A stretch of DNA of 64,000 nucleotides from Aphrocallistes beatrix (taxonomy: Eukaryota; Porifera; Hexactinellida; Sceptrulophora; Aphrocallistidae). How positions within the stretch are numbered: the first letter of the stretch is position 1; every line of letters begins with the position of its first letter. Of this stretch, positions 1 through 64,000 are shown piece after piece. Under the pieces are notes generated by a model that had not been told where the DNA came from, did not search any database, and saw only the letters and a program-made list of their open reading frames with translations. The stretch is from the NCBI GenBank assembly GCA_963281255.1, contig OY725500.1:2046001-2110000 (forward strand). Reading direction: 5' to 3'. Both the position numbers and the translations under genes were made by a program.

Positions 1-39
1 TCTATATTTTGAGAAGACCTATGTATATATAGTACACAC

Positions 40-345
40 ACTCCCAGGCGGTTCGCAACTTCCACTATGATACTCCCTTCGGTTTACCAGGTACAACTAA
101 TGCAATTGATGCATGGAACCATTCCTTCAATGCAACTGTTGAGTGCCATCATCCCAATGTTTGAAAGTTAATACTTCCTTGATGCGGGAACAAGGACTTG
201 TTGAAGCACGACAGGCAAGTTTATTGCGGGAGCTCAACCAACCAAGTGTAGGAAAAAAATGCTATCAAGATGCTCTGAAACATCTAACAGGGAGTTATTT
301 ATGGCATCCTAGGTTGGGTAGCTCATTATTTTAATATGGAAATCC
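40..345 (+). pseudogene. MULE/FLYWCH-associated transposase, C-terminal remnant
   Basis: One frame reads AIDAWNHSFNATVECHHPN and, after a stop and a frame change, continues with LMREQGLVEARQASLLREL. This resembles the conserved tail of Mutator-like (MULE) transposases often found with FLYWCH fingers, where a Leu-Pro-x-Thr-Thr-Asn segment precedes a Glu/Asp-x-Trp-His-Asn motif and a Cys-His-His-Pro-Asn motif, usually followed by Trp. Here the position after CHHPNV is TGA where Trp is expected. The left part lies outside the window, so the catalytic DDE residues cannot be seen. It is a broken fragment. The family call rests on motif memory only. Confidence 0.5.
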
Positions 346-949
346 TGTTGTTATATTCGCAATCGTGCTCAATACTCACAAGAAAAATTTGAATCCGCTT
401 CCATATTAAAATGATGTGGTACGTCTCTAAAGTTCATGATCATTTGAGTCGGGTGAGCTGTGTGGCAGAGTACCTGGATCTGTTTCCACATCTTCATGTA
501 ACTTGCGTCTTGTCAGGTAGCAGAACGAAGATGTTCGGGGGAAGATGACCATGCTGTAATAAGTCAGGTCATCCACGAAGTGCATGTATCACATAAAATT
601 GTGCAAAAAAGGCAAGAGCTGTTTTGAAAGATCCATCAGCTAGCTAGATTTAGGATGCTTGAAGCATTTCGAGATTTGCTGGCTACCGAAAATAAGGAAT
701 ATCTGTGACAAAGCATCAAGTAATAAAGAAGTAATTGCTCCTTTGGAGTAGTATCCTGTGCTGGTGCTGCAAGTGCTCGCTCTCTTTGATGCTGTATTGT
801 ATGCTTCAGGACGTCGAAGTTACTGAGAAGTAATGAAAATTCTCATTAAAGTAACTCAAATCGGAAAATCATTTTTTTTCAGTTTGGATGGAAAGCTTTT
901 TCGAATCAGATTTAAAATTTGGAAGGTTAAATATGTTATTAAGTTGAAT
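346..949. other. No recognised feature
   Basis: No convincing ORF, splice-bounded exon or terminal repeat is seen. A short inverted pair around TTAATATGGAA and TTCCATATTAA sits at about 331-408. It may belong to the MULE-type element at the window's left edge. Confidence 0.4.
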
Positions 950-1230
950 GTAATATTTTAATAGAATCCGTATATTAATATCTCTCAAATATGATACAAC
1001 TCTCATAAAAAATGATGACTCATCGCTGTTATGACGTCATAATAATGCATCAAAAATTGACAAATTGACTTCTGAGATTTTCCGAGTGGTATCGATTAAA
1101 ACATTAAGACATACGTTTTTACCTTATAATTAATCAATGTAAGCGCAGACGCTCGCAGGGTGCCTCCGGCTGATACTAAGTGTCCACCAGCGACGCAGCG
1201 CAAGCAAGCGAAGCGCGCTTGCAATAAATC
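950..1230. repeat. Family D repeat, partial (cassette to the right)
   Basis: Decayed partial copy of the dispersed D repeat. It holds the segment with ATGATGACTCATC and TTATGACGTCAT, then the GC-rich end with CGCAGCGCAAGCAAGCGAAG. The outer end with CCTTACTATTAAAACTCGAT is missing. Other copies: 4977, 5091, 6061, 6592, 7152, 8195, 13669, 51870, 52436, 55716 and 56292. Confidence 0.8.
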
Positions 1231-2575
1231 GTTGACAAATCAAATTAATAAAGAATTGTCGGTGTAAGGAAATGTCGGTATCCATTTTCGAACAATGCTA
1301 CGGGGATGTTTGAGGCACCTATTATTACCATATCCTTCAATTTAAGATTTTAGTGGATATTATATAAGATTGTACATATTCTACTTTCTGAACCTAGAAA
1401 GTATTATGCCTGATCTTCACCTCTAGAAATTCATAACTCACGAACCAATTGTCAGATCTGATTACCTGTTATAAAAGAGATGCTCAGAATTGTATTTCTG
1501 ATACAAATATTTCAAGATTGGTCTGGCTATTATAGGAAATACTTTCTATAAGACATTTTTTGAAGATTTAGATAGTTTTATTGGGAAGTATCCTTAATGT
1601 AAGGAATAAATATTGGGGCGCATGCAAGGTGACTGTGGCTGTGAAGCGTCTGCTGGCTACACACTACGCAGCCAATCCTTTAAAGAAACTCGTCGGATAG
1701 TATCCCTTGCTAACTCTGTTGAAGACATATTCCATTTTCTTAGCAAGCATATAATGCATAATCTATAGAGGAGCAATGAGGTGCAACACAATTCTAGATA
1801 ACTCAGAGAATAATCAAAATTTGAACAGTATCATATATAAGAAGTACTAGTTTGCGGATAGAATGGTAAAATTTATAGCCATATAGCCGTGGGAAAATCT
1901 CCAGCCAAACCGACCAGATACACAAACAGCCACTTCGGGCATTCACAGCCCACGATGTCTACAACCCAACACCTTCAACACGACAAGAGGATTTCTTCCA
2001 CTAAAATTATTCGCCTCCCCATGGGGATTCTCACACCCTCCCAATGGTCAAGCGATTATTAAATCCACGACACCATAATTATATTCTTGCAACCCAAATG
2101 ACCAGCCAAATGGTAGGCTTATCAATATTTCCAATCAAAACCAGCATGTTCAGAGTACAGCAAAAATAATTTTACTAAATTGTAACTTAATTTACGTATT
2201 CAATAATGTATATAATTACTTTTCACAATAAATTAATCACTTTAGATAGAAGTTTATTGCCTAATAACAAATGGAGAGACCAGTCGACCCCCTAGAAAGA
2301 CCAATCCACCGCCTAATGTAACTACTATACTACCTAGAAAAACGGTCCAACTCAGTTGAGAGAAATTGTTTCTTTTCCAGATGTTTATTCTCAAACTTTT
2401 CAGATAGTGAAATCACATCTCTACCTACACCAATCGTCCCTGAACATGGAGATATCATATGTCACCTTGGAGAGTTTAAAATGTCCTTTTAGCTCACAAA
2501 TTCCTCAGTAAAACCCAATGTGTTAACATTTGTTTGCTTCTGGCCTGTCTGATAATATTTCTGGGCTTCATCCTG
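1231..2575. other. No recognised feature
   Basis: AT-rich sequence with no ORF longer than a few dozen codons and no clear terminal repeats. A slightly GC-richer patch at about 1615-1700 could hold an exon, but no convincing splice-bounded frame is seen. Confidence 0.35.
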
Positions 2576-3800
2576 TTAAGGTTGGTGTTTCCCATGCGAA
2601 ACTTGTTTTTTATTAAAAATGTGCCCAAATTGCTTTTTTATCATTTTTAGATCCTTATAGGGGTTCTAAACAATAATCCCGATTTTTATAAGTCCAGCCC
2701 CAATATTTCGCCACTTTGAGCCACTTGTATGACCTGGTGTCGCTCTAAAAACGACACATTTTAAATGCGAAATGTCCCACAGCTCTAACTTCTTTAAACA
2801 GTGCCAGATCATCTTTTTAATGCTGAATTCATGCTCAGCACTAGATTTCCAGCAATTTGATATATATATTGACCATATTTGGAAACATTTTTGTTTGACC
2901 GTGCCTAGCAACGGCCAGGAATTTTTTAACATTCCTGACCGTTGCTAGGAAAAGGCAACCACAAATATTTCCAAATATGGTCAATATATATATCAAATTG
3001 CTGGAAATTTAGTGCTAAGTACGAATTCAGTATTCAAATAACGACCTGGCATAGTCAAATAAAGTTATAGGTATGGGATTTCGGCGGAAACTATCGGACA
3101 TGGTCATTTTGGGCCCCCAGTGATAACTGTCAACTTTTTCACACTTTTGAAGGTGTCATGATGTGAAAATATTTGATATGTCATATTTTGAAGTTAAGTA
3201 CTACTACAAGTTGTTGATTGAGGATGTTTTGATGTTATATATTATCAGAATACCGTAAAAACAAATGGAAATCAAGCCTTTCCGAAGAAAATTGCTTTGT
3301 AGCCTGTTTTTAGCACTTAAAAAATCAATTTTACAAAGGAGGAATCTCTAGTTACAAAGGTCGTAGAGTTAAAAACTCGACGGTTTTAGAAAGATCTCGT
3401 CACGTAGAACAAAATGATAGAGACAGATTTTTGATATTCTACTTTAGAAAAAAGTTAAAATATTTTTCCTTACGAAAATCTGCCTCTAAATTTTGTATAA
3501 ACGAAATTTGAAAGAAAAAGTTATTTGGGTTAAAATTGAAAATTATATTCCTATTATTTTCTTTATTCAACCATTTTGTGTAAGAATAATTGAGCAAAAG
3601 AGGCATAAGGCATTGAAGTTTCCTTGAATGTCCTCTATAATTTAGGTCATTTGGGAAAAAAACAATTTTTCTCTTACTTCTTGGGCTCCCGAAAAGTGTA
3701 TTTTTGCAGATAACTCATCGAGAATAGTTTCCACAAAAAATTTCAGGAGAAAATAATGAAAACTTTCAAAGTTAGTTCTGGAAGGAAACACCAACCTTAA
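2576..3800. mobile_element. Family B TTAA-flanked non-autonomous DNA transposon, complete copy
   Basis: Bounded by TTAA and the inverted termini TTAAGGTTGGTGTTTCC (left) and its reverse complement (right, ending at 3800); length 1,225 bp. The interior at about 2817-3030 is a long imperfect palindrome with arms of about 100 bp around a TAGCAACGGCCAGGAAT core, which could form a cruciform. No transposase ORF is present, so it is non-autonomous. TTAA target duplications are known for the piggyBac and Kolobok superfamilies. Termini starting GG after TTAA fit Kolobok better than piggyBac, but that is inference. Confidence 0.8.
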
Positions 3801-4195
3801 CTCTATTATTCACTATATTTAGGATTAAGTTTGCATATTGAAAATATTTTGTTTGCAAAACATAAATAAATGCTCAAAGATATCCCAATTCGACACTTGT
3901 GGTTGTGTTATCATAGATGTCACTAATGAAAATTTAGGGAAAGTCTATTGAACTCGAGATTCGGATCAAAAAATAAGAATAGGTAGATGAATAATCCTAT
4001 GAATTTTCAACGCAATCAAACAAAAGCAACTACTCCAGGCTCAAAGCATGTTGAGTAGAATACCACTCGTATAACTCATTACCTATTTTCTTTCTTAATA
4101 TAGTTGCTTCTACAAATGCATTCTGATGCTACTTTCTAAAGTACGAATTTTGCCCAGTACAGACTATACTTGAAGCGAAGAACAGCTGGAATAGG
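3801..4195. other. No recognised feature
   Basis: AT-rich sequence without ORF, inverted repeat or similarity to the families recognised elsewhere in the window. Confidence 0.35.
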
Positions 4196-4476
4196 TGTGT
4201 TCCCATTAGAATTAACACTAATTAAATGGGCTAATAATTATAACAAATTTGTATTGTTGGAATATTAAGGATATTGTTTCGCTATGATTGTTTATTTAAC
4301 GAGGTTTCTCAATATTATTGATAGATTTAAGTTCATTAAATCTATATCATTTATTCAAAGCATAGTGGCAGAACATATTGTATTTGAATTTTACGAATGG
4401 TGTTCGAATTTTACGAATGAAGTGTTCGGATTAGCGAAGATTCAGATTGGCGAGGTTCGGACTAGAGGGTGTACTG
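4196..4476. mobile_element. Pogo-type MITE (P1 family), left-truncated
   Basis: Same sequence family, in opposite orientation, as the intact copy at 10024-10355. It shares the TTAACGAGGTTTCTCAAT, CGGATTAGCGAAG and GGTGTACTG|TA segments. It ends at the terminal CTG followed by TA. The left terminus is missing. It has no coding capacity; a short ORF here is incidental. Confidence 0.7.
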
Positions 4477-4504
4477 TAATACTAAATATGTTGTGTTTTG
4501 AATA

Positions 4505-4690
4505 CAGTAGACCCTCGTTAGAGTACGAACACGGATAAGACGTAACTCGGGATAAGGAGCACACTTCTTAATCCCTTATATGCTAAGCAGTACAAATAAA
4601 ATACTTTGGTTAGTACGAATTCCGGGAGATAGGTACACATTTTAATGGTCCATTGGCGAATGTACGAAGTCGAAAGTATCACATTCTACT
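4505..4690. mobile_element. Pogo-type MITE end, one terminus only
   Basis: Begins after TA with CAGTAGACCCTCGTTAGAGT, followed by phrases such as GTACGAAC and CTCGGGATAAGGAGCAC. This matches the layout of Tigger/pogo-type MITEs (CAGT-G/A-ACCCT start, TA target). No matching right terminus was found, so the right limit is approximate. Confidence 0.5.
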
Positions 4691-4976
4691 TCAAAGGTAG
4701 AATATCAATCAGTAGCCAGAGTTGCGACGGTCCATAATAATTACAGATCGGACCGGACCGGACTGGTACTTACGTGTTAGGAACCAGTGCGGAAGGAAAG
4801 GACCTGAAACACTTCTTATTATTACCTTTAGAAAACAAAGTAGTTTCTGTTGAGATTCAACGTTATACATTCAAATTTGTATATAGCAAAACGAATATGA
4901 CAGTAATTGGAGCGATTCTTTAGGGAAAAATTGAATGAAGAGTATTGTTCGCATTTATAACTTCAATATTTTATTA

Positions 4977-5090
4977 GCAAGCGCGCTTCGCTTATTTGGG
5001 GTGTGCGGCTGTGGGACAGTTTATCTCCACCGGAGGCGCCAGGATTTACATTGATTAATTATAGGGAGGATAACATAATATATATATACA
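4977..5090. repeat. Family D repeat, GC-rich end only, inverted
   Basis: Holds the GCGCGCTTCGCTT start, a decayed palindromic block and the TTGATTAATTATAGGGAG segment. It stops at a TA-rich run directly against the next D copy at 5091, giving a head-to-tail pair. Confidence 0.7.
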
Positions 5091-5618
5091 TGCGCGCTTC
5101 GCTTGCTTGCGCTGCGCTACAGGCAGACACTTTGAGTCCACAGGAGGCGCCCTGTGGGGCCTGGGGTCACATTGATTAATTACAAGGGAGAAAACATCTT
5201 TAAATACGTCTGTCCTACTGTTACAATCGATATCGCACGAAAAATCACCAAATTACTCAATTTTTGAAATTTTGATGAGTAATGAAAACGTCATAACTAA
5301 GTGATCAGTCATCATTTTTGATGATAGCTCCATCAAATGTGAGATATATTAATATACATTTTCTATTAAAGTTTCAGCCTTCTATCGCCTAAAATGGCTG
5401 AGTTATTGTCAAAAACTGAAATTTCTAATTATAAAAAAGGTGACAATGACGTCATATTTCTATGATGAGTCAACATTTTCGTCTGAACAGAGCTTAGTGG
5501 AGACATAGCCAAAAAACTCGAGCATGCCAAAAATCAGCTTTCTGCGCCAGGCAGTTTCTTCAATCAATTCGTTACAGAGATATACATTCTTGCTATTAAA
5601 ATTCGATTAATGTATATC
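5091..5618. repeat. Family D repeat, nearly full length, inverted
   Basis: Reads from the GC-rich cassette (GCGCGCTTCGCTTGCTTGCG) through the CATTGATTAATTAC block, an ATGATGACGTCAT-like region and the CCAAAAATCAGCTTTCTGCG segment, to the terminal TTGCTATTAAAATTCGATTA. The outer end is slightly decayed. No ORF. Confidence 0.8.
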
Positions 5619-5708
5619 TATTTATTTATTTACTAAGGGCGTTCAATATGTTCGAGGCCCGACACGTTAATTTTTATTTAGACGTTATATGTAGCAATAT
5701 ATTACATA

Positions 5709-5925
5709 CCGTAAACTGGGGCGACTTTGTCCCACAATAGCAATTTTAATAAAATATACTCCAACTTAGAAATACTGCAGTTTAAATACCTTTGGATATA
5801 TTGAGATTTTCATTCAACATATTAGCAATGTGATTACAATGATTCATTATTTTGAGTACATTTTATTAAAATTGCTATTGTGGGACAAAGTCACCTCTTA
5901 GGGCCAAAGTCGCACCAGTTTACGG
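5709..5925. mobile_element. 217-bp MITE with TA target duplication
   Basis: Inverted termini CCGTAAACTGGGGCGACTTT at the left and its near reverse complement at the right, each flanked by TA (5707-5708, 5926-5927). The inverted arms extend about 55 bp through GTCCCACAATAGCAATTTTA. TA duplication and a small size suit a Tc1/mariner-superfamily MITE. No coding sequence. Confidence 0.8.
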
Positions 5926-6060
5926 TAGTATGCTCGAAATACTCCCCCTTATGCAAAACACACAACTTCAGTCTCTCTATCCACTTTGCAAATGTCTTCA
6001 TAAAATCCGCTTGGGGTATCGACTTCAGCACCTTATGGTGCTCAAAATATGGAGCTATAT

Positions 6061-6591
6061 ATCACTGTTACGAATTGATTGAAGATACTGCAAGGCGCAG
6101 AAAACAGATTTTTGGCATGTGTGAGTCTTTTGGCTATGGCTCCAGTAAGTTCTGAGCTCAGACCAAAATGTCGACTCATCATTGAATTATGACGCCATTG
6201 TCACATTTATAAAGGTTAAGCAATACAGTTATTCGAGCATAGATCAGCCATTATAATTTTAATAGAATCTGAAATTTTAATAGAATCTATATACTAACAT
6301 ACCTCACATATGATGCAACTATCATCAAAAAATGATGACTAATCACTTTGTTATGACGTAATCATCAATCATCAAAATTTTAAAAATTGATAAATTTGGT
6401 GATTTTTGGTGCGATATCGATTATAACAGTAGGACAGACGTGTTTAGAGATGTTATTTCCCTTATAATTAATCAATGTGACCCTAGGCGCCCAAAGGGTG
6501 CCTCCGGCGGACACAGTGTCCACTAGCCGCGCATCGCAAACAAGCGAAGCGCTTGTATACACATAAATCCTTGCTATTAAAACTCGATTAA
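6061..6591. repeat. Family D repeat, near full length
   Basis: Starts with GTTACGAATTGATTGAAG and the GGCGCAGAAAACAGATTTTT segment. It ends with the GC-rich cassette and CCTTGCTATTAAAACTCGAT. It lies head-to-tail with the next D copy. Confidence 0.8.
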
Positions 6592-7151
6592 TGTGTGTGA
6601 ATATATATAGATATCTCTGTAACGAATCGATTGAAGAAACTGCCAAACGCAGAAAGCAGATTTTTGGCATGCGGGAGTCTTATGGCTATGGCTCCTCAGA
6701 GTTCTGAGTTCAGAAGAATATGTCAACTCATCATGATATTTTTGACGTCATTGTTACCTTTTTTATAATTAGAAATTTCAGTTTTTCGACTTTAATTCAG
6801 CCATTTTAGGTGATAGAAGGCTGAAAGTTTAATAGAATATGTATATTAATATTCTTCAAATATGTTACAACTATTATCCAAAAAAGATTACTCATCACTC
6901 TGTTATGACGTCATCATTACGCATCAAAAATTTAAAATTGACAAATTTGTTGATTTTTCGAGTGATAGCGATTTTAACAGTAAGACAGACGTAGTATTTA
7001 GAGGTATCCCCTTATTACTAATTGATGTAGCCCCACGCGCCCAAAGGTCGCCTCTGGCAGACACAAAGTGTCCGCAAGCCGCGCAGTGTAAGCAAGGGAA
7101 GCGCGGTTGTCTATAAATAAATATACATTAATCGAGGTTAATAGTAAGGAT
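6592..7151. repeat. Family D repeat, full length
   Basis: From CTGTAACGAATCGATTGAAG to the end GAGGTTAATAGTAAGGAT. The GC-rich cassette here reads CAGTGTAAGCAAGGGAAGCG with several CpG losses. The adjoining copy at 7152 is inverted, so about 1.1 kb forms an imperfect head-to-head palindrome. Confidence 0.8.
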
Positions 7152-7704
7152 GATATACAACCCGCTTCACTTATTTGCGCTGCGCCGCTGGCGGACACTT
7201 TGTGTCCGCCGGAGGCACCCTTTGGGCGCCTGTGGTTCACCATTGATTAATTATATGGTAAATAAAATCTCTAAACATGTCTGTCCTACTGTTATATCGA
7301 TATCGCACAAAAATCACCAAATTTATCAATTTTTAAAATTTTGATTCGTAATGATGACGTCATAACAGTGATGAGTGATCATTTTTTGATGATCATATTT
7401 GTGGTATATTAATATACATATTCTTTTAAAATTTCAGCCTTCTATCGCCTAAATTGGCTGAGTTATAGTTGAAAAACTGAAATTTCTAATTATAAAAAGG
7501 TGACAATGAGGTCCTAATTCCATGACGAGTCGACATTTTGGTCTGAGGTCAGAACTTAATGGAGCCATAGCCAAAAGACTCCCACATGCTAAAATCAGCT
7601 TTCTGTGTCTGGCAGTTTCTACAATCAATTCGTTACAGATATATATATATATATATACACATATACATATACACATACACATTAATCGATTTTTAATAGT
7701 AAGG
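7152..7704. repeat. Family D repeat, full length, inverted
   Basis: Best preserved cassette of the left cluster: GCGGACACTTTGTGTCCGC is an uninterrupted palindrome, followed by a second hairpin CACCCTTTGGGCG. It ends with a (TA)n and (CA)n-like run and TTAATCGATTTTTAATAGTA. ORFs on both strands are incidental. Confidence 0.85.
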
Positions 7705-8194
7705 AACTAATTTACTAGTATGACTAATAAATAACTATATATCTATTATTAGATAGAAATAGTAGTTTCACAGGCTACAATCATTTTGAATCAAGTATTC
7801 AGCTAATGAATTTGTGGATTTCCAATTTATGTAACTAGTCTAGTTAGTGTATAATCGACGATTAAACAAAGACTACTAGTCAAGTGAGCTTGGAATGTCC
7901 ATAATAACATTCTAAATATTGAAAAATGTAAGTATTTGGCAAAGGATAAACTAATTGTAGGAATGTAATTTTAGTTTCATTTTAACTATGCCTATTGTAT
8001 GAAGTAGATTTTTCTGTATATAGTGAAGCTGTCCGACTGCATTTACCATCACCATCGCACTTCTAACTACAGCAACATTTTATGGGGAGTTAGACCAACT
8101 CCCTTAATAGAATCAACTAACAAACTTATCTCTCTTCCTGGGTTAATGGCTGCTTAAAACCTGTTTTTTTCAAAACAAATTCTTCCTCTCATAA
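7705..8194. other. No recognised feature
   Basis: AT-rich spacer without ORF, clear repeat terminus or splice-bounded frame. Confidence 0.35.
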
Positions 8195-8420
8195 ATATTG
8201 ACACATCACTCTGCTATGACATCATCAAAAATGGAAGAATTTTGTGAGGATCGAGTGATTTCGAATATAACAGAAGAAAAACGTATTTAGAGATGTTACC
8301 AACTTTATTATTGATCAATGTGATCCTAGGCGCCAAAAGGATCCCACCGGCGGACACAATGTGTTTTCCAGCCGCGCTTCGCAAGCAAGTGAAGCACCCT
8401 TGTATTGATATAAGGTGTGA
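8195..8420. repeat. Family D repeat, partial
   Basis: Keeps the right half: CTGCTATGACATCATC, the TTATTGATCAATGTGATCC block and a decayed GC-rich end with GCGCTTCGCAAGCAAGTG. The left half is absent. Confidence 0.7.
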
Positions 8421-8424
8421 AAAT

Positions 8425-9000
8425 ATCCATGACCCTAAAGCGATAAAATGAAATCTACGTCTAAATTCAATAGTTACGAATTATTAGCCGATTTATCATT
8501 TGTCGCATTAGGAATTTCTTCTAATAACTTGTAAACCATTGAAAATAGAGGTAGAAATTATTTTATCGCTTGATAGGAAATACTCTATTGGCAATTAAAA
8601 AAATTCTAAATTGAATGCCCAGTTATTAAGGATTTCAAGGTATGACCCCAGCTGACCAAAATGCGTTTCCATACCAACGCTGGAATGTAGCAACCATGAA
8701 AATTCAAAAATTTCAACAATTCATTTGCAGCTCTATTTTATGATAAAAATTATAATTAAAACACTTAGAAGCAGAGGCGGCGCTAGAGCTATCTCACAGG
8801 TGGGGCACAGGTGAGGCATGGTTGATGCACGGATAATTTAGGTGGGGCAGCGGCCTCACCGGGCCCCAGCCTCGCGCCGCCACTTGTTAGAAGTGTGCAT
8901 AAAAATTATTAAATTCGTCATAAATATAACATTGAACAATATTATAGTAGCTAATCAAAGTTTTGGAAACGGATATAGGTACTTCGGAATCTTATTCATA
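8425..9000. repeat. Family E repeat, right-hand part
   Basis: Similar to 16473-17085. Shared blocks include the TTTATCATTTGTCGCATTAG region, TTATCGCTTGATAGGAAATA, GACCAAAATGCGTTTCCATA and CTGGAATGTAGCAACCATG. Full E copies have two inverted arms of about 250 bp and no ORF, so the family is foldback-like. This copy carries a small MITE insertion at 8772-8885. Confidence 0.65.
8772..8885. mobile_element. 114-bp hAT-type MITE
   Basis: Inverted termini CAGAGGCGGCGC and AAGTGGCGGCGC (right end read inward). It is flanked by 8-bp duplications CTTAGAAG (8764-8771) and GTTAGAAG (8886-8893), one mismatch. An 8-bp target duplication with a CAG start is the hAT pattern. It is GC-rich against an AT-rich host and sits inside an E repeat. 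Confidence 0.75.
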
Positions 9001-9732
9001 TATTCATGAATATATTATTAAGCTCTATTCTGCGCGGTCAATTAATTAGGCAGATAGTATTAGTTCTACCATTTCAACCGCTTCCGTAGTCCAAAATCCA
9101 GAAGTTAATTTTTGGCTACAGGTATAGTAGGCATTATTGTACATTACCAAAAAAATTTAGAATAGTACCTGGGCGATCATTATTAAACATTACCTCCATT
9201 GACCTGGACAAAAAATAGTATTTAAATTTAAAGAGTTTTCAATAAATATCCAGAAAGAGTGAACCAAGAAATGGCTGTAGGGAAGAATATATCCTGTTTG
9301 TTCCAACAGTAAAAATATATATAATCCCCCCCGGTTTTGGGGGGGACTATCTGAGGGAGGCAATTATTCCAGGGTCAGCTATTATTCGAGTATATACGAG
9401 ATTTGCCTGAGCAGAGTATAATAAGTCTATTCATGAATTCAATGAATAAGCCAATTATTAGATACTCAAATGCACTTGGTTATCGTGCCCATTTTCAACG
9501 GATAGGGTGAGTTTAACTAACTCTCTTTGCTCAATATATTACTTATCAATGGATTTATCGAATAAAATTTTTTTTCATAAACATGAAAAGAAATTATGAA
9601 TATTTCAGAATTGTTTGCAGCAATATCGCATTTTTTCGTAAAGTTGATAGAATCCTAATTAATTAATTTGATTAACAAATATAAATAGCAATATTAACGT
9701 AGTCTAATCCGTTTTTTCTCACTATTTCTCTT
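9001..9732. other. No recognised feature
   Basis: AT-rich; no ORF. A short C/G palindrome (CCCCCCGGTTTTGGGGGGG) lies near 9327-9350 and may be the decayed end of a hAT-type element. Confidence 0.35.
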
Positions 9733-10018
9733 CAGATCAATATAGTAAGATAAATCGATAGTAAGGATAAAACGAAGTAAGAATAAAGGATAGTAATAAT
9801 AAACCGATTCTAAGAATAACCAGCGAGTAATAAAAAAACGATGTAATGTACTAGTAAACCAGGAATTTCTTACACTATAGAGTAAGAATAAACCGATTAG
9901 TAAGTGTGAGAAAAAACCGATGAAAATTAGCTATAAAACGAATTATTAATATCTCCAGGGAAAATTAGTAAGAATAAACCGATAGTAAGGATAACCTGGT
10001 GTAAGAAAAACGGTTTGA
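9733..10018. repeat. Degenerate tandem array of a short A-rich unit
   Basis: Repeated variants of AGTAAGAATAAACCGAT with spacing of roughly 17-35 bp, about nine to ten recognisable copies, all in one orientation. It abuts the pogo-type MITE at 10024. It could be a minisatellite or one arm of a foldback like those elsewhere in the window. Confidence 0.65.
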
Positions 10019-10023
10019 TTGTA

Positions 10024-10355
10024 CAGTACACCCTCGCTAGTCCGAACCTCGCCAATCCGAACCCTCGCTAATCCGAACACTTCATTCTTAAAATCCGAAC
10101 ACCCAAAATATAATTTTATTCGCCTCAATGCTTTGAATAAACGTTTATAAACTTAAATTTATCATTAAGATTGAGAAACCTCGTTAAATAAGCAATCATA
10201 GCGAAATAATATACTTAATATTCTAACAATACAAATTTATTATAATTAATGCCCTATTGAATTAGTGTTATTTCACTAATCGGGACAAATTCACTAATCC
10301 GAACGATATTTTCGAACATTGGAACAGAGCTGTTCGGCTTAGCGAGGGTGTAATG
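10024..10355. mobile_element. Pogo-type MITE (P1 family), complete
   Basis: Flanked by TA on both sides, with termini CAGTACACCCTCGCTAG and, inward from the right, CATTACACCCTCGCTAAG. The subterminal phrase CTAATCCGAACA is repeated several times near the left end. Other copies: 4196-4476, 48651-48842 and the diverged one at 26435-26590. Confidence 0.8.
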
Positions 10356-10508
10356 TACTAAACAATGGAATACCAACTGAATAAATAAATATTTCCCTCT
10401 CAGATATAAAAAAATGTTAATGTCATGTGCCATGGACAACAATATCTAAAAGTAATTGAATTAAAAGATATTCAAAGCTTATTACTTCCAGACAATGTAT
10501 TAAAAATA

Positions 10509-11230
10509 CTATATATTTAAAACAATAAGACAGCCATCTCCATCTTTTTTTATCCCAAGTGCAAGCAGAAAAATTTCGGCTGTCCACCATAAGCACATAA
10601 TGATTGACAAAATGAGGATAAAAAACGCAATAATAATAAAAATGATAATTAAAATACATTTTTTCCCATCATTATCACCTCCACAGCAGGTAGTCCATTG
10701 TAAACAACAAATCATATACGATAGGAATATACACAAAAAGAATATCGTAGCTTGTAGAGTAGCGAATAATATATTGCCTTCATAGTAGTTAGCAGCTCCG
10801 GTATATCCAACAAAAATAGTCAAAACTAGTGCAGTTACTACTGAATGACTATTATTTATACAAGTGTCATTATACATTGAGTTATGAGAACATGTCAAGG
10901 GCACACATGATTGAGTATTATTACTAATCTCAAAACAGCCATTTGTAACATTACAAACACATGTATTATTTTGACACATTATACGACCATATATAGGATC
11001 AGGAGTAATACTAATATTGACACAGTCTTCCAAAATGTTGCAAGGAGAAACCTGATAATAATGAATAAAAGAGAGAAAACAGAGGGAATGATAAAACACT
11101 AACATTTAAATCGAAATCTAATCAAATAAACAACAATTACTAAACTGGAACAAAATATTAGAACAGTACATACAATAAGGAGAACGATAGCTAGTTTCAA
11201 TGTATTCGCATACTCGTAGTTATTGCACAG
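10509..11230 (-). CDS. TM2-type cysteine-rich membrane protein, spliced, 5' end uncertain
   Basis: The main exon runs 11051 to 10509 (180 codons plus stop). Upstream ORF codons correspond to a polypyrimidine tract ending TATTATCAG, a good 3' splice site. A 5' exon (about 11230-11141) reads LAIVLLIVCTVLIFCSSL, a signal-peptide-like stretch, and joins in phase through an 89-nt intron (GTAATT...CAG). The mature part begins with an extracellular segment of about 70 residues with about ten cysteines and several N-x-S/T sites. Two hydrophobic hairpins follow, with LTIFVGYTGAANYYEGN and, after a lysine-rich linker, WWTAEIFLLALGIKKDGDGC. This layout fits TM2-domain proteins (two membrane helices, short G-rich turn, D-G-x-G-C tail). 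No start codon is visible before the B element at 11258, so the first exon may be disrupted or lie beyond it. TM2 is inferred from pattern; function unknown. Confidence 0.65.
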
Positions 11231-11257
11231 TTGGAAAATTAGGGTAAATAGGATTTT

Positions 11258-12474
11258 TTAAGGTTGGCCTTACCAAGAGACATTTTGTTTTTATCAAAAA
11301 TTTTCCAAAAGTCCTTTTTAATCATTTTTGGATCCCTAAAGGGGTAAAATTTAATCTCGATTTAATTAAAGAATTTCAATGCCAATATTTCGCCACTTAG
11401 AGCCACTTGTACCACCTGGTGTCATCCAAAAAAGGACACATTTTTGAAGCGACATGTTTCATATCTATAACTTTCTCAACCATGCCAGATCATCATTTTG
11501 ATTCTGAATTCGTGCTCAGGACTAAATTCCCAGCAATTTGATATACTATATATTGACCACATTTGGAGAATATTTGGCCGTGGATTCCTAGCAACGGCCA
11601 GGAATGTGAAAAAATCCCGGACGTTGCTAGGCACGGACATCCAAAAACTTCTCCAAATATGGTCAATATATATATAAAATTGTAGGAAATTTAGTGCTGA
11701 GCACGAATTTAGTATTAAAATGATTATCTGACATGGTTCGAAGAAGTTATTATTCTCGAATTCCGGTGGACACTATCGAATGTGGTTATTTTTGGGTGGC
11801 CAGTCTGCAATGACCATTTTTTCCCACTTTTGATGGAGAAAAATTTGATGTACCATATTTTGAAGTTAAGTAGTGCTATAAGTTGTCGAATAAGGATATT
11901 TGCATGTTATTTAATATTCCAAAACAGTTAAAACTAATGGAAATTGAGGAACATATATAAATATTTTCTAAATACTATTTCTGAAACATTTTTTTCAGCA
12001 ATTATAAAGGTGATAACTTTTTGTAAATTCAACATAGGGACGAAAACTTAACGGTTTCTGATAGATCTCGAAGAAGAGATCATAATGAACAGATAGAAAT
12101 TTGATAATACAATAAAAAGAGAACTAAGAAAAAAATCGTGTCAAAATTACTAAAAATAAAATTCCTCGGGTGTTTTGGTGTGAATTTTTAACAATTTTCA
12201 AAATTTCAAAAATCTGTCTGTTCATTAGTTAGTTCATCGATTTATGAATGAATTTGAAAAGTTTCTAATGGATTGTAAGCATATTTTTCCGATTTTTACT
12301 TGTAAAATGACCAAATGTTTTAAAAAAATTTTTTATCTCTTTAATTATTTCAATTATTAATGCAGTTTTGCAGATAACTCTGCGATTCAATTCTGCACTG
12401 AAAAAGTTAAATGAATCGGTTGAAAAAGTCAAAAGTTAGCTATTATAGGAAAGGCCAACCTTAAAATGAAGATC
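11258..12474. mobile_element. Family B element (second subtype), complete
   Basis: TTAAGGTTGGCCTTACC at the left and GGAAAGGCCAACCTTAA at the right, 1,217 bp. It has the family's central palindrome at about 11500-11720 around CTAGCAACGGCCAGGAATGT. No transposase. The copy lies immediately upstream of the TM2-type gene. Confidence 0.8.
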
Positions 12475-12986
12475 TGACATGGTTGGAAGAAGTTATTGAT
12501 CTCGAATTCCGGTGGACACGATCGAATGTGGTTATTTTTGTTGTGGCCAGTCAGCAATGACCTTTTTTCCCCACTTTTGATGGAGAAAATTTTGATATAC
12601 CATATTTTTTTAGTTAAGTAGTGCTATAAGTTGTCGAATATGGATATTTGCATGTTATTTAATATTCCAAAGCAGTTAAAACCAATGGAAATTGAGAGAC
12701 ATATATAAATATTTTCTGATACTTTTTTTTCAGCAATTATAAAGGTGATAACTTTTTGTAAATTCAACATAGGGACAAAAACCTAACGGTTTTTGATAGA
12801 TCTCGAAGAGTAGAACATAATGAACAGACATAATTTTGATATTTCAAATAATAAGAGAATTAAGAAAAAAATAGTGTCAAATACTAAAAATAAAATTCCT
12901 CGGGTGTTTTGGTCAAAAGTCAAAAAAAAATAAAATGTCAAAAAAAAAAGTCAAAAGTCAGCTATTATAGGAAAGGCCAACCTTAA
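12475..12986. mobile_element. Family B element, partial tandem copy
   Basis: Repeats the right half of the preceding copy from GATCTGACATGGTTGGAAGA to a second GGAAAGGCCAACCTTAA, with an internal deletion replaced by an A-rich tract. The two copies share one TTAA junction. This looks like a secondary insertion into the first copy's right-hand TTAA or an unequal exchange. Confidence 0.7.
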
Positions 12987-13572
12987 CATCTAAACTTAAA
13001 ATCTCTATATCTCGGGACTCTAAAATTTCAAAATTGACCGTCTTTACAGAATTTTAAGGCAAAATTGCTTTGAGATATAGGTTTGAAAATTTCAAGAGTT
13101 GTTCTATATTATTAGGCGATGAACATAGGAACTTTATTTTCGATATCTTATAACTTGGGGATTTCATTCCTGATTTAAAAAAAAACATACATTTATCGCC
13201 GTTTTTTGACCCTTTTTTCAGACACCGATAAAATTTACAATTTTAGTCATTTTAACTTTCTTTCGGTTCTATGAGTTGGCAAATATGATATACTATCTAT
13301 GATTCGATTTTGGAAGCATTTGTTTCTTTGGTATGTCCTAAACAATTCTTTCAGTGCCCGGATTTCTACCATTAAGATGTGCTAGCGATAAACGGAAAAA
13401 CAGACTTTGAGATGCTGTATCTCAAAAACTAGAAATGATAATCAAAAACGGTTTGGAATGTGCAAGTATTTCTTGACGGAGATACCGGCAAACGCTTAAC
13501 ATCTCTTATAGCTCTACTTTAATCGTATGCTGTAAGCAAAATCATATGATTTTTCGAGGGCGGTATCCTTAA
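12987..13572. mobile_element. Family A TTAA element, right part
   Basis: Joins the B copy directly at TTAA and runs through AAAATCTCTATATCTCGGGA to the right terminus GAGGGCGGTATCCTTAA. The left terminus is absent. Family A inverted ends are TTAAGGATACCGCCC. No ORF. Confidence 0.75.
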
Positions 13573-13668
13573 CCAAAATTATAGTCTAATCTATCAGAAA
13601 CAAATTTTGGAAGGCCTTAATTTACCTCAGAATCTATGTCCTGATATTGGTAATTGCAAAAATCCATA

Positions 13669-13975
13669 ATCCTTACTATTAAAACTCGAATAATGTGTAT
13701 ATATATATATATATATCTGTAACGAATGGATTGAAGATACTGCCAGGGACAGAAAGCTGTTTTTTGGCGTGTGGAGTCTTTTGGCTATGGCTCCATTAAG
13801 TTCTGAGCTCGTGATTTTTCGTGCGATATCAATTATAGCACTATGACAGACGTATTTAGAGATGTCATCTCCAATATATTTAATCAATGGTGACCACAGG
13901 CGCCCAAAGGGCGCCTCCGGCGGACACAAAGTATCCGCCAACCGCACAGCGCAAGCAATCGAAGCGCGCTTGTGT
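13669..13975. repeat. Family D repeat, both ends present, middle deleted
   Basis: Left end ATCCTTACTATTAAAACTCG and right GC-rich cassette are kept, but about 300 bp between them is gone. The CGCCCAAAGGGCGCCTCC hairpin is intact. Confidence 0.8.
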
Positions 13976-14272
13976 AAAATTAGAAATACAGGAATTACCC
14001 TCTAATTAGAAGATGATGTACGGCAGTTGCAGGGACGCAGAGGTACTTTAATTACTCAATTAAAACTAATTTTGATTAAAACATATTTTAATCATTTTGT
14101 GTGTGTGTAGTATCGTTCATATTGCAGTGGCCATGTCGATGCAGGGCTAGTTTTGATGCAGAGTCTTTTTATGACTTAACTTAAATAACAGACATTTTGT
14201 TTACTATGGACTATTATACTAGTATAGTGATTTGATGGTTCACCTAAAAAATCCTCTATTCAGCTACATTAA
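13976..14272. other. No recognised feature
   Basis: AT-rich spacer between a D copy and an A element; nothing recognised apart from a GTGTGTGT run. Confidence 0.35.
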
Positions 14273-15134
14273 TTAAGGATACCGCCTTCTAAAAACCTTG
14301 CCTGGCGTAAAAAATTTTTTTATTGCTAATTTCATTGTATCACTGATCGGTCTAAAATCTGATAGCACTATTTGGATGGTATTTATTTTGATTTTTGTGA
14401 GTTAACCCCCTAAAGTTTAGCGTTAATAAAAATTGAAAATTATTGAAGGTTTTTGACTCATTTACCAATTAGTTTTTAACTTGATATTTTTTTAATGATA
14501 TGGACCTTAACATTGTTTTGGCACCGTTGGAGATTATATAGCACAAAGATTTAAAAGAATGGGCAAATAAAATCGAAACAAAATAGCTCTATAAGGGAGT
14601 TCATTTATATAATGCTCGGGAAATCGCAAGTTTGATCTCGGGTATTTAGCGATCACTGTGTCAGAAATAAAATTCTGATCGTTTCAAAAAAAATTTGTAC
14701 TGATTCGACTATTTGTTCTTGAGATATCGCTTATTATAGGTAAAGTTCGGGCATAATCTCTCTATGGTCCCGAAAGAGGGCGATGTCATATCTTAAAAAC
14801 AATTGAGATATATATTCTATTATATTCTTAAATAAAAGGATATATGCGAAAATATTTAGGTTCTTCGAACATTCCTTTGTCAAAAAATAAATAATTCTCG
14901 ACTTATCATTGATTTAATTGTATTACAAATTCTATGGAGAACTTTGAATATATTAGAAAATGGCGAATCTAATCATTTAATATGTGTCCAAATGTGGCTA
15001 TTATGCTAAATAATGAATACAATTGTCGTTAATAATGTGTACATAAAAATTGGAGAACTTTTGATCATTATTTTGAAAGTTCTGGCCTTGGACCTCGCAG
15101 ATTCGGTCAAAACCCCCATTTAGGGTCAAAAAAG

Positions 15135-15977
15135 GAGGTATTGAAAAGTCGAGAGAGTATGCTCGTTAAGTCCAGAGAGCATGCTCATTAGGTCGAGAGA
15201 GCATGCTCATTAGGTCGAGAGATCATGCTCCTCACATTTCTACATTCTTTATATTCAAAAAAGGTATTTACTGATTTGAATCTACTACATGCGCCCTAGA
15301 TACTATACTTCCCGTACGGAGTGTCACTAAAAATCCTGATGCAAACTTGGTTTAAATTATTTCGAGAAGTTTCATATATGTAATAACTTCCTACTATTAT
15401 AAGTAGGTATGATGCTGGTAACCAATGGAGGAATGGCGGAACTTTCGTCCCCTGAAATGCCCTTTTCGTACCTACTGATTTCTCAATCAAAATGCCTCAT
15501 TTTCACCTTTTTTGTCAAACATACTCCACTCCAGAAGCATCACTTTCCGTTCCTTACATTTTAGTGCCCGTTTATTTTAGTCTCTAATGAGACAAAAATT
15601 CCGGGGACGAAAGTTCCGCCTACCCCAATGGAGTATACCAAGGGCTATTAGCTAATAGAAAACCTATCAATTATGCTGTGGTTTGTAGAAGCCTTTTAAA
15701 AGTTTGTTACTCATATATGGCAGGAGTAATTTACAGTTGAGCAATGGATGTCTCGTACCACAATATAATGCATGTATTATTGACCTCCCTGGGAACTGTA
15801 ATAACATTAGGAATTGAATAAATGTGATGAATTTGTAGAACATCCTATTTAGATCTAACGAGCATGCTCTCTCGACTTAACGAGCATGCTCTCTCGACTT
15901 AACGAGCATGCTCTCTCGACCTAATGAGCATGCTCTCTCGACCTAACGAGCATGCTCTCTCGACTTTTTATTATAAG
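15135..15977. mobile_element. Foldback element 1 (22-bp unit arms)
   Basis: Left arm about 15149-15235: four tandem units of GTCGAGAGAGCATGCTCATT plus 2 bp. Right arm about 15856-15966: five units of the same 22-bp repeat, inverted. Each unit contains the palindrome GAGCATGCTC. The element sits between 8-bp duplications CAAAAAAG (15127-15134 and 15978-15985). Deleting it plus one duplication restores the continuous A-element sequence. No ORF. An 8-bp duplication would be compatible with hAT-, P- or Mutator-like machinery. Confidence 0.85.
15430..15624. mobile_element. 195-bp MITE nested in foldback 1
   Basis: Inverted ends GGAATGGCGGAACTTTCGTC and, inward from the right, GGTAGGCGGAACTTTCGTC. 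Flanked by the exact 8-bp duplication CCAATGGA (15422-15429, 15625-15632). It lies in the spacer of foldback 1, itself inside an A element, so three insertion events can be ordered here. Confidence 0.8.
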
Positions 15978-16472
15978 CAAAAAAGAGATATCTCTCTATC
16001 TCTGTAAATATAAGTCCAAATTCTTTGTTCTCACTTCCTAATATACTTTTTATGAGTGTACATATATGATTCTTTGATAATAATTGCACTACACCCTATG
16101 GAATGTCAACAAAAACAGAATTTGAGACACTGTATCTCAAAAGCTAGAAATGAGAATCAAAAACGGTTTGGAATGTGTCAGTATTTCTTGATGGAGATAC
16201 CTCTCCTTAACATCTCTTATAGCTCTACTTTCATCGTAAGCTGTAAGCCAAATCATATGTTGTTTCGAGGGCGGTATCCTTAAGTTAGACCCATTAATTA
16301 TATTATTATATATGTGTTAATTCATAGCTTACTGTATATAAGGCCTCACAGTAACTTGCGGATTTGGGACTAAGGATGAGGTAGAAGATGGTTGAGCTAA
16401 TAAATGAAGTGCCTTAAATCTTTAGCAAAGCACAATAAAGCTTAGGAATGTATTACCAGCATATATAAATAT

Positions 16473-17085
16473 GGTGTCAAGTACCCATATCCGTTGTTAA
16501 AATTTAGATTAGTCACCATATGCTTGCGCAATAGGTTATATTTGTGACAAATTTGGTGATTTTCAGAGATCAGTTCTAAAGGTTTTTATCATAAAATTTC
16601 TCGCATAGAACTGAGATGTGAATGGGGTAATACGATAAATGTTGCTACATTCCAGTGTTGCTATAGAAACGTGTTTTGGTAAGTTGAGGTCATATCTTGA
16701 AAACCACAAGAGCTAGACATTCATATGCAATTCTATTTGATGGCCAATAGACTATTTCCTATTAAGTGATAGTATAATTTATTAGTCTAAATTCAATTGT
16801 TTACGGATTATTAGACAATTTATCATATTGGTCGCATTTGGTAATTTGTCAAATATCTCTTAAACAATTGAATATAGACGTGGAAATTATATTATCGCTT
16901 AATAGGAAGTAGTCTATTCGCTATCAAATGGAATTACATTTTAACGTCTAGCTATCGTTGTTTTCAAGATAACTCCAACTGACCAAAACACGTTTCCATA
17001 GCTACACTGGAATGTAGCAACATTCCATGAAATCATTCTACATTTTTTGTATTAACCCATTCACATCTCAACGCAAATTACATTA
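16473..17085. repeat. Family E repeat, long inverted repeat without ORF
   Basis: Two inverted arms. Left about 16590-16800 includes CATTCCAGTGTTGCTATAGA and ACGTGTTTTGGT; right about 16860-17060 includes ACCAAAACACGTTTCCATAG and ACTGGAATGTAGCAAC. The outer-left unpaired part (GTACCCATATCCG) recurs at 8970 and 35280. Related copies: 8425, 34710 and 40540. Confidence 0.7.
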
Positions 17086-17136
17086 GCAAAGCAGCATACA
17101 GTTTCATTATCTGATAATCAAGCATTATATTTCAAA

Positions 17137-18241
17137 ATGAACTTTTTGAAACTTATAATGAATTCATTGCAACCTAACATAGACATTTATAATAATAAAA
17201 TCATATTACAAGAAAATATTGCAAGTCTGTTAGAATCTATCCTTAAGCAGATACAATTTCTTCTAAGAAAGCCTAGCCGCGAATTGTTGGAAGAAAATGA
17301 ATCCTATGATGATTTCTTCAACTGCTTTCCTGCATTACTTGAAAGTTTTAGGTAATCCAATCAAATAAATATATTGTTGCATTTCTCTGTTGATCACACG
17401 CATTGTAATTCACTACAAATTCCAGGAACTTTGTTAGACAACAGTTCAATTTTATTCTAAACTTAATTCTAAGTGTACCAAGTTATGAATGTCTTTAATG
17501 TGCACTCTAATCCTTTAAAAAATGTAGTTCAATCTTAAGGATACAATTGATAATTACATATTCTTTATTTAGGATTCCTCAATATCATGATGAAAATAGC
17601 GAAACTCAAAGCAAGTGTATTAACTTAACCCTAAACACCATAGATTATCTCCTGGACTTTAGTAATGGCGTGTCAACACATAACATGCTATGGTTTTGTG
17701 ATAATATCCTCAAAAGAGTTAACAGTGTTGCTCTTCAATCAGGGCCGGCGACAGAATTTACGGGCCCCCTAGTAAGATTTCTGGCCGGGCCCCTCCATCT
17801 CTTACCCGCTTCTCTTGACGTTTTTGCGCACCTGATTTATGAACGTAGGACATAGACTTTATATTGAAATATTTAATAATTGAAATAGAGCAATTTCTAT
17901 AATTCCATATTTTATATCGTGGTGAAGGAATCAGATTAATAATAAGGTTTCAAACAATGGAATAAATTATTGACAATTTATTAATGACAGAATCCTTTGC
18001 TTGCTAAGTGTGATATTGATCATAGCAATCATTCTATTAGTGAAAACTGAAACAAAGGAATTCATATTGTGATACAAGCTTATTATGTACATACAAGACA
18101 CAATTACAATGGACATCTTAAATCCTAAAGAAACTATTAAATGCCGACCTGGGGCCCCTATTTACCACGGACCCCCGGTTTTACCCCAAGCTACCCCTCC
18201 CCTGTCGCCGGCCCTGTCTTCAATATGCTTCTTCGAAATAA
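17137..18241 (+). CDS. Two-exon gene of unknown function, 3' coding end hit by a hAT MITE
   Basis: Exon 1 (17137-17351) starts MNFLKLIMNSLQPNIDIY and ends at AG|GTAATC. The intron is 17352-17572 (221 nt, ends TTTATTTAG). Exon 2 (17573 on) continues in frame with RIPQYHDENSETQSKCINL. The frame stays open across the join with no stop. Without the MITE at 17740-18216 and one duplication, it would end four codons after the insertion site at TAA 18239-18241 (about 130 residues). As it stands it reads about 38 codons into the MITE and stops at 17853-17855. The protein is helical and leucine-rich with no motif I recognise. The frame stays open upstream of the ATG to about 17060, so an earlier exon is possible. 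A candidate later exon is listed at 18547. Confidence 0.55.
17740..18216. mobile_element. 477-bp hAT MITE inserted in an exon
   Basis: Inverted termini CAGGGCCGGCGACAG and CTGTCGCCGGCCCTG are exact, with exact 8-bp duplications TCTTCAAT at 17732-17739 and 18217-18224. GC-rich ends, AT-rich middle, no transposase. The perfect duplication suggests a fairly recent insertion. Confidence 0.9.
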
Positions 18242-18546
18242 ATTACCTGAGATAATTTATACATGACAATGCTTGTAATCTACATGCATTATGCATAATA
18301 AGGTAAGCAATAATTAAGAAATAATATTTGATATAATATCTCATAAATTTTTATCGGAAAACCTAAATTAATGACCTGATTGGAATTTATCTATTTTTTC
18401 CGTGTGGGTTTTGTGTAATAGTCTGGGATATTTGGTACTAAATTATTGGTGAGAAAATAATGAATTTTTACTAAAATTATCCTCAAATCCTAATTCGAAA
18501 TGTATTCTCATCAATTGCTAAATTCAAAATTCTCTTTCTCTTATAG

Positions 18547-18652
18547 GGATCCATATCTATTTAGAAATACAACCTTTTTAATAGATAGATTCCTTAACAA
18601 GAACGAACCATCAATGCGATCCAATATTTTCGATGAAGACTCGGGACACTGA
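18547..18652 (+). CDS. Candidate 3' exon, possibly of the 17.1-kb gene
   Basis: Preceded by a pyrimidine-rich tract ending CTCTTATAG. One frame reads DPYLFRNTTFLIDRFLNKNE and continues to a TGA at 18650-18652. The peptide looks protein-like. No matching in-frame donor was found for exon 2 of the upstream gene (a good AAG|GTAAGC at about 18302 lies after its stop), so the link is uncertain. Confidence 0.3.
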
Positions 18653-18849
18653 GGACATGAGAAGCATTAATTCGCAGAATTGTGAGCAGATATTCTCGAC
18701 TATGAGGTGTATCTTAACTCAAGTAGCTTACATGAGGATTGAAAACATATTCTTCAACGCACATTATTTCCTAGCATCTCTGAATAAAATAAATCAGAAT
18801 TAAACTACATATATTGATTGTTATAAATTCTACAATGCTAAAATAAGCA

Positions 18850-19395
18850 CTAATAGGTGCAATTCTTGCATTTGAAAGCCCCAGAGAAAGAGGTTTCAGG
18901 GAGATCATAGCTTCTGTTATGGTATCAAAACCCACAACCGTTACATTGAACAGTTGAAGTAGCATCATCAACTGATTTTAGATATGAAAATTCTGGTAAA
19001 TTGAAGTCACATATGCAACCAATCGTATATAGATGTGGCAGTGGGATTTTGCCAGTACGTTCCACGGGTTTGGGAAGGAAATGGGCCTCATTTCTTTCTG
19101 ATTCCAAGTGAGATATACTGGATCATCTCCCACTGCTATTGCAGTGGCAACTGCTTTCTATAATATCCCACAGTATGTTATACCAGTCTGTTTCTGAACT
19201 CTTTGCACCACAATCTCTAGCTGCATACTATTGCCAGTATATAAAAATACCAGTTGGGATCTAAGTACATTGTTGTTCCACCATGGAATATCGAATCATA
19301 CAAATTCACACCACCTGCCATCATAATTAGAACAGACCCAGTGGTTCTTCTTTGTGAAGTGAATCTGAGCGCTTGGGAGATCATGTGCCACTTTC
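18850..19395 (-). pseudogene. Ulp1-like cysteine protease with C-terminal PHD-like finger, degraded
   Basis: Read on the minus strand, pieces in shifting frames give HWVCSNYDG, LYDSIFHGGTTMYLDPNW, VVQRVQKQTGITYCGIL, then AVATAIAVGDDPVYL. This matches the C48/Ulp1-like fold: catalytic His in H-W, Asp in Y-D-S, and Cys in the Gln-x-Gln-x-G-x-x-D-C-G motif (Cys kept, preceding Asp now Tyr). A frameshift follows at about 19100, then FPKPVERTGKIPLPHLYTIG and VQCNGCGF-stop-YHNRSYDL and FKCKNCTY. The last part has C-x2-C...H-x2...C-x2-C spacing like a PHD finger, with TGA where Trp usually stands. Several stops and frameshifts make it a pseudogene. Such protease-PHD proteins occur in transposon-rich invertebrate genomes; origin here is unknown. 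Confidence 0.55.
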
Positions 19396-19580
19396 TTAAA
19401 ACAGAGATTCTAGAATAGTATGAATAATCAATACTTTTGCAATATTTACCTAATATTTAGTGCACCCAGCTAAAACTATTACAAATAATAATTTCTAATA
19501 GTAGTTGTACAAGAAAATTTATACATGCGAAAGAATGCAACAAACCATCAAGTAAGAGGTGTTATCTAGTTTTGCATAAC

Positions 19581-20028
19581 TCAGCTCGAATCTTTTAACA
19601 GGCAGGATGAATTTGAAGGAGTTGAAACCGATGGTTTTCGTTTCTTAGGAGTGCTTGTAGTCATGTTATTCTTTGAGTTACTCTTGTAGCCATAAAATTC
19701 TTCGAAACCATTATATTGGATATAAGAATATACAATATCGATAAGGTGTATTTTAGTAATCGGATTATCTTTTGGTTTAGAAACGCACACAGAAGGCACA
19801 TCTGTCAGCCACCAAGCTTGCTTTAAGTTTTCAATTCCCCAAAGGTTTGTGAAGCGCCGTATTAAGAAATATTCATTATTCTACAATAACATAATCAAAA
19901 AATAATTCAGAAAGAAGTACTTGCCTATAGAATGATGGACCAACCAAGACACATTTCTCCACAATATATGCATCGTATATCCTACTAGGTTTCCTTTCAG
20001 TAATTCTAGCATCTGTTCTTCGTACCAT
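19581..20028 (-). CDS. Small two-exon gene of unknown function (135 residues)
   Basis: Exon 1 runs 20028-19921 from an ATG in good context (ACCATGG). It reads MVRRTDARITERKPSRIYDA and ends SFYRQ. A 40-nt intron (GTACTT...TTGTAG, 19920-19881) joins in phase 0 to exon 2 (19880-19581), which begins NNEYFLIRRFTNLWGIENL and ends at TGA. The C-terminal 30 residues are Ser/Thr/Lys-rich with PKKRKP, a possible nuclear localisation signal. Without the intron both frames break quickly, which supports the model. No family recognised. It lies just upstream, on the same strand, of the protease pseudogene at 19395 and may belong to the same element. Confidence 0.5.
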
Positions 20029-20144
20029 GGTAGATCAATTTCCTGATTATTTGTATTATGAGAAAAACTGTCCAATATCGTATCTTTTTGTGCAGATATC
20101 AAACCGCGGAATTTTTCCGGGGCAAAGGCTGTCAGAGTACCTTT

Positions 20145-21655
20145 CCAAGTCATCTGAGAGAAACACTAGTTTGAAGAAATGGACAATCGGTTGTAGAAAT
20201 TTAAGATCTATTGTCGGATGGATGCACAATAACTTAAAGAGACACTCGATTTGAGAAATGGACTGTGAATTGAAGACATATATGCTCAATTCAGCGAATT
20301 AGTGCACAATAGCAAAATGAAACGGACGTTAAAGAAACTAATACTCAATTCTACGATTATTTGTTCAAGTGGGGTAATGGGGCCATAAATAATTGGCTAA
20401 TTTGCGAATTGTTGGACAATACCAGAAAAGTTTTCTCGATTGTAGAAATATAAGATCTATTGGGTCGATGGGTTCACAATTGCTGAAGGAGACACTCGTT
20501 TGAAGAATTCGACACTGAAATGTAGAAATTTATGAGCTATTGTGAGATGAGACACTCGACTGGCAAAATGGACACTCAATTGAAGAAATATGTTTATTTG
20601 GGAAATGGATGTACAATTGAATAAAGAGACAAGGGATTTGGGAAATTGACACTCCTTTGAAGGATTAGAAGTTCGATTGGGGAGAAAGGTCGACAACAGC
20701 GGAAAGCGATAGTCAATTGGATAAATTGACGCTGAATTGATGGAATATATGTTATTTTCGGAGGATAGGTGCACAAATAGAGAAATAGACACTCAATTGT
20801 TTAAATATATGTTCATTTGGGGAGATGGGTGACAATTGTTGAAATAGACACTAGTTCGAACAAATCGACACTCAATTAAAGATATATTTGTTCTATTAGG
20901 CATTGGATGCACTATAGCAAAAAGAGCTGCTCGATTGGATAAAAAGACAAACAATCAAAGAAACATATGTTCTATTGGGGAGATGGGATATAATTTTCAG
21001 AATGAGACACTCGACTGGCGAAATGAACCCTGAATTGAAGAAATGTATGTTCTATTGGGACATTGGATACACAATTGGAGAAAGAGAAAAGCGTTTGGAG
21101 AAATTGACACCCCATTGAAGGACTAGATGTTCGATTGGGGAAAGGGGTGCACAAAAGTGGAAAGAAATAATCGATTGGATAAATGGATGTGAATTGACGA
21201 AATTTATGGTATATTCGTGGAATATACCATAAATTTCGCATTCGATTGGAAAACGACACTCAATAGGAGAGAGATATGATCAATTTGGTGAATTACTGCA
21301 CAATAGCGAAAAACTCGTTTGAAGAAATGGGCACTTAATTGTAGAAATATATGATCTATTGGGAAGATGGGTTCTCAATAGTTTAAATAAACACTGCTCT
21401 TTAAAGATTTCTACTCAATTGTAGAATTATTTGTTTTGTTGGGATGATAGGTGCACAATGGCAGAAAGAGGCACTCGTTTCAAATGGACACTCAATTTAA
21501 GAAATGTATATTCTATTAGGCGAATAAGTGCACAATAACTGAGAAAAAACTAGTTTGAAGAAATTGACACTCAATTGTAGAAGTGTTTTTTCTTTTATTA
21601 TGGTGATGTGGATATAATAGGAGAAAGAAACACTCGTTTGAAAGAAAGGCATTTT
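20145..21655. repeat. Diverged minisatellite of ~80-bp units, about 18-19 copies
   Basis: Recurring words in fixed order: GACACTCGTTTGAAGAAATG, GACACTCAATTGTAGAAAT, ATGTTCTATTGGGGAGATGG, GTGCACAATAGC. The GTGCACAAT word recurs at intervals mostly of 75-83 bp from 20225 to about 21610. All units share one orientation and are strongly diverged. Minus-strand ORFs here are repeat translations (SxxFxxRVS, FxxSVHF) and probably not genes. The right edge meets a truncated B element. Confidence 0.8.
21198..21238. repeat. Perfect 19-bp stem hairpin inside the minisatellite
   Basis: CGAAATTTATGGTATATTC, then three bases, then its exact reverse complement. Only one unit shows it, so it is a local change rather than part of the repeat consensus. 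Confidence 0.75.
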
Positions 21656-21840
21656 AAATGTGTCGTTTTTAGAGCGACACCAGGTGATACAAGTGGCTCA
21701 AAGTGGCGAAATATTGGGGCTGGAGTTATAAAAATCGGGATTATTGTTTAGAACCCCTATAAGGATCTAAAAAAGATAAAAAAGCAATTTGGGCACATTT
21801 TTAATAAAAACAAGTTTCGCATGGGAAACACCAACCTTAA
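21656..21840. mobile_element. Family B element, right end only
   Basis: Carries ACACCAGGTGATACAAGTGG and the right terminus GGAAACACCAACCTTAA. It is truncated against the minisatellite. Confidence 0.75.
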
Positions 21841-21949
21841 CCACAAATTTCTTGTACATTTTAATCGATGGTGCAATTACAATCGGTAAAAGTGAATAAA
21901 AACTTCTAATGCGAATATTGTCATCTATGGTTTACACATGATCGTTTGC

Positions 21950-22885
21950 AAGTTTTGATAATTATTTTGAAAATTCTGTCCTTGGACCTCCCAGATTCGG
22001 TCAAAACCCCCATTTAGGGTCCAAAAAGAGATATATATCTATATCTGTAAATATAAGCCCGAATTCTTAGTTTTCACTTCCTAATATACTTTTTATCAGG
22101 GCACATATATGATTCATTGAAAATAATTGCACTACATCCAATGGAATGTAAGTTTAAGATTTTTGTCTATGATGACGTAGCATTTTTCGAAAATCCTAAC
22201 TTGGAAACTAAAAGTCGTAGACTTTCGCTCTAACTTCCTAATATACTTTTTGGAAGCTCTTTGTTCATTCAAAACTGATGGATTATACTTCGTAGTGCTA
22301 GGAATATGAATTATTTTCACAATTATCTCAAAATATTCGGGGTTATGGGCCTCAAAGAAATTTGGGGGATTTTCAGGATACTCTTGCTATTCTTTGGAAA
22401 TTTTTGGTTCGAATATACCGAAATCAGCAGTATAAATGCGATTAAATGTCTATGAATGCATTTGTTCATTATTAATAACTCATTTTGCATTCTTCTTAAC
22501 ATCTAAACATAAATCTCTATATCTTGGGACTTTAAAATTTCAATATTGACGGTATTTATAGAATTTTAACTCAAAAATGGTCTGTGATAGAGGTTTGAAA
22601 ATATCAAGAGTTGTTCCATATTATTTGGCGATGAACATAGGACAACCATTTTTTCGATATCTTTTAACTTGGTGATTTTATTCCTGATTTCCCAAAAAAC
22701 AGACATTTTTGGCCCTTTTTTTTCGAACACCGATAAAATTTACAATTTTTATCATTTTAACTTTCTTTTGGACCAATGAAGTTGCAAATATGGTAGACTA
22801 TCTAATATTCGAATTTGGAAGCATTTGATTCCTTGGTATGTCCCAAACAATTCCTTGAGTGCCAGAATTTCTACCATTAAATAAC
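21950..22885. mobile_element. Family A element, internal fragment
   Basis: Contains the A-family phrases CCTTGGACCTCCCAGATTCG, AAGTCGTAGACTTTCGCTC and CTCTATATCTTGGGACTTT. Neither TTAAGGATACC terminus is present. The right side is broken by a B element. Confidence 0.7.
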
Positions 22886-23447
22886 ATCTAAACATCCTAA
22901 ATCAACAACTTATAGTAGTACTTAACTTCAAAATATGGCATATTAAATATTTTCACATCATGACACCTTCAAAAGTGTGAAAAAGTTGTCAGTTATGACT
23001 GGGGACCCAAAAATGACCTTGTCCGATAGTATCCGCCGAAATACCATATCTATAACTTTATTTGAATATGCCATGTTGTTATTTTAAAAATGAATTCGTG
23101 CTCAGCAGTATATTTACAGCAATTTGATATATATATTTACCATATTTAGAGAATATTTTGATTGCCTTTTCCTAGCAACGTTAGGAATGTGAAAAAATTC
23201 ATGGCCGTTGCTAGGCACGGTCAAACAAAAATGTTTCCAAATATGGTCAATATATATATCAAATTGCTGGAAATCTAGTGCTGAGCATGAATTCAGCATT
23301 AAAAAGATGATCTGGCACTGTTAAAAGAAGTTATAGCTGTGGGACATTTCGCATTTAAAATGTGTCGTTTTTAAAGCGACACCAGGTGATACAAGTGGCT
23401 CAAAGTGACGAAGTATTGGGGAGTTATAAAAATCGGAATTATTGTTG
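22886..23447. mobile_element. Family B element, inverted partial
   Basis: Reverse-oriented B sequence including the central palindrome (about 23090-23300, around CCTAGCAACG) and AGCGACACCAGGTGATACAA. No terminus is seen on either side; it is fused to the next B copy. Confidence 0.7.
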
Positions 23448-24628
23448 CTAATATTTCGCCACTTAGAGCCACTTGTACCACCTGGATTCGCCTAAAAAAG
23501 GACACATTTTGTCTCATATCCATAACTTCTTTGAACCATGTCAGATCATCATTTTAATGCTAAATTCGTGCTCAGCACTAAATTTCCAGCAATTTGATAT
23601 ATATATTGGACACATTTGGAGAAATTCTTTGGCTACGGGTTCCTAGCAACGGCCAGGAATGTGAAAAAATTTCTGGCCGTCGCTATGCACGGACATCCAA
23701 AAACTTCTCCAAATATGGTCAATATGTATATCTAATTGCTGGAAATTTAGTCCTGAGCACGAATTTAGTATTAAAATGATGATCTGAAATGGTTGGAAGA
23801 AGTTATTGATCTCGAATTCCGGTGGACACGATCGAATGTGGTTATTTTTGTTGTGGCCAGTCAGCAATGACCATTTTTTCCCACTTTTGATGGAGAAAAT
23901 TTTGATATAACATATTTCGAAGTTAAGTAGTGCTATAAGTTGTCGAATAAGGATATTTGCATGTTATTTAATATTCCAAAGCAGTTAAAACTAATGGAAA
24001 TTGAGGGACATATATAAATATTTTCTGAATAATATTTTCTGAGACTTTTTTTTCAACAATTATAAAGGTGATAACTTTTTGTATATTCAACATAGGGACA
24101 CAAACTTAACGGTTTCTGATAGATCTCGAAGAGTAGAACATAATGAACAGACATAATTTTGATAATACAAATAAAAAGAGAATTAAGAAAAAAATAGTGT
24201 CAAAATTAATAAAAATAAAATTCCTCGGCTGTTTGGTGTGAATTTTTAACAATTTTCAAAATTTCAAAAATCTGTCTGTTCATTAGTTAGATCATCGATT
24301 TATGAATGAATTTGAAAAGTTTCTAATGGAATGTATGCATATTGTTTCCGATTTCTTACTTGTAAAATGACCAAATCTTTTTTTTTAAAATTTTAAGAGG
24401 ATTAGTTGGGGTCAAAGGTATAAATAGAAATGACCCAGCTTTCATTTTCATTTTACTTTCAATTAACTTTCACTTTCAATTCAACATTTCTGGACGTGTT
24501 CGGGTTAATTATTTCAATTATTAATGCAGTTTTGCAGATAACTCTGCGATTCAAATCTGCACTGAAAAAATTAAATGAATCGGTTGAAAAAGTCAAAAGT
24601 TAGCTATTATAGGAAAGGCCAACCTTAA
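23448..24628. mobile_element. Family B element, right terminus present
   Basis: Second-subtype B sequence with its palindrome at about 23560-23770 and right terminus GGAAAGGCCAACCTTAA. It holds a short unrelated insertion of CTTTCATTTTCA-like repeats near 24400-24500. The left terminus is missing at the fusion with the inverted B piece. Confidence 0.7.
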
Positions 24629-25730
24629 GAATTTGGGCTTATATTCACAGAGATAGAGAGATATCACTTTTAGACCCTAAACGGGTTTTTTTGACTGAAT
24701 ATGGGAGGTCCAAGGCCAAAACTTTCAAAATACAGTCGACTCCGCTTAATAGAGCCACTGTTTAATCGGGTCAGCCGCTTAATCGGGCCACTTTTGGCAG
24801 GACCGGAATAGCTCTCACACATAGAAGCTAATACAAAATATTTTCGGTTAATAGGGTCCTCCGCTTAGTTGGGGCAAAATGTCCTCTGACCGATGTGGCC
24901 CTATTAAGCGGAGTCGACTGTAATTATCAAAAAGTTCTCCATTTTTTCTGTATATATTATTAACGACAATTATATTCATTATTTAGCATAATAGCACATC
25001 TGGATACCTTTTTCATGATTAGATTCGGCATTTTCGAATATATTCAAAGTTCTCCATAGAATTTGTATTACAATCAAGTCAATGATAAGTCGAGAAATAT
25101 TTATTTTTTGTCAATAGAATGTTTGAGGAACCTATATATTTTGCATATATCCATTATTAAAAATCATTATTTATTATTTATCTTCAATAGTTTTTAAGTT
25201 ATGACATCGGCATCTTTCGGGACTATAGAGAGAGATTATGCTCGAACTTTACCTATAATAAGCGATATCTCACGAACAAATAGTTGGATCCGAACAAATC
25301 TTTTTTTGAAACGATCAGAATTTTATTTCTGATCCGATGATCGCTAAATATCTTATATCAAACAGGCGATTTCCCGAGCATTATATAAATGAACTCCCTT
25401 ACAGAGCTATTTTGATTGTATTGTACTTGCCCTTTCCTCTAAATCTTTGTGTTTTATAATCTCCAATGGAGCCAAAACACCTTTGAGGTCCATATCATTA
25501 AAACAATATCAAATAAGTAAGAAACTAATTGATGAATGCTCAAAAACCAATAATTTTTAATTTTTAGTAACGCTAAACTTTAGGGTGTTAACTCTTAAAA
25601 ATCAAAATAAATTCCCTTCCAACTAGTACAATCAGATGTTAGAACGCTCAGTTATACAATGGAATTAACATTAAAAAATTTGCCGTTTTCTTTTACGTCA
25701 GGCAAAGGTTTTCGAGTGCGGTATCCTTAA
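24625..25730. mobile_element. Family A element, sharing a TTAA with the preceding B copy
   Basis: Begins inside the family at AGAATTTGGGCTTATATTCA and ends with GAGTGCGGTATCCTTAA. It is interrupted by a 188-bp pogo MITE. The A and B ends meet at one TTAA, as at 12983 and near 48448. Confidence 0.75.
24733..24920. mobile_element. 188-bp pogo-type MITE (P2)
   Basis: Termini CAGTCGACTCCGCTTAATAG and the exact inverse at the right, flanked by TA (24731-24732, 24921-24922). The phrase CCGCTTAATCGGGCCACTTT is repeated inside. It splits an A element between AAACTTTCAAAATA and ATTATCAAAAAG. Confidence 0.9.
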
Positions 25731-26334
25731 ATAAAGGAAATGGTATTGGGTTATTTGAAACAGATTCACAGTATATTATTTTTGGATCGATTTGCGAGAT
25801 ATTTTAGATTTAAGTGGAATTAGCAAAGTTTTTATTAATCTTTACAGCTTACACAGTTTGTTGCATGAGTCACAAACCATTTTCCTTCCTTTAACCAAAT
25901 ACATTAATGTCATTCATATCCTTCAAAATGATTATCTTGGTGTTTAAGGAAAAATATTAAATTCCTGATGGTGATCAAGATTGTATTATTCAAAATACAA
26001 TCGTTATATCAGTGATGACATCTTTCGTAGGCTTGAAAGTGAAGACATTGTATGGGAGAGCAAACTTGGCACACGCGTGCTGTAGTATTAATGGATATCA
26101 AAGAGCTTTTAAGTGAAATTTTATCTGAGGTCAACCAATTTATTGTGATGTATTGAAAATATTCGATGTCTACACCTAACTGCGTTCATACTAAATTTAG
26201 ATAAAAATACTAATTTCGGATAACACTACTAAATCTGTGTTACACTATTTATCTTTCCAATTTCCTCAAAAGCTTGAATCAGGTGACCCCCCCATTTGCC
26301 TATAATATTTGTCTGCCGTATTTGGCTGATGTTG
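25731..26334. other. No recognised feature
   Basis: AT-rich, no ORF or repeat terminus. It ends at the target duplication of the hAT element. Confidence 0.35.
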
Positions 26335-26434
26335 CATGTAATCAGTGGCGTCAGGTTGACCAAAAAGCGGGGGGGCCAGCCGGCCAGGCCGTTGTACTAG
26401 TACTTGTATACTAAGTGCACTCAATATGTCAATA

Positions 26435-26590
26435 CAGTAAACCCTTGCTAATCAGAAGTCCGAACGGAGGAGTTCCGATTCAAAAGATATCTGTTACGAT
26501 TATGGTATATATTCCAAGTTATTTGAGAATGAGATGTTCGGATTTGCGAGGGATCAGAGTGCCAAGGTTCTGAAAAGCGGGGGGCTACTG
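26435..26590. mobile_element. 156-bp pogo-type MITE inside the hAT
   Basis: Flanked by TA; starts CAGTAAACCCTTGCTAATC and ends GGGGGGCTACTG. The termini are only partly inverted-matching. It includes the CGGATTTGCGAGG phrase of the P1 family. Confidence 0.65.
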
Positions 26591-26854
26591 TACATAAAAA
26601 AATGAATAATTGTATCAATTTTATATTCAATACTTTCAGGTTGGTATTTCATAATTGATCAATTAAAGAATCATTATTTCACGTTGTTTTTTAATCGAAC
26701 AATGGAAGTGTCTATACTCTATAGTGCTAATAATATATTACACTGAATGTGTTTCCAACCATAAATAACAAACAAATCAAGATTCTAGTAATTCAATAAA
26801 TTTTAAAATTACCAATTTCTGATTCCGATCTACATTTATTCTTGAAAATAATAA

Positions 26855-29239
26855 ATGTCTTCTTCTGAGAGTTCAGCTAAAAAGCCTAAGTTTGCACAGC
26901 CGATATTAAGCCATTTTCTCCAAGCACAATCAAGTCTATCAACACTCACTTCACCTGACTGCGATCCAGGTTCTCAGTCCCCTGAGAGCCCAAATGAATG
27001 TATTACCCTCTTACAACAGGAATCTGCAGAACAACACCAAATTACGCCACAACCACCAGTCTAAGTCGGACAAGATTTTAACCCATATCTAGTAGATTAA
27101 GAAACACATTGTCATGGCAATCAGAAGTTTAATAAAGCTTGGTTTGCTGAAATTCCCTGGCTACGTTACGATACAAATTTGGATTTGTGCTGGTGCGTTT
27201 GTGTCTGGGGTTTGAATGCTGACATGTTACCAGCTAGTGAGAACAAACACAGGTTTGCAGAGAGCAGCTTTATCACTGGATGGAATAATTGGCATGGTGG
27301 TAAGTCGAAGCTTCTGAAACATACAGGAGCTGATGCCGGTACGCTTAAGCATAATGTACATCATTATTTGGCAGATGTCAAGGCTGCTCACGAGAATCAA
27401 CTAACGATTAGGGCCCAAGTAAGCAGCACGAAGAAACGGTTAATGCAAAGGAATAGGATTGACCTTGATGCTGTTATTTCTAGCATACAACTCTTGGCTA
27501 GACAAGGAATGCCGCTACGAGGCCATGGCAAAGAAAAAGATACAGCAAATATCTGGCAGGAAGTTAAACTAATTTCAAATTTCAATGAGGATGTAAAATC
27601 ATACTTTAATTCGTCTGGATTCAAGTTTATGTCGGTACCAATACAGAATGAGTGTCACAAGATGTTAGGTGATAGTGTACTGGATATAATTGTTGAGAAG
27701 ATCAAGAGGTCCGTTTGGTTTACATGTATCATGGATGAGACTCAAGACATCTCAACCCTTGAGCAAGTTTGCATCTGTATGAGATATGTAGACGATTCAG
27801 ATCTTAGTGTGCGGGGAGATTTTTTAGGATTTCATAACATAGTTGGTACTACAGCAGTATAACTCTACAAGATACTTACCAAGACGATAAAAACTCTTGG
27901 TCTTGACATGGAGAATTGCCGAGGTCAGGCATACGATGGGGCCTCAAATGTTTCTGGTCATGTTTCTGGTTTGCAAACATTAGTTAGGAATCATCATCCA
28001 AAAGCCCTGTATTCCCACTGCGCTGGCCATAATCTTAATTTAGTGCTGAATGATGTTGCAAAGGAAGTTCGCCAGTGTTATCATATCGTGACTCTCGTAG
28101 GTAAGATCGGGATATATGTGAAGGATTCAGCGAAAAGAAAAGCATATTTCGATCAGATACGAGTTGCAAACTCAGAAAACGGTAAGATAAGCAACTCAAA
28201 TATCCGTCCCATATGTCCAACAAGATGGATTCTAAGATACCCTGCAGTCAATGCTATTTTAGAAAATTACGAGGATCTTCTTGACTTCCTGTGCTCCTCA
28301 ATTGATAACGAAAACAAGGCTCAAGGATATGTTAGAGAACTTCAACGCTTTGAAGTCTATTTTGGAGTACGCATTCTACATCGTATCTTTGGTCAAGTTC
28401 ACCCAGTTCACAATGCAATCCAATCAGAATCTATGTTACTGGGGGAGTGTTCAAGTATAGTAACTGCACTCACTGCTGCATTGAGAATAGACGGAGAATC
28501 TGTGGACATTTTTAGCGTTTTCATGACTAGCTGTAAGTCTTCGGCATTGGCTATGGGTATTGATTTGCCTGTAGTTCCTCGAGGCCTCGCGAAAATGGTG
28601 AATAGAGGAAATAAGGTTGAATGGGAAATTGATGACATCGTTGTCAATAACTATTATCATGGTATTTGGACAAAGATGTATAGCTCTTTAGTAGGTTCGC
28701 TGACAAAGCGTTTTCAAGGAAAGGCAATTGACATTGCACGGGATTTTCAAGACATTTTGTGGAATATGAGCGAAGATTCGATTTATGAATTCTCTAGCAT
28801 GAACTCGCTCATGGAGCTCTACAATACTGACATTAATTGGAAACTGTTGAAGTTGGAGATGATACAATGGGATCGTGTTAGTAAGATATCCAACCCTAAC
28901 AAACACACGACTGATATGAAGTACCTTCACAAGTATATTTCTGAGAAGTCTGATCATCGTCTAATGTGGCCTAATTTGGTGTTATTTCTTAAGCTCTACC
29001 TTCTTCTTCCTTGTACATCTTGCTCTGCCGAACGTGGATTTAGCTGCTTAAGACGAATAAAAACACATCTGCTCGGCACAATGACAGAAGACAGACTAAA
29101 TGCATGTGCATTATGCAATGTACATCATGAAATATTGGACAAATTGGATATTGGCAAAATTACTGACGGTTGGATTAAGATGAGTGAGGTCAGGATAAAT
29201 AGATTTGTACTAAGTAAAGACAGCTTAAGGGATTACTAG
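26855..29239 (+). pseudogene. hAT transposase (TTF-type finger, RNase H-like core, dimerisation tail)
   Basis: All pieces share one frame from MSSSESSAKKPKFAQP to the stop at 29237-29239, interrupted only by TAA at 27062, TAA near 27098 and TAA at 27860. The order is typical: low-complexity N-terminus; TTF-type zinc finger (KAWFAEIPWLRYD, CWCVCVWG, then KLLKHTGAD in place of the usual H-x5-H end); the MDETQDISTLEQ segment with the first catalytic Asp; ENCRGQAYDGASNVSG with the second; CAGHNLNLVLNDVAKE; CPTRWILR; and the C-terminal dimerisation region CSAERGFSCLRRIKTHLLG. About 795 codons in total, in the usual range. No frameshift. The many stop-free codons suggest loss of function was recent. 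The closest family is the ZMYM1 / 52-kDa-repressor-like hAT group. Confidence 0.9.
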
Positions 29240-29512
29240 AATAAAATTTATGACATTTCTTTGCTTATAATTTACCTATAATATCGTACAATAGCAATAA
29301 AACAATAAAATGTCATCAATAATATTTAGGATTAAAATTTCACACAGCACATTATTTACAGGTACATTGAGAAACTAGTATCAAAATACCTTCAAAATGA
29401 GCATCATTTTTGAGAAAACCGGGGGGGGCGGCCCCCCAGGTTTTTGGCTTTTTTCAAAACCGGGGGGGCGAGCCCCCCAGCCCCCCCTGAACCTGACGCC
29501 ACTGCATGTAAT

Positions 29513-30316
29513 CAGCTATAATTTAACTTTTCCCAGGATTCGATTTTGGGATAGATGTTGCTGCGGCAACTCGTGACTGTGTCCTGGTAAATTTTTAGAC
29601 TCAGTTAATTACGCCAGTCGATTTAAATTCATCTGTAACCCTAGATGAGTAATATTTTTCCCTTTATAAGAAATAAAATCGGGCCATCTTCCTCAGTGGG
29701 GTCTATTTGAAGGAGATTGACTTTCCTAAATGTTAATACTGCTTCATAAGCGTTCTTTTCTGAAAAAACCACGGCATTTTTGGTTTCCAGTTTATGGTTA
29801 TATACAATTATTTTAAGCTTATCTCCCTGCATTTGGGCATTGTCCATTTCAAATTTTTTCATTCCCAATATCGCCCCACTACGCTATTCATTCCTAAATA
29901 TTATTTCTTCGATCAAAGCAGCTCTAAATTCGCAATATTCTCTTTGAGTAGTATTTTTGTCTTTATTACACACAACAATTCCTCTTAGTACATTCTCCCT
30001 GACTCTTCACTAGATAAATACTTTTCCACTGTGTTAATATTATTTGGTGTATTGTGTTCAGTTGCCCTCCTCTTCTCAATACCTTCACGCAATGCCATCT
30101 TTTTCAACCGTATGTCCCATCTATAAAATTTACTTAGAATTATAACCAATCTCGTGACAGGCAGACACTTGATTGCTCAAGTTATTCAATCTGTCATTGT
30201 GACTTTCCTAAGAAAGCGAAAAAGCCAATGCAGAATTTTTATCAATAATTAGGGCACAAATTTATATATATTATGCAAAACTATGTTAGAAATCTTTTAT
30301 ATATACGTGTTCGCAC
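29513..30316 (-). other. Possible decayed coding remnant, family not recognised
   Basis: On the minus strand, about 30137-29990 reads KFYRWDIRLKKMALREGIEK, then KRRATEHNTPNNINTVEKYL, and a further frame at 29868-29641 reads MGMKKFEMDNAQMQGDKLK and NAVVFSEKNAYEAVLTF. The charged composition looks protein-like, but stops separate the pieces. I cannot name a family. Nothing else is recognised in this stretch. Confidence 0.3.
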
Positions 30317-31855
30317 AGCATACGTAACTATAGCCTTTCACGGTATTTAACCATGGATTACAACAGGTCTTATGTACAAAATACAAACTGTATAGCATAT
30401 CTAAATTTTGCTGAAATTCAATGGAGCGTAATGAAAATTAATACAAAAGAGGAGGAAAATTGTTATAGTTCTCTCTCTTACTACAAACTAATATGTATAC
30501 GAATAGTCCTTCATATTAATCATGACCCAATCTCCCGTGGTTATGTTAGATGTTAGATGTTTAGCTTCTTAGCTCCCGATTGGGTGCGCTCCAGGTTTTT
30601 CGCACAATTTCACTCAATTCTTGTCTCTTCTTTACCGTTGTACCGATTGGCGATCTTGGATGACAGCCAAACGCCAACATGTGTTGAGATATTTTACTCG
30701 ACGCATTGTCCAGATTATTGCAGTAGAAAGTAATCTCTTGCAGCAACGGCTTCCAGGAACCCTTTTCTAGGTGGCGTTCGTGCATCAAGAAACGTATCAC
30801 TTGTTTGACCAAGCAGTGACTTTCGGCTATCCCATCGGAATTCCGGTGTTACGGTGTGGTGTGACGTTTAGTAATCCCTAAGTCATGGCACAGCTCGTTC
30901 ACCGCTAACCTATCCACATTCTTCCCCTGAGCTGTGAGCATAATATTTGGTATGCCATGTCCACGATAGACCCATCCTTCCATGAATGCGTTAATGATGG
31001 ATGTGGTGGTCTGGTCTTTCAACGGGAATGCTTCGACGTAATGCGAGAGATTAACTATGAGTAAGAAGTGCCTGTAGCCGCCATTGAGCAATGTCATATT
31101 CAGCAGGTTAATAGTAAATTCACCTCCGTTATCTGTCTGGAAGATGTGAGGTGCTCCATGTTCACAGAATATAGAGATCATATGTTCGCATACCTTAGCT
31201 GACTTCTTTTTAAGCGCTCTCACCACAATATACTTGCTAAGCAGTCCTGGTCATCTGCTGTTCTATGCCCATCTTTACTAAACTCCTCCATGTCACCAGT
31301 TCCATGCTCTCCCTTAGCCTCTTCTTCCTCGCCGACTTGTCCGGCTGCTTCTTCGGGAAATGTGACAATTGGGGGTCCCAATTCACACTTAAATATGAAG
31401 GACAATTAGGAGGATTTATGGGCTTGGCATTTCCGAAGACCAGGTTTTCTGGAAACTTCATCACTGTACCGTCACCATGGGGAATATCGAAGTGAAGTAT
31501 TATATTCTCATCACAGAAATGTCTCGCACAGATGAAGACTCTCGCCAATTTCTATGTATCATCTCTATGGAGAAACCTTATTAATTATAAATCTCTATGG
31601 AGAAACCTTAAGGTATATTACTAAGAAAAATGTACGTGTGGATGAATACATTGGGAATCAGAAGAAAATGAATATGAAATATTGTAGGAAATACAATATA
31701 CGTAAACTAATAACGATACTTATAATATATTATACACAGCATTTTATAATAGTCAAATTTATTTCAAACATTATGGTTTGTCTACAAAATAGACTTGAAG
31801 TAATCCATGGTGAGGTAAAATTCGCACCGTGAAAAGGCTATAGTTACGTAAGCTT
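30317..31855 (-). mobile_element. THAP-integrase element, copy 1, with terminal inverted repeats
   Basis: Outer inverted repeats: left GCATACGTAACTATAGCC then TTTCACGGT; right the inverse (ACCGTGAAAAGG, CTATAGTTACGTAAGC). Coding remnants on the minus strand are a THAP finger followed by two integrase-like segments; no reverse transcriptase is seen. A second copy lies at 56635-57860 with the same coding order and the same right terminus. The target duplication is not clear. A DNA transposon using a gypsy-like integrase (as in Ginger elements) is one reading; a chimeric retroelement remnant is the alternative. Confidence 0.6.
30561..31580 (-). pseudogene. THAP-domain / integrase fusion protein remnant
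   Basis: In minus-strand order: RVFICARHFCDENIILHFDI with HGDGTVMKFP and PPNCPSYLS, matching the second half of a THAP zinc finger (C-x2-HF, then a proline-rich end before P-x-YLS). An acidic linker follows (PEEAAGQVGEEEEAKGE). Then RALKKKSAKVCEHMISIF and GAPHIFQTDNGGEF, an integrase core with the T-D-N-G catalytic Asp. Then a second integrase piece: YRHFLLIVNLSHYVEAFPLK, HGIPNIMLTAQGKN (Asp expected after T is Ala) and SDGIAESHCLVKQVI with the catalytic Glu. Frames shift at about 31226 and 30849. Two consecutive integrase-like pieces, with the second reading as the N-terminal half of the core, suggest a past duplication or template switch. Confidence 0.6.
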
Positions 31856-32036
31856 TGAAGTGTTTTTATATACTTATATTCGAGTTTTAAAATACTTAAT
31901 TAATAATAATTAATTGGACATACCTTTCTATTCTGTATATTGCTGTAAGAAATACAGTTTCATAGCTTTGATGAAGGAATAGCGAAAATGCTGAGTAATA
32001 GCATAAATATACGTTGGTACTTGAGGGTGCTTAGTG

Positions 32037-32105
32037 AATAACATCTCTAAATACGTCTCTTACTGATATAATCGATATCACTCGAAAGATTATCACTTAA
32101 TAGTT
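32037..32105. repeat. Family D repeat, small inverted remnant
   Basis: AACATCTCTAAATACGTCTC and TATAATCGATATCACTCG match the block that follows the GC-rich cassette in full D copies. Confidence 0.6.
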
Positions 32106-32216
32106 TAAAGTTGTTTTATCATCATTATTTTTCATGTAAATGTATACATATTTATTTGGAAAAGACTTTATTAATTTATTACTCGACAGTTCTTATATAC
32201 TACGTGAATTATTCTT

Positions 32217-33000
32217 ATGAATTATATTGATAAGAAGAGCGAAGCTGCCATAAAGGATTATTTCGCAACCTCAGCATCTCACACCAATATCCTTACTTCT
32301 CCAGATGCAGCTCTGTCCCAGCCAAATGATTCTTTAGAAGGTATAGATTGTAATTTTTCCGCAGGATGTGTGTCTACTCATGAAGATGCACCCAAAATTA
32401 AGAGACACCGAAAGTACTAAGGATGTCATCTGGCTAAAGGTAAAGTTAGGTGCTATCTTTCTTGCCTACTGATAGCCGAGTCTTTCTCTGTAACATGCTA
32501 TCATATGCACACAGACATGCCATAGTATGCATACAGACACGCCGTATGCATACATTCAGCAACTGTCAGTATGTTTAGCACCTCATCCAGATTGAGAACA
32601 TATTAGCATGGATTCGGGGATATATAAATCTATAAATCTATAAACTTTAACGACACGATCATACTATTCCCAAAGGATCAAACACCCCTTCCATTTATTC
32701 TGCCTCGCTGTGAAAATCGATCAATGCAGGCTATTTGGTTTGACCAATTCAATTGGTTGCGCTTAAATCCTGATGATGGGACATGTCATTGTACGTTTTG
32801 TGTTTGGGCAATTAAATATGGTCTTTTATCATCTACTGATTTAACATATTTGAGAAGGGGAAAGTGGACATTAGAGGTAGGAGGATGGGACGACAACGGA
32901 AAAGGTAAAACAGCATTAAATAAACACCAACAATCAGTTGCTCATGTGAATGCTCAATTTACGCTAAAAGTAAGTTGTCTATGCTACGAAATTTAATATT
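32217..33000 (+). pseudogene. Second hAT transposase, N-terminal part
   Basis: Two pieces in the same frame: MNYIDKKSEAAIKDYFATSA (32217-32420) and, after a stop-rich insert of about 300 bp, WFDQFNWLRLNPDDGTCHCT to LNKHQQSVAHVNAQFTLK (32724-32996). The second piece is a TTF-type zinc finger (FNWL, C-x-C-x2-C, then K-H-x5-H). The insert holds short repeated words (ATGCATACAG, AAATCTATAAATCTATAAA). The catalytic part is missing here; a matching C-terminal piece is at 36003. Confidence 0.6.
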
Positions 33001-33373
33001 TTTTCATCAAGCATTAAGTTTTAAGCATTATGAACTCTTTTTAAACAGGTAGAATTAGATCGTTCCCAAATATCGTGTTGATTGACAGCAACTTAAGACT
33101 TGAGCAACACAGGAATCGCATTGCATTACGCGCAATATTCGATTCGAATACGACTTTGTGGAGAGCCAATAATTGCTTTAATGGAAATTGAGTGATATAT
33201 ATAAATTTTATTTAAATCCTATTATCAGACTTTTTTCAGCACTTATAAGTGTGATAACTTTTTGCAAATTCAACATAGAAGCGAAAACTCAACGGTTTTT
33301 AATAGATCTCGAAGAGTAGAACAAAATGAACATATTTTTATTATTTTATATCTTATATATTAAAACGCTAGGA

Positions 33374-33412
33374 TTTGTTTGTTTGTTTGTTTGTTTGTTT
33401 GTTTGTTATTTG
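33374..33412. repeat. (TTTG)n microsatellite
   Basis: About nine consecutive GTTT/TTTG units, then a slightly broken continuation to 33420. Confidence 0.9.
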
Positions 33413-33716
33413 TTTGTCTGAATTAATTGAATAATTGGCAAGTCGTGGAGATACGAAAATTGGCATGTAGGTGTCAAATGATGAATCTAGGATTAAGTTC
33501 GAAAATCTAAGTGAAATTTTGACACTTCTGCAAAAAAATGGAAAACAAATTTCACACCTTTTCTATACAATACTATGTACGGCTTCACTCTCACAATAAA
33601 AATCATTATGCAACACTATTGTAGGATGTCATTGTTATTAATACTTCAAAGCAATAACTTATATAAATGTCTCAACTATATATTATAGTGCATGGCAGTG
33701 AAAAAAGTTATTTGTA

Positions 33717-34191
33717 CACTGCCCTACCAAAGGTATTCGTACACCCCAATAGTTCCCATACAAATTGTATAAATCGTATCTATTTTTTGAGCTAATAGTA
33801 ATAAATCAGTAACAGTTTGACTAAATTTGGCTTAAAATTCATATTCTACACACTCGATTTACTCATTGTACAGTCTCTCAACTCAATTACTCTCCTTCAA
33901 ACATAAATATTTGGACATTTACTTCATTGTGCCACATACCATAAATTAATGCCACTATATATTATGGTCTTAGTGGCACTAGGTGTCACAGGTTAAAATA
34001 TTTAACTTTAAAATAGAGTAATTGAGTTGAAAGACTATAGAATGAGTAAATCGAGTGTGTAGAATGTAAATTTTAATCCAAATTTAGTCAAACTGTTACT
34101 GATTTATTACTGTTGACTCCAAAAATAGATACGATTTATACAATTTGTATGGGAATTATTGAGGTGTACGAATACTTTTGGTAGGGCAGTG
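33717..34191. mobile_element. 475-bp Tc1-type MITE with ~185-bp inverted arms
   Basis: Flanked by TA on both sides. The termini CACTGCCCTACCAAAGGTAT and CACTGCCCTACCAAAAGTAT (inward from the right) extend into arms of about 185 bp with few mismatches. Unpaired centre only about 100 bp, no ORF. A related right half is at 44740-44960. Confidence 0.9.
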
Positions 34192-34709
34192 TATATTATT
34201 CGTTAACCTTTGTTTACAATATTTATATAAAGTAAAAATTCCCAAATAGGTTAGATTGAGTAACTTCAAGCACCCGCAGGGCGACTCTGCGGATACGCAG
34301 TGTCCGCAAGCCGCGAAGCGCAAGCAAGCGAAGCGCGTTGTAATGAATAAAAAGAGAATTAAGGAAAAAATAGCGTCAAAATATCTAAAGAATAAATTCC
34401 TCGGGTGTTGTTTAGTGTGAATTTTGACCAATTTTCAAAATTTCAAAAAACAGACTGTTCATTTGATAGATCACTCATTTATGAACGAATTTGAAAATTT
34501 TCTATAAGGTTATAAGCATATTGTGTCTGATTTCTTTCTTGTAAAATGACCAATTTTTTCAAAAAAAATTCATCTGTTGAATTGTTTCAATTATTAATGC
34601 AGTTTTGCAGAAAACTTTGTGATTCAAATCTGCACTGAAAAAATTAAATAAATCGGTTGAAAAAGTTAAAAGTTAGCTATTATAGGATATGCCAACCTTA
34701 ATTTTTGAA

Positions 34710-35294
34710 ATCGATGTTTGATACAAAATTTGATTCTACACTATCCAAAACCTAAGAATTCCAAATTGCAAAAAGAACAACCCATGCATACTCGAGCATA
34801 AGCAGAAAGTTGGGACAGGGTGGGCGCCCCCCTCCCAGCTTTCAAATCTTGGGAGGCGGCCCCCCCCAGATTTGGAAATTGAAAACCGGTTTGTTTAATT
34901 TGTGATTTTGAGATCTTAACGACACTTGACCATAATTTTATTCACAACAATTTCGGCTGCCAAAATGAATAACATGATTGTTATTGTGTCACCTCGATTT
35001 TATGTCATCACTTTTAATTGAGTTGTATAATATTCATCCTTAGAATAGCTACCCATGAGGTGTTATAATGTACTACATCATTTGTGATTAATCTTGTAGC
35101 AAAATTCCATCAAAAAAATTCCAAATTTTTCGTATTAACCATTAACATCTCAGTTTTATGCGAAAAAAATTATAATAAAAGCGCTTAGAAGTGCCCCTAA
35201 ACGGCCTCTGAAAATTACCCAATTTGTCACAAATATAACCTATTGCGCAATCATATGTTGACTAATCTAAATTTTAACGACGGATATGGGTACT
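34710..35294. repeat. Family E repeat, partial, with hAT-end-like GC-rich patch
   Basis: E-family blocks ACATCTCAGTTTTATGCG, CAAATATAACCTATTGCGCA and ACGACGGATATGGGTACT at the right. A GC-rich patch at 34815-34890 (GGGCGCCCCCCTCCCAGC ... GGAGGCGGCCCCCCCCAG) resembles hAT termini but lacks a partner. Confidence 0.5.
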
Positions 35295-36000
35295 GTGACG
35301 AATGCAATTGATCGACTTTTAGGGTCTGCAATTGATTGGCTTTTAAGGTCTGCAATTGATCGACTTATCTGAGGTTTTCAATTAATCGACTTTTCTAAGG
35401 TTTGCAATTTCTTCCTTGCAGGCATGCTAGGTGTTGTGAGGATTGCAGCATACACTTGGAAAAATGTCCAATATGCAGATCTACAATAGTTCAAAGATTC
35501 CAAATATTTCCATAAATATTTCGGTTACTTCTTCATTGTTCACTGTTTTCCCATTTGATTACCTAATTTTCTTCATTTATTTATTCATAGCTATCTCCAC
35601 TCTGATCAATTAAACTACTCTTAAACTAATCTGAATTTTCTTTTATTCACTAACATTCATGACTGAAATTCTTAGAACTTTTTAAAAATTTCTCCTTATA
35701 ATTCTGAGAATTTGACTTAAGTCAAATTCTAAGAAAATGCTTAAATTCTAAGAAAATTTCTTTCTATGAATTCCACAGCAATTCTTAGAATGACACATAC
35801 TAATAGAAATTCTAAGATCTTAAGTCAAAGAGACCCTCAATATCTTTGAAAATGTCAATCAATTACCAACTTGAACAAGTCGATCAATTGAAAACTTTGA
35901 TAAAGTCGATCAATTGCAAACTTTGAAAAAGTCGATCAATTGAAAACTTGAAAAAGTCGATCAATTGCAAACCTTAAGAGTCGATCAATTGACGCGTCCC
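35295..36000. mobile_element. Foldback element 2 (24-26 bp unit arms)
   Basis: Left arm (35303-35408) has four units of TGCAATTGATCGACTTTTAG plus 4-6 bp. Right arm (35857-35992) has five to six units of GTCGATCAATTGCAAACTTT, the inverse. Spacer about 450 bp with an exact palindrome GAATTTGACTTAAGTCAAAT (plus TC) near 35707-35728. The left neighbour is an E repeat and the right neighbour is hAT sequence, so no target duplication can be read. No ORF. Confidence 0.8.
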
Positions 36001-36002
36001 CC

Positions 36003-36214
36003 CTGCAAGTTCGTTTAGCATGTTACGTAGGATCCACACATATTTACGAAGCAGTCAGACTCAACAGAGGCTGAACCATTGCGCAATCTTGTATGCACAC
36101 AGGGATATCGTTCGTACAATGGAACTTGATTCTCTGACAGATGAATTTGTCGATAAAACAGTATACTATAGAAAGAACATTTTCGGGCCAGCACTTAATC
36201 AATCACTTGTCTGA
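36003..36214 (+). pseudogene. hAT transposase, C-terminal dimerisation fragment
   Basis: The frame ending at 36214 reads ASSFSMLRRIHTYLRSSQTQ, then RLNHCAILYAHRDI and ELDSLTDEFVDK. This matches the hAT C-terminal dimerisation region (S-F-S-x-L-R-R-I-K-T-Y-L-R-S). It is probably the 3' end of the element whose TTF finger is at 32217-33000, with the catalytic core lost and repeats inserted between. Confidence 0.75.
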
Positions 36215-36639
36215 GTATACACAGCTTCTTCATCATTTCGTCCCACTCAATTATTGCTTTAATTAGATTGTGTTTTTCATAACATATTAATTACCTGACT
36301 ATCAACATAGTATTACTTAATTAAAAAACTAATTGATTCAAATATAATATACAGGAGCCAAAAAATTTATACTAGTTTGTGAGTGGATCGCCTCCCCAGA
36401 TATTATGGATTTTTGACAAAACTTTCCGCCTATGTACTCGAGTAATGCTGTTGTTAGCCTGAGTGATCATGCAACTTTGAAACCGTTTATTTTTACACCA
36501 AATTTTACTTGTCGCTTAGTTTCTACTCGTAGAATATAGAAGTCAGCATAATATAATATACAAGTTATCCTAATAGGATGCATTAGATGATTTCATGCAA
36601 CAATAGCGGGTTTTTTAAAAATCCTTATCCAAGACTAGC
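36215..36639. other. No recognised feature
   Basis: AT-rich spacer, possibly 3' hAT flank. No TIR partner found. Confidence 0.35.
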
Positions 36640-37953
36640 TGAATATAGATAAAAAGTTGCTGTAATCCAAGAATATTGTGACACAAATTCTATGGAGAAC
36701 TTTGAATATATTAGAAAATGGCGAATCTTGTCATGAAATAAGTTCCCAAAAGTAGCTATTATACTCAAAAAACAATGCAATAGTCACTAGCAATGTATAC
36801 AGAAATTTTGAAGCACTCAACATGATTATTTTGGAAGTTCAAAGCATTTATCTCTAAAATTCGTTCAAAGCCCACCATTTATGGTCCAAAAACAGATTCC
36901 TCCATATCTCGGGAAATATACACCCAAATTCTTAGCTCTCAATTCCTAATATACTTTTCAAGACGGTATATATCTGATTCTTAAATAATGAGTGTACTAC
37001 ATAGAATGGAATGCTAAGTTTTAAATTTTTATCACGCGATGACGTAACATTTTTCGAAAATCCTAACTTTAAAACTAAAGTCGTAGACTATCGCTCTAAC
37101 TTCCTAATATACTTTTTAGAAGCTCTTTATTCATTCTAAACCGATGAATTATACTTTGCAGTGCTATGAATATGAATTATATTCCCTAATTGGTTCAAAA
37201 TATTCGGGGTTAGAGGCCTCAAGGTAATTTGTAAATTTTCACTATAATTTTGCTATTTTCACCAAAATCTGTTGGAATACATCTAATTCATTAGTATACA
37301 TGCGATTAAATGTCCATGGACGCTTTTATTTATCGTTAATAGCTCATTTTAAATCGTTCTTAACATCAAAACTTCAAATCCCTAAATCTCGGGACTTTAA
37401 AATTCCAAAATTGACCGTCTTTCAAAAGTTTTAACTCAAAATTGCCTTGAGATAGAGGTTTGAAAATTTCAGGAGTTGTTCCATATCATTAAGCGATGAG
37501 CGTAGGACCACTCGATTTTCGATATCTTTCAAATTTGTGATTTTATTTCTGATTTGCAAAGAAAATCGGGCTTTTTTCGCCGTTTTTTGGCCCTTTTTGT
37601 TCAGGCACCGATAAAATTTTCAATTTTTCTAATTTAAACTTTCTTCTGGTCCTATGAAGTGGCAAATATGATAGACTATCTATGAATAAATTTTCGAAGC
37701 ATTTGATCCAAACATGTGCTTTAAAAAAATCACAGAGTGGAGGGCTTACCATTAAGATGTGCTAGGGAAGAACGGAAAATACCGAATTTGAGACGCTGTA
37801 ACTCAAAAACTAGAAATGCGAACCAAAAACTGTTTGGCATGTGTCAATATGTTTTAATTGCACTACCCGCCCACGCTTAACATCTTATATATATCTATTC
37901 TTGATATATGCTGTAAGTCAAACCTAAGGATTTTTCACGGGCGGTATCCTTAA
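36640..37953. mobile_element. Family A element (second subtype), right terminus present
   Basis: Interior phrases match the complete subtype copy at 41622 in inverse orientation (GCCCACCATTTATGGTCCAA, GATTCCTCCATATCTCGGGA). Ends TTCACGGGCGGTATCCTTAA. The left terminus is not seen. Confidence 0.75.
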
Positions 37954-38859
37954 ATATGTATCCAAATGTGGCTATTATGCTAAATAATGAATACAATTAT
38001 CGTTAATAATGTGTACAGAAAAATTGGAGAACTTTGGATAATTATTTTGAAAGTTCTGGCCTTGGACCTCCCAGATTCGGTCCAAAACCTCCATTTAGGG
38101 TCCAAAAAGAGATATCTCTCTACCTCTGTAAATATATCCCCAAATTCTTTGTTCTCACTTCCTAATATGCTTTTAATGAGGGCACATATGTGATTCATTG
38201 AAAATAATTGCACTACATCCTTTGGAATGTAAGTTTTTAGATTTTTGTTATATGATGACGTAACATTTTTCGAAAATGCTAATTTGAAACTAAAGGTCGT
38301 AGACCTTTGTTTAACTTCCTAATATACTTTTTGGAAGCTCTTTATTCATTCTAAATTGATGGATTATACTCTAGTGCTAGGAATATGAATTATTATTCAC
38401 AATTATCTCAAAACATTCGTGGTTAGGGGTATCAAGGAAATTTGTGGATTTTCAGGGTACTCTTGATATTTTTTGTAAATATTTGGTTCGAATATAGTAC
38501 CTACGTAAATCAGCAGTATAAATTCGAATAAATGTCTGTGAATGCTTTTGTTCATTTTTAATAACTCATTTTACATTCTTCTTAACATCTAAACTTAAAA
38601 TCTCTATATCTCTGGACAAAAATTTCAAAATTGACCGTCTTTACAAAATTTTAAGTCAAAATTGGTTTGAGATTGAGGTTTGAAAATTTCAAGAATTGCT
38701 CCATATCATTAGGCGATGTACTAGGACCACTTTATTTTCGATATCTTGCAAGTATTTCTTGACGGAGATACCTGCCCACTCTTAACATCTCTTATAGCTC
38801 TACTTTAATCGTATGCTGTAAGCCAAATCATGTGGTTTTTTCGAGGGCGGTATCCTTAA
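37954..38859. mobile_element. Family A element (first subtype), right terminus present
   Basis: Continues directly from the previous copy's TTAA with ATGTATCCAAATGTGGCTAT and ends TTCGAGGGCGGTATCCTTAA. The preceding copy may have inserted at a TTAA inside this one. Confidence 0.7.
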
Positions 38860-38989
38860 TAATATTTTCCTGAAATTTGTTTACTTAGTGTATCTATTGT
38901 AATCAAAAGTAAATAAATAATTTATCATATAGAAGCGAAACTATGATATTCGATATCCACAACCATAATAACACAATCTTAGCCAAATC

Positions 38990-39205
38990 GAATGTTTTTT
39001 GAAGATACAATGTCTCAAAGTCTTTTTTCTCGTCTTTCGCTAGCACATCCTAATGATAGACCCCCGGCCGTTCAAAATATTTTTTAGGACATGCCAAGGT
39101 AAATAATGCTTCCAAAACAGATATCTCTTTTTGGAACCTAAATGGGGGGGGGGGGGGTTTGACAGAATCTGGGAGTTCCAAGGCCAGAGCCTCTAAAATG
39201 ATTAT
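38990..39205. mobile_element. Family A element fragments with a poly-G tract
   Basis: Short A-family pieces (TACAATGTCTCAAAGTC, CTAGCACATCCTAATGATAG, GAATCTGGGAGTTCCAAGGC). At 39146-39158 the usual AATGGGGG is expanded to a run of about 13 G. Confidence 0.6.
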
Positions 39206-39545
39206 GTAAAGTGTTTTTCCATGCAGATAGTTCTAACTATGATCTCTACGATCGTACCCATTAACCTAGTTGTAAAAAGGAATTCCCAAAGGACAGCGTA
39301 TTATGTCTCTCCATGGTGACTATGTCCTGCCGTCATGGTATTTGTAATCGAATTAAAATATTGACTTCAGGCGAATCTATAGTAATTGTATTTAACATTT
39401 TAATAAGTCATTTTGCTCAACTACCCAGATACATTATACTTAAGTAGTATATAATAATTGCTTGTTTAATTGGGTAATAATTTTCGTAATTAACTACTTT
39501 TCTGTCACATTGATTTAATCATGTTGTCTGGTCAACAATATGTCC
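39206..39545. other. No recognised feature
   Basis: Spacer of near-average composition without ORF or repeat terminus. Confidence 0.35.
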
Positions 39546-40475
39546 CTTTAGAGGGCATTTAGGGGACGGGACGGGTTAAGATGCCTAATTTACGGGACGG
39601 AACGGGACCACCCTGGAAAATCTAGGTACCTAATTTACGGGACGGGACGAGTCAAGATGCCTAATTTAAGGGACGAGACAGAAAAGGTACCTAATTTACG
39701 GGACGGGACGAGTTAAGATGCCTAATTTACGGGACGGGACGAGTTAAGATGCCTAATTTACGGGACGGGACGAGTCAAGCTGCCTAATTTACGGGATGGG
39801 ACGAGTAATTATACAGTCGAGTCGATTCAAGGCATTGTGACATCGATTTATCGCGAAAGCTGCTTAAATCTCCAGAAATAGAATCAGGGGCGGTCACAAG
39901 AATTTTCTAAACCGGGGCAAGCGGAGAAACAAACTCGGGAAATTCTGCTTAATCATTCTGCTTAATCATTAATAATTCTGCTTAACCGGAACAAAGTATC
40001 ACGACCCAATGTGTTCTGACTAAGCGGATTCATTGTACCCGAATAATTATATAGTGCATAACTATATCGTGAATTGTAGAATAAATATTGATATAATGAA
40101 TTACATAGTACATAGTTAATAGAATATACGTAGTCTAATGAATAATGGAATAACTAAGTGTCACAATACACTGAATCGACTCGACTGTATAGTGAGGTAT
40201 TTTTGTCCCGTCTCGCAAATTAAGTACTGACAAAGTTTTCCGGAATGATTCTGTCCCGTCCCGGATATTAGGCATCTTAACCTGTCCCGTCCCGGAGATT
40301 AGGTATCCTGCTCGTCCCGTCCCGTAAATTAGGCATATTGACTAGTCCCGTCCCAGAGATTTGGTACCTAGATTTTCCGGGATGGTCCCATCCCGGCCCG
40401 TAAATTAGGCATCTGGACCCGTCCCGTCCCGTAAATTAGGCATCTTAACTCGTCCCGTCCCGTAAATTAGGCATG
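39546..40475. mobile_element. Foldback element 3 (31-bp unit arms)
   Basis: Left arm (about 39562-39805) has about eight units of GGGACGGGACGAGTTAAGAT followed by GCCTAATTTAC. Right arm (about 40200-40475) has about eight to nine inverted units (GTCCCGTCCCGTAAATTAGG, CATCTTAACTC). Some units are variant (AATCTAGGTACC), and the variant lies in corresponding positions of both arms. The whole centre is a pogo-type MITE, so without it the arms would almost touch. No ORF and no clear target duplication. Confidence 0.85.
39814..40187. mobile_element. 374-bp pogo-type MITE in the centre of foldback 3
   Basis: TA-flanked termini CAGTCGAGTCGATTCAAGGC and CAGTCGAGTCGATTCAGTGT (inward from the right). 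The inner sequence has GCTTAATCATTCTGCTTAAT phrases like the P2 MITE. Confidence 0.8.
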
Positions 40476-40539
40476 CCCCCCTTTTGAGATCCTACCGAAT
40501 TTCTGAAGTGTACTTTCTTTATAGAGATTCTATTCAAAT

Positions 40540-41400
40540 TTGGTAAATATGATAAATTATCTAATAACTTTTAAACCATTGAATTCAGATCGAGAAATTG
40601 TATTTAATGTTAAATGATCCGTAATCAAAAGAAATTCCCGAACGCTTCCCTTTTTTACAGCATAAAATCGTCTAGTTGATAGTAAATTAATGCATATATT
40701 AAAAATTACAACAAGTCATGTGTCAAAGTTTCTCCAAACTGAGAGTGATGAATCAAAAAACAACAAGGGGATTTCGATTGAAAGATAAAATAGAAAATTA
40801 TTTTCCAAAATGTTGTGCATGCATCGTGGTAATATCTGAAACAAAAATATTCATCATATATTAAATTTTATTCATTTTTCGATAAATCGGGTGTTGTTAG
40901 TTTGTAACCTACTAAATAAAGTAACTTTAGTGTAAATTTCAGAGCTAACGCAATAGATTTGACTGAGTAATGCTACGCATAAAGTTGGCTTCTTTTTAAT
41001 AGTACAGATCAACAACTCAGAGTTCTTTCATTATTGAAAGATGATATTATGCATTTAATCGACTATCAACTTGAAGAGTTTATCCTGTAAATAGCTAAGC
41101 GATTGGAATTTTTTGGGATCACGGTTCGTTAACCTTAATATCAAGCAGTTTACTCCCTATCAAATGAAATGAAAATTGAATGATTTGCTTTGCGGTTTTC
41201 AAGATATGCCCCCAACTTATCAAAATACACTTCTATAGCAATATCCCATTAAAAAACTCCAAATTTTGCGAATAAAACGATTCACAGCTGAGTTCTATGT
41301 AAAAAATCTTAAAAACATTTAGAAATGTCCTTAAGAAGTTTCTGAAAATCACTAAATTTGTCACCAAATAACCTATTGCGTAATCATGTATGTATCAAAA
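40540..41400. repeat. Family E repeat, interrupted and decayed
   Basis: Left block ACTTTTAAACCATTGAATTC (40565), then unrelated AT-rich sequence of about 450 bp, then E blocks ACTCCCTATCAAATGAAATG, TTTCAAGATATGCCCCCAAC and GCGTAATCATGTA. No target duplication is visible for the middle insertion. Confidence 0.5.
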
Positions 41401-41440
41401 AGGACATAGGAGCCAAGTTATGGAAAATAGAACAAAACTA

Positions 41441-41515
41441 GGGGAGTCCAAGAGCAAGCGAAGCGAGCGACGGTAAGGGGGCCCGGGGGCTTGCCCCCCA
41501 GAATTTTTAAAAATC
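41441..41515. mobile_element. hAT-terminus-like GC-rich remnant
   Basis: AGCAAGCGAAGCGAGCGACG then GGGGGCCCGGGGGCTTGCCC followed by CCCAGAATTTTT. This layout is seen at ends of hAT elements with G-rich termini. No partner end seen. Confidence 0.4.
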
Positions 41516-41621
41516 TTAGATGCTTAAATATCGATATACAGCTATTGTTGTTTCCTAGGGAAAAGAAAATCTCGGACTATAGTAGAAGAAAAATGAAATT
41601 GGGATATATATTTAGACTCAT

Positions 41622-43554
41622 TTAAGGATACCGCCCGTGAAAAATCCATAGGTTTGGCTTACAGCATATATCAAGAATAGAGATATATAAGATGTTAAGC
41701 GTGGGCAGGTAGTGCAATTAAAAAATATTGAGACATGCCAAACAGTTTTTGGTTCGCAATTCTAGTTTTTGAGTTACAGCGTCTCTAAGTCGGTTTTTCC
41801 CGTTTTTCCCTAGCACATCTTAATGGTAAGCCCTCCTCCACTCTGTGATTTTTTTAAAGCACATGTTTGGATCAAATGCTTCGAAAATTTATTCATAGAT
41901 AGCCTATCATATTTGCCACTTCATAGGACCAGAAGAAAGTTAAAATTAGAAAAATTGTAAATTTTATCGGTGTCGGAATAAAATGGGCCAAAAAACGGCG
42001 AAAAAACCCCGATTTTATTTGGAAATCAGCAATAAAATCACAAATTTATAAGATATCGAAAATCGAGTGGTCCTACGCTCATCGCCTAATGATATGGAAC
42101 AACTCCTGAAATTTTCAAACCTCTATCTCAAGGCAATTTTGAGTTAAAATTTTTGAAAGACGGTCAATTTTGGAATTTTAAAGTCCCAAGATATAGGGAT
42201 TTGAAGTTTAAATATTAAGAACGATGTAAAATGAGCTATTAACGATAAAAAAAAGCATCAATTGACATTTAATAACATGTATACTAATGAATTAGATGTA
42301 TTCCAACAGAATTTGGTGAAAATGGCAAAATTATACTCAAAATTCACAAATTACCTTGAGGCCTCTAACCCCGAATATTTTGAACCAATTAGGGAATATA
42401 ACTCATATTCCTAGCACTACAAAGTATAATTCATCGGTTTAGAATGAATAAAGAGCTTCTATAAAGTATATTAGGAATTTAGAGCGAGAGTCTACGACTT
42501 TTAGTTTTCAAGTTAGGATTTTCGAAAAATGCTACGTCATCACGTGATAAAAATTTGAAACTTAGCATTACATTCCATGTAATACACTTATTATCTAAGA
42601 ATCAGATAGATACCGTCTTGAAAAGTATAATAGGAATTGAGAGCTAAGAATTTGGGTTTATATTTCCCGAGATATGGAGGAATCTGTTTTTGGACCATAA
42701 ATGGGGGGCTTTGACCGAATTTGGAGATAAATGCTTTGAACTTACAAAATAATCATGTTGAGTGCTTCAAAATTTATGTATACATTGCTAGTTACTATTG
42801 GATTGTTTTTTTGAGTATAATAACTACTTTTGGTAACTTATTTCATGACAAGATTCGCCATTTTCTATTATATTCAAAGTTCTCCATAGAATTTGTATTA
42901 CAATAAAATCGATGATAAGTCAAGAAATATTTACTTTTTGACAAAGAGATGTTTGAGGAACCTATATATTATCACATATCCTTTCATTTAAGATGATGAT
43001 AGATTATATATCATCAATAGTTTTTACGCATTGACATCGAGCACTTTCGGGGCCATAGAGAGGTTTGATGTCCGAACTTTACCTACAATATACTATAACT
43101 TTCGTACTAATGGTCGGACCTTAACAATTTTTTTAAAAAAATGTTCAGAATTCTTTTCTATACACAATAGCTAATATCACAACGGCTATTTCCCGAACAT
43201 TTTTGAAATGAAATCCCTCATAAAGATATTTTTGATTGCATTTTAAGTGCCTCTTTTTCTAAATTCATCTGTTTTATAATATTTAAAGGGGCCAAACCAT
43301 TTTGAGGTTCATATAATTGAAAAAATATCAGATAAGTTGGAAAATAATTGATGAATGCGCCGCAAAACCACGAATAACTATCCGATTTTAGTACTACTGA
43401 GCTTTAGGTGCTCATTTCTAGAATATCAAAATAAATACCGTCCAACAAGTACGATTAGATAGTAGACTACTCAATAATCCGATGAAATTAACAAAAAAAA
43501 TTTCCACCAATTTTTTTTATGTAAGGCGATGTTTTTCGCGGGCGGTATCCTTAA
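41622..43554. mobile_element. Family A element (second subtype), complete, 1,933 bp
   Basis: TTAAGGATACCGCCCGTGAA at the left, inverse CGCGGGCGGTATCCTTAA at the right. The best complete copy of family A in the window. No ORF longer than about 70 codons, so it carries no transposase; such a length without coding capacity is long for a MITE. Subtype markers are GTGAAAAATCC (against CTCGAAAAA) near the end. The TTAA target suits Kolobok or piggyBac machinery in trans. Confidence 0.9.
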
Positions 43555-44105
43555 CATAATTTGGGGTTTAGTTGTAACCAATAAGTTTGTGTGGAGTCCT
43601 GCTATACCACAGCTTCCTCCACTGTTCCACTGCCCAGCACCACGGCCCCCCACAGGCTCCAAACTTGGGGGGAAGCGCCCCTCCAGGGTCCAGACTTGGG
43701 AGGGCCGGTCCCCCAGGTACCTACACTTGGTGCTAATGATACAGGGTGTCCCAGTCTAGCAATATCGTTCCACAACCAAACTCCCATTGCTAACAATCAA
43801 TATAAGTAAGACTCAACGTTATCGTTACAGGCAAGGTTGAGTCAAATCATTTTGATCTGAAAAAACTTCATTTATTATTTTTATTTGATTGGTTTGGTTA
43901 ATAAGAAATGATTCAGTTGATTGATCTACATTGTTGCCGTCGAATGAAATATAACGATCTGAAAGATCTTAAATTTCAAACGAATTGAATTGAATTGAAC
44001 TGAACTGAACTGAATTGAATTATTGGAATTGAATGATCTGAATTGAGTGAAACCTAGGTATGTAAACTTTTTTCCAAAATAAATTTAGCAGAATTAGTGG
44101 GGGGA
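43555..44105. other. GC-rich patch and simple repeat, no gene recognised
   Basis: 43595-43735 is GC-rich with CCCCCACAGGCTCCAAACTT and AAGCGCCCCTCCAGGGTCC, like parts of hAT ends. Overlapping ORFs on both strands here reflect composition. A (GAATT/GAACT)n run lies at 43981-44030. Confidence 0.4.
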
Positions 44106-44393
44106 CAGTGGCGTATCTAGGGGGGGGCGGGGGGGGGCGGACCGCCCCGGGCGGCACTTGACCTTGTGTTTCATAAAATACTATATATTGGTAAACTCAG
44201 AATTTTTCCAAGGTATTTTGAATTTGAACATGCTTTTTCCAGCTAATACGAGTATGAATAGTATTTTAAATTAACACACAAAACACACCACAAATTAAGT
44301 TAATACACTTGCCAAGTTGAGGTAGAAATATGTGTTGAGGGGCGGCATGAAATACATCCGCCCCGGGCGACATAGGTGTAAGCTACGCCTCTG
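44106..44393. mobile_element. 288-bp hAT-type MITE with G-rich ends
   Basis: Starts CAGTGGCGTATCTAGGGGGG, continues GGACCGCCCCGGGCGGCAC, and ends with ATCCGCCCCGGGCGACAT then TAAGCTACGCCTCTG. Termini match over CAGTGGCGTA / CAGAGGCGTA. No clear 8-bp duplication; flanks are G- and C-runs. Confidence 0.7.
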
Positions 44394-44449
44394 CCCCCCT
44401 CCACTACACCCTTGAGTAGGAGGGATGTGTTTGGGCATTGTTAGGGAAA

Positions 44450-44610
44450 GTGGAAAACCTTTGTGAGTTAGGAAATATGGCACTATCTCGTCACTCTGTA
44501 CTGTACTATATTCTGCAACAAAAAAGTAAAGTAAAGTTTATAGATTTATATACCCTCCGAATCCATGATAATATGCTCTCAGTGGTTCACAATCTAGGTG
44601 TAATGCTAAA
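44450..44610 (+). pseudogene. Possible LINE reverse transcriptase remnant
   Basis: A frame ending near 44610 reads RIHDNMLSVVHNLGVMLNPI. This resembles the segment V-x-N-L-G-V-x-x-D that follows the reverse-transcriptase core in CR1/jockey-type LINEs. It is short and isolated, with the LINE endonuclease remnant at 45139 nearby. Confidence 0.35.
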
Positions 44611-44739
44611 CCCAATTAGTAAGCTACACATTCTAATTACTCATCATTGATAGCCTCAACTTAATTACTAAATCCCAAGTTAATAAATATCAACACTTGA
44701 TACTTGATGATACTTGTCCCAAGTCACAGCCATTTTAGA

Positions 44740-44960
44740 TTCTGGCGATTAGTGACACAAAGTGGCAGAGGTTGATAATTTTCTACAAAAGAATAAGTAA
44801 TTGAGTTGAGACTCTCAATTATGAGTAATTAAAATGTGTAGATTACGAATTTGAAATAAAAATTTTGAGTACGTACATGTTCCTTTTTGAATAGATCCAA
44901 TTTAATACTATTTGAATAGAGGTTTTGGTAGTGGTCGAACACTTTTGTTCGGGTAGTGTG
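44740..44960. mobile_element. Tc1-type MITE, right half
   Basis: Related to 33717-34191: AGTAATTGAGTTGAGACTCT, TGTGTAGATTACGAATTTGA and a right end ACACTTTTGTTCGGGTAGTG followed by TGTA. The left terminus is not identified. Confidence 0.55.
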
Positions 44961-45138
44961 TAGGCTACTCACATCTGAGTATATTTCAACTTTTTGACCA
45001 TACCTGTTAACAGAACCTTAATATATGCCTGACTTTGAGATACCGACCAGGGGTAATATTTGATGAAATTTCTGGAGAAATGTTAGGATCTGAAAAGACA
45101 TGTGGAGGAGGTAGAAGCTGAATTATTTTGATCATGGA

Positions 45139-46330
45139 TTGATCTACTTGATAATGAATGAGATGGTTAAGGTGATCGATCGCGTATTGGAGAATTCTTC
45201 TTCTCTTCCAACCACCATTCTGGCTCGCTTCCCATTCTCACTAACCCAACATATCAGCTGGTTACTCCAGATTTTATTCCTGTCGTCTCCCAAACCTGGT
45301 GTTTCGTTCCATCCTCTCTCTCTCGCATTCTCGCATCCCTACTCGAGTTACCAACCGTTCTCATATCCCTATTCTATCCACTCGAAATCCATCTAACATC
45401 ACCTCCATCAAACCTCAGCGTAGCGTCTCTATAAACTACTCACATTATCTTTCTTTCTATCTTCTTAATGCTCGCAATCTTAGAACGAAGTCTACTCGCT
45501 TTCTCGATTTTGTTCCTGACTATCAACTTGACATTTTTGCCATCACTGAGACCTGGTTTAGGTCGAGGGATGCAGCTTCAAGAGCAGAATGCACCGTCGG
45601 GTTATATTTTCTTTGATCATCCGAGGTCTACACGACGTCAGGGTGGCAGTACAGCAATACTATACCGAGATAGCATAACAGTTAAGTACAATTCTTCTGG
45701 AGACCTTCTTTAGAATTCTCTGGATGGAGTCTTTTTATAAAAATATATACCTGCGTATCATTATAACCTACAGACCTCCTTTCTCCAAAATCCATCTCTC
45801 TATCTACTTTCCTATTTCGAACCTATCATCATATCAAAGGACCAACTAATCATATCAAGGGACTTCAATATCCTTATTGGTGTTCATCCGACTCCATCTA
45901 ATTCTCTGAGCTCCTACAATCTAAGTCTCTTGTTTAGCATGTTATCCAACCAACTCATTTAAAAGGCATTATTGATCTTGTTATAGCTCATTCATTGGAT
46001 AACATCATTTTCTCTGAACTTGAAGTCAAGGAACTATTCTCTGATCATGTGTGTTCAATTGTTCATTTATGTAACTCTGCATCACTCAATTCTGTCTCGC
46101 AGAGAACTTGATGCAAGAGGTTTGCTACATTCAAGTTCTGTGAAAGGTATCATTCAGTAAGGGTCTCTCCAGCAGCCTTAACAGTATCAGTATATATATT
46201 AATATAATACTGTTCGATCAGTTCTTCAGTAGTTTCGCAGTACTACGAATTCTACTACGAGGAATCTTCGGCAAATCTATTCCAAGTTTATTGGTACTGG
46301 TCAACTTTATTTCACGATATATTGCACGAG
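45139..46330 (+). pseudogene. LINE (non-LTR retrotransposon) endonuclease remnant
   Basis: 45430-45710 in alternating frames reads YLLNARNLRTKSTRFLDFVP, YQLDIFAITETWF and RRQGGSTAILYRDSI. These are the N-A-R-S-L and ITETW motifs of APE-type endonucleases, where Asn and Glu bind metal. Further on, ISRDFNILIGVHP (the G-D-F-N motif, Gly now Arg) and SDHVCSIV-like sequence at about 46040 carry the remaining catalytic Asp-Asn and Asp-His positions. Frames shift at least three times. Upstream sequence is Ser/Pro-rich. The reverse transcriptase is not found downstream. CR1/jockey-like by motif, subfamily unresolved. Confidence 0.7.
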
Positions 46331-46559
46331 CATTTTCTTCGCATCACGCATCATCTGCAAATGTTGTAGTTAGAAATTCAATTCATTTCTTTACTTCAAA
46401 TGGCATTACTTTTTGCCCTTGACACCTGACATGAATTGGGTAAATAATCTTCAAAATATGATGAAATACTCGACAACAAAAATAAGTTGTGAACTTTTCC
46501 AACGTACCAAGGTGTATTTCAGCTTCTTACCGAGCCTTCCTAGGTTTCCCATATCTTCC

Positions 46560-47205
46560 TTTGTTGCCTCCATAAAATTTAATAAACTTCCATAGTTTTC
46601 AAGGAAGTGCAGTAAGACGCATTACCTAACGTGTGGGGCATAACGGACGAATATTCATAGTACTATTGTTGTCAGGATCTTCCGAAACAAAACTCATGAA
46701 AATACCAAAGCGTTTAGGTGATGATCTAACAAAATTAATGATAGCATTCATGTGCTCTAAGGCCTTCTTGGCTATAGGGTTAATTGCACTGCATGCGTCT
46801 TGCAACACAAAATTCAGATTGTGACCAGCACAATATAGATATAAGGCCTTCCGATTTCTTCCATTATAAGTCTCTGTAAACCTCTATGAATGCTGCTCAT
46901 ATTCGCTGCACCATCATTGATTTGGCCACGGAGGTTTAAAATAGAAAATAGAAAGGCCAATACGGAATAACACATATTTTAAGATCTCGAGTAAAGTAGA
47001 GGCATTAGTAACGGTAGTTTTGTAGAAGCCGAGAAAGATATCCGTTGTCTCAAAGTCGTCGGAGCAGTAACGTAAGCAGATGCTTCCTATTGGGAAATTA
47101 TTGTAATATATTACCTGTGTTAGAACATACAAAATTACTTGCTCACATCTCGTTATGCCACTCGTTTCATCCATAATATTTGAATACATATATAGTACTG
47201 TGTTT
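46560..47205 (-). pseudogene. Third hAT transposase, internal fragment
   Basis: Minus-strand pieces: SNIMDETSGITRCEQVILYV (47189 on), DIFLGFYKTTVTNASTLLEI, then in another frame NDGAANMSSIHRGLQRL, AGHNLNFVLQDACSAINPIA and NIRPLCPTR-stop. These align in order with the intact hAT at 26855 (MDETQDIS, DGASNVSG, AGHNLNLVLNDV, CPTRW), with stop TAA at the Trp side. Both ends are missing. It is a different, older hAT than the complete one. Confidence 0.75.
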
Positions 47206-47370
47206 CATGCCCAAGGATGCTTATATTTCGTTTTGTATTTCAGGAAACATGAATTTTAACATGCGATTATCAGTAATGTATTAATTAACGTCAGTATTGA
47301 ATCTAAAAAACACGCATATTGGAGGTTAAGTATGATAGGGATAATTATAATTAGTTAAAACTTATATATA

Positions 47371-47816
47371 CAGTCGAACCTGCTGTAACGGCCACTCTGT
47401 ATAACGGTCACCTGTCTATAGCGGTGACCATTGAACAGTCCCGTCCGAAATTCTATAATATTGACCCTGTGTATAGCGGTCACCTGCTCAACGCGGCCAG
47501 CGGCCACCCATTTGCAGTCCCTTACTGGCCCAAAAACTGTGTATAACGGCCACTACCTGTCTATAATGGTCACTACCTGTCTATAACGACCATCACCTTT
47601 TTCACCTTTTTATGTGTTTATGACAGGACCTGTTACGAACGATTAACAAGTTTCATTATATTACTTCAAGTAATAGATTTCTAAAAACTTGATATTCATT
47701 TCACTACGTTGATACCTTTTGAGGATTAAGACAATCACCTGTATATAACGGCCACCTGTGTATAACGGCCAATTTTGTCCAGTCCCTTGGGTGGCCGTTA
47801 TATATAGGTTCCACTG
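47371..47816. mobile_element. 446-bp pogo-type MITE (P3)
   Basis: TA-flanked; starts CAGTCGAACCTGCTGTAACG and ends GGTTCCACTG. The phrase GTATAACGGCCACCTGT recurs several times within both ends. A second copy is at 55333-55713. Confidence 0.85.
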
Positions 47817-47893
47817 TAGTTTTGTAATGTACCTTCCAATTAAACGTGTTATAACCCATAGATTACCATAATCTTTCTCGTTACCATGTCTTC

Positions 47894-48447
47894 TTAAGGG
47901 TGGTGTTTCCTTCCAGAACTAACTTTAAAGATTTTCATTATTTTATCCTGAATTTTTTGGTGGAAACTATTCTCGATGAGTTATGTGCAAAAATACATTT
48001 TTTGGAACTTAAGAAGCAAGAAAAAAATTTTTGTCCTCAAATCACCTAATTTATAGAGGACATTCAAGGAAACTTCAATGGCTTATGTCTCTTTTACTCA
48101 ATTATTCTTGTATGAAATCGTTGAATAAAGAAAATAATAGGAATATAATTTTGAATTTTAACCTAAATAATTTTTTCTTTCAAATTTCGTTGATGCAATA
48201 TTTAGAGGCAGATTTTCAAAGAAAAAATATTTTAACTTTCTTCTAAAGTAGAATTTCGAAAATCTGTCCCTATCATTTTGTTCAACGTGACGAGATCTTT
48301 CCAAAACCATCGAGTTTTTTACTCTACGACTTTTGTAACTAGAGATTCCTCCGTTGTAAAATTGATTTTTTTGAGTGCTAAAAACAGGCTACAAAGCAAT
48401 TTTCTTCGGAAAGGCTTGATTTCCAATAGTTTTTACTGTGTCCTAGT
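47894..48447. mobile_element. Family B element, left end
   Basis: Starts TTAAGGGTGGTGTTTCCTTC. Runs in the inverse direction relative to 2576-3800 (AACTAACTTTAAAGATTTTC) and stops abruptly where family A sequence begins. Confidence 0.75.
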
Positions 48448-48650
48448 CTTAAGATGTGCTAGCGGAAAACGAAAAAAACTGATTTTGAGACACTGTATCT
48501 CAAAAACTAGAAATGAGAATCAAAAACAGTTTGGAATGTGCAAGTATTTCTTGACGGAGAAACCTGCCCACGCTTAACATCTCTTATAGCTCTACTTTCA
48601 TCGTATGCTGTAAGCCAAATCATATGTTTTTTCGAGGGCGGTATCCTTAA
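48448..48650. mobile_element. Family A element, right end
   Basis: From TTAAGATGTGCTAGCGGAAA to the terminus TTCGAGGGCGGTATCCTTAA. Together with the preceding B piece it makes a unit with a B left end and an A right end, both bounded by TTAA. Confidence 0.75.
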
Positions 48651-48842
48651 GGATATTATTTCACTATGATTGCTTATTTAACGAGGCTTCTCATTCTTAT
48701 TGATACATGTAAGTTTATAAACATTTATTCAAATTATAGAGGCGAATAATATTACATATTGGGTGCTCGGATTTTAAGAATGAAATGTTCGGAATTAGCG
48801 AGGGTTCGGATTGGCGAGTTTCGGACTATCGAAGGGGTAGTG
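48651..48842. mobile_element. Pogo-type MITE (P1 family), left-truncated at TTAA
   Basis: Continues GGATATTATTTCACTATGAT as in the P1 copy at 4196, starting exactly at the internal TTAA of P1. It ends GGGGTAGTG followed by TA. The A/B composite probably inserted at this TTAA. Confidence 0.7.
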
Positions 48843-49079
48843 TACCATAATTGCACTACGTATTTTATTAGTTAGCTTGTATCTGGCTTCAGGGGAACGC
48901 ACCTTCAATGTTTTGAAGCAAGTTAAAAATTACTGCCGTTCAACTATGGGATAAGGAATTTTAAATGGGCTGACCATGCTTAATAACAATTATACCTCAT
49001 TAATTTATTCATTCACATAGAAAAAGGCGAGAAAGCATTTACCAATTAAAGTTGGTTTGTTTGTATTCACAATTTTTAT

Positions 49080-50305
49080 GAAATTAAAAAAGCAAAAGTA
49101 TACCAAAATCCACAGATTTCCTTGTGCACCCTAACCACGAATATTTTGAGATAATTGTGAATAATAATTCATATCCATAGCACTACGAAGTATAATCCAT
49201 CATTTTAGAATGAATAAAGAGTTCCAAAAAGTATATTAGGAAGTTAGAGCAAAAGTCTACGACTTTTAGTTTCCAAGTTAGGATTTTCGAAAAATGCTAC
49301 GTCATCATATGACAAAATTCTAAAACTTAAAATTCCATAGGATATAGTGCAATTATTATCAATGAATCGTATATGTACCCTAATTAAAATCATATTAGGG
49401 ATTGAGAATTAAGAATTTGGGTTTATTTTTACAGGGATAGAGAAATATCTCTCTTTGGACCCTAAATGGGGGTTTATGACCGAATCTGGGATGTCCAAGG
49501 CCAGAACTTTCAAAATAATTATTAAAAGTTCTCCAATTTTATGTACACATCATTAACGACAATTGTGTTCATTATTTGGCATAATAGTCACATTTGGATA
49601 CATATTTCATGATTAGATTCGCCATTTTCTAATATATTTTAAGTTCTCCACATAGAATTTGTATTACAATTAAGTCAATGATAATTCGTGAAATTATTAC
49701 TTTTTGACAAAGTGATGTTTGAGGAACCTATATATTTTCGCATTTATCCTTTCATTTAAGGCTATAATAGATTATATATCTTCAATAGTTTTTAAGATAT
49801 GACATCGGCCTCTTTCGGGACCATAGAGAGATATTATGCACGAACTTTACGTATAATAAGCTATATCCTAAAATTTTTTTGAATCAATCAGAATATTATT
49901 TCTGATCCAATGATCCTAAATATCCGTTATCAAATAAGCTTTTTCCCGGGCATTATATTAATGAACTTCCTTATAGAGCAATTTTGATTGGATTTTATTT
50001 GGCCTTCTAAATCTTTGTGTTGTATAATCTCCTAAGGGGCCATAACAATGTTAAGCTCCATATCATTAAATAAATATCAAATAAGTTAAAAACTAATTGA
50101 TGAATACATCAAAAACCTCCAATAATTTTTCAATTTTCAGTAACGCTAAACTTTTGGGGTTTAACCCATAAAATATCAAAATAAATACCCTCCAACTAGT
50201 ACTATCAGATGGTAGACCGCTCAGTAATACAATGGAATTAACGATACAAAAGTTTGCCGGGTTTTTTTCACGTCAGCCAAAGTTTTTCGAGGGTGGTATC
50301 CTTAA
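49080..50305. mobile_element. Family A element (first subtype), right terminus present
   Basis: Long inverse-oriented A copy (GATTTCCTTGTGCACCCTAA, GAATTAAGAATTTGGGTTTA, TGGGATGTCCAAGGCCAGAA) ending TTCGAGGGTGGTATCCTTAA. The left terminus is missing. The 237 bp between the P1 MITE and this copy shows nothing. Confidence 0.75.
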
Positions 50306-50375
50306 CTTTTTATAATCGATTTCACTCAAAAATCATAAAATTTGTCAATTATTTATTTTTGATGTGTAATTATGA
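50306..50375. repeat. Family D repeat, tiny inverted remnant
   Basis: TTTATAATCGATTTCACTC, AAAATCATAAAATTTGTCAA and TTTTTGATGTGTAATTATGA correspond to the D segment after the GC-rich cassette. Confidence 0.5.
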
Positions 50376-50509
50376 CTTTTTTTTTCTAAAATCAGCACAA
50401 AAATTCTAAAGTATCCAAATTCATTTTGTTCTGGCCTTTTCTACGAGTATATTGTAAAAGGATCTAGACAAATATGCGAAATTTGAGTTTCTATACGGCT
50501 GATGAAAAA

Positions 50510-51027
50510 GCTGAATAAAACCGAATGGAATAAGGACAAACAATATTCATGACTGGAATAAGTCGAATTGTCAATCCGGAATAAGGCCGAATTAAGTTCA
50601 TGACTAGAATAAGGCCGAATATTCAACACTGGATGGTATAAGTCCGAATTTTCAAAACTGGAATAAGGTCGAATTTTCATTTTGGAACTAGAGTGAGAAT
50701 GGTTTTTAATTTGTGAACTAAAGAATGGAGAGTCGATTGGGAGCATCACTTGGTTTGTTTGGAAACAGGGAGATTTTAAGGATTTTTGACATGGAATATT
50801 TTGAAAATTCGCCTAGTGAGGTGTTTTTAAGCAAAATATATATTCAACTTGTTTGTCACTTATTTATTTCAGTATTACGCACATATCACTCGACTCATCC
50901 AGTTGTGAAAATTCGGCCTTATTCTAGTTATGAATTTAATTCGGCCTTATTCCGGATTGACAATTCAGCCTTATTCCAGTCTCATTTTCGCCCTTATTCC
51001 AGTTTGAAAATTCGGCCTTATTCAGTC
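50510..51027. mobile_element. Foldback element 4 (24-29 bp unit arms)
   Basis: Left arm (50510-50690) has about six units of CTGGAATAAGGCCGAATTTT plus 4-7 bp. Right arm (50904-51027) has about five inverted units (AAAATTCGGCCTTATTCCAG). The spacer of about 210 bp is not repeated and has no ORF. Edges are approximate because no target duplication could be read. ORFs on both strands are repeat translations (IRPYSS periodicity). Confidence 0.8.
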
Positions 51028-51040
51028 AACTCTCTCGAAC

Positions 51041-51311
51041 CAATGTTGACATTGTTATGAGTCTGGGTCTTACCTGCTGGCTACCACCCACGATGTTACC
51101 TAGTAGTAGGCTGAACCAAATAGTATAAATTACTTCATTTATTATATACTACTTAGTCTTTACTGTTGACATACTATTTGGTATTTCTTCTTTTATCTAT
51201 ACACTTACGTTAGTCTTCATAACGAGTTCATAACATAAATACCAAATTTCGTCATAGCAACCTCTCTCACTATTACCGTACCCCTTTACGCGAGGGCCAG
51301 ACGATAGTGGA
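51041..51311. other. Leader or LTR-like region of the gypsy element
   Basis: Non-coding sequence directly before the gag-like frame. It could contain a decayed 5' LTR (TGTTGACATTGTTATGAG at the left, GTGGAGTGGTAGTCCC near a possible primer-binding region), but no second LTR is present in the window to confirm this. Confidence 0.3.
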
Positions 51312-51869
51312 GTGGTAGTCCCTATTCGTGGCAGCTGTCTCGTCAATGGAGGGAAAGGCTGCGGTCAAGCTATTGCCAGCTTATGTGAAGCAAGGAAGGC
51401 TGGAGGAGAAAGTGGTACTCACCGCAATTGGAAAGATACGCTCGAGGACGCGTTCAAGTGCCTCAAAGAGAATCTGGACCCCGATGAGGACGAGTTTGAG
51501 GCAGCAGCCAAGTTCCGCAGAATGACATGGACTCCAGGTGAACCAGCCCCCGTAATGGATCGAGCGTTTGAGAAGACACCTCACTGCGAGAGTTATGTGG
51601 ATGACATCCTTGTATTCTCGCTCACACTCGAGAGTCACCTTGACCACTTGAGGGATGTATTCATTGCCTTAGAGGGCAGGCTTGCAGCTACGCAAATATA
51701 AGTGTAAATTAGGGGTTAATTCAGTTTAATTTCTGGGACATAGAATCTCATTCGAGGGCAGAAGTCCAGTGCCAGAATATGCGGGCGTAAGCTCCAAAAT
51801 TTCCCTCAGCCGAAATATGTTGCAACAGTACAGCGTTTCATTGGGGTGGTTAATTATTATAGGTGCTAC

Positions 51870-52435
51870 ATCCTTACTATTAAAACTCGATTAATGTGTA
51901 TATATATATATATCTGTAACGAATTGATTGAAGAAACTGCTGGTCCTAGAAAGCTATTTTTTGGCATCTGGGAGTCTTTTAGCTATGGCTCCAGTAAGTT
52001 CTGAGCTCAGAGCAAAATGTCAACTCATCATGGAATTATGACGTCATTGTCACATTTTTAAAAGTTAAGCAACAGAGTTATTCGAGCATAACTCAGCCAT
52101 TATAGGAGATAGAAGGCTGAAATTTTAATAGAATATGTATACTAACATACCTCACACATGATGCAAATATCATCCAAAAATGATGACTCATCACTTTGTC
52201 ATGACGTCATCATTGCTCATCAAAAATTTCAAATTTGGTGATTTTTCGAGTGATGTCGATTTTAACACTAAGATAGACATATTTAGAGATGCTATCTCCC
52301 TTATAGTTAACCAATGTGACCCCAGGCGACCGAAGGTAGCCTCAGGCGGACACAAAGTGTCCGCCAGCCGCGCAGCGCAATCAAGCGAAGCGCGTTGTAT
52401 ATAAATAAATATACATTGGTTTTAATATTAAGGAT
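51870..52435. repeat. Family D repeat, full length, inside gypsy RT/RNase H
   Basis: From ATCCTTACTATTAAAACTCG through GTAACGAATTGATTGAAG, TTTTGTCATGACGTCATC and the cassette GCGGACACAAAGTGTCCGC to AATATTAAGGAT. Termini are inverted (CCTTACTATTAAAAC / GTTTTAATATTAAGG). It gives the family's best full-length limits. Confidence 0.85.
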
Positions 52436-52937
52436 ATATATATATATATCTGTAACGAATTGATTGAAGAAACTGCCGGGCGCAGAAGGCTGATTTTTGG
52501 CATGTGGGAGTCTTTTGGCTATGGCTCCAGTAAGTTCTGAGTTCAGAGCAAAATGTCGACTCATCATGGAATTATGACGTCATTGTCACATTTTTAAAAG
52601 TTATGCAACACAGTTATTCGGGCATAACTCAGCGGTTTAAGAGAAAGTTTAAGAGAATCTGTATACTAACATACCTCACATATGATGCGACTTTTATCAA
52701 AAAATGATGACTCGTCACTTTGTTATGACGTCATCATTACGCATCAAAAATTTTAAAATTGACAAATTTGATGATTTTCCGTGCGATATACTAGATTATA
52801 ACAGTAGGACAGACATATTTAGAGATGTTATCTCCCTTATAAATAACCAATGTGACCTCAGGCGACCGAAGGGAGCCTCCGGCGGACACAAAGTGTCCGC
52901 CAGCCGCGCAGCGCAAGCAAGCGAAGCGCGCTTGTAC
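52436..52937. repeat. Family D repeat, second tandem copy
   Basis: Head-to-tail with the previous copy, sharing one AAGGAT junction and a (TA)n run. It keeps the palindromic cassette exactly and ends CGCGCTTGTAC where gypsy coding resumes. The gypsy flanks on both sides fit together, so the pair came in as a unit or in two nested steps. A TAC at each edge may be the target duplication. Confidence 0.8.
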
Positions 52938-54391
52938 AGAATATGTTGGGAATAGCCGAGCCCCTGTACGGATTGCTGAAGAATGAGAGAAGATGGGATT
53001 GGGACTGTAGATGCCAGATGGCGTTTGAGACGCTGAGAACTCAGTTGACCAAGGAGCCGGTCATACTATCGCACCCAGACTGCAATGGCGAATTTTACAT
53101 AGAAGAAGATGCGAGTTTGGGAGGTGTGGCGGCCGTGCTTTCTCAATTGGACAGGAACACTGAAAAATTGCGTCCAGTTCATTTCTTTTTGTCTTCTTTG
53201 AGTCCCACCAAGAGAAATTACTCCGCAGGGCAATTAGAGGATTGGGCCCTGGTGGTTGCAACTCGAAAATGGGCGGTTTATCTCAAAGGGGCCACTGAGA
53301 TAGTACTCCTCCCAGACCACTCCGCTTAGTTGGCAGAAAACACAGAGAGACCCTAAGCACACATATGCTCGGTGGCTTATGGAATTACATGAGCTTTCGT
53401 TTAGGATCGTGTACAGACCAGGACGTAGGAATCAAGTTGCCGACTACTTGATCCGCAACCAGGAGCTTGATTACGATGAAGAAGTGAATCAGGAGTCGCA
53501 CTTTGAGGATAGGGTTTTCATCACAGGAGGTATCCCGAGCAGACTTTTTAATAAGATCCTCGAGGGACAAGTAAGGGATGAAGTTATCCGGAAGGCATTG
53601 ACCGAGATTGATCGAGAGGGTCAGGTGCGTATGATCAGCTAAAGAATGTGGCTGACAAGTTGAGAAGGAGTGGGAAAAGTTTGTACTTCATGAACAGGGT
53701 GGTGGTTCCGATTGAGCTACGTCAAGTGGCGATGTTACATACACACGCCCAACACCATTTCGGTCAGGCAGGCACAACCCGATCTCTACGGAGGAATTTC
53801 TTTTGGCCACAAATGGTACGGGACGTCAAGTCGTTTTGTCGCAACTGCCTAACTTGCCAAAGGGCGAAACATAAGTCGAGTGGAATAGAACCTATGACGA
53901 TGATGGAGATAGGAGAGGGAATTCCGGGTGATGCAATCTCGATGGATGTAAGGACACTCCTATGGTCCGACGATCCAGAGGACGGGTATCGGTATTTTCT
54001 TCTTATGGTTGACCTATTCACAAGATATGTGGAGTTACAGCCCTTGAGGGATCAGGAGGCGGACACATTGCTTGCGGCCTTCCAGCAGGGTTGGTGTACC
54101 GTGGTCATGGTATGCCATCAATAATCCTGACCGATAAGGGAGCGAACTTAGACGGTAGGGTGTTTTGAGGATTTTGCTTGAAAGCAGGGGTCGACAAGAG
54201 GTCCACAACTCCATACCACCTTCAAGCCGATGGAATGGCTGAGCGGAACATAAGGTTGGCAAAACAAGTTATCCAATGTCTCCAAGCGGACCGTCAGCTC
54301 TCTGAGGGTTCTTGGCCGGGGCTTCTAACTGAGGTCAGCATCCAAATGAACAGCATGGTAAACTCCACCACTCACGTATCACCTCACTTAC

Positions 54392-55330
54392 TTAAGGATA
54401 CCGCCCTCGAAAAACCTTGCCTGGCGTAAAAAAACCGGCAATTTTTTATTGCTAATTTCATTGTATTACTGATCGGTCTACAATCTGATAGCACTATTTG
54501 GACGGTATTTAATTTGATTTTTGTGAGTTAACCCCCTAAAGTTCAGCGTTAATAAAAATTGAAAAATTATTGGAGGTTTTTGACTCATTTATTACAAATT
54601 AGTTTTTAACTTATTTGATATTTTTTCAATGATATGGACCTTAACATAGTTTTGGCACCTTTGGAGATTATATAACACAAAGATTTAAAAGAATGGGCAA
54701 ATAAAATCCAAACAAAATAGCTCTATAAGGGAGTTCATTTATATAATGCTCGAGAAATCGCCTGTTTGATCACAGATATTTAGCGATCACTGGGTCAAAA
54801 ATAAAATTCTGATCGTTTCAAAAATAAATTTGTTCGGATCTGACCATTTGTTCTTGAGATATCGCTCATTATAGGTAAAGTTCGGGCATAATATCTCTCT
54901 ATGGTCCCGAAAGAGGCGATGTCATATCTTAAAAACTATTGAAGATATATAATCTATTATATTCTTAACTAAAAGGATATATGTAAAATATATAGGTTTC
55001 TCGAACATTCCTTTGTCAAAAAATAAAAAAGTATCGACTTATCATTGATTTAATTGTACTACAAATTCAATGGAGAACTAGAATATATTAGAAAATGGCG
55101 AATCTAATCATTAAATATGTGTCCAAATGTAGCTATTATGCTAAATAATGAATACAATTGTCGTTAGTAATGTATACAGAAAGATTGGAGAACCTTTGAT
55201 AATTATTTTAAAAGTTCTGGACTTGGACCGCGCAGATTCGATCAAAAACCCCCATTTAGGGTCTAAAAAGAGATATCTCTCTATCTTTGTAAATATAAGT
55301 CCAAATTCTTAGTTCTCACTTCCTATCATG
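54392..55330. mobile_element. Family A element, left terminus present
   Basis: TTAAGGATACCGCCCTCGAA inserted in the gypsy integrase 3' region. Typical A phrases to CTCACTTCCTATCATG, where it is broken by a pogo-type MITE. No right terminus. Confidence 0.8.
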
Positions 55331-55332
55331 GC

Positions 55333-55713
55333 TACCCAAGGGACTGGACAAAATTGGTCGTTATACACAGGTGACCGTTATATACAGATTATTGTCTGTA
55401 TCTCCAAAAAGTATCAACGTAGTTAAAAAATATCAAGTTTTCAGAAATCCATGACTTGAAGTGATTACATGAAATTTGTTTATCGTTCGTAACAGGTCAT
55501 GTAATAAACACATAAAAAGGTGAAAAAGGTGATGGCCGTGATACACAGTTTAGGGTCAGGTAGGGACTACAAACGGGTGGCTGCTGGCCGCGTTGAGCAG
55601 GTGACCGCTATACACAGGTTCAATATAATGGAATTTCGGACGGGACTGTTGATTGGTGACCGCTATAGACAGGTAACCGTTATATAGAGTGGCCGTTATA
55701 GCAGGTTTGACTG
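55333..55713. mobile_element. Pogo-type MITE (P3), left end lost
   Basis: Inverse copy of 47371-47816: starts within CCCAAGGGACTGGACAAAAT and ends TTATAGCAGGTTTGACTG followed by TA. Phrase GACCGTTATATACAG repeated. Confidence 0.75.
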
Positions 55714-55715
55714 TA

Positions 55716-56291
55716 CATATATATATACAACCGCGCTTCGCTTCGCTTGCTTGCGCTGCGCGGCTGGCGGACACTTTGTGTCCGCCGGAGGCTCCCTTCG
55801 GTCGCCTGGGATAAGATTGGTTAATTATAAGGGAGATAACATCTCTAAATATGTCCATCTTGGTGTTAAAATCGATTTCACTCCAAAAATCACCAAATTT
55901 GTCAATTTTAAATTTTTTGATGCGTAATGATGACGTCATAACAAAGAGATGAGTCATCATTTTTTGCTGATAGGTGCATCATACGTGAGATATGTTAGTA
56001 TACAGATTCTATTAAAATTTCAGCCTCCTATCTCCTATAATGGCTGAGTTACACTCGAATAACTGTGTTGCTTAACTTTTAAAAATGTGACAATGACGTC
56101 ATAATTCCATGATGAGTCGACATTTTGCTCTGAGCTCAGTACTTACTGGAGCCATAGCCAAAATACTCCCACATGCCAAAAATCAGCTTTCTTCGCCCAG
56201 CAGTTTCTTCAATCAATTCGACAGATATATATATATATATGTATATATATATAGTACACATACACATTAATCGAGTTTTAATAGTAAGGAT
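55716..56291. repeat. Family D repeat, full length, inverted
   Basis: Cassette GCGGACACTTTGTGTCCGC intact, then GATAACATCTCTAAATATGT, AATGATGACGTCATAACA, ATTCCATGATGAGTCGACAT and the end ATTAATCGAGTTTTAATAGT then AAGGAT. It is followed without a gap by a D copy in the opposite orientation. Confidence 0.85.
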
Positions 56292-56634
56292 ATATCTGTA
56301 ACGAATTGATTGAAGAAACTGCCAGGCGTAGAAACCTGATTTTTGGCATGTAAGAGTCTTTTGGCTATGGCTCCACTAACTTCTGAGCTCAGACCAAAAT
56401 GTCGACTCATCATGGAATTATGACGTCATTGTCATATTTTTAAAGTTAAGCAATACAGTTATTCGAGCATAACTCAGCCATTAAAGGAGATAGAAGGCTG
56501 AAATTTTAATAATTTATGTATATTATTATTTCTGACATATGATCCAACTATAGTAAAAAATGATGACTCATCACTTTGTTATGATGTCATTATCACGCAT
56601 CAAAATCTTAAAAATTGACAAATTTTGTGATTTT
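56292..56634. repeat. Family D repeat, truncated on the right
   Basis: ATCTGTAACGAATTGATTGA through ATGACTCATCACTTTGTTAT to TTTTGTGATTTTTATATTAC, where the THAP-integrase sequence begins. The GC-rich cassette is missing. Confidence 0.75.
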
Positions 56635-57860
56635 TATATTACTTGACGCATTGTCCAGATTTATTGCAGTAGAAAGTAATCTCTTGCTACAACGGCTGCC
56701 AGGAACCCTTTTCTAGGTGGTATTCGAACATCAAGCAAAGAATCACTTGTTTGACGAAGCTAAGTCTTTCGGATATCCTAACGGACGCCGGATGTTATGG
56801 TGTGGTGTGACGTTTAGTAATCCCTAAGTCGTGGCACAGCTCGTTCACCGCTAACCTATCCACATTCTTCCCATGAGCTGTGAGCATACTATTTGCTATG
56901 CCATGTCCACGATAGACCCATCCTTCCATGAATGCGTTAAAAATGGGCATGGTGGTCTGGTCTTTCAACAGGATTGCATCGACGTGATGTGAAAAGAGAA
57001 CTATGAGTAAGAAGTGTCTGTAGCCGCCATTGCGCAGTGTCGTATTCAGCAGGTTAATAGTAAATTAACCTCCGTTATCTGTCTGGAAGATGTGAGGTGC
57101 TCCATGTTAACAGAATATAGAGATCATGTGTTCGCATACCTTCAGCTGACTTCGTTTTAAGCGTTCTCACCACAATAAACTTTCTAAAGCAGTCCTGGTC
57201 ATCTGAAGTTCTAGGTTTATCAAACCCATCTTCTCTAAACTCCTCCATATTACCAGTTCCGTGCTCTGCTTCTTCGCCGACTTGTTCGGCTGCTTCTTCA
57301 GGATGTATGACGATTGGGAGTCCCATTTCACACTTAAATGTGAAGAACAATCAGGAAGATTGATGGGCTTGGCATTTTCCGAAGACCAGTTTTTCTGGAA
57401 ACTTTCTTCACTGTACCGTCACCATGCGGAATATCGTGAAGTAGTATATCCTCTTCACAGAAATGTCTCACACACAGATGAAGACTCTCGCCAATTTCCA
57501 TGCATCATCTCTATGGAGAAACCTTCGTCATTAATCCTGCATTTCTTTGGACCAGTGATTCAACATTTCAAACTGGAACGTAATCAGTGCCGTCTTTAAT
57601 TGGAGCAGAAGTTGGCTATACTACGTACACCTATTTGGCATACTGCTAAGAAAAATGTGAGAATGAATAAATTGGGAATTAGGAAGAAAATGTATGAAAT
57701 ATTGTAGGTAATACAATATAAACTAACAATGATACTTATCCTATATTATACACTGCATTTTATCGAAGTCAAATTTATTTCAAACATTATGGTTTGTTTA
57801 CAAAATAGACTTTTATTTGGCAAAATTGGTACCGTGAATATTTGTAGTTACGTAGGCTGT
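56635..57860 (-). pseudogene. THAP-integrase element, copy 2
   Basis: Same sequence and order as 30680-31855: minus-strand THAP half-finger (IGESLHLCVRHFCEEDILLH, HGDGT, then PSPSIFLIVLHI), acidic linker, KFIVVRTLKTKSAEG integrase piece, then the second integrase region with HGIANSMLTAHGKN-like sequence. The plus-strand right end carries ACCGTGAATATTTGTAGTTA then CGTAGGCTG, a diverged copy of the terminal repeat; the other terminus is lost to the D repeat. Many stops. Its shared structure with copy 1 shows the THAP-integrase arrangement existed before the copies separated. Confidence 0.6.
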
Positions 57861-58280
57861 GGTAGTCGCATTTTAGTGTTCATTGGTTATGTTGGCTTAA
57901 CTCATTTGTGTGGAATGTGAGTTATGTGGCTTTTCACACCTGTTTTCACAGATTTGAGATAAATTTTGGCTTTTTCGGAGTGGAGTGTTGATATGGAAGC
58001 GGGGAAGTGAAGTGTTTTTGTGGGGGAGGCATTTGGCTCAAAAAATCAGGCGTTTTGCGCTTTCAATTCGATGAAATAGTAGATTGTAACTGATAGTTGA
58101 TAGGTTGGTATTTTCATTAGAATTTAGTCACATACAACATTAGTGTATTACGGGAATGTATTGTTTTACTGCATATTATTTCTATTATTCATTTATAATA
58201 CCTCACTTGACAACACTAATTGCATAAATTATTATTTGGACGATGGCTTGTGTCGCACCTGACTCTACTTCCAATTACAG
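57861..58280. other. No recognised feature
   Basis: Spacer without repeats from the families seen elsewhere. GTGGGGGAGGCATTTGGCTC around 58020 is locally GC-richer. Possible intron of the gene with the exon at 58281. Confidence 0.35.
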
Positions 58281-58379
58281 AGGAATCGAATACTCCTAAA
58301 AGATTGTGCTCTTCGTGAAAATGGTATCGAGCTAGTCCAAAGACCTGTGAATTACTACCAAAACAACAAGAATCCAAGG
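58281..58379 (+). CDS. Isolated candidate internal exon, 33 codons
   Basis: Bounded by CCAATTACAG at the left and GTGAGT at the right, length 99 nt (phase 0 at both ends). It reads RNRILLKDCALRENGIELVQ, then RPVNYYQNNKNPR. Charged, protein-like composition. No partner exon was identified on either side; function unknown. It could be host gene or a relic. Confidence 0.4.
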
Positions 58380-58830
58380 GTGAGTTATTTCTTAAGTAAT
58401 GTAATTATTCTAGAATCCTGCATATACTCAAGTTGGGTAGAAACAATTGACTGAATTTAAAAGAATAAGAAAAAGTGTCTACCATCCCAAATTTAGTGAA
58501 TGCAATCCTCGTTACTATAAAACGTGGGCATAAGTACCTTTTTAATTCGGATAATCCAATTTATCTAAACGTGTTCCAAATTAATTTCGAAAGCCTTCTG
58601 GTTGTCAGCTTGGAAATGCAAAATGTAATTTTGGCCTTAAGATTTCCAATAGTCAACTTCAGCCGGACTGTTAGCTTATATCATGAAAAAGAACATTGTA
58701 AACAAGAAACCTACTGTTGAGTGCTTGAAATTCGTTAATGATGTTTAGAAAATGTTCAATGTGAATTGGATAGGGAAGAATAGTTGTTTAACCACGATAT
58801 ATCTACACGTACACCCTCAACAGAAAATTT
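58380..58830. other. No recognised feature
   Basis: Possible intron sequence after the candidate exon. A short ORF from 58475 (VSTIPNLVNAILVTIKR) has no recognised similarity. Confidence 0.3.
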
Positions 58831-58850
58831 TATGCAGAACTTTGAATATA

Positions 58851-59269
58851 CAGTGGAACCTCCATAATCCGGCATTCAATGGGAGACGAAAATAATCTCG
58901 GATTAGCAAATTGTCGGATTATCGAATAACCTCCATAATCCGACATTTGTGGAAAATCAGCAAAATGTCGGATTATAGAGGCAAAATAACCTCCATAATC
59001 CGACAATATTTGACAGACGAATAATTTGTCTGATCAAAGAGGTAAAATAACCCCTCCATATTCCGACATTATTTGATAGACGAAAAAATTGTCGGATTAT
59101 ACAGGTCGAATTTGCATTACTGGAAAATCATTAAATTGTCGGATTCCGGAATAGCGAGGTGTCGGATTATAGAGGTTGTTTTCTATAGAAAAACGATCCG
59201 TGAACAGAAATAATGTCGGTTAAGGGAAATGTCGGATTACAGAGGTGTCGGATTACGGAAGTTCCACTG
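58851..59269. mobile_element. 419-bp pogo-type MITE (P4) with amplified inner repeats
   Basis: TA-flanked; CAGTGGAACCTCCATAATCC at the left, inverse ATTACGGAAGTTCCACTG at the right. The phrase CCTCCATAATCCGACA recurs four times at spacings of about 60 bp on the left side, each paired with a downstream TGTCGGATTAT. The inside is a series of hairpins. Confidence 0.9.
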
Positions 59270-59562
59270 TATTAGAAAATAGCAAATCAAATCATGGAAT
59301 ATGTGTCCAAATGTAGCTATTAGGCTAAACAATCAATACAATCGTTATTAATAATGTAGTATACAGAAAGATTGAAGCACTTTTCATAATTATTTTGGAA
59401 CTTCTAGCCTTGGACCTCTCAGATTCGGTTAAAACCCCCATTTAAGGTCCAAAAAGAGAGCTCTCTATCTCTCGAAAAATATGCCCAAATCCTTAGGTCT
59501 CAATTCCTAACATACATTTTAACGGTATATACGTGATCTATGATTCATTGATAATAATTGTA

Positions 59563-60899
59563 CTACGGGCGTTCAATAAGTAGTCGTTATTGCAATTTAT
59601 CTTGGTTGTTCCATTTAATTCAGAATTGGGTTAGCATATCTAATGTAGCCCTACCGATGCTCTTTCAAATGATACTTTACTTTTTCAATTCTGAGCTTTG
59701 GTTTTTATACTGTGGCTATTATTAGTTTGGCATTTTTATATACTGGCATTTATTATGGCTTCCGAGAGTGCATATTTCAAAACTGAGCAGCGAGCCTATG
59801 TAAAGATTCATACACTGCTCCAAGTTTCTTCAACCGACATCCACAAGGATTTGATGGAGGTTTATAATGATAGAACTCTTCCATATTCCACGATAGTTGA
59901 CAGGACCCGACGTTTTCGTGAGGGAAGAGAGTCGATAGAAGATAAGTCCAGAGTAGGGAGGCCGATTTCCGGCGCCAGTGACAAATTTGTCCTCGAGGTT
60001 TCCGAATTACTTGAAGAAGACCCCCTATTTCATTGGTGGAGATAGCTAATGCAGTTGGGGTCTCAACGGGAACCGCTCATACCATTGTGCATGACAATTT
60101 GGAATTTAGGAAAATCTGCGCTCGGTGAGTCCCGCATGCACTAGCACAGGCCCAGAAAACCAAGAGGGTTCAATGTGCTAAAAAGTTGCTTTCTGACTTC
60201 GATAGAACCGACTCCAGGAGTCTATTCGAGATCGTGACTGGTGATGAGACTTGGGTGCGTTATAGCGAGCCTTTGTCAAAGGAAGCTAACAAAGTATGGG
60301 TAGCTAAAGGCCAGGACCCACCAATAATTCCTCGATATGACTTCCGGAACCCCAAGGTTATGTACTGCATATTTTTTGATTCTTATGGTCCAGTGTGCCA
60401 GATTTGTGTCCCCAAGAATACCACTATTACTGGATCATTTTACATGAGTGAGTGCCTATCTGAGGTTGAGAAATTCTACCACAATCGACGGCCAAGGACT
60501 GGAACTCGAGGATTGAGATTATTGCATGATAATGCCCGACCCCACTAGACCAAGCTGGTAAGGGAAAAGTTGGAAAGTCTGAGAGTTGTAGAGCTAGATC
60601 ATCCTCCCTAATCACCAGACCTCGCTCCATGCGACTTTTGGCTCTTCCCTAAGCTGAAGAAACACCTTTCAGGGAGGGAATTCGAAAGTCGGCCTCACCT
60701 CGGATCGGCGATTTTTCAGTATATGAAAGGTATACCACGTGGAGACTTCAAAAAAGTTTTTTGGATTGGATTAAGAGGCTAATACTAGTTATACAGCATC
60801 AAGGAGAGTAGTTCGAGAAATTGCAGCATTGATATTAATTATATTACTTGTTTTGGGGAAAGTATACTATGATAACGACTACTTATTGAATGCCCGTAG
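59563..60899 (+). mobile_element. mariner transposon, 1,337 bp, TIRs and TA duplication intact
   Basis: TIRs CTACGGGCGTTCAATAAGTA and CTACGGGCATTCAATAAGTA (inward from the right) continue through GTCGTTAT. Flanked by TA at 59561-59562 and 60900-60901. It contains one transposase gene with several stops and a frameshift. Confidence 0.92.
59755..60783 (+). pseudogene. mariner transposase (DD34D)
   Basis: Starts MASESAYFKTEQRAYVKIHT. The N-terminal helix-turn-helix region contains FREGRESIEDKSRVGRPIS. A frameshift at about 60045 precedes RVQCAKKLLSDF. The catalytic part has VTGDETWVRY (first Asp), LLHDNARPH-stop (second Asp) and SPDLAPCDFWLFPKLKKHL (third Asp). I count 34 residues between the second and third Asp, so DD34D. 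Stops replace residues after ARPH and in HPP-stop-SPDL. Length matches about 345 codons. It is likely inactive. Confidence 0.9.
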
Positions 60900-61045
60900 T
60901 ACTACCTCCTATGGATGTTAAGTTTTAGATTTTTATAATGTGATGACGTAGTTTTTTCAAAATCTAGCTTGGAAACTAAAAGTCGTAGACTCTCGTTCTA
61001 ACTTCCTAATATACAATTTAGAAGCTCTTTATTGATTCTATACTT

Positions 61046-62049
61046 ACCAATCCTCCAGGGAAATGGCTTATGATCCAGGGATTTTGAGCTTTTAACTAGC
61101 CTATAATAATTTCCATTAATGCAATATAGTTTAGGAATTTATTGAGTAATTTTATGTTCCTCATTATTTAGCAAGTAATCAGGGATCCTGGAAAATTTCC
61201 GGGACTCACGAATTTCGAACGCGTAAGGTAACATTACAGGGTGACAATTAAGTTCTGATACAAGCTTCATTAAGTATAAAATTTATTATACTCAAACGAT
61301 CTTAGTTATTATGGTCCTTAGAGATTGTAATTCGAATATTTTCAATGATTTTAAAAGATTTTTGATTCTAAGACTTAGAAATGTGTTTTGTATGGCGAGT
61401 TTGAAGAAAAAAACGTGTCCTGGTACGCAGCGAAAATCGCGAATCAGGGCCCACTGCTTCTGTAAAAAATGTCTTCATAATCGATGTTCCATGACGATTT
61501 AGCACCAGATACCTTTCATTCACCATAGAAAAATTTCATAAATCCCTGAATTGATTATCAGAAACGAGAAAAAGTTATTCATTCGCAGTTCAAATTAGGT
61601 ACATTTTGCAAAATCCTCCAAAATTGCACTTTTTTTCACATCATAAAAAAATCTGATCCAATTGGTCCTCAAAATGCACTGATCTGAACATCCTATATTT
61701 CTACAAATTTAGAGTATTCGAGGAAAATGTGTGAGCTAACTTTTCCTAGAATTTGAAGACTCTTTGAAGATAACTTGAAAAGCAGTGGGCCCTGATACCC
61801 GATTTTCGCTCCGTGCCAGGACACATTTTTTCTTCAAACTCACCATACAAAACACATTTCTAAGTCTTAGAATCGAAAAATCTTTTAAAATCATTGAAAA
61901 TATTCGAATTACAATCTCTAAGGACCATAATAACTAAGATCGTTTGAGTATAATAAATTTTATACCTAATGAAGCTTGTAACAGAACTTAATTGTCACTG
62001 TATGTATGATGTACCTTTTTTAAATATTTTACTTGTCCTTTTCGAAATC
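61046..62049. mobile_element. Unclassified insertion between TGATTCTA repeats
   Basis: Family A sequence is interrupted between two copies of the 8-bp word TGATTCTA (about 61034-61044 and 62046-62056). The insert holds the 764-bp long-TIR MITE plus about 190 bp to its left (ATTTCCATTAATGCAATATA) and about 50 bp to its right. The outer ends are not inverted repeats, so the class is unknown. Confidence 0.5.
61237..62000. mobile_element. 764-bp long-TIR element (Tc1/mariner type MITE)
   Basis: TA-flanked. Termini CAGGGTGACAATTAAGTTCT / CAGTGACAATTAAGTTCTGT begin arms of about 225-250 bp that stay nearly complementary through CAGGGCCCACTGCTT (61446 and 61782). The centre is about 270 bp. ORFs inside the arms are incidental. 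Confidence 0.88.
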
Positions 62050-62857
62050 TTTGTGATTCTAAACCGATGGATTATACTTTGTAGTGCTAGAAATATGAAT
62101 TGTTATACACAATCATCTCAAAAAGTACGAGGTTAGGGGCCTCATGGAAATTTGTGGATTTTCAGTATACCTTTGCTATTTTACTAAAATTGTTTGGAAT
62201 ATATCTAATTCATCTTTATAAATGCGATTAAATGCCCATGAATGCTTATATTTTATTTACCCTTAATAACTAATTTTACATTGTTCTTAACATTAAAACT
62301 TATAATACCTATATTTCGGGACTTTAAAATTTCAAAATTGACCAAAATTAAAATTGGTTTGAGATAGAGGGTTAAATTTCAGTTGTTTCATATTCATTAG
62401 GCGATAAACGTAAGACCACTCGATTTTTGATATATTATAGCTTAGTTATATTATTGCTGATATACCAAAAGAAAACAGACGTTTGGGGGGTTTTCGGTGC
62501 TTTTTTACAATCCCATATAAAATTTACAATATTTGTCATTTAACTTTCTTTTAGTCCTACGAGGTGGCCAATATGATAGACTATCTATGATTCGATTTTG
62601 GAAGCATTTGTCTCCTTGGAATGTCCTAAAAAATATTTTGAGTGTCCTGGGCTCTACTATTAGGATGTGGTAGCGAAAAACGAAAAAAAGGGCTAGAGAC
62701 ACTGTATCTCAAAAACTAGAAATGGAATCAAAAATGTTTTGTATTCGTTGATATCTTTCAAAATCCACTACGTACCTCCGCTTAACATAGATATCTCACT
62801 TTTTAACATAGGCTGCAAGCCAATCCGAAGTTTTTTTCACTAGCGGTAACCTTAAGC

Positions 62858-63180
62858 ATGTCCAGGGAGACCACTTCTATCTATACACCATCGAGTTTCA
62901 AAAGCGCAGTCTCCCTCATGCACTCATGATGGGAGTCCATATGATCACCGCGAATCATTCAAGCTGAGCTTGCAAAAGCTGCGCCTTGTCTAGCAATAAT
63001 TGCAGATTTGCAGATACCAATATACCTTTACTGAATACTGACCAGTTGAATGCATATCACTATTATGGAGTCTATAGACAATCTTATTGCTGAAACAATG
63101 CATTTTTGGTTGATGGTCCCGGCGACTGGAAAAACATTTTGTAAATAGGAATTGGTTTCACAGGGTCCTGCTGGATCCCT
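62858..63180 (+). pseudogene. Helitron Rep/helicase remnant
   Basis: 62867-62965 reads DHFYLYTIEFQKRSLPHALM, close to the Helitron helicase-like N-terminal block (I-E-F-Q-K-R-G-L-P-H-x-H). 63040-63150 reads LNTDQLNAYHYYG and, shifted, NLIAETMHFWLMVPATGKTF, matching the start of the Pif1-type helicase with its Walker A G-P-A-G-T-G-K-T (one Gly lost). The large interior between these blocks is deleted. It directly follows the A element's terminal TTAA. Confidence 0.6.
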
Positions 63181-64000
63181 GTCATCCTCAGAGATATTCC
63201 GTAACTCTGGAGTAGAAACGAAAACTCATATCCATTTGGATATATTCATGGTATCATTAATGGTTAGATTGATATTATGGTTTTTGGAATACCTCACGTT
63301 TGACCATATTCTTAACCCAAACGCCACCCTAAGTGGAATAGTTTGCTCTTATCGCAAACCATAACTTTCAAGTCCTTAGGGTTCCTAGTTCGACCTAGGG
63401 CAATGTGCAATTACTCTAAATGCAATAACTTTGCCGCCAATGGTAGATCATTGGAACAGAGATTTCTTATCCCAAACTAAAAGCTTAGCTCCCTATATAA
63501 GCTTGGATAAAGCACTCTGTTTAAGGTTATATTACACACAGATAGTTCATTTAATGTGATAGAAACTTTCTACTTAGAGTGGACAGTTCTCCTTCCTTCT
63601 AGGAGGAGAGCTGCTATCCCAGATGAAGCCATTGCTAGTGCGATTTACCACGGGAGCTAATCTTAGCCAGCAATGTATTAATTAGTGCAGTAGTACGTCT
63701 ATTAGGTACTGTCAATCGCTTCTCACTGAACATGAGCACTCAGTTAACCATATATATCGACATGAATCCAGAGGTTGATTGTAGCACATGAGAACGCTTT
63801 TGTGAATATTATTGCTAGCTGTTTAGGACGATGTTATAGATCCCTATAAATATGGCTATCACAAATGTTTGAGGACACTTTAGCTATGTGCCTTGTAAAT
63901 GGGGACGATAATTGTCTTTACCGTTCTTTATCTCATATCATATATTGTACCTAAGTTGACTAATTCATTGAAAGATGATGAAGAATTATGAATTTTTCAA
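63181..64000. other. No recognised feature (possible further Helitron decay)
   Basis: Compositionally less AT-rich than most of the window but with no frame longer than about 70 codons. Weakly protein-like pieces could be Helitron helicase remnants. No Helitron 3' hairpin/CTRR end was found. Confidence 0.3.

What the first reader, a model, noticed from the sequence alone, without database searches (positions are those of the whole stretch)
15135..51027. Four foldback elements with the same architecture but unrelated repeat units
At 15.1, 35.3, 39.5 and 50.5 kb, inverted arms are built from 4-9 tandem copies of a unit of 22, 24-26, 31 and 24-29 bp. The spacers are short and have no ORF. The unit sequences (GTCGAGAGAGCATGCTC, GTCGATCAATTGCAAAC, GGGACGGGACGAGTTAAG, GGAATAAGGCCGAATT) show no similarity I can see. 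Four in 36 kb suggests one mechanism that repeatedly builds such elements, or one transposase tolerant of arm sequence. Foldback/Galileo-type elements with tandem arms are known; a set with a different unit each time in one locus is, to my knowledge, unusual.
Basis: partly seen in the sequence, partly recalled or inferred. Interest (0 to 1): 0.8.

Follow-up and report, generated by a model that had tools for sequence, protein, structure and literature searches.

The report
Foldback jumping genes, mostly Mutator-like
Four odd hairpin-like repeats in one stretch of a eukaryotic genome are short, non-coding copies of four families of jumping genes; two of them trace to Mutator-type transposases, and copies of all four families carry the target-site footprints of real insertions.

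Summary
The window holds exactly four tandem arrays in inverted arms; 20 shuffles give none. Each is one copy of a dispersed family. Copies have defined ends and exact target-site duplications: 8 bp in F1 (26 of 29) and F4 (9 of 11), 8 or 9 bp in F3 (14 of 19) and F2 with F2-like copies (3 of 5). The families are insertions, not assembly artefacts or local duplications; the window copies of F2 and F4 themselves show no duplication.

F4 has a transposase-bearing relative (L094): nearly the same end sequences, a clearly related unit, an 8-bp duplication, and an open 545-codon frame with MULE and RING domains and a FLYWCH match just under its cut-off. F2 copies carry broken pieces of the same kind of gene; the window copy keeps about the last 35 codons of the RING finger. 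Of eight MULE loci examined, five lie between inverted arms with a tandem array, four of them with units of their own. So several diverged transposases, each with its own arms, fit better than one tolerant transposase. F1 and F3 are assigned by architecture, duplication length and (F3) ends only.

Tm1 of Meloidogyne is the published precedent. Unusual: F3 copies of only 57 bp.

The parts
15127..15134 (.). left target-site duplication of element 1 (CAAAAAAG)
15135..15977 (+). element 1 (family F1), 843 bp: caps GAGGTATTGAAAA / CTTATAATAAAAA, arms of 22-bp units (4 left, 5 right)
   Evidence: both caps found, within 3 mismatches each, in 28 of 30 further loci given
15978..15985 (.). right target-site duplication of element 1 (CAAAAAAG)
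35295..36001 (-). element 2 (family F2), 707 bp: caps near GGGGCGCATG (left, decayed) and GGGGACGCG (right), arms of 24-26-bp units; no target-site duplication in this copy, its two flanks belong to different repeats
35405..35515 (+). relic of the transposase 3' end inside element 2: about the last 35 codons of a C3HC4 RING finger and the stop
   Evidence: homologous to the RING of L040 (PF13920)
39544..39552 (.). left 9-bp target-site duplication of element 3 (CCCTTTAGA)
   Evidence: read by eye; the script did not find the left cap of this copy
39553..40478 (+). element 3 (family F3), 926 bp: both ends begin GGGCAT, arms of 31-bp units
   Evidence: right end identical to the family end, left end diverged
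40479..40487 (.). right 9-bp target-site duplication of element 3 (CCCTTTTGA, one mismatch to the left one)
   Evidence: read by eye
50504..51032 (-). element 4 (family F4), 529 bp: caps GAGTTGAC (right) and a decayed GGGAAAGC (left), arms of 24-28-bp units; no target-site duplication in this copy
   Evidence: 9 of the 10 other copies given have an exact 8-bp duplication

Best explanation
The four features are non-autonomous cut-and-paste DNA transposons of four dispersed families, each made of short end caps, an inward-facing tandem array at each end, and a short spacer. SHOWN for all four families: multicopy, defined ends, duplications of 8 or 8-9 bp in other copies. SHOWN for F4 and F2: kinship with FLYWCH-MULE-RING transposons (Mutator superfamily). 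F4 has a transposase-bearing relative with nearly the same ends; F2 copies hold fragments of the gene. INFERRED: F1 and F3 are moved by MULE-type transposases too, their source copies being lost, diverged or not seen. INFERRED mechanism: the transposase (probably by FLYWCH) binds repeated sites in the arms, pairs the ends, cuts at the caps and inserts at an 8-9-bp staggered cut; internal deletion makes short passengers that still move in trans; slippage and unequal exchange change unit number; arms drift with the transposase lineage, so each family ends up with its own unit.
For: Families multicopy: F1 103 matches to one end within 2 mismatches (reversed control 2), F3 730 end matches within 1 mismatch (reversed control 0), F4 133 first-look candidates of which 40 were scored, F2 far fewer, five matches of 350 bases or more, the window copy included. 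Duplications: F1 26 of 29 exact at 8 bp and none at 7, 9 or 10; F4 9 of 11 exact at 8; F3 14 of 19 exact (6 at 8 bp, 8 at 9); F2 and F2-like 3 of 5 exact (2 at 8, 1 at 9); flanks paired across copies rarely match. L094: arms of GGAATAAGACCGAAT units, F4-like ends, exact 8-bp duplication, 545 open codons with MULE 29.1 bits (cut-off 27.6), RING 52.5 bits (27), FLYWCH 21.5 bits (just under 23.6). F2: FLYWCH match in L041 (22.9 bits, just under cut-off), RING in L040 (35.1 bits, over); both score best against the transposase of L116 (38% over 172 aa; RING tail 53% over 38), which lies between inverted arms and has caps like those of F2 (15 of 16). MULE domain: 135 matches in this genome. Five of eight MULE loci lie between inverted arms with a tandem array in at least one arm (L069, L092, L094, L095, L116); 4.6% of the window lies inside such arms, so about 0.4 of eight would be expected. 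F3 caps match those of F2, F4, L092, L094, L095 and L116 at 7-10 of 16, F1 caps at 2-6 of 16.
Against: No MULE gene was seen between F1 or F3 arms. Three of 56 F1 places and three of 40 F3 places lie within 12 kb of a MULE hit (3.8 to 11 kb); only the F1 place at 3.8 kb was read (L069), where the F1 array is a separate insertion. The place lists were truncated and the distance check used 133 of the 135 MULE matches, so this is an incomplete search. The F1 unit and caps resemble none of the others, and an 8-bp duplication is also made by other superfamilies (hAT, P; recalled). Of the eight MULE loci, L096 shows no flanking arms, L091 a tandem array on one side only, L093 141-bp units with the left arm at the edge of the fetched stretch. 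The eight loci were not a random sample, and L069 is a MULE of another type (no FLYWCH or RING match). The window copies of F2 and F4 lack duplications. L116 shows no duplication at the ends I took, L069 only an ambiguous 7-bp one.
Confidence: 0.8

Rival explanations
1. F1 and F3, or F1 alone, belong to another superfamily with 8-bp duplications (P/Galileo-like or hAT) and only converge on the foldback shape; the window then holds foldbacks of two or more superfamilies.
For: No MULE partner seen for F1 or F3; F1 caps and unit unlike the others. Different transposases do sit in foldback arms: Tm1 discussion, PMC3169594 section 11 part 1 read.
Against: F3 duplications vary between 8 and 9 bp as in F2 and F2-like copies, within the 8-11 bp given for MULEs (PMC6446971, passages), and its caps group loosely with the MULE set. 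F1 has asymmetric caps outside the inverted part, as Tm1, F4 and L094 do. The few long F1 copies read hold no hAT or P gene by eye; one holds a mariner-type frame, taken as a nested insertion (mariner duplicates TA, recalled). No family search was run on F1 or F3 interiors.
Confidence: 0.27
2. Local origin: tandem duplication plus inversion, or assembly artefact, with no transposition.
For: The window copies of F2 and F4 have no duplication.
Against: Same ends and spacers at many loci on many contigs with exact duplications of a fixed length.
Confidence: 0.02
3. A single transposase mobilises all four families and tolerates any arm.
For: Same architecture; the first 16 bases of F2 and F4 elements resemble those of L116 (13 and 12 of 16).
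Against: F4 and F2 trace to transposase lineages 25% identical over 162 aa and 30% over 74 aa, with different arms; other MULE loci have other units; F1 caps share 2-6 of 16 with the rest.
Confidence: 0.07

Closest known systems
Tm1 (Mutator/Foldback family of Meloidogyne; PMC3169594: abstract, section 6, section 11 part 1 and passages read)
   Same: Composite inverted ends with a variable number of tandem units, short asymmetric motifs outside the inverted part, MITE-like copies, FLYWCH + MULE transposase in the full-length element.
   Different: Unit about 14 bp against 20-39 bp here; 9-bp duplications against mainly 8; no C-terminal RING reported in what I read; one family there, four here plus four further MULE-bearing ones.
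Phantom group of Mutator-like elements (PMC6446971, passages and table rows read)
   Same: MULE domain, FLYWCH in some members, duplications 8-10 bp, inverted ends from 18 to 613 bp, animals.
   Different: RING is not listed for Phantom in the rows I saw; clade membership not tested, no reference sequences at hand.
Ghost (PMC6446971, section 5 read)
   Same: MULE transposase accompanied by a RING finger, invertebrates.
   Different: RING in a separate frame, no inverted ends or duplications identified in the arthropod elements.
Galileo (PMC3688188, abstract and outline read)
   Same: Long inverted ends with internal tandem repeats that hold several transposase-binding sites; the best precedent for what the arms do.
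   Different: P-superfamily transposase with THAP domain; here MULE-type for F2 and F4.
Tetris/DAIBAM (PMC4079207, abstract and outline read)
   Same: Foldback element and a miniature element sharing the outer parts of the inverted ends.
   Different: About 220-bp units; described there as apparently non-autonomous.

Membership tests
Foldback-type elements (architecture only) | Inverted ends built of tandem units | tested here: met
Foldback-type elements (architecture only) | Mobile: defined ends and target-site duplications | tested here: met
   exact in F1 26 of 29, F2 and F2-like 3 of 5, F3 14 of 19, F4 9 of 11; the window copies of F2 and F4 are among the misses
Mutator-like (MULE) superfamily: F4 | MULE-domain transposase in an element with the same ends | tested here: met
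   L094: ends 15 of 16 alike
Mutator-like (MULE) superfamily: F2 | MULE-domain transposase in an element with the same ends | tested here: inconclusive
   Fragments of the FLYWCH and RING parts sit inside F2 copies and score best against the MULE protein of L116; no F2 copy with the MULE domain itself was seen
Mutator-like (MULE) superfamily: F1, F3 | MULE-domain transposase in an element with the same ends | tested here: inconclusive
   None seen; place lists truncated, neighbours of 3 F1 and 3 F3 places mostly not read
Mutator-like (MULE) superfamily | Target-site duplication of 8-11 bp | tested here: met
   range from PMC6446971 passages
Phantom | N-terminal FLYWCH plus MULE | tested here: inconclusive
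   L094: MULE over its cut-off; FLYWCH 21.5 bits, just under its cut-off of 23.6
Phantom | Groups with Phantom in a transposase tree | not testable with these tools
   no reference Phantom sequences in the collections
Galileo / P superfamily | P-type transposase with THAP domain | tested here: not met
   For F4 and F2: the Pfam matches are FLYWCH, MULE and RING-type fingers only. Not tested for F1 and F3

The most novel reading that the evidence does not exclude
One genome holds many lineages of foldback Mutator transposons, each with a tandem array of its own, and one family (F3) moves as a 57-bp hairpin with a single unit per side. That would make long arrays dispensable for mobility and the 57-bp copies among the smallest mobile cut-and-paste elements. 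Support: 22 distinct places hold a 57-bp form within 3 mismatches, 9 of them identical; of nine 57/62-bp copies read, the flanks fall into 5 distinct sites, each with an 8-9-bp duplication of at most one mismatch in at least one copy, and the identical 57-mer occurs at two of these sites. A further part, that end caps change more slowly than arrays, is open: caps 15 of 16 against units 25 of 37 for F2-L116, but 13 of 16 against 40 of 47 for F4-L094.
Probability: 0.33. Interest if true: 0.55.

Novelty: new member of a known kind. Interest (0 to 1): 0.36.

Why it matters
It turns a puzzling set of hairpin repeats into related transposon lineages, each with its own array, inside one genome. Because F4 has a relative with an open transposase frame and nearly the same ends, and F3 has copies from 57 bp to over 1 kb, the question of what the tandem arms of foldback elements are for can be tested directly: bind the same protein to cap alone, cap plus one unit and full arm.

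Tried and rejected
Looked for a MULE gene near family places by distance, 133 of the 135 MULE matches against 56 F1, 22 F2, 40 F3 and 40 F4 places. Within 12 kb: F1 three, F2 three, F3 three, F4 one. Read of these: the F1 place at 3.8 kb (L069; the MULE there has arms of another unit, the F1 array beside it is a separate insertion) and the F2 place at 2.6 kb (L091). A listed F3 end at C4:5145158 also lies beside a MULE match; not read. Long F1 copies as source elements, judged by eye from their frames: C2:1649060-1651240 holds a mariner-type frame, L011 a palindromic insert, L070 an inverted repeat with a frame that reminded me of a peptidase (not searched) around a withheld stretch, left alone. 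The inverted pair of L091 (251-438 / 4069-4260) was first read as arms; dropped, because it looks like a common interspersed repeat (by eye). Tried to show that all units share one ancestor: only F4-L094 is beyond doubt; L094-L116 0.0095, F2-F4 0.0275, F4-L116 0.0335, F2-L116 0.0375 of shuffles; 36 pairs, no correction, so these are leads. The end comparison (F2-L116 13 of 16, 0.0001; F4-L116 12 of 16, 0.0003; F4-L095 11 of 16, 0.003; F3 against F2, F4, L092 and L116 9 of 16, about 0.04) covers the cap and the first bases of the array together, and I set the ends of L095 and L116 by eye after seeing the likeness.

Rows dropped before counts. F1 rows are the window copy, 29 of the 39 other scored candidates, and L070. 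F1 2 of 31 given lacked both caps (L013, L070); F2 4 of 9 (L040, L042, L043, L057); F3 10 of 29 (the window copy, L072, L089, and the seven 57-bp copies, which a length filter of the script shut out; one search counts these). Four F1 rows (L014, L017, L018, L019) share one flank, so by site it is 23 of 26. F1 misses: L010 and L026 show the duplication shifted by 4 bases, L033 has one mismatch. F4 misses: the window copy and L086 (9 bp, one mismatch); 11 of 18 exact, 4 with one mismatch, L107 with two, L111 and L112 none; these 18 were picked as facing end pairs in the truncated list. The host organism was not identified. One search for MULE, FLYWCH, RING finger and transposase together found one paper of the held library, so absence in print is not claimed.
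Full report
WHAT IS THERE. The window is G000:C14:2046001-2110000 of a 100.5-Mb genome in 28 contigs. Tandem Repeats Finder places arrays at all four sites. A scan for tandem arrays that overlap inverted repeats returns these four places and no other in the window, and none in 20 dinucleotide-preserving shuffles.

FAMILIES, NOT ONE-OFFS. I call them F1 (15.1 kb), F2 (35.3 kb), F3 (39.5 kb), F4 (50.5 kb). Searching the genome: F1, exact 17-mer unit 160 + 240 matches, reversed control 0, and 103 matches to one end within 2 mismatches, control 2; F3, 730 matches to its end within one mismatch, control 0; F4, 133 first-look candidates, 40 scored; F2, five matches of 350 bases or more, the window copy included. 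Matches are not copies: a copy has up to two ends and many units. Counts of DNA searches are lower bounds by the tool's own statement.

ENDS AND DUPLICATIONS. F1 copies begin GAGGTATTGAAAA and end, read inward, CTTATAATAAAAA, outside the array. F2 ends are GGGGACGCG and GGGGCGCATG; F3 has GGGCATGCC at both ends; F4 has GAGTTGAC and GGGAAAGC. Direct comparison of flanks: F1 26 of 29 exact at 8 bp, none at 7, 9 or 10; F4 9 of 11 exact at 8; F3 6 of 19 exact at 8 and 8 of 19 at 9; F2 with F2-like copies 2 of 5 at 8 and 1 of 5 at 9. Flanks paired across different copies match within one mismatch in 12 of 812 (F1, 8 bp; 12 is what the four loci that share one flank would give) and in 0 or 1 cases for the other families at 8 and 9 bp. 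In the window, element 1 has an exact duplication (CAAAAAAG), element 3 a 9-bp one with one mismatch (by eye), elements 2 and 4 none. Element 2 is flanked on its two sides by different repeats, so that site has probably been rearranged.

THE TRANSPOSASE. The MULE domain (PF10551) gives 135 matches in the genome. L094 (C1:9737500-9743000) has arms of the unit TGGAATAAGACCGAATTATTAAGAC, closely like the F4 unit (none of 2,000 shuffles as good), ends GGGAAACATGAATAAG and GGGTTGACTGAATAAG (best pair 15 of 16 positions against F4), an exact 8-bp duplication, and between the arms an open frame of 545 codons with FLYWCH (21.5 bits, cut-off 23.6), MULE (29.1, cut-off 27.6) and RING (52.5, cut-off 27). 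F4 copies are thus best read as deletion derivatives of a near relative of L094.

F2 IS A BROKEN VERSION OF THE SAME KIND. L041, an F2 copy with an exact 8-bp duplication, carries the FLYWCH-like start of the gene (22.9 bits, under the cut-off of 23.6); L040 carries the RING end (35.1 bits); the window copy keeps only about the last 35 codons. These parts score best against the transposase of L116 (38% over 172 aa; 53% over 38 aa of the RING tail), then L092. L116 itself sits between inverted arms with a 25-31-bp unit.

OTHER MULES IN THIS GENOME. I examined eight MULE loci, chosen for open frames or for lying near family hits. Five lie between inverted arms with a tandem array in at least one arm: L069 (39 bp), L092 (20-23 bp), L094 (25 bp), L095 (24-27 bp), L116 (25-31 bp). 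L093 has 141-bp units with its left arm at the edge of the stretch, L091 an array on one side, L096 none. L069 is of another MULE type, without FLYWCH or RING matches. In the window 4.6% of positions lie inside such arms; on that yardstick five of eight has a chance near 1e-5, which is rough because the loci were not random. L092 shows an 8-bp duplication (gtagtatt), L095 one with a single mismatch, L116 none, all by eye.

WHY THE UNITS DIFFER. The transposases of L092, L094, L095 and L116 are about 28-46% identical to one another in the aligned parts, so their arms have had long to diverge. Whether caps are more stable than arrays is open: for F2 against L116 the caps agree at 15 of 16 and the units at 25 of 37; for F4 against L094 13 of 16 and 40 of 47. 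The caps of F2, F3, F4, L092, L094, L095 and L116 agree with one another at 7 to 15 of 16; those of F1 and L069 agree with the rest at 2 to 6 of 16. That is weak support for placing F3 with the MULE set and none for F1.

HOW IT LIKELY WORKS. Galileo's THAP domain binds several sites in its tandem arms (PMC3688188, abstract). By analogy the FLYWCH finger of these transposases may bind the units, which would explain why the arms persist and why each lineage has its own. This step is inference. Against a strict need for many units: F3 exists as 57-bp copies with one unit per side, at 22 places within 3 mismatches. Of 18 short F3 copies (57-220 bp) read, 15 have duplications with at most one mismatch; by flank they fall into 14 distinct sites, and the nine copies of 57 or 62 bp into 5. 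The identical 57-mer stands at two of these sites, which speaks for movement in that form; collapse of longer copies after insertion is not excluded.

PLACE AMONG KNOWN ELEMENTS. Tm1 of Meloidogyne has the same plan (PMC3169594). Phantom elements share FLYWCH and MULE. A RING finger is on record beside a MULE transposase in Ghost and in one Phytophthora element (PMC6446971). So the kind is known; what is added is a set of lineages with separate arrays in one genome, a RING fused behind the MULE domain, and very short F3 copies.

Noticed in passing
27101-29239: hAT-type transposase relic in two frames (DUF4371, Dimer_Tnp_hAT).
   Followed up: no
59695-60548: mariner-type transposase fragments (Transposase_1 in the second, 60129-60548).
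   Followed up: no
52856-54124: retrotransposon pol-like fragments (Integrase_H2C2 in 53612-54124, the rest by eye).
   Followed up: no
16693-16971: Palindrome with 136-nt arms, 81% complementary, 7 nt between; not tandem; another kind of inverted element beside element 1.
   Followed up: no
15435-15620: A smaller inverted pair (22 nt, 142 nt apart) inside the spacer of element 1, with a similar stretch inside an F2-like element at L057 (by eye); perhaps a nested short transposon that spread with F1.
   Followed up: partly
L069:5733-6253: An F1 copy made almost wholly of units in alternating orientation, without a spacer.
   Followed up: partly
L070:1-3301: F1 copy of 3.1 kb enclosing a long inverted repeat with mirrored frames and a withheld middle.
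   Followed up: no
L099, L101, L102, L103, L104: Five of the nine 57/62-bp F3 copies read share one flanking sequence, so one insertion was probably copied later with its host repeat.
   Followed up: yes
35097-35299 and 36009-36434: The two flanks of element 2 belong to different repeats; the outer repeat is seen at L065-L067 with other sequence in between.
   Followed up: partly
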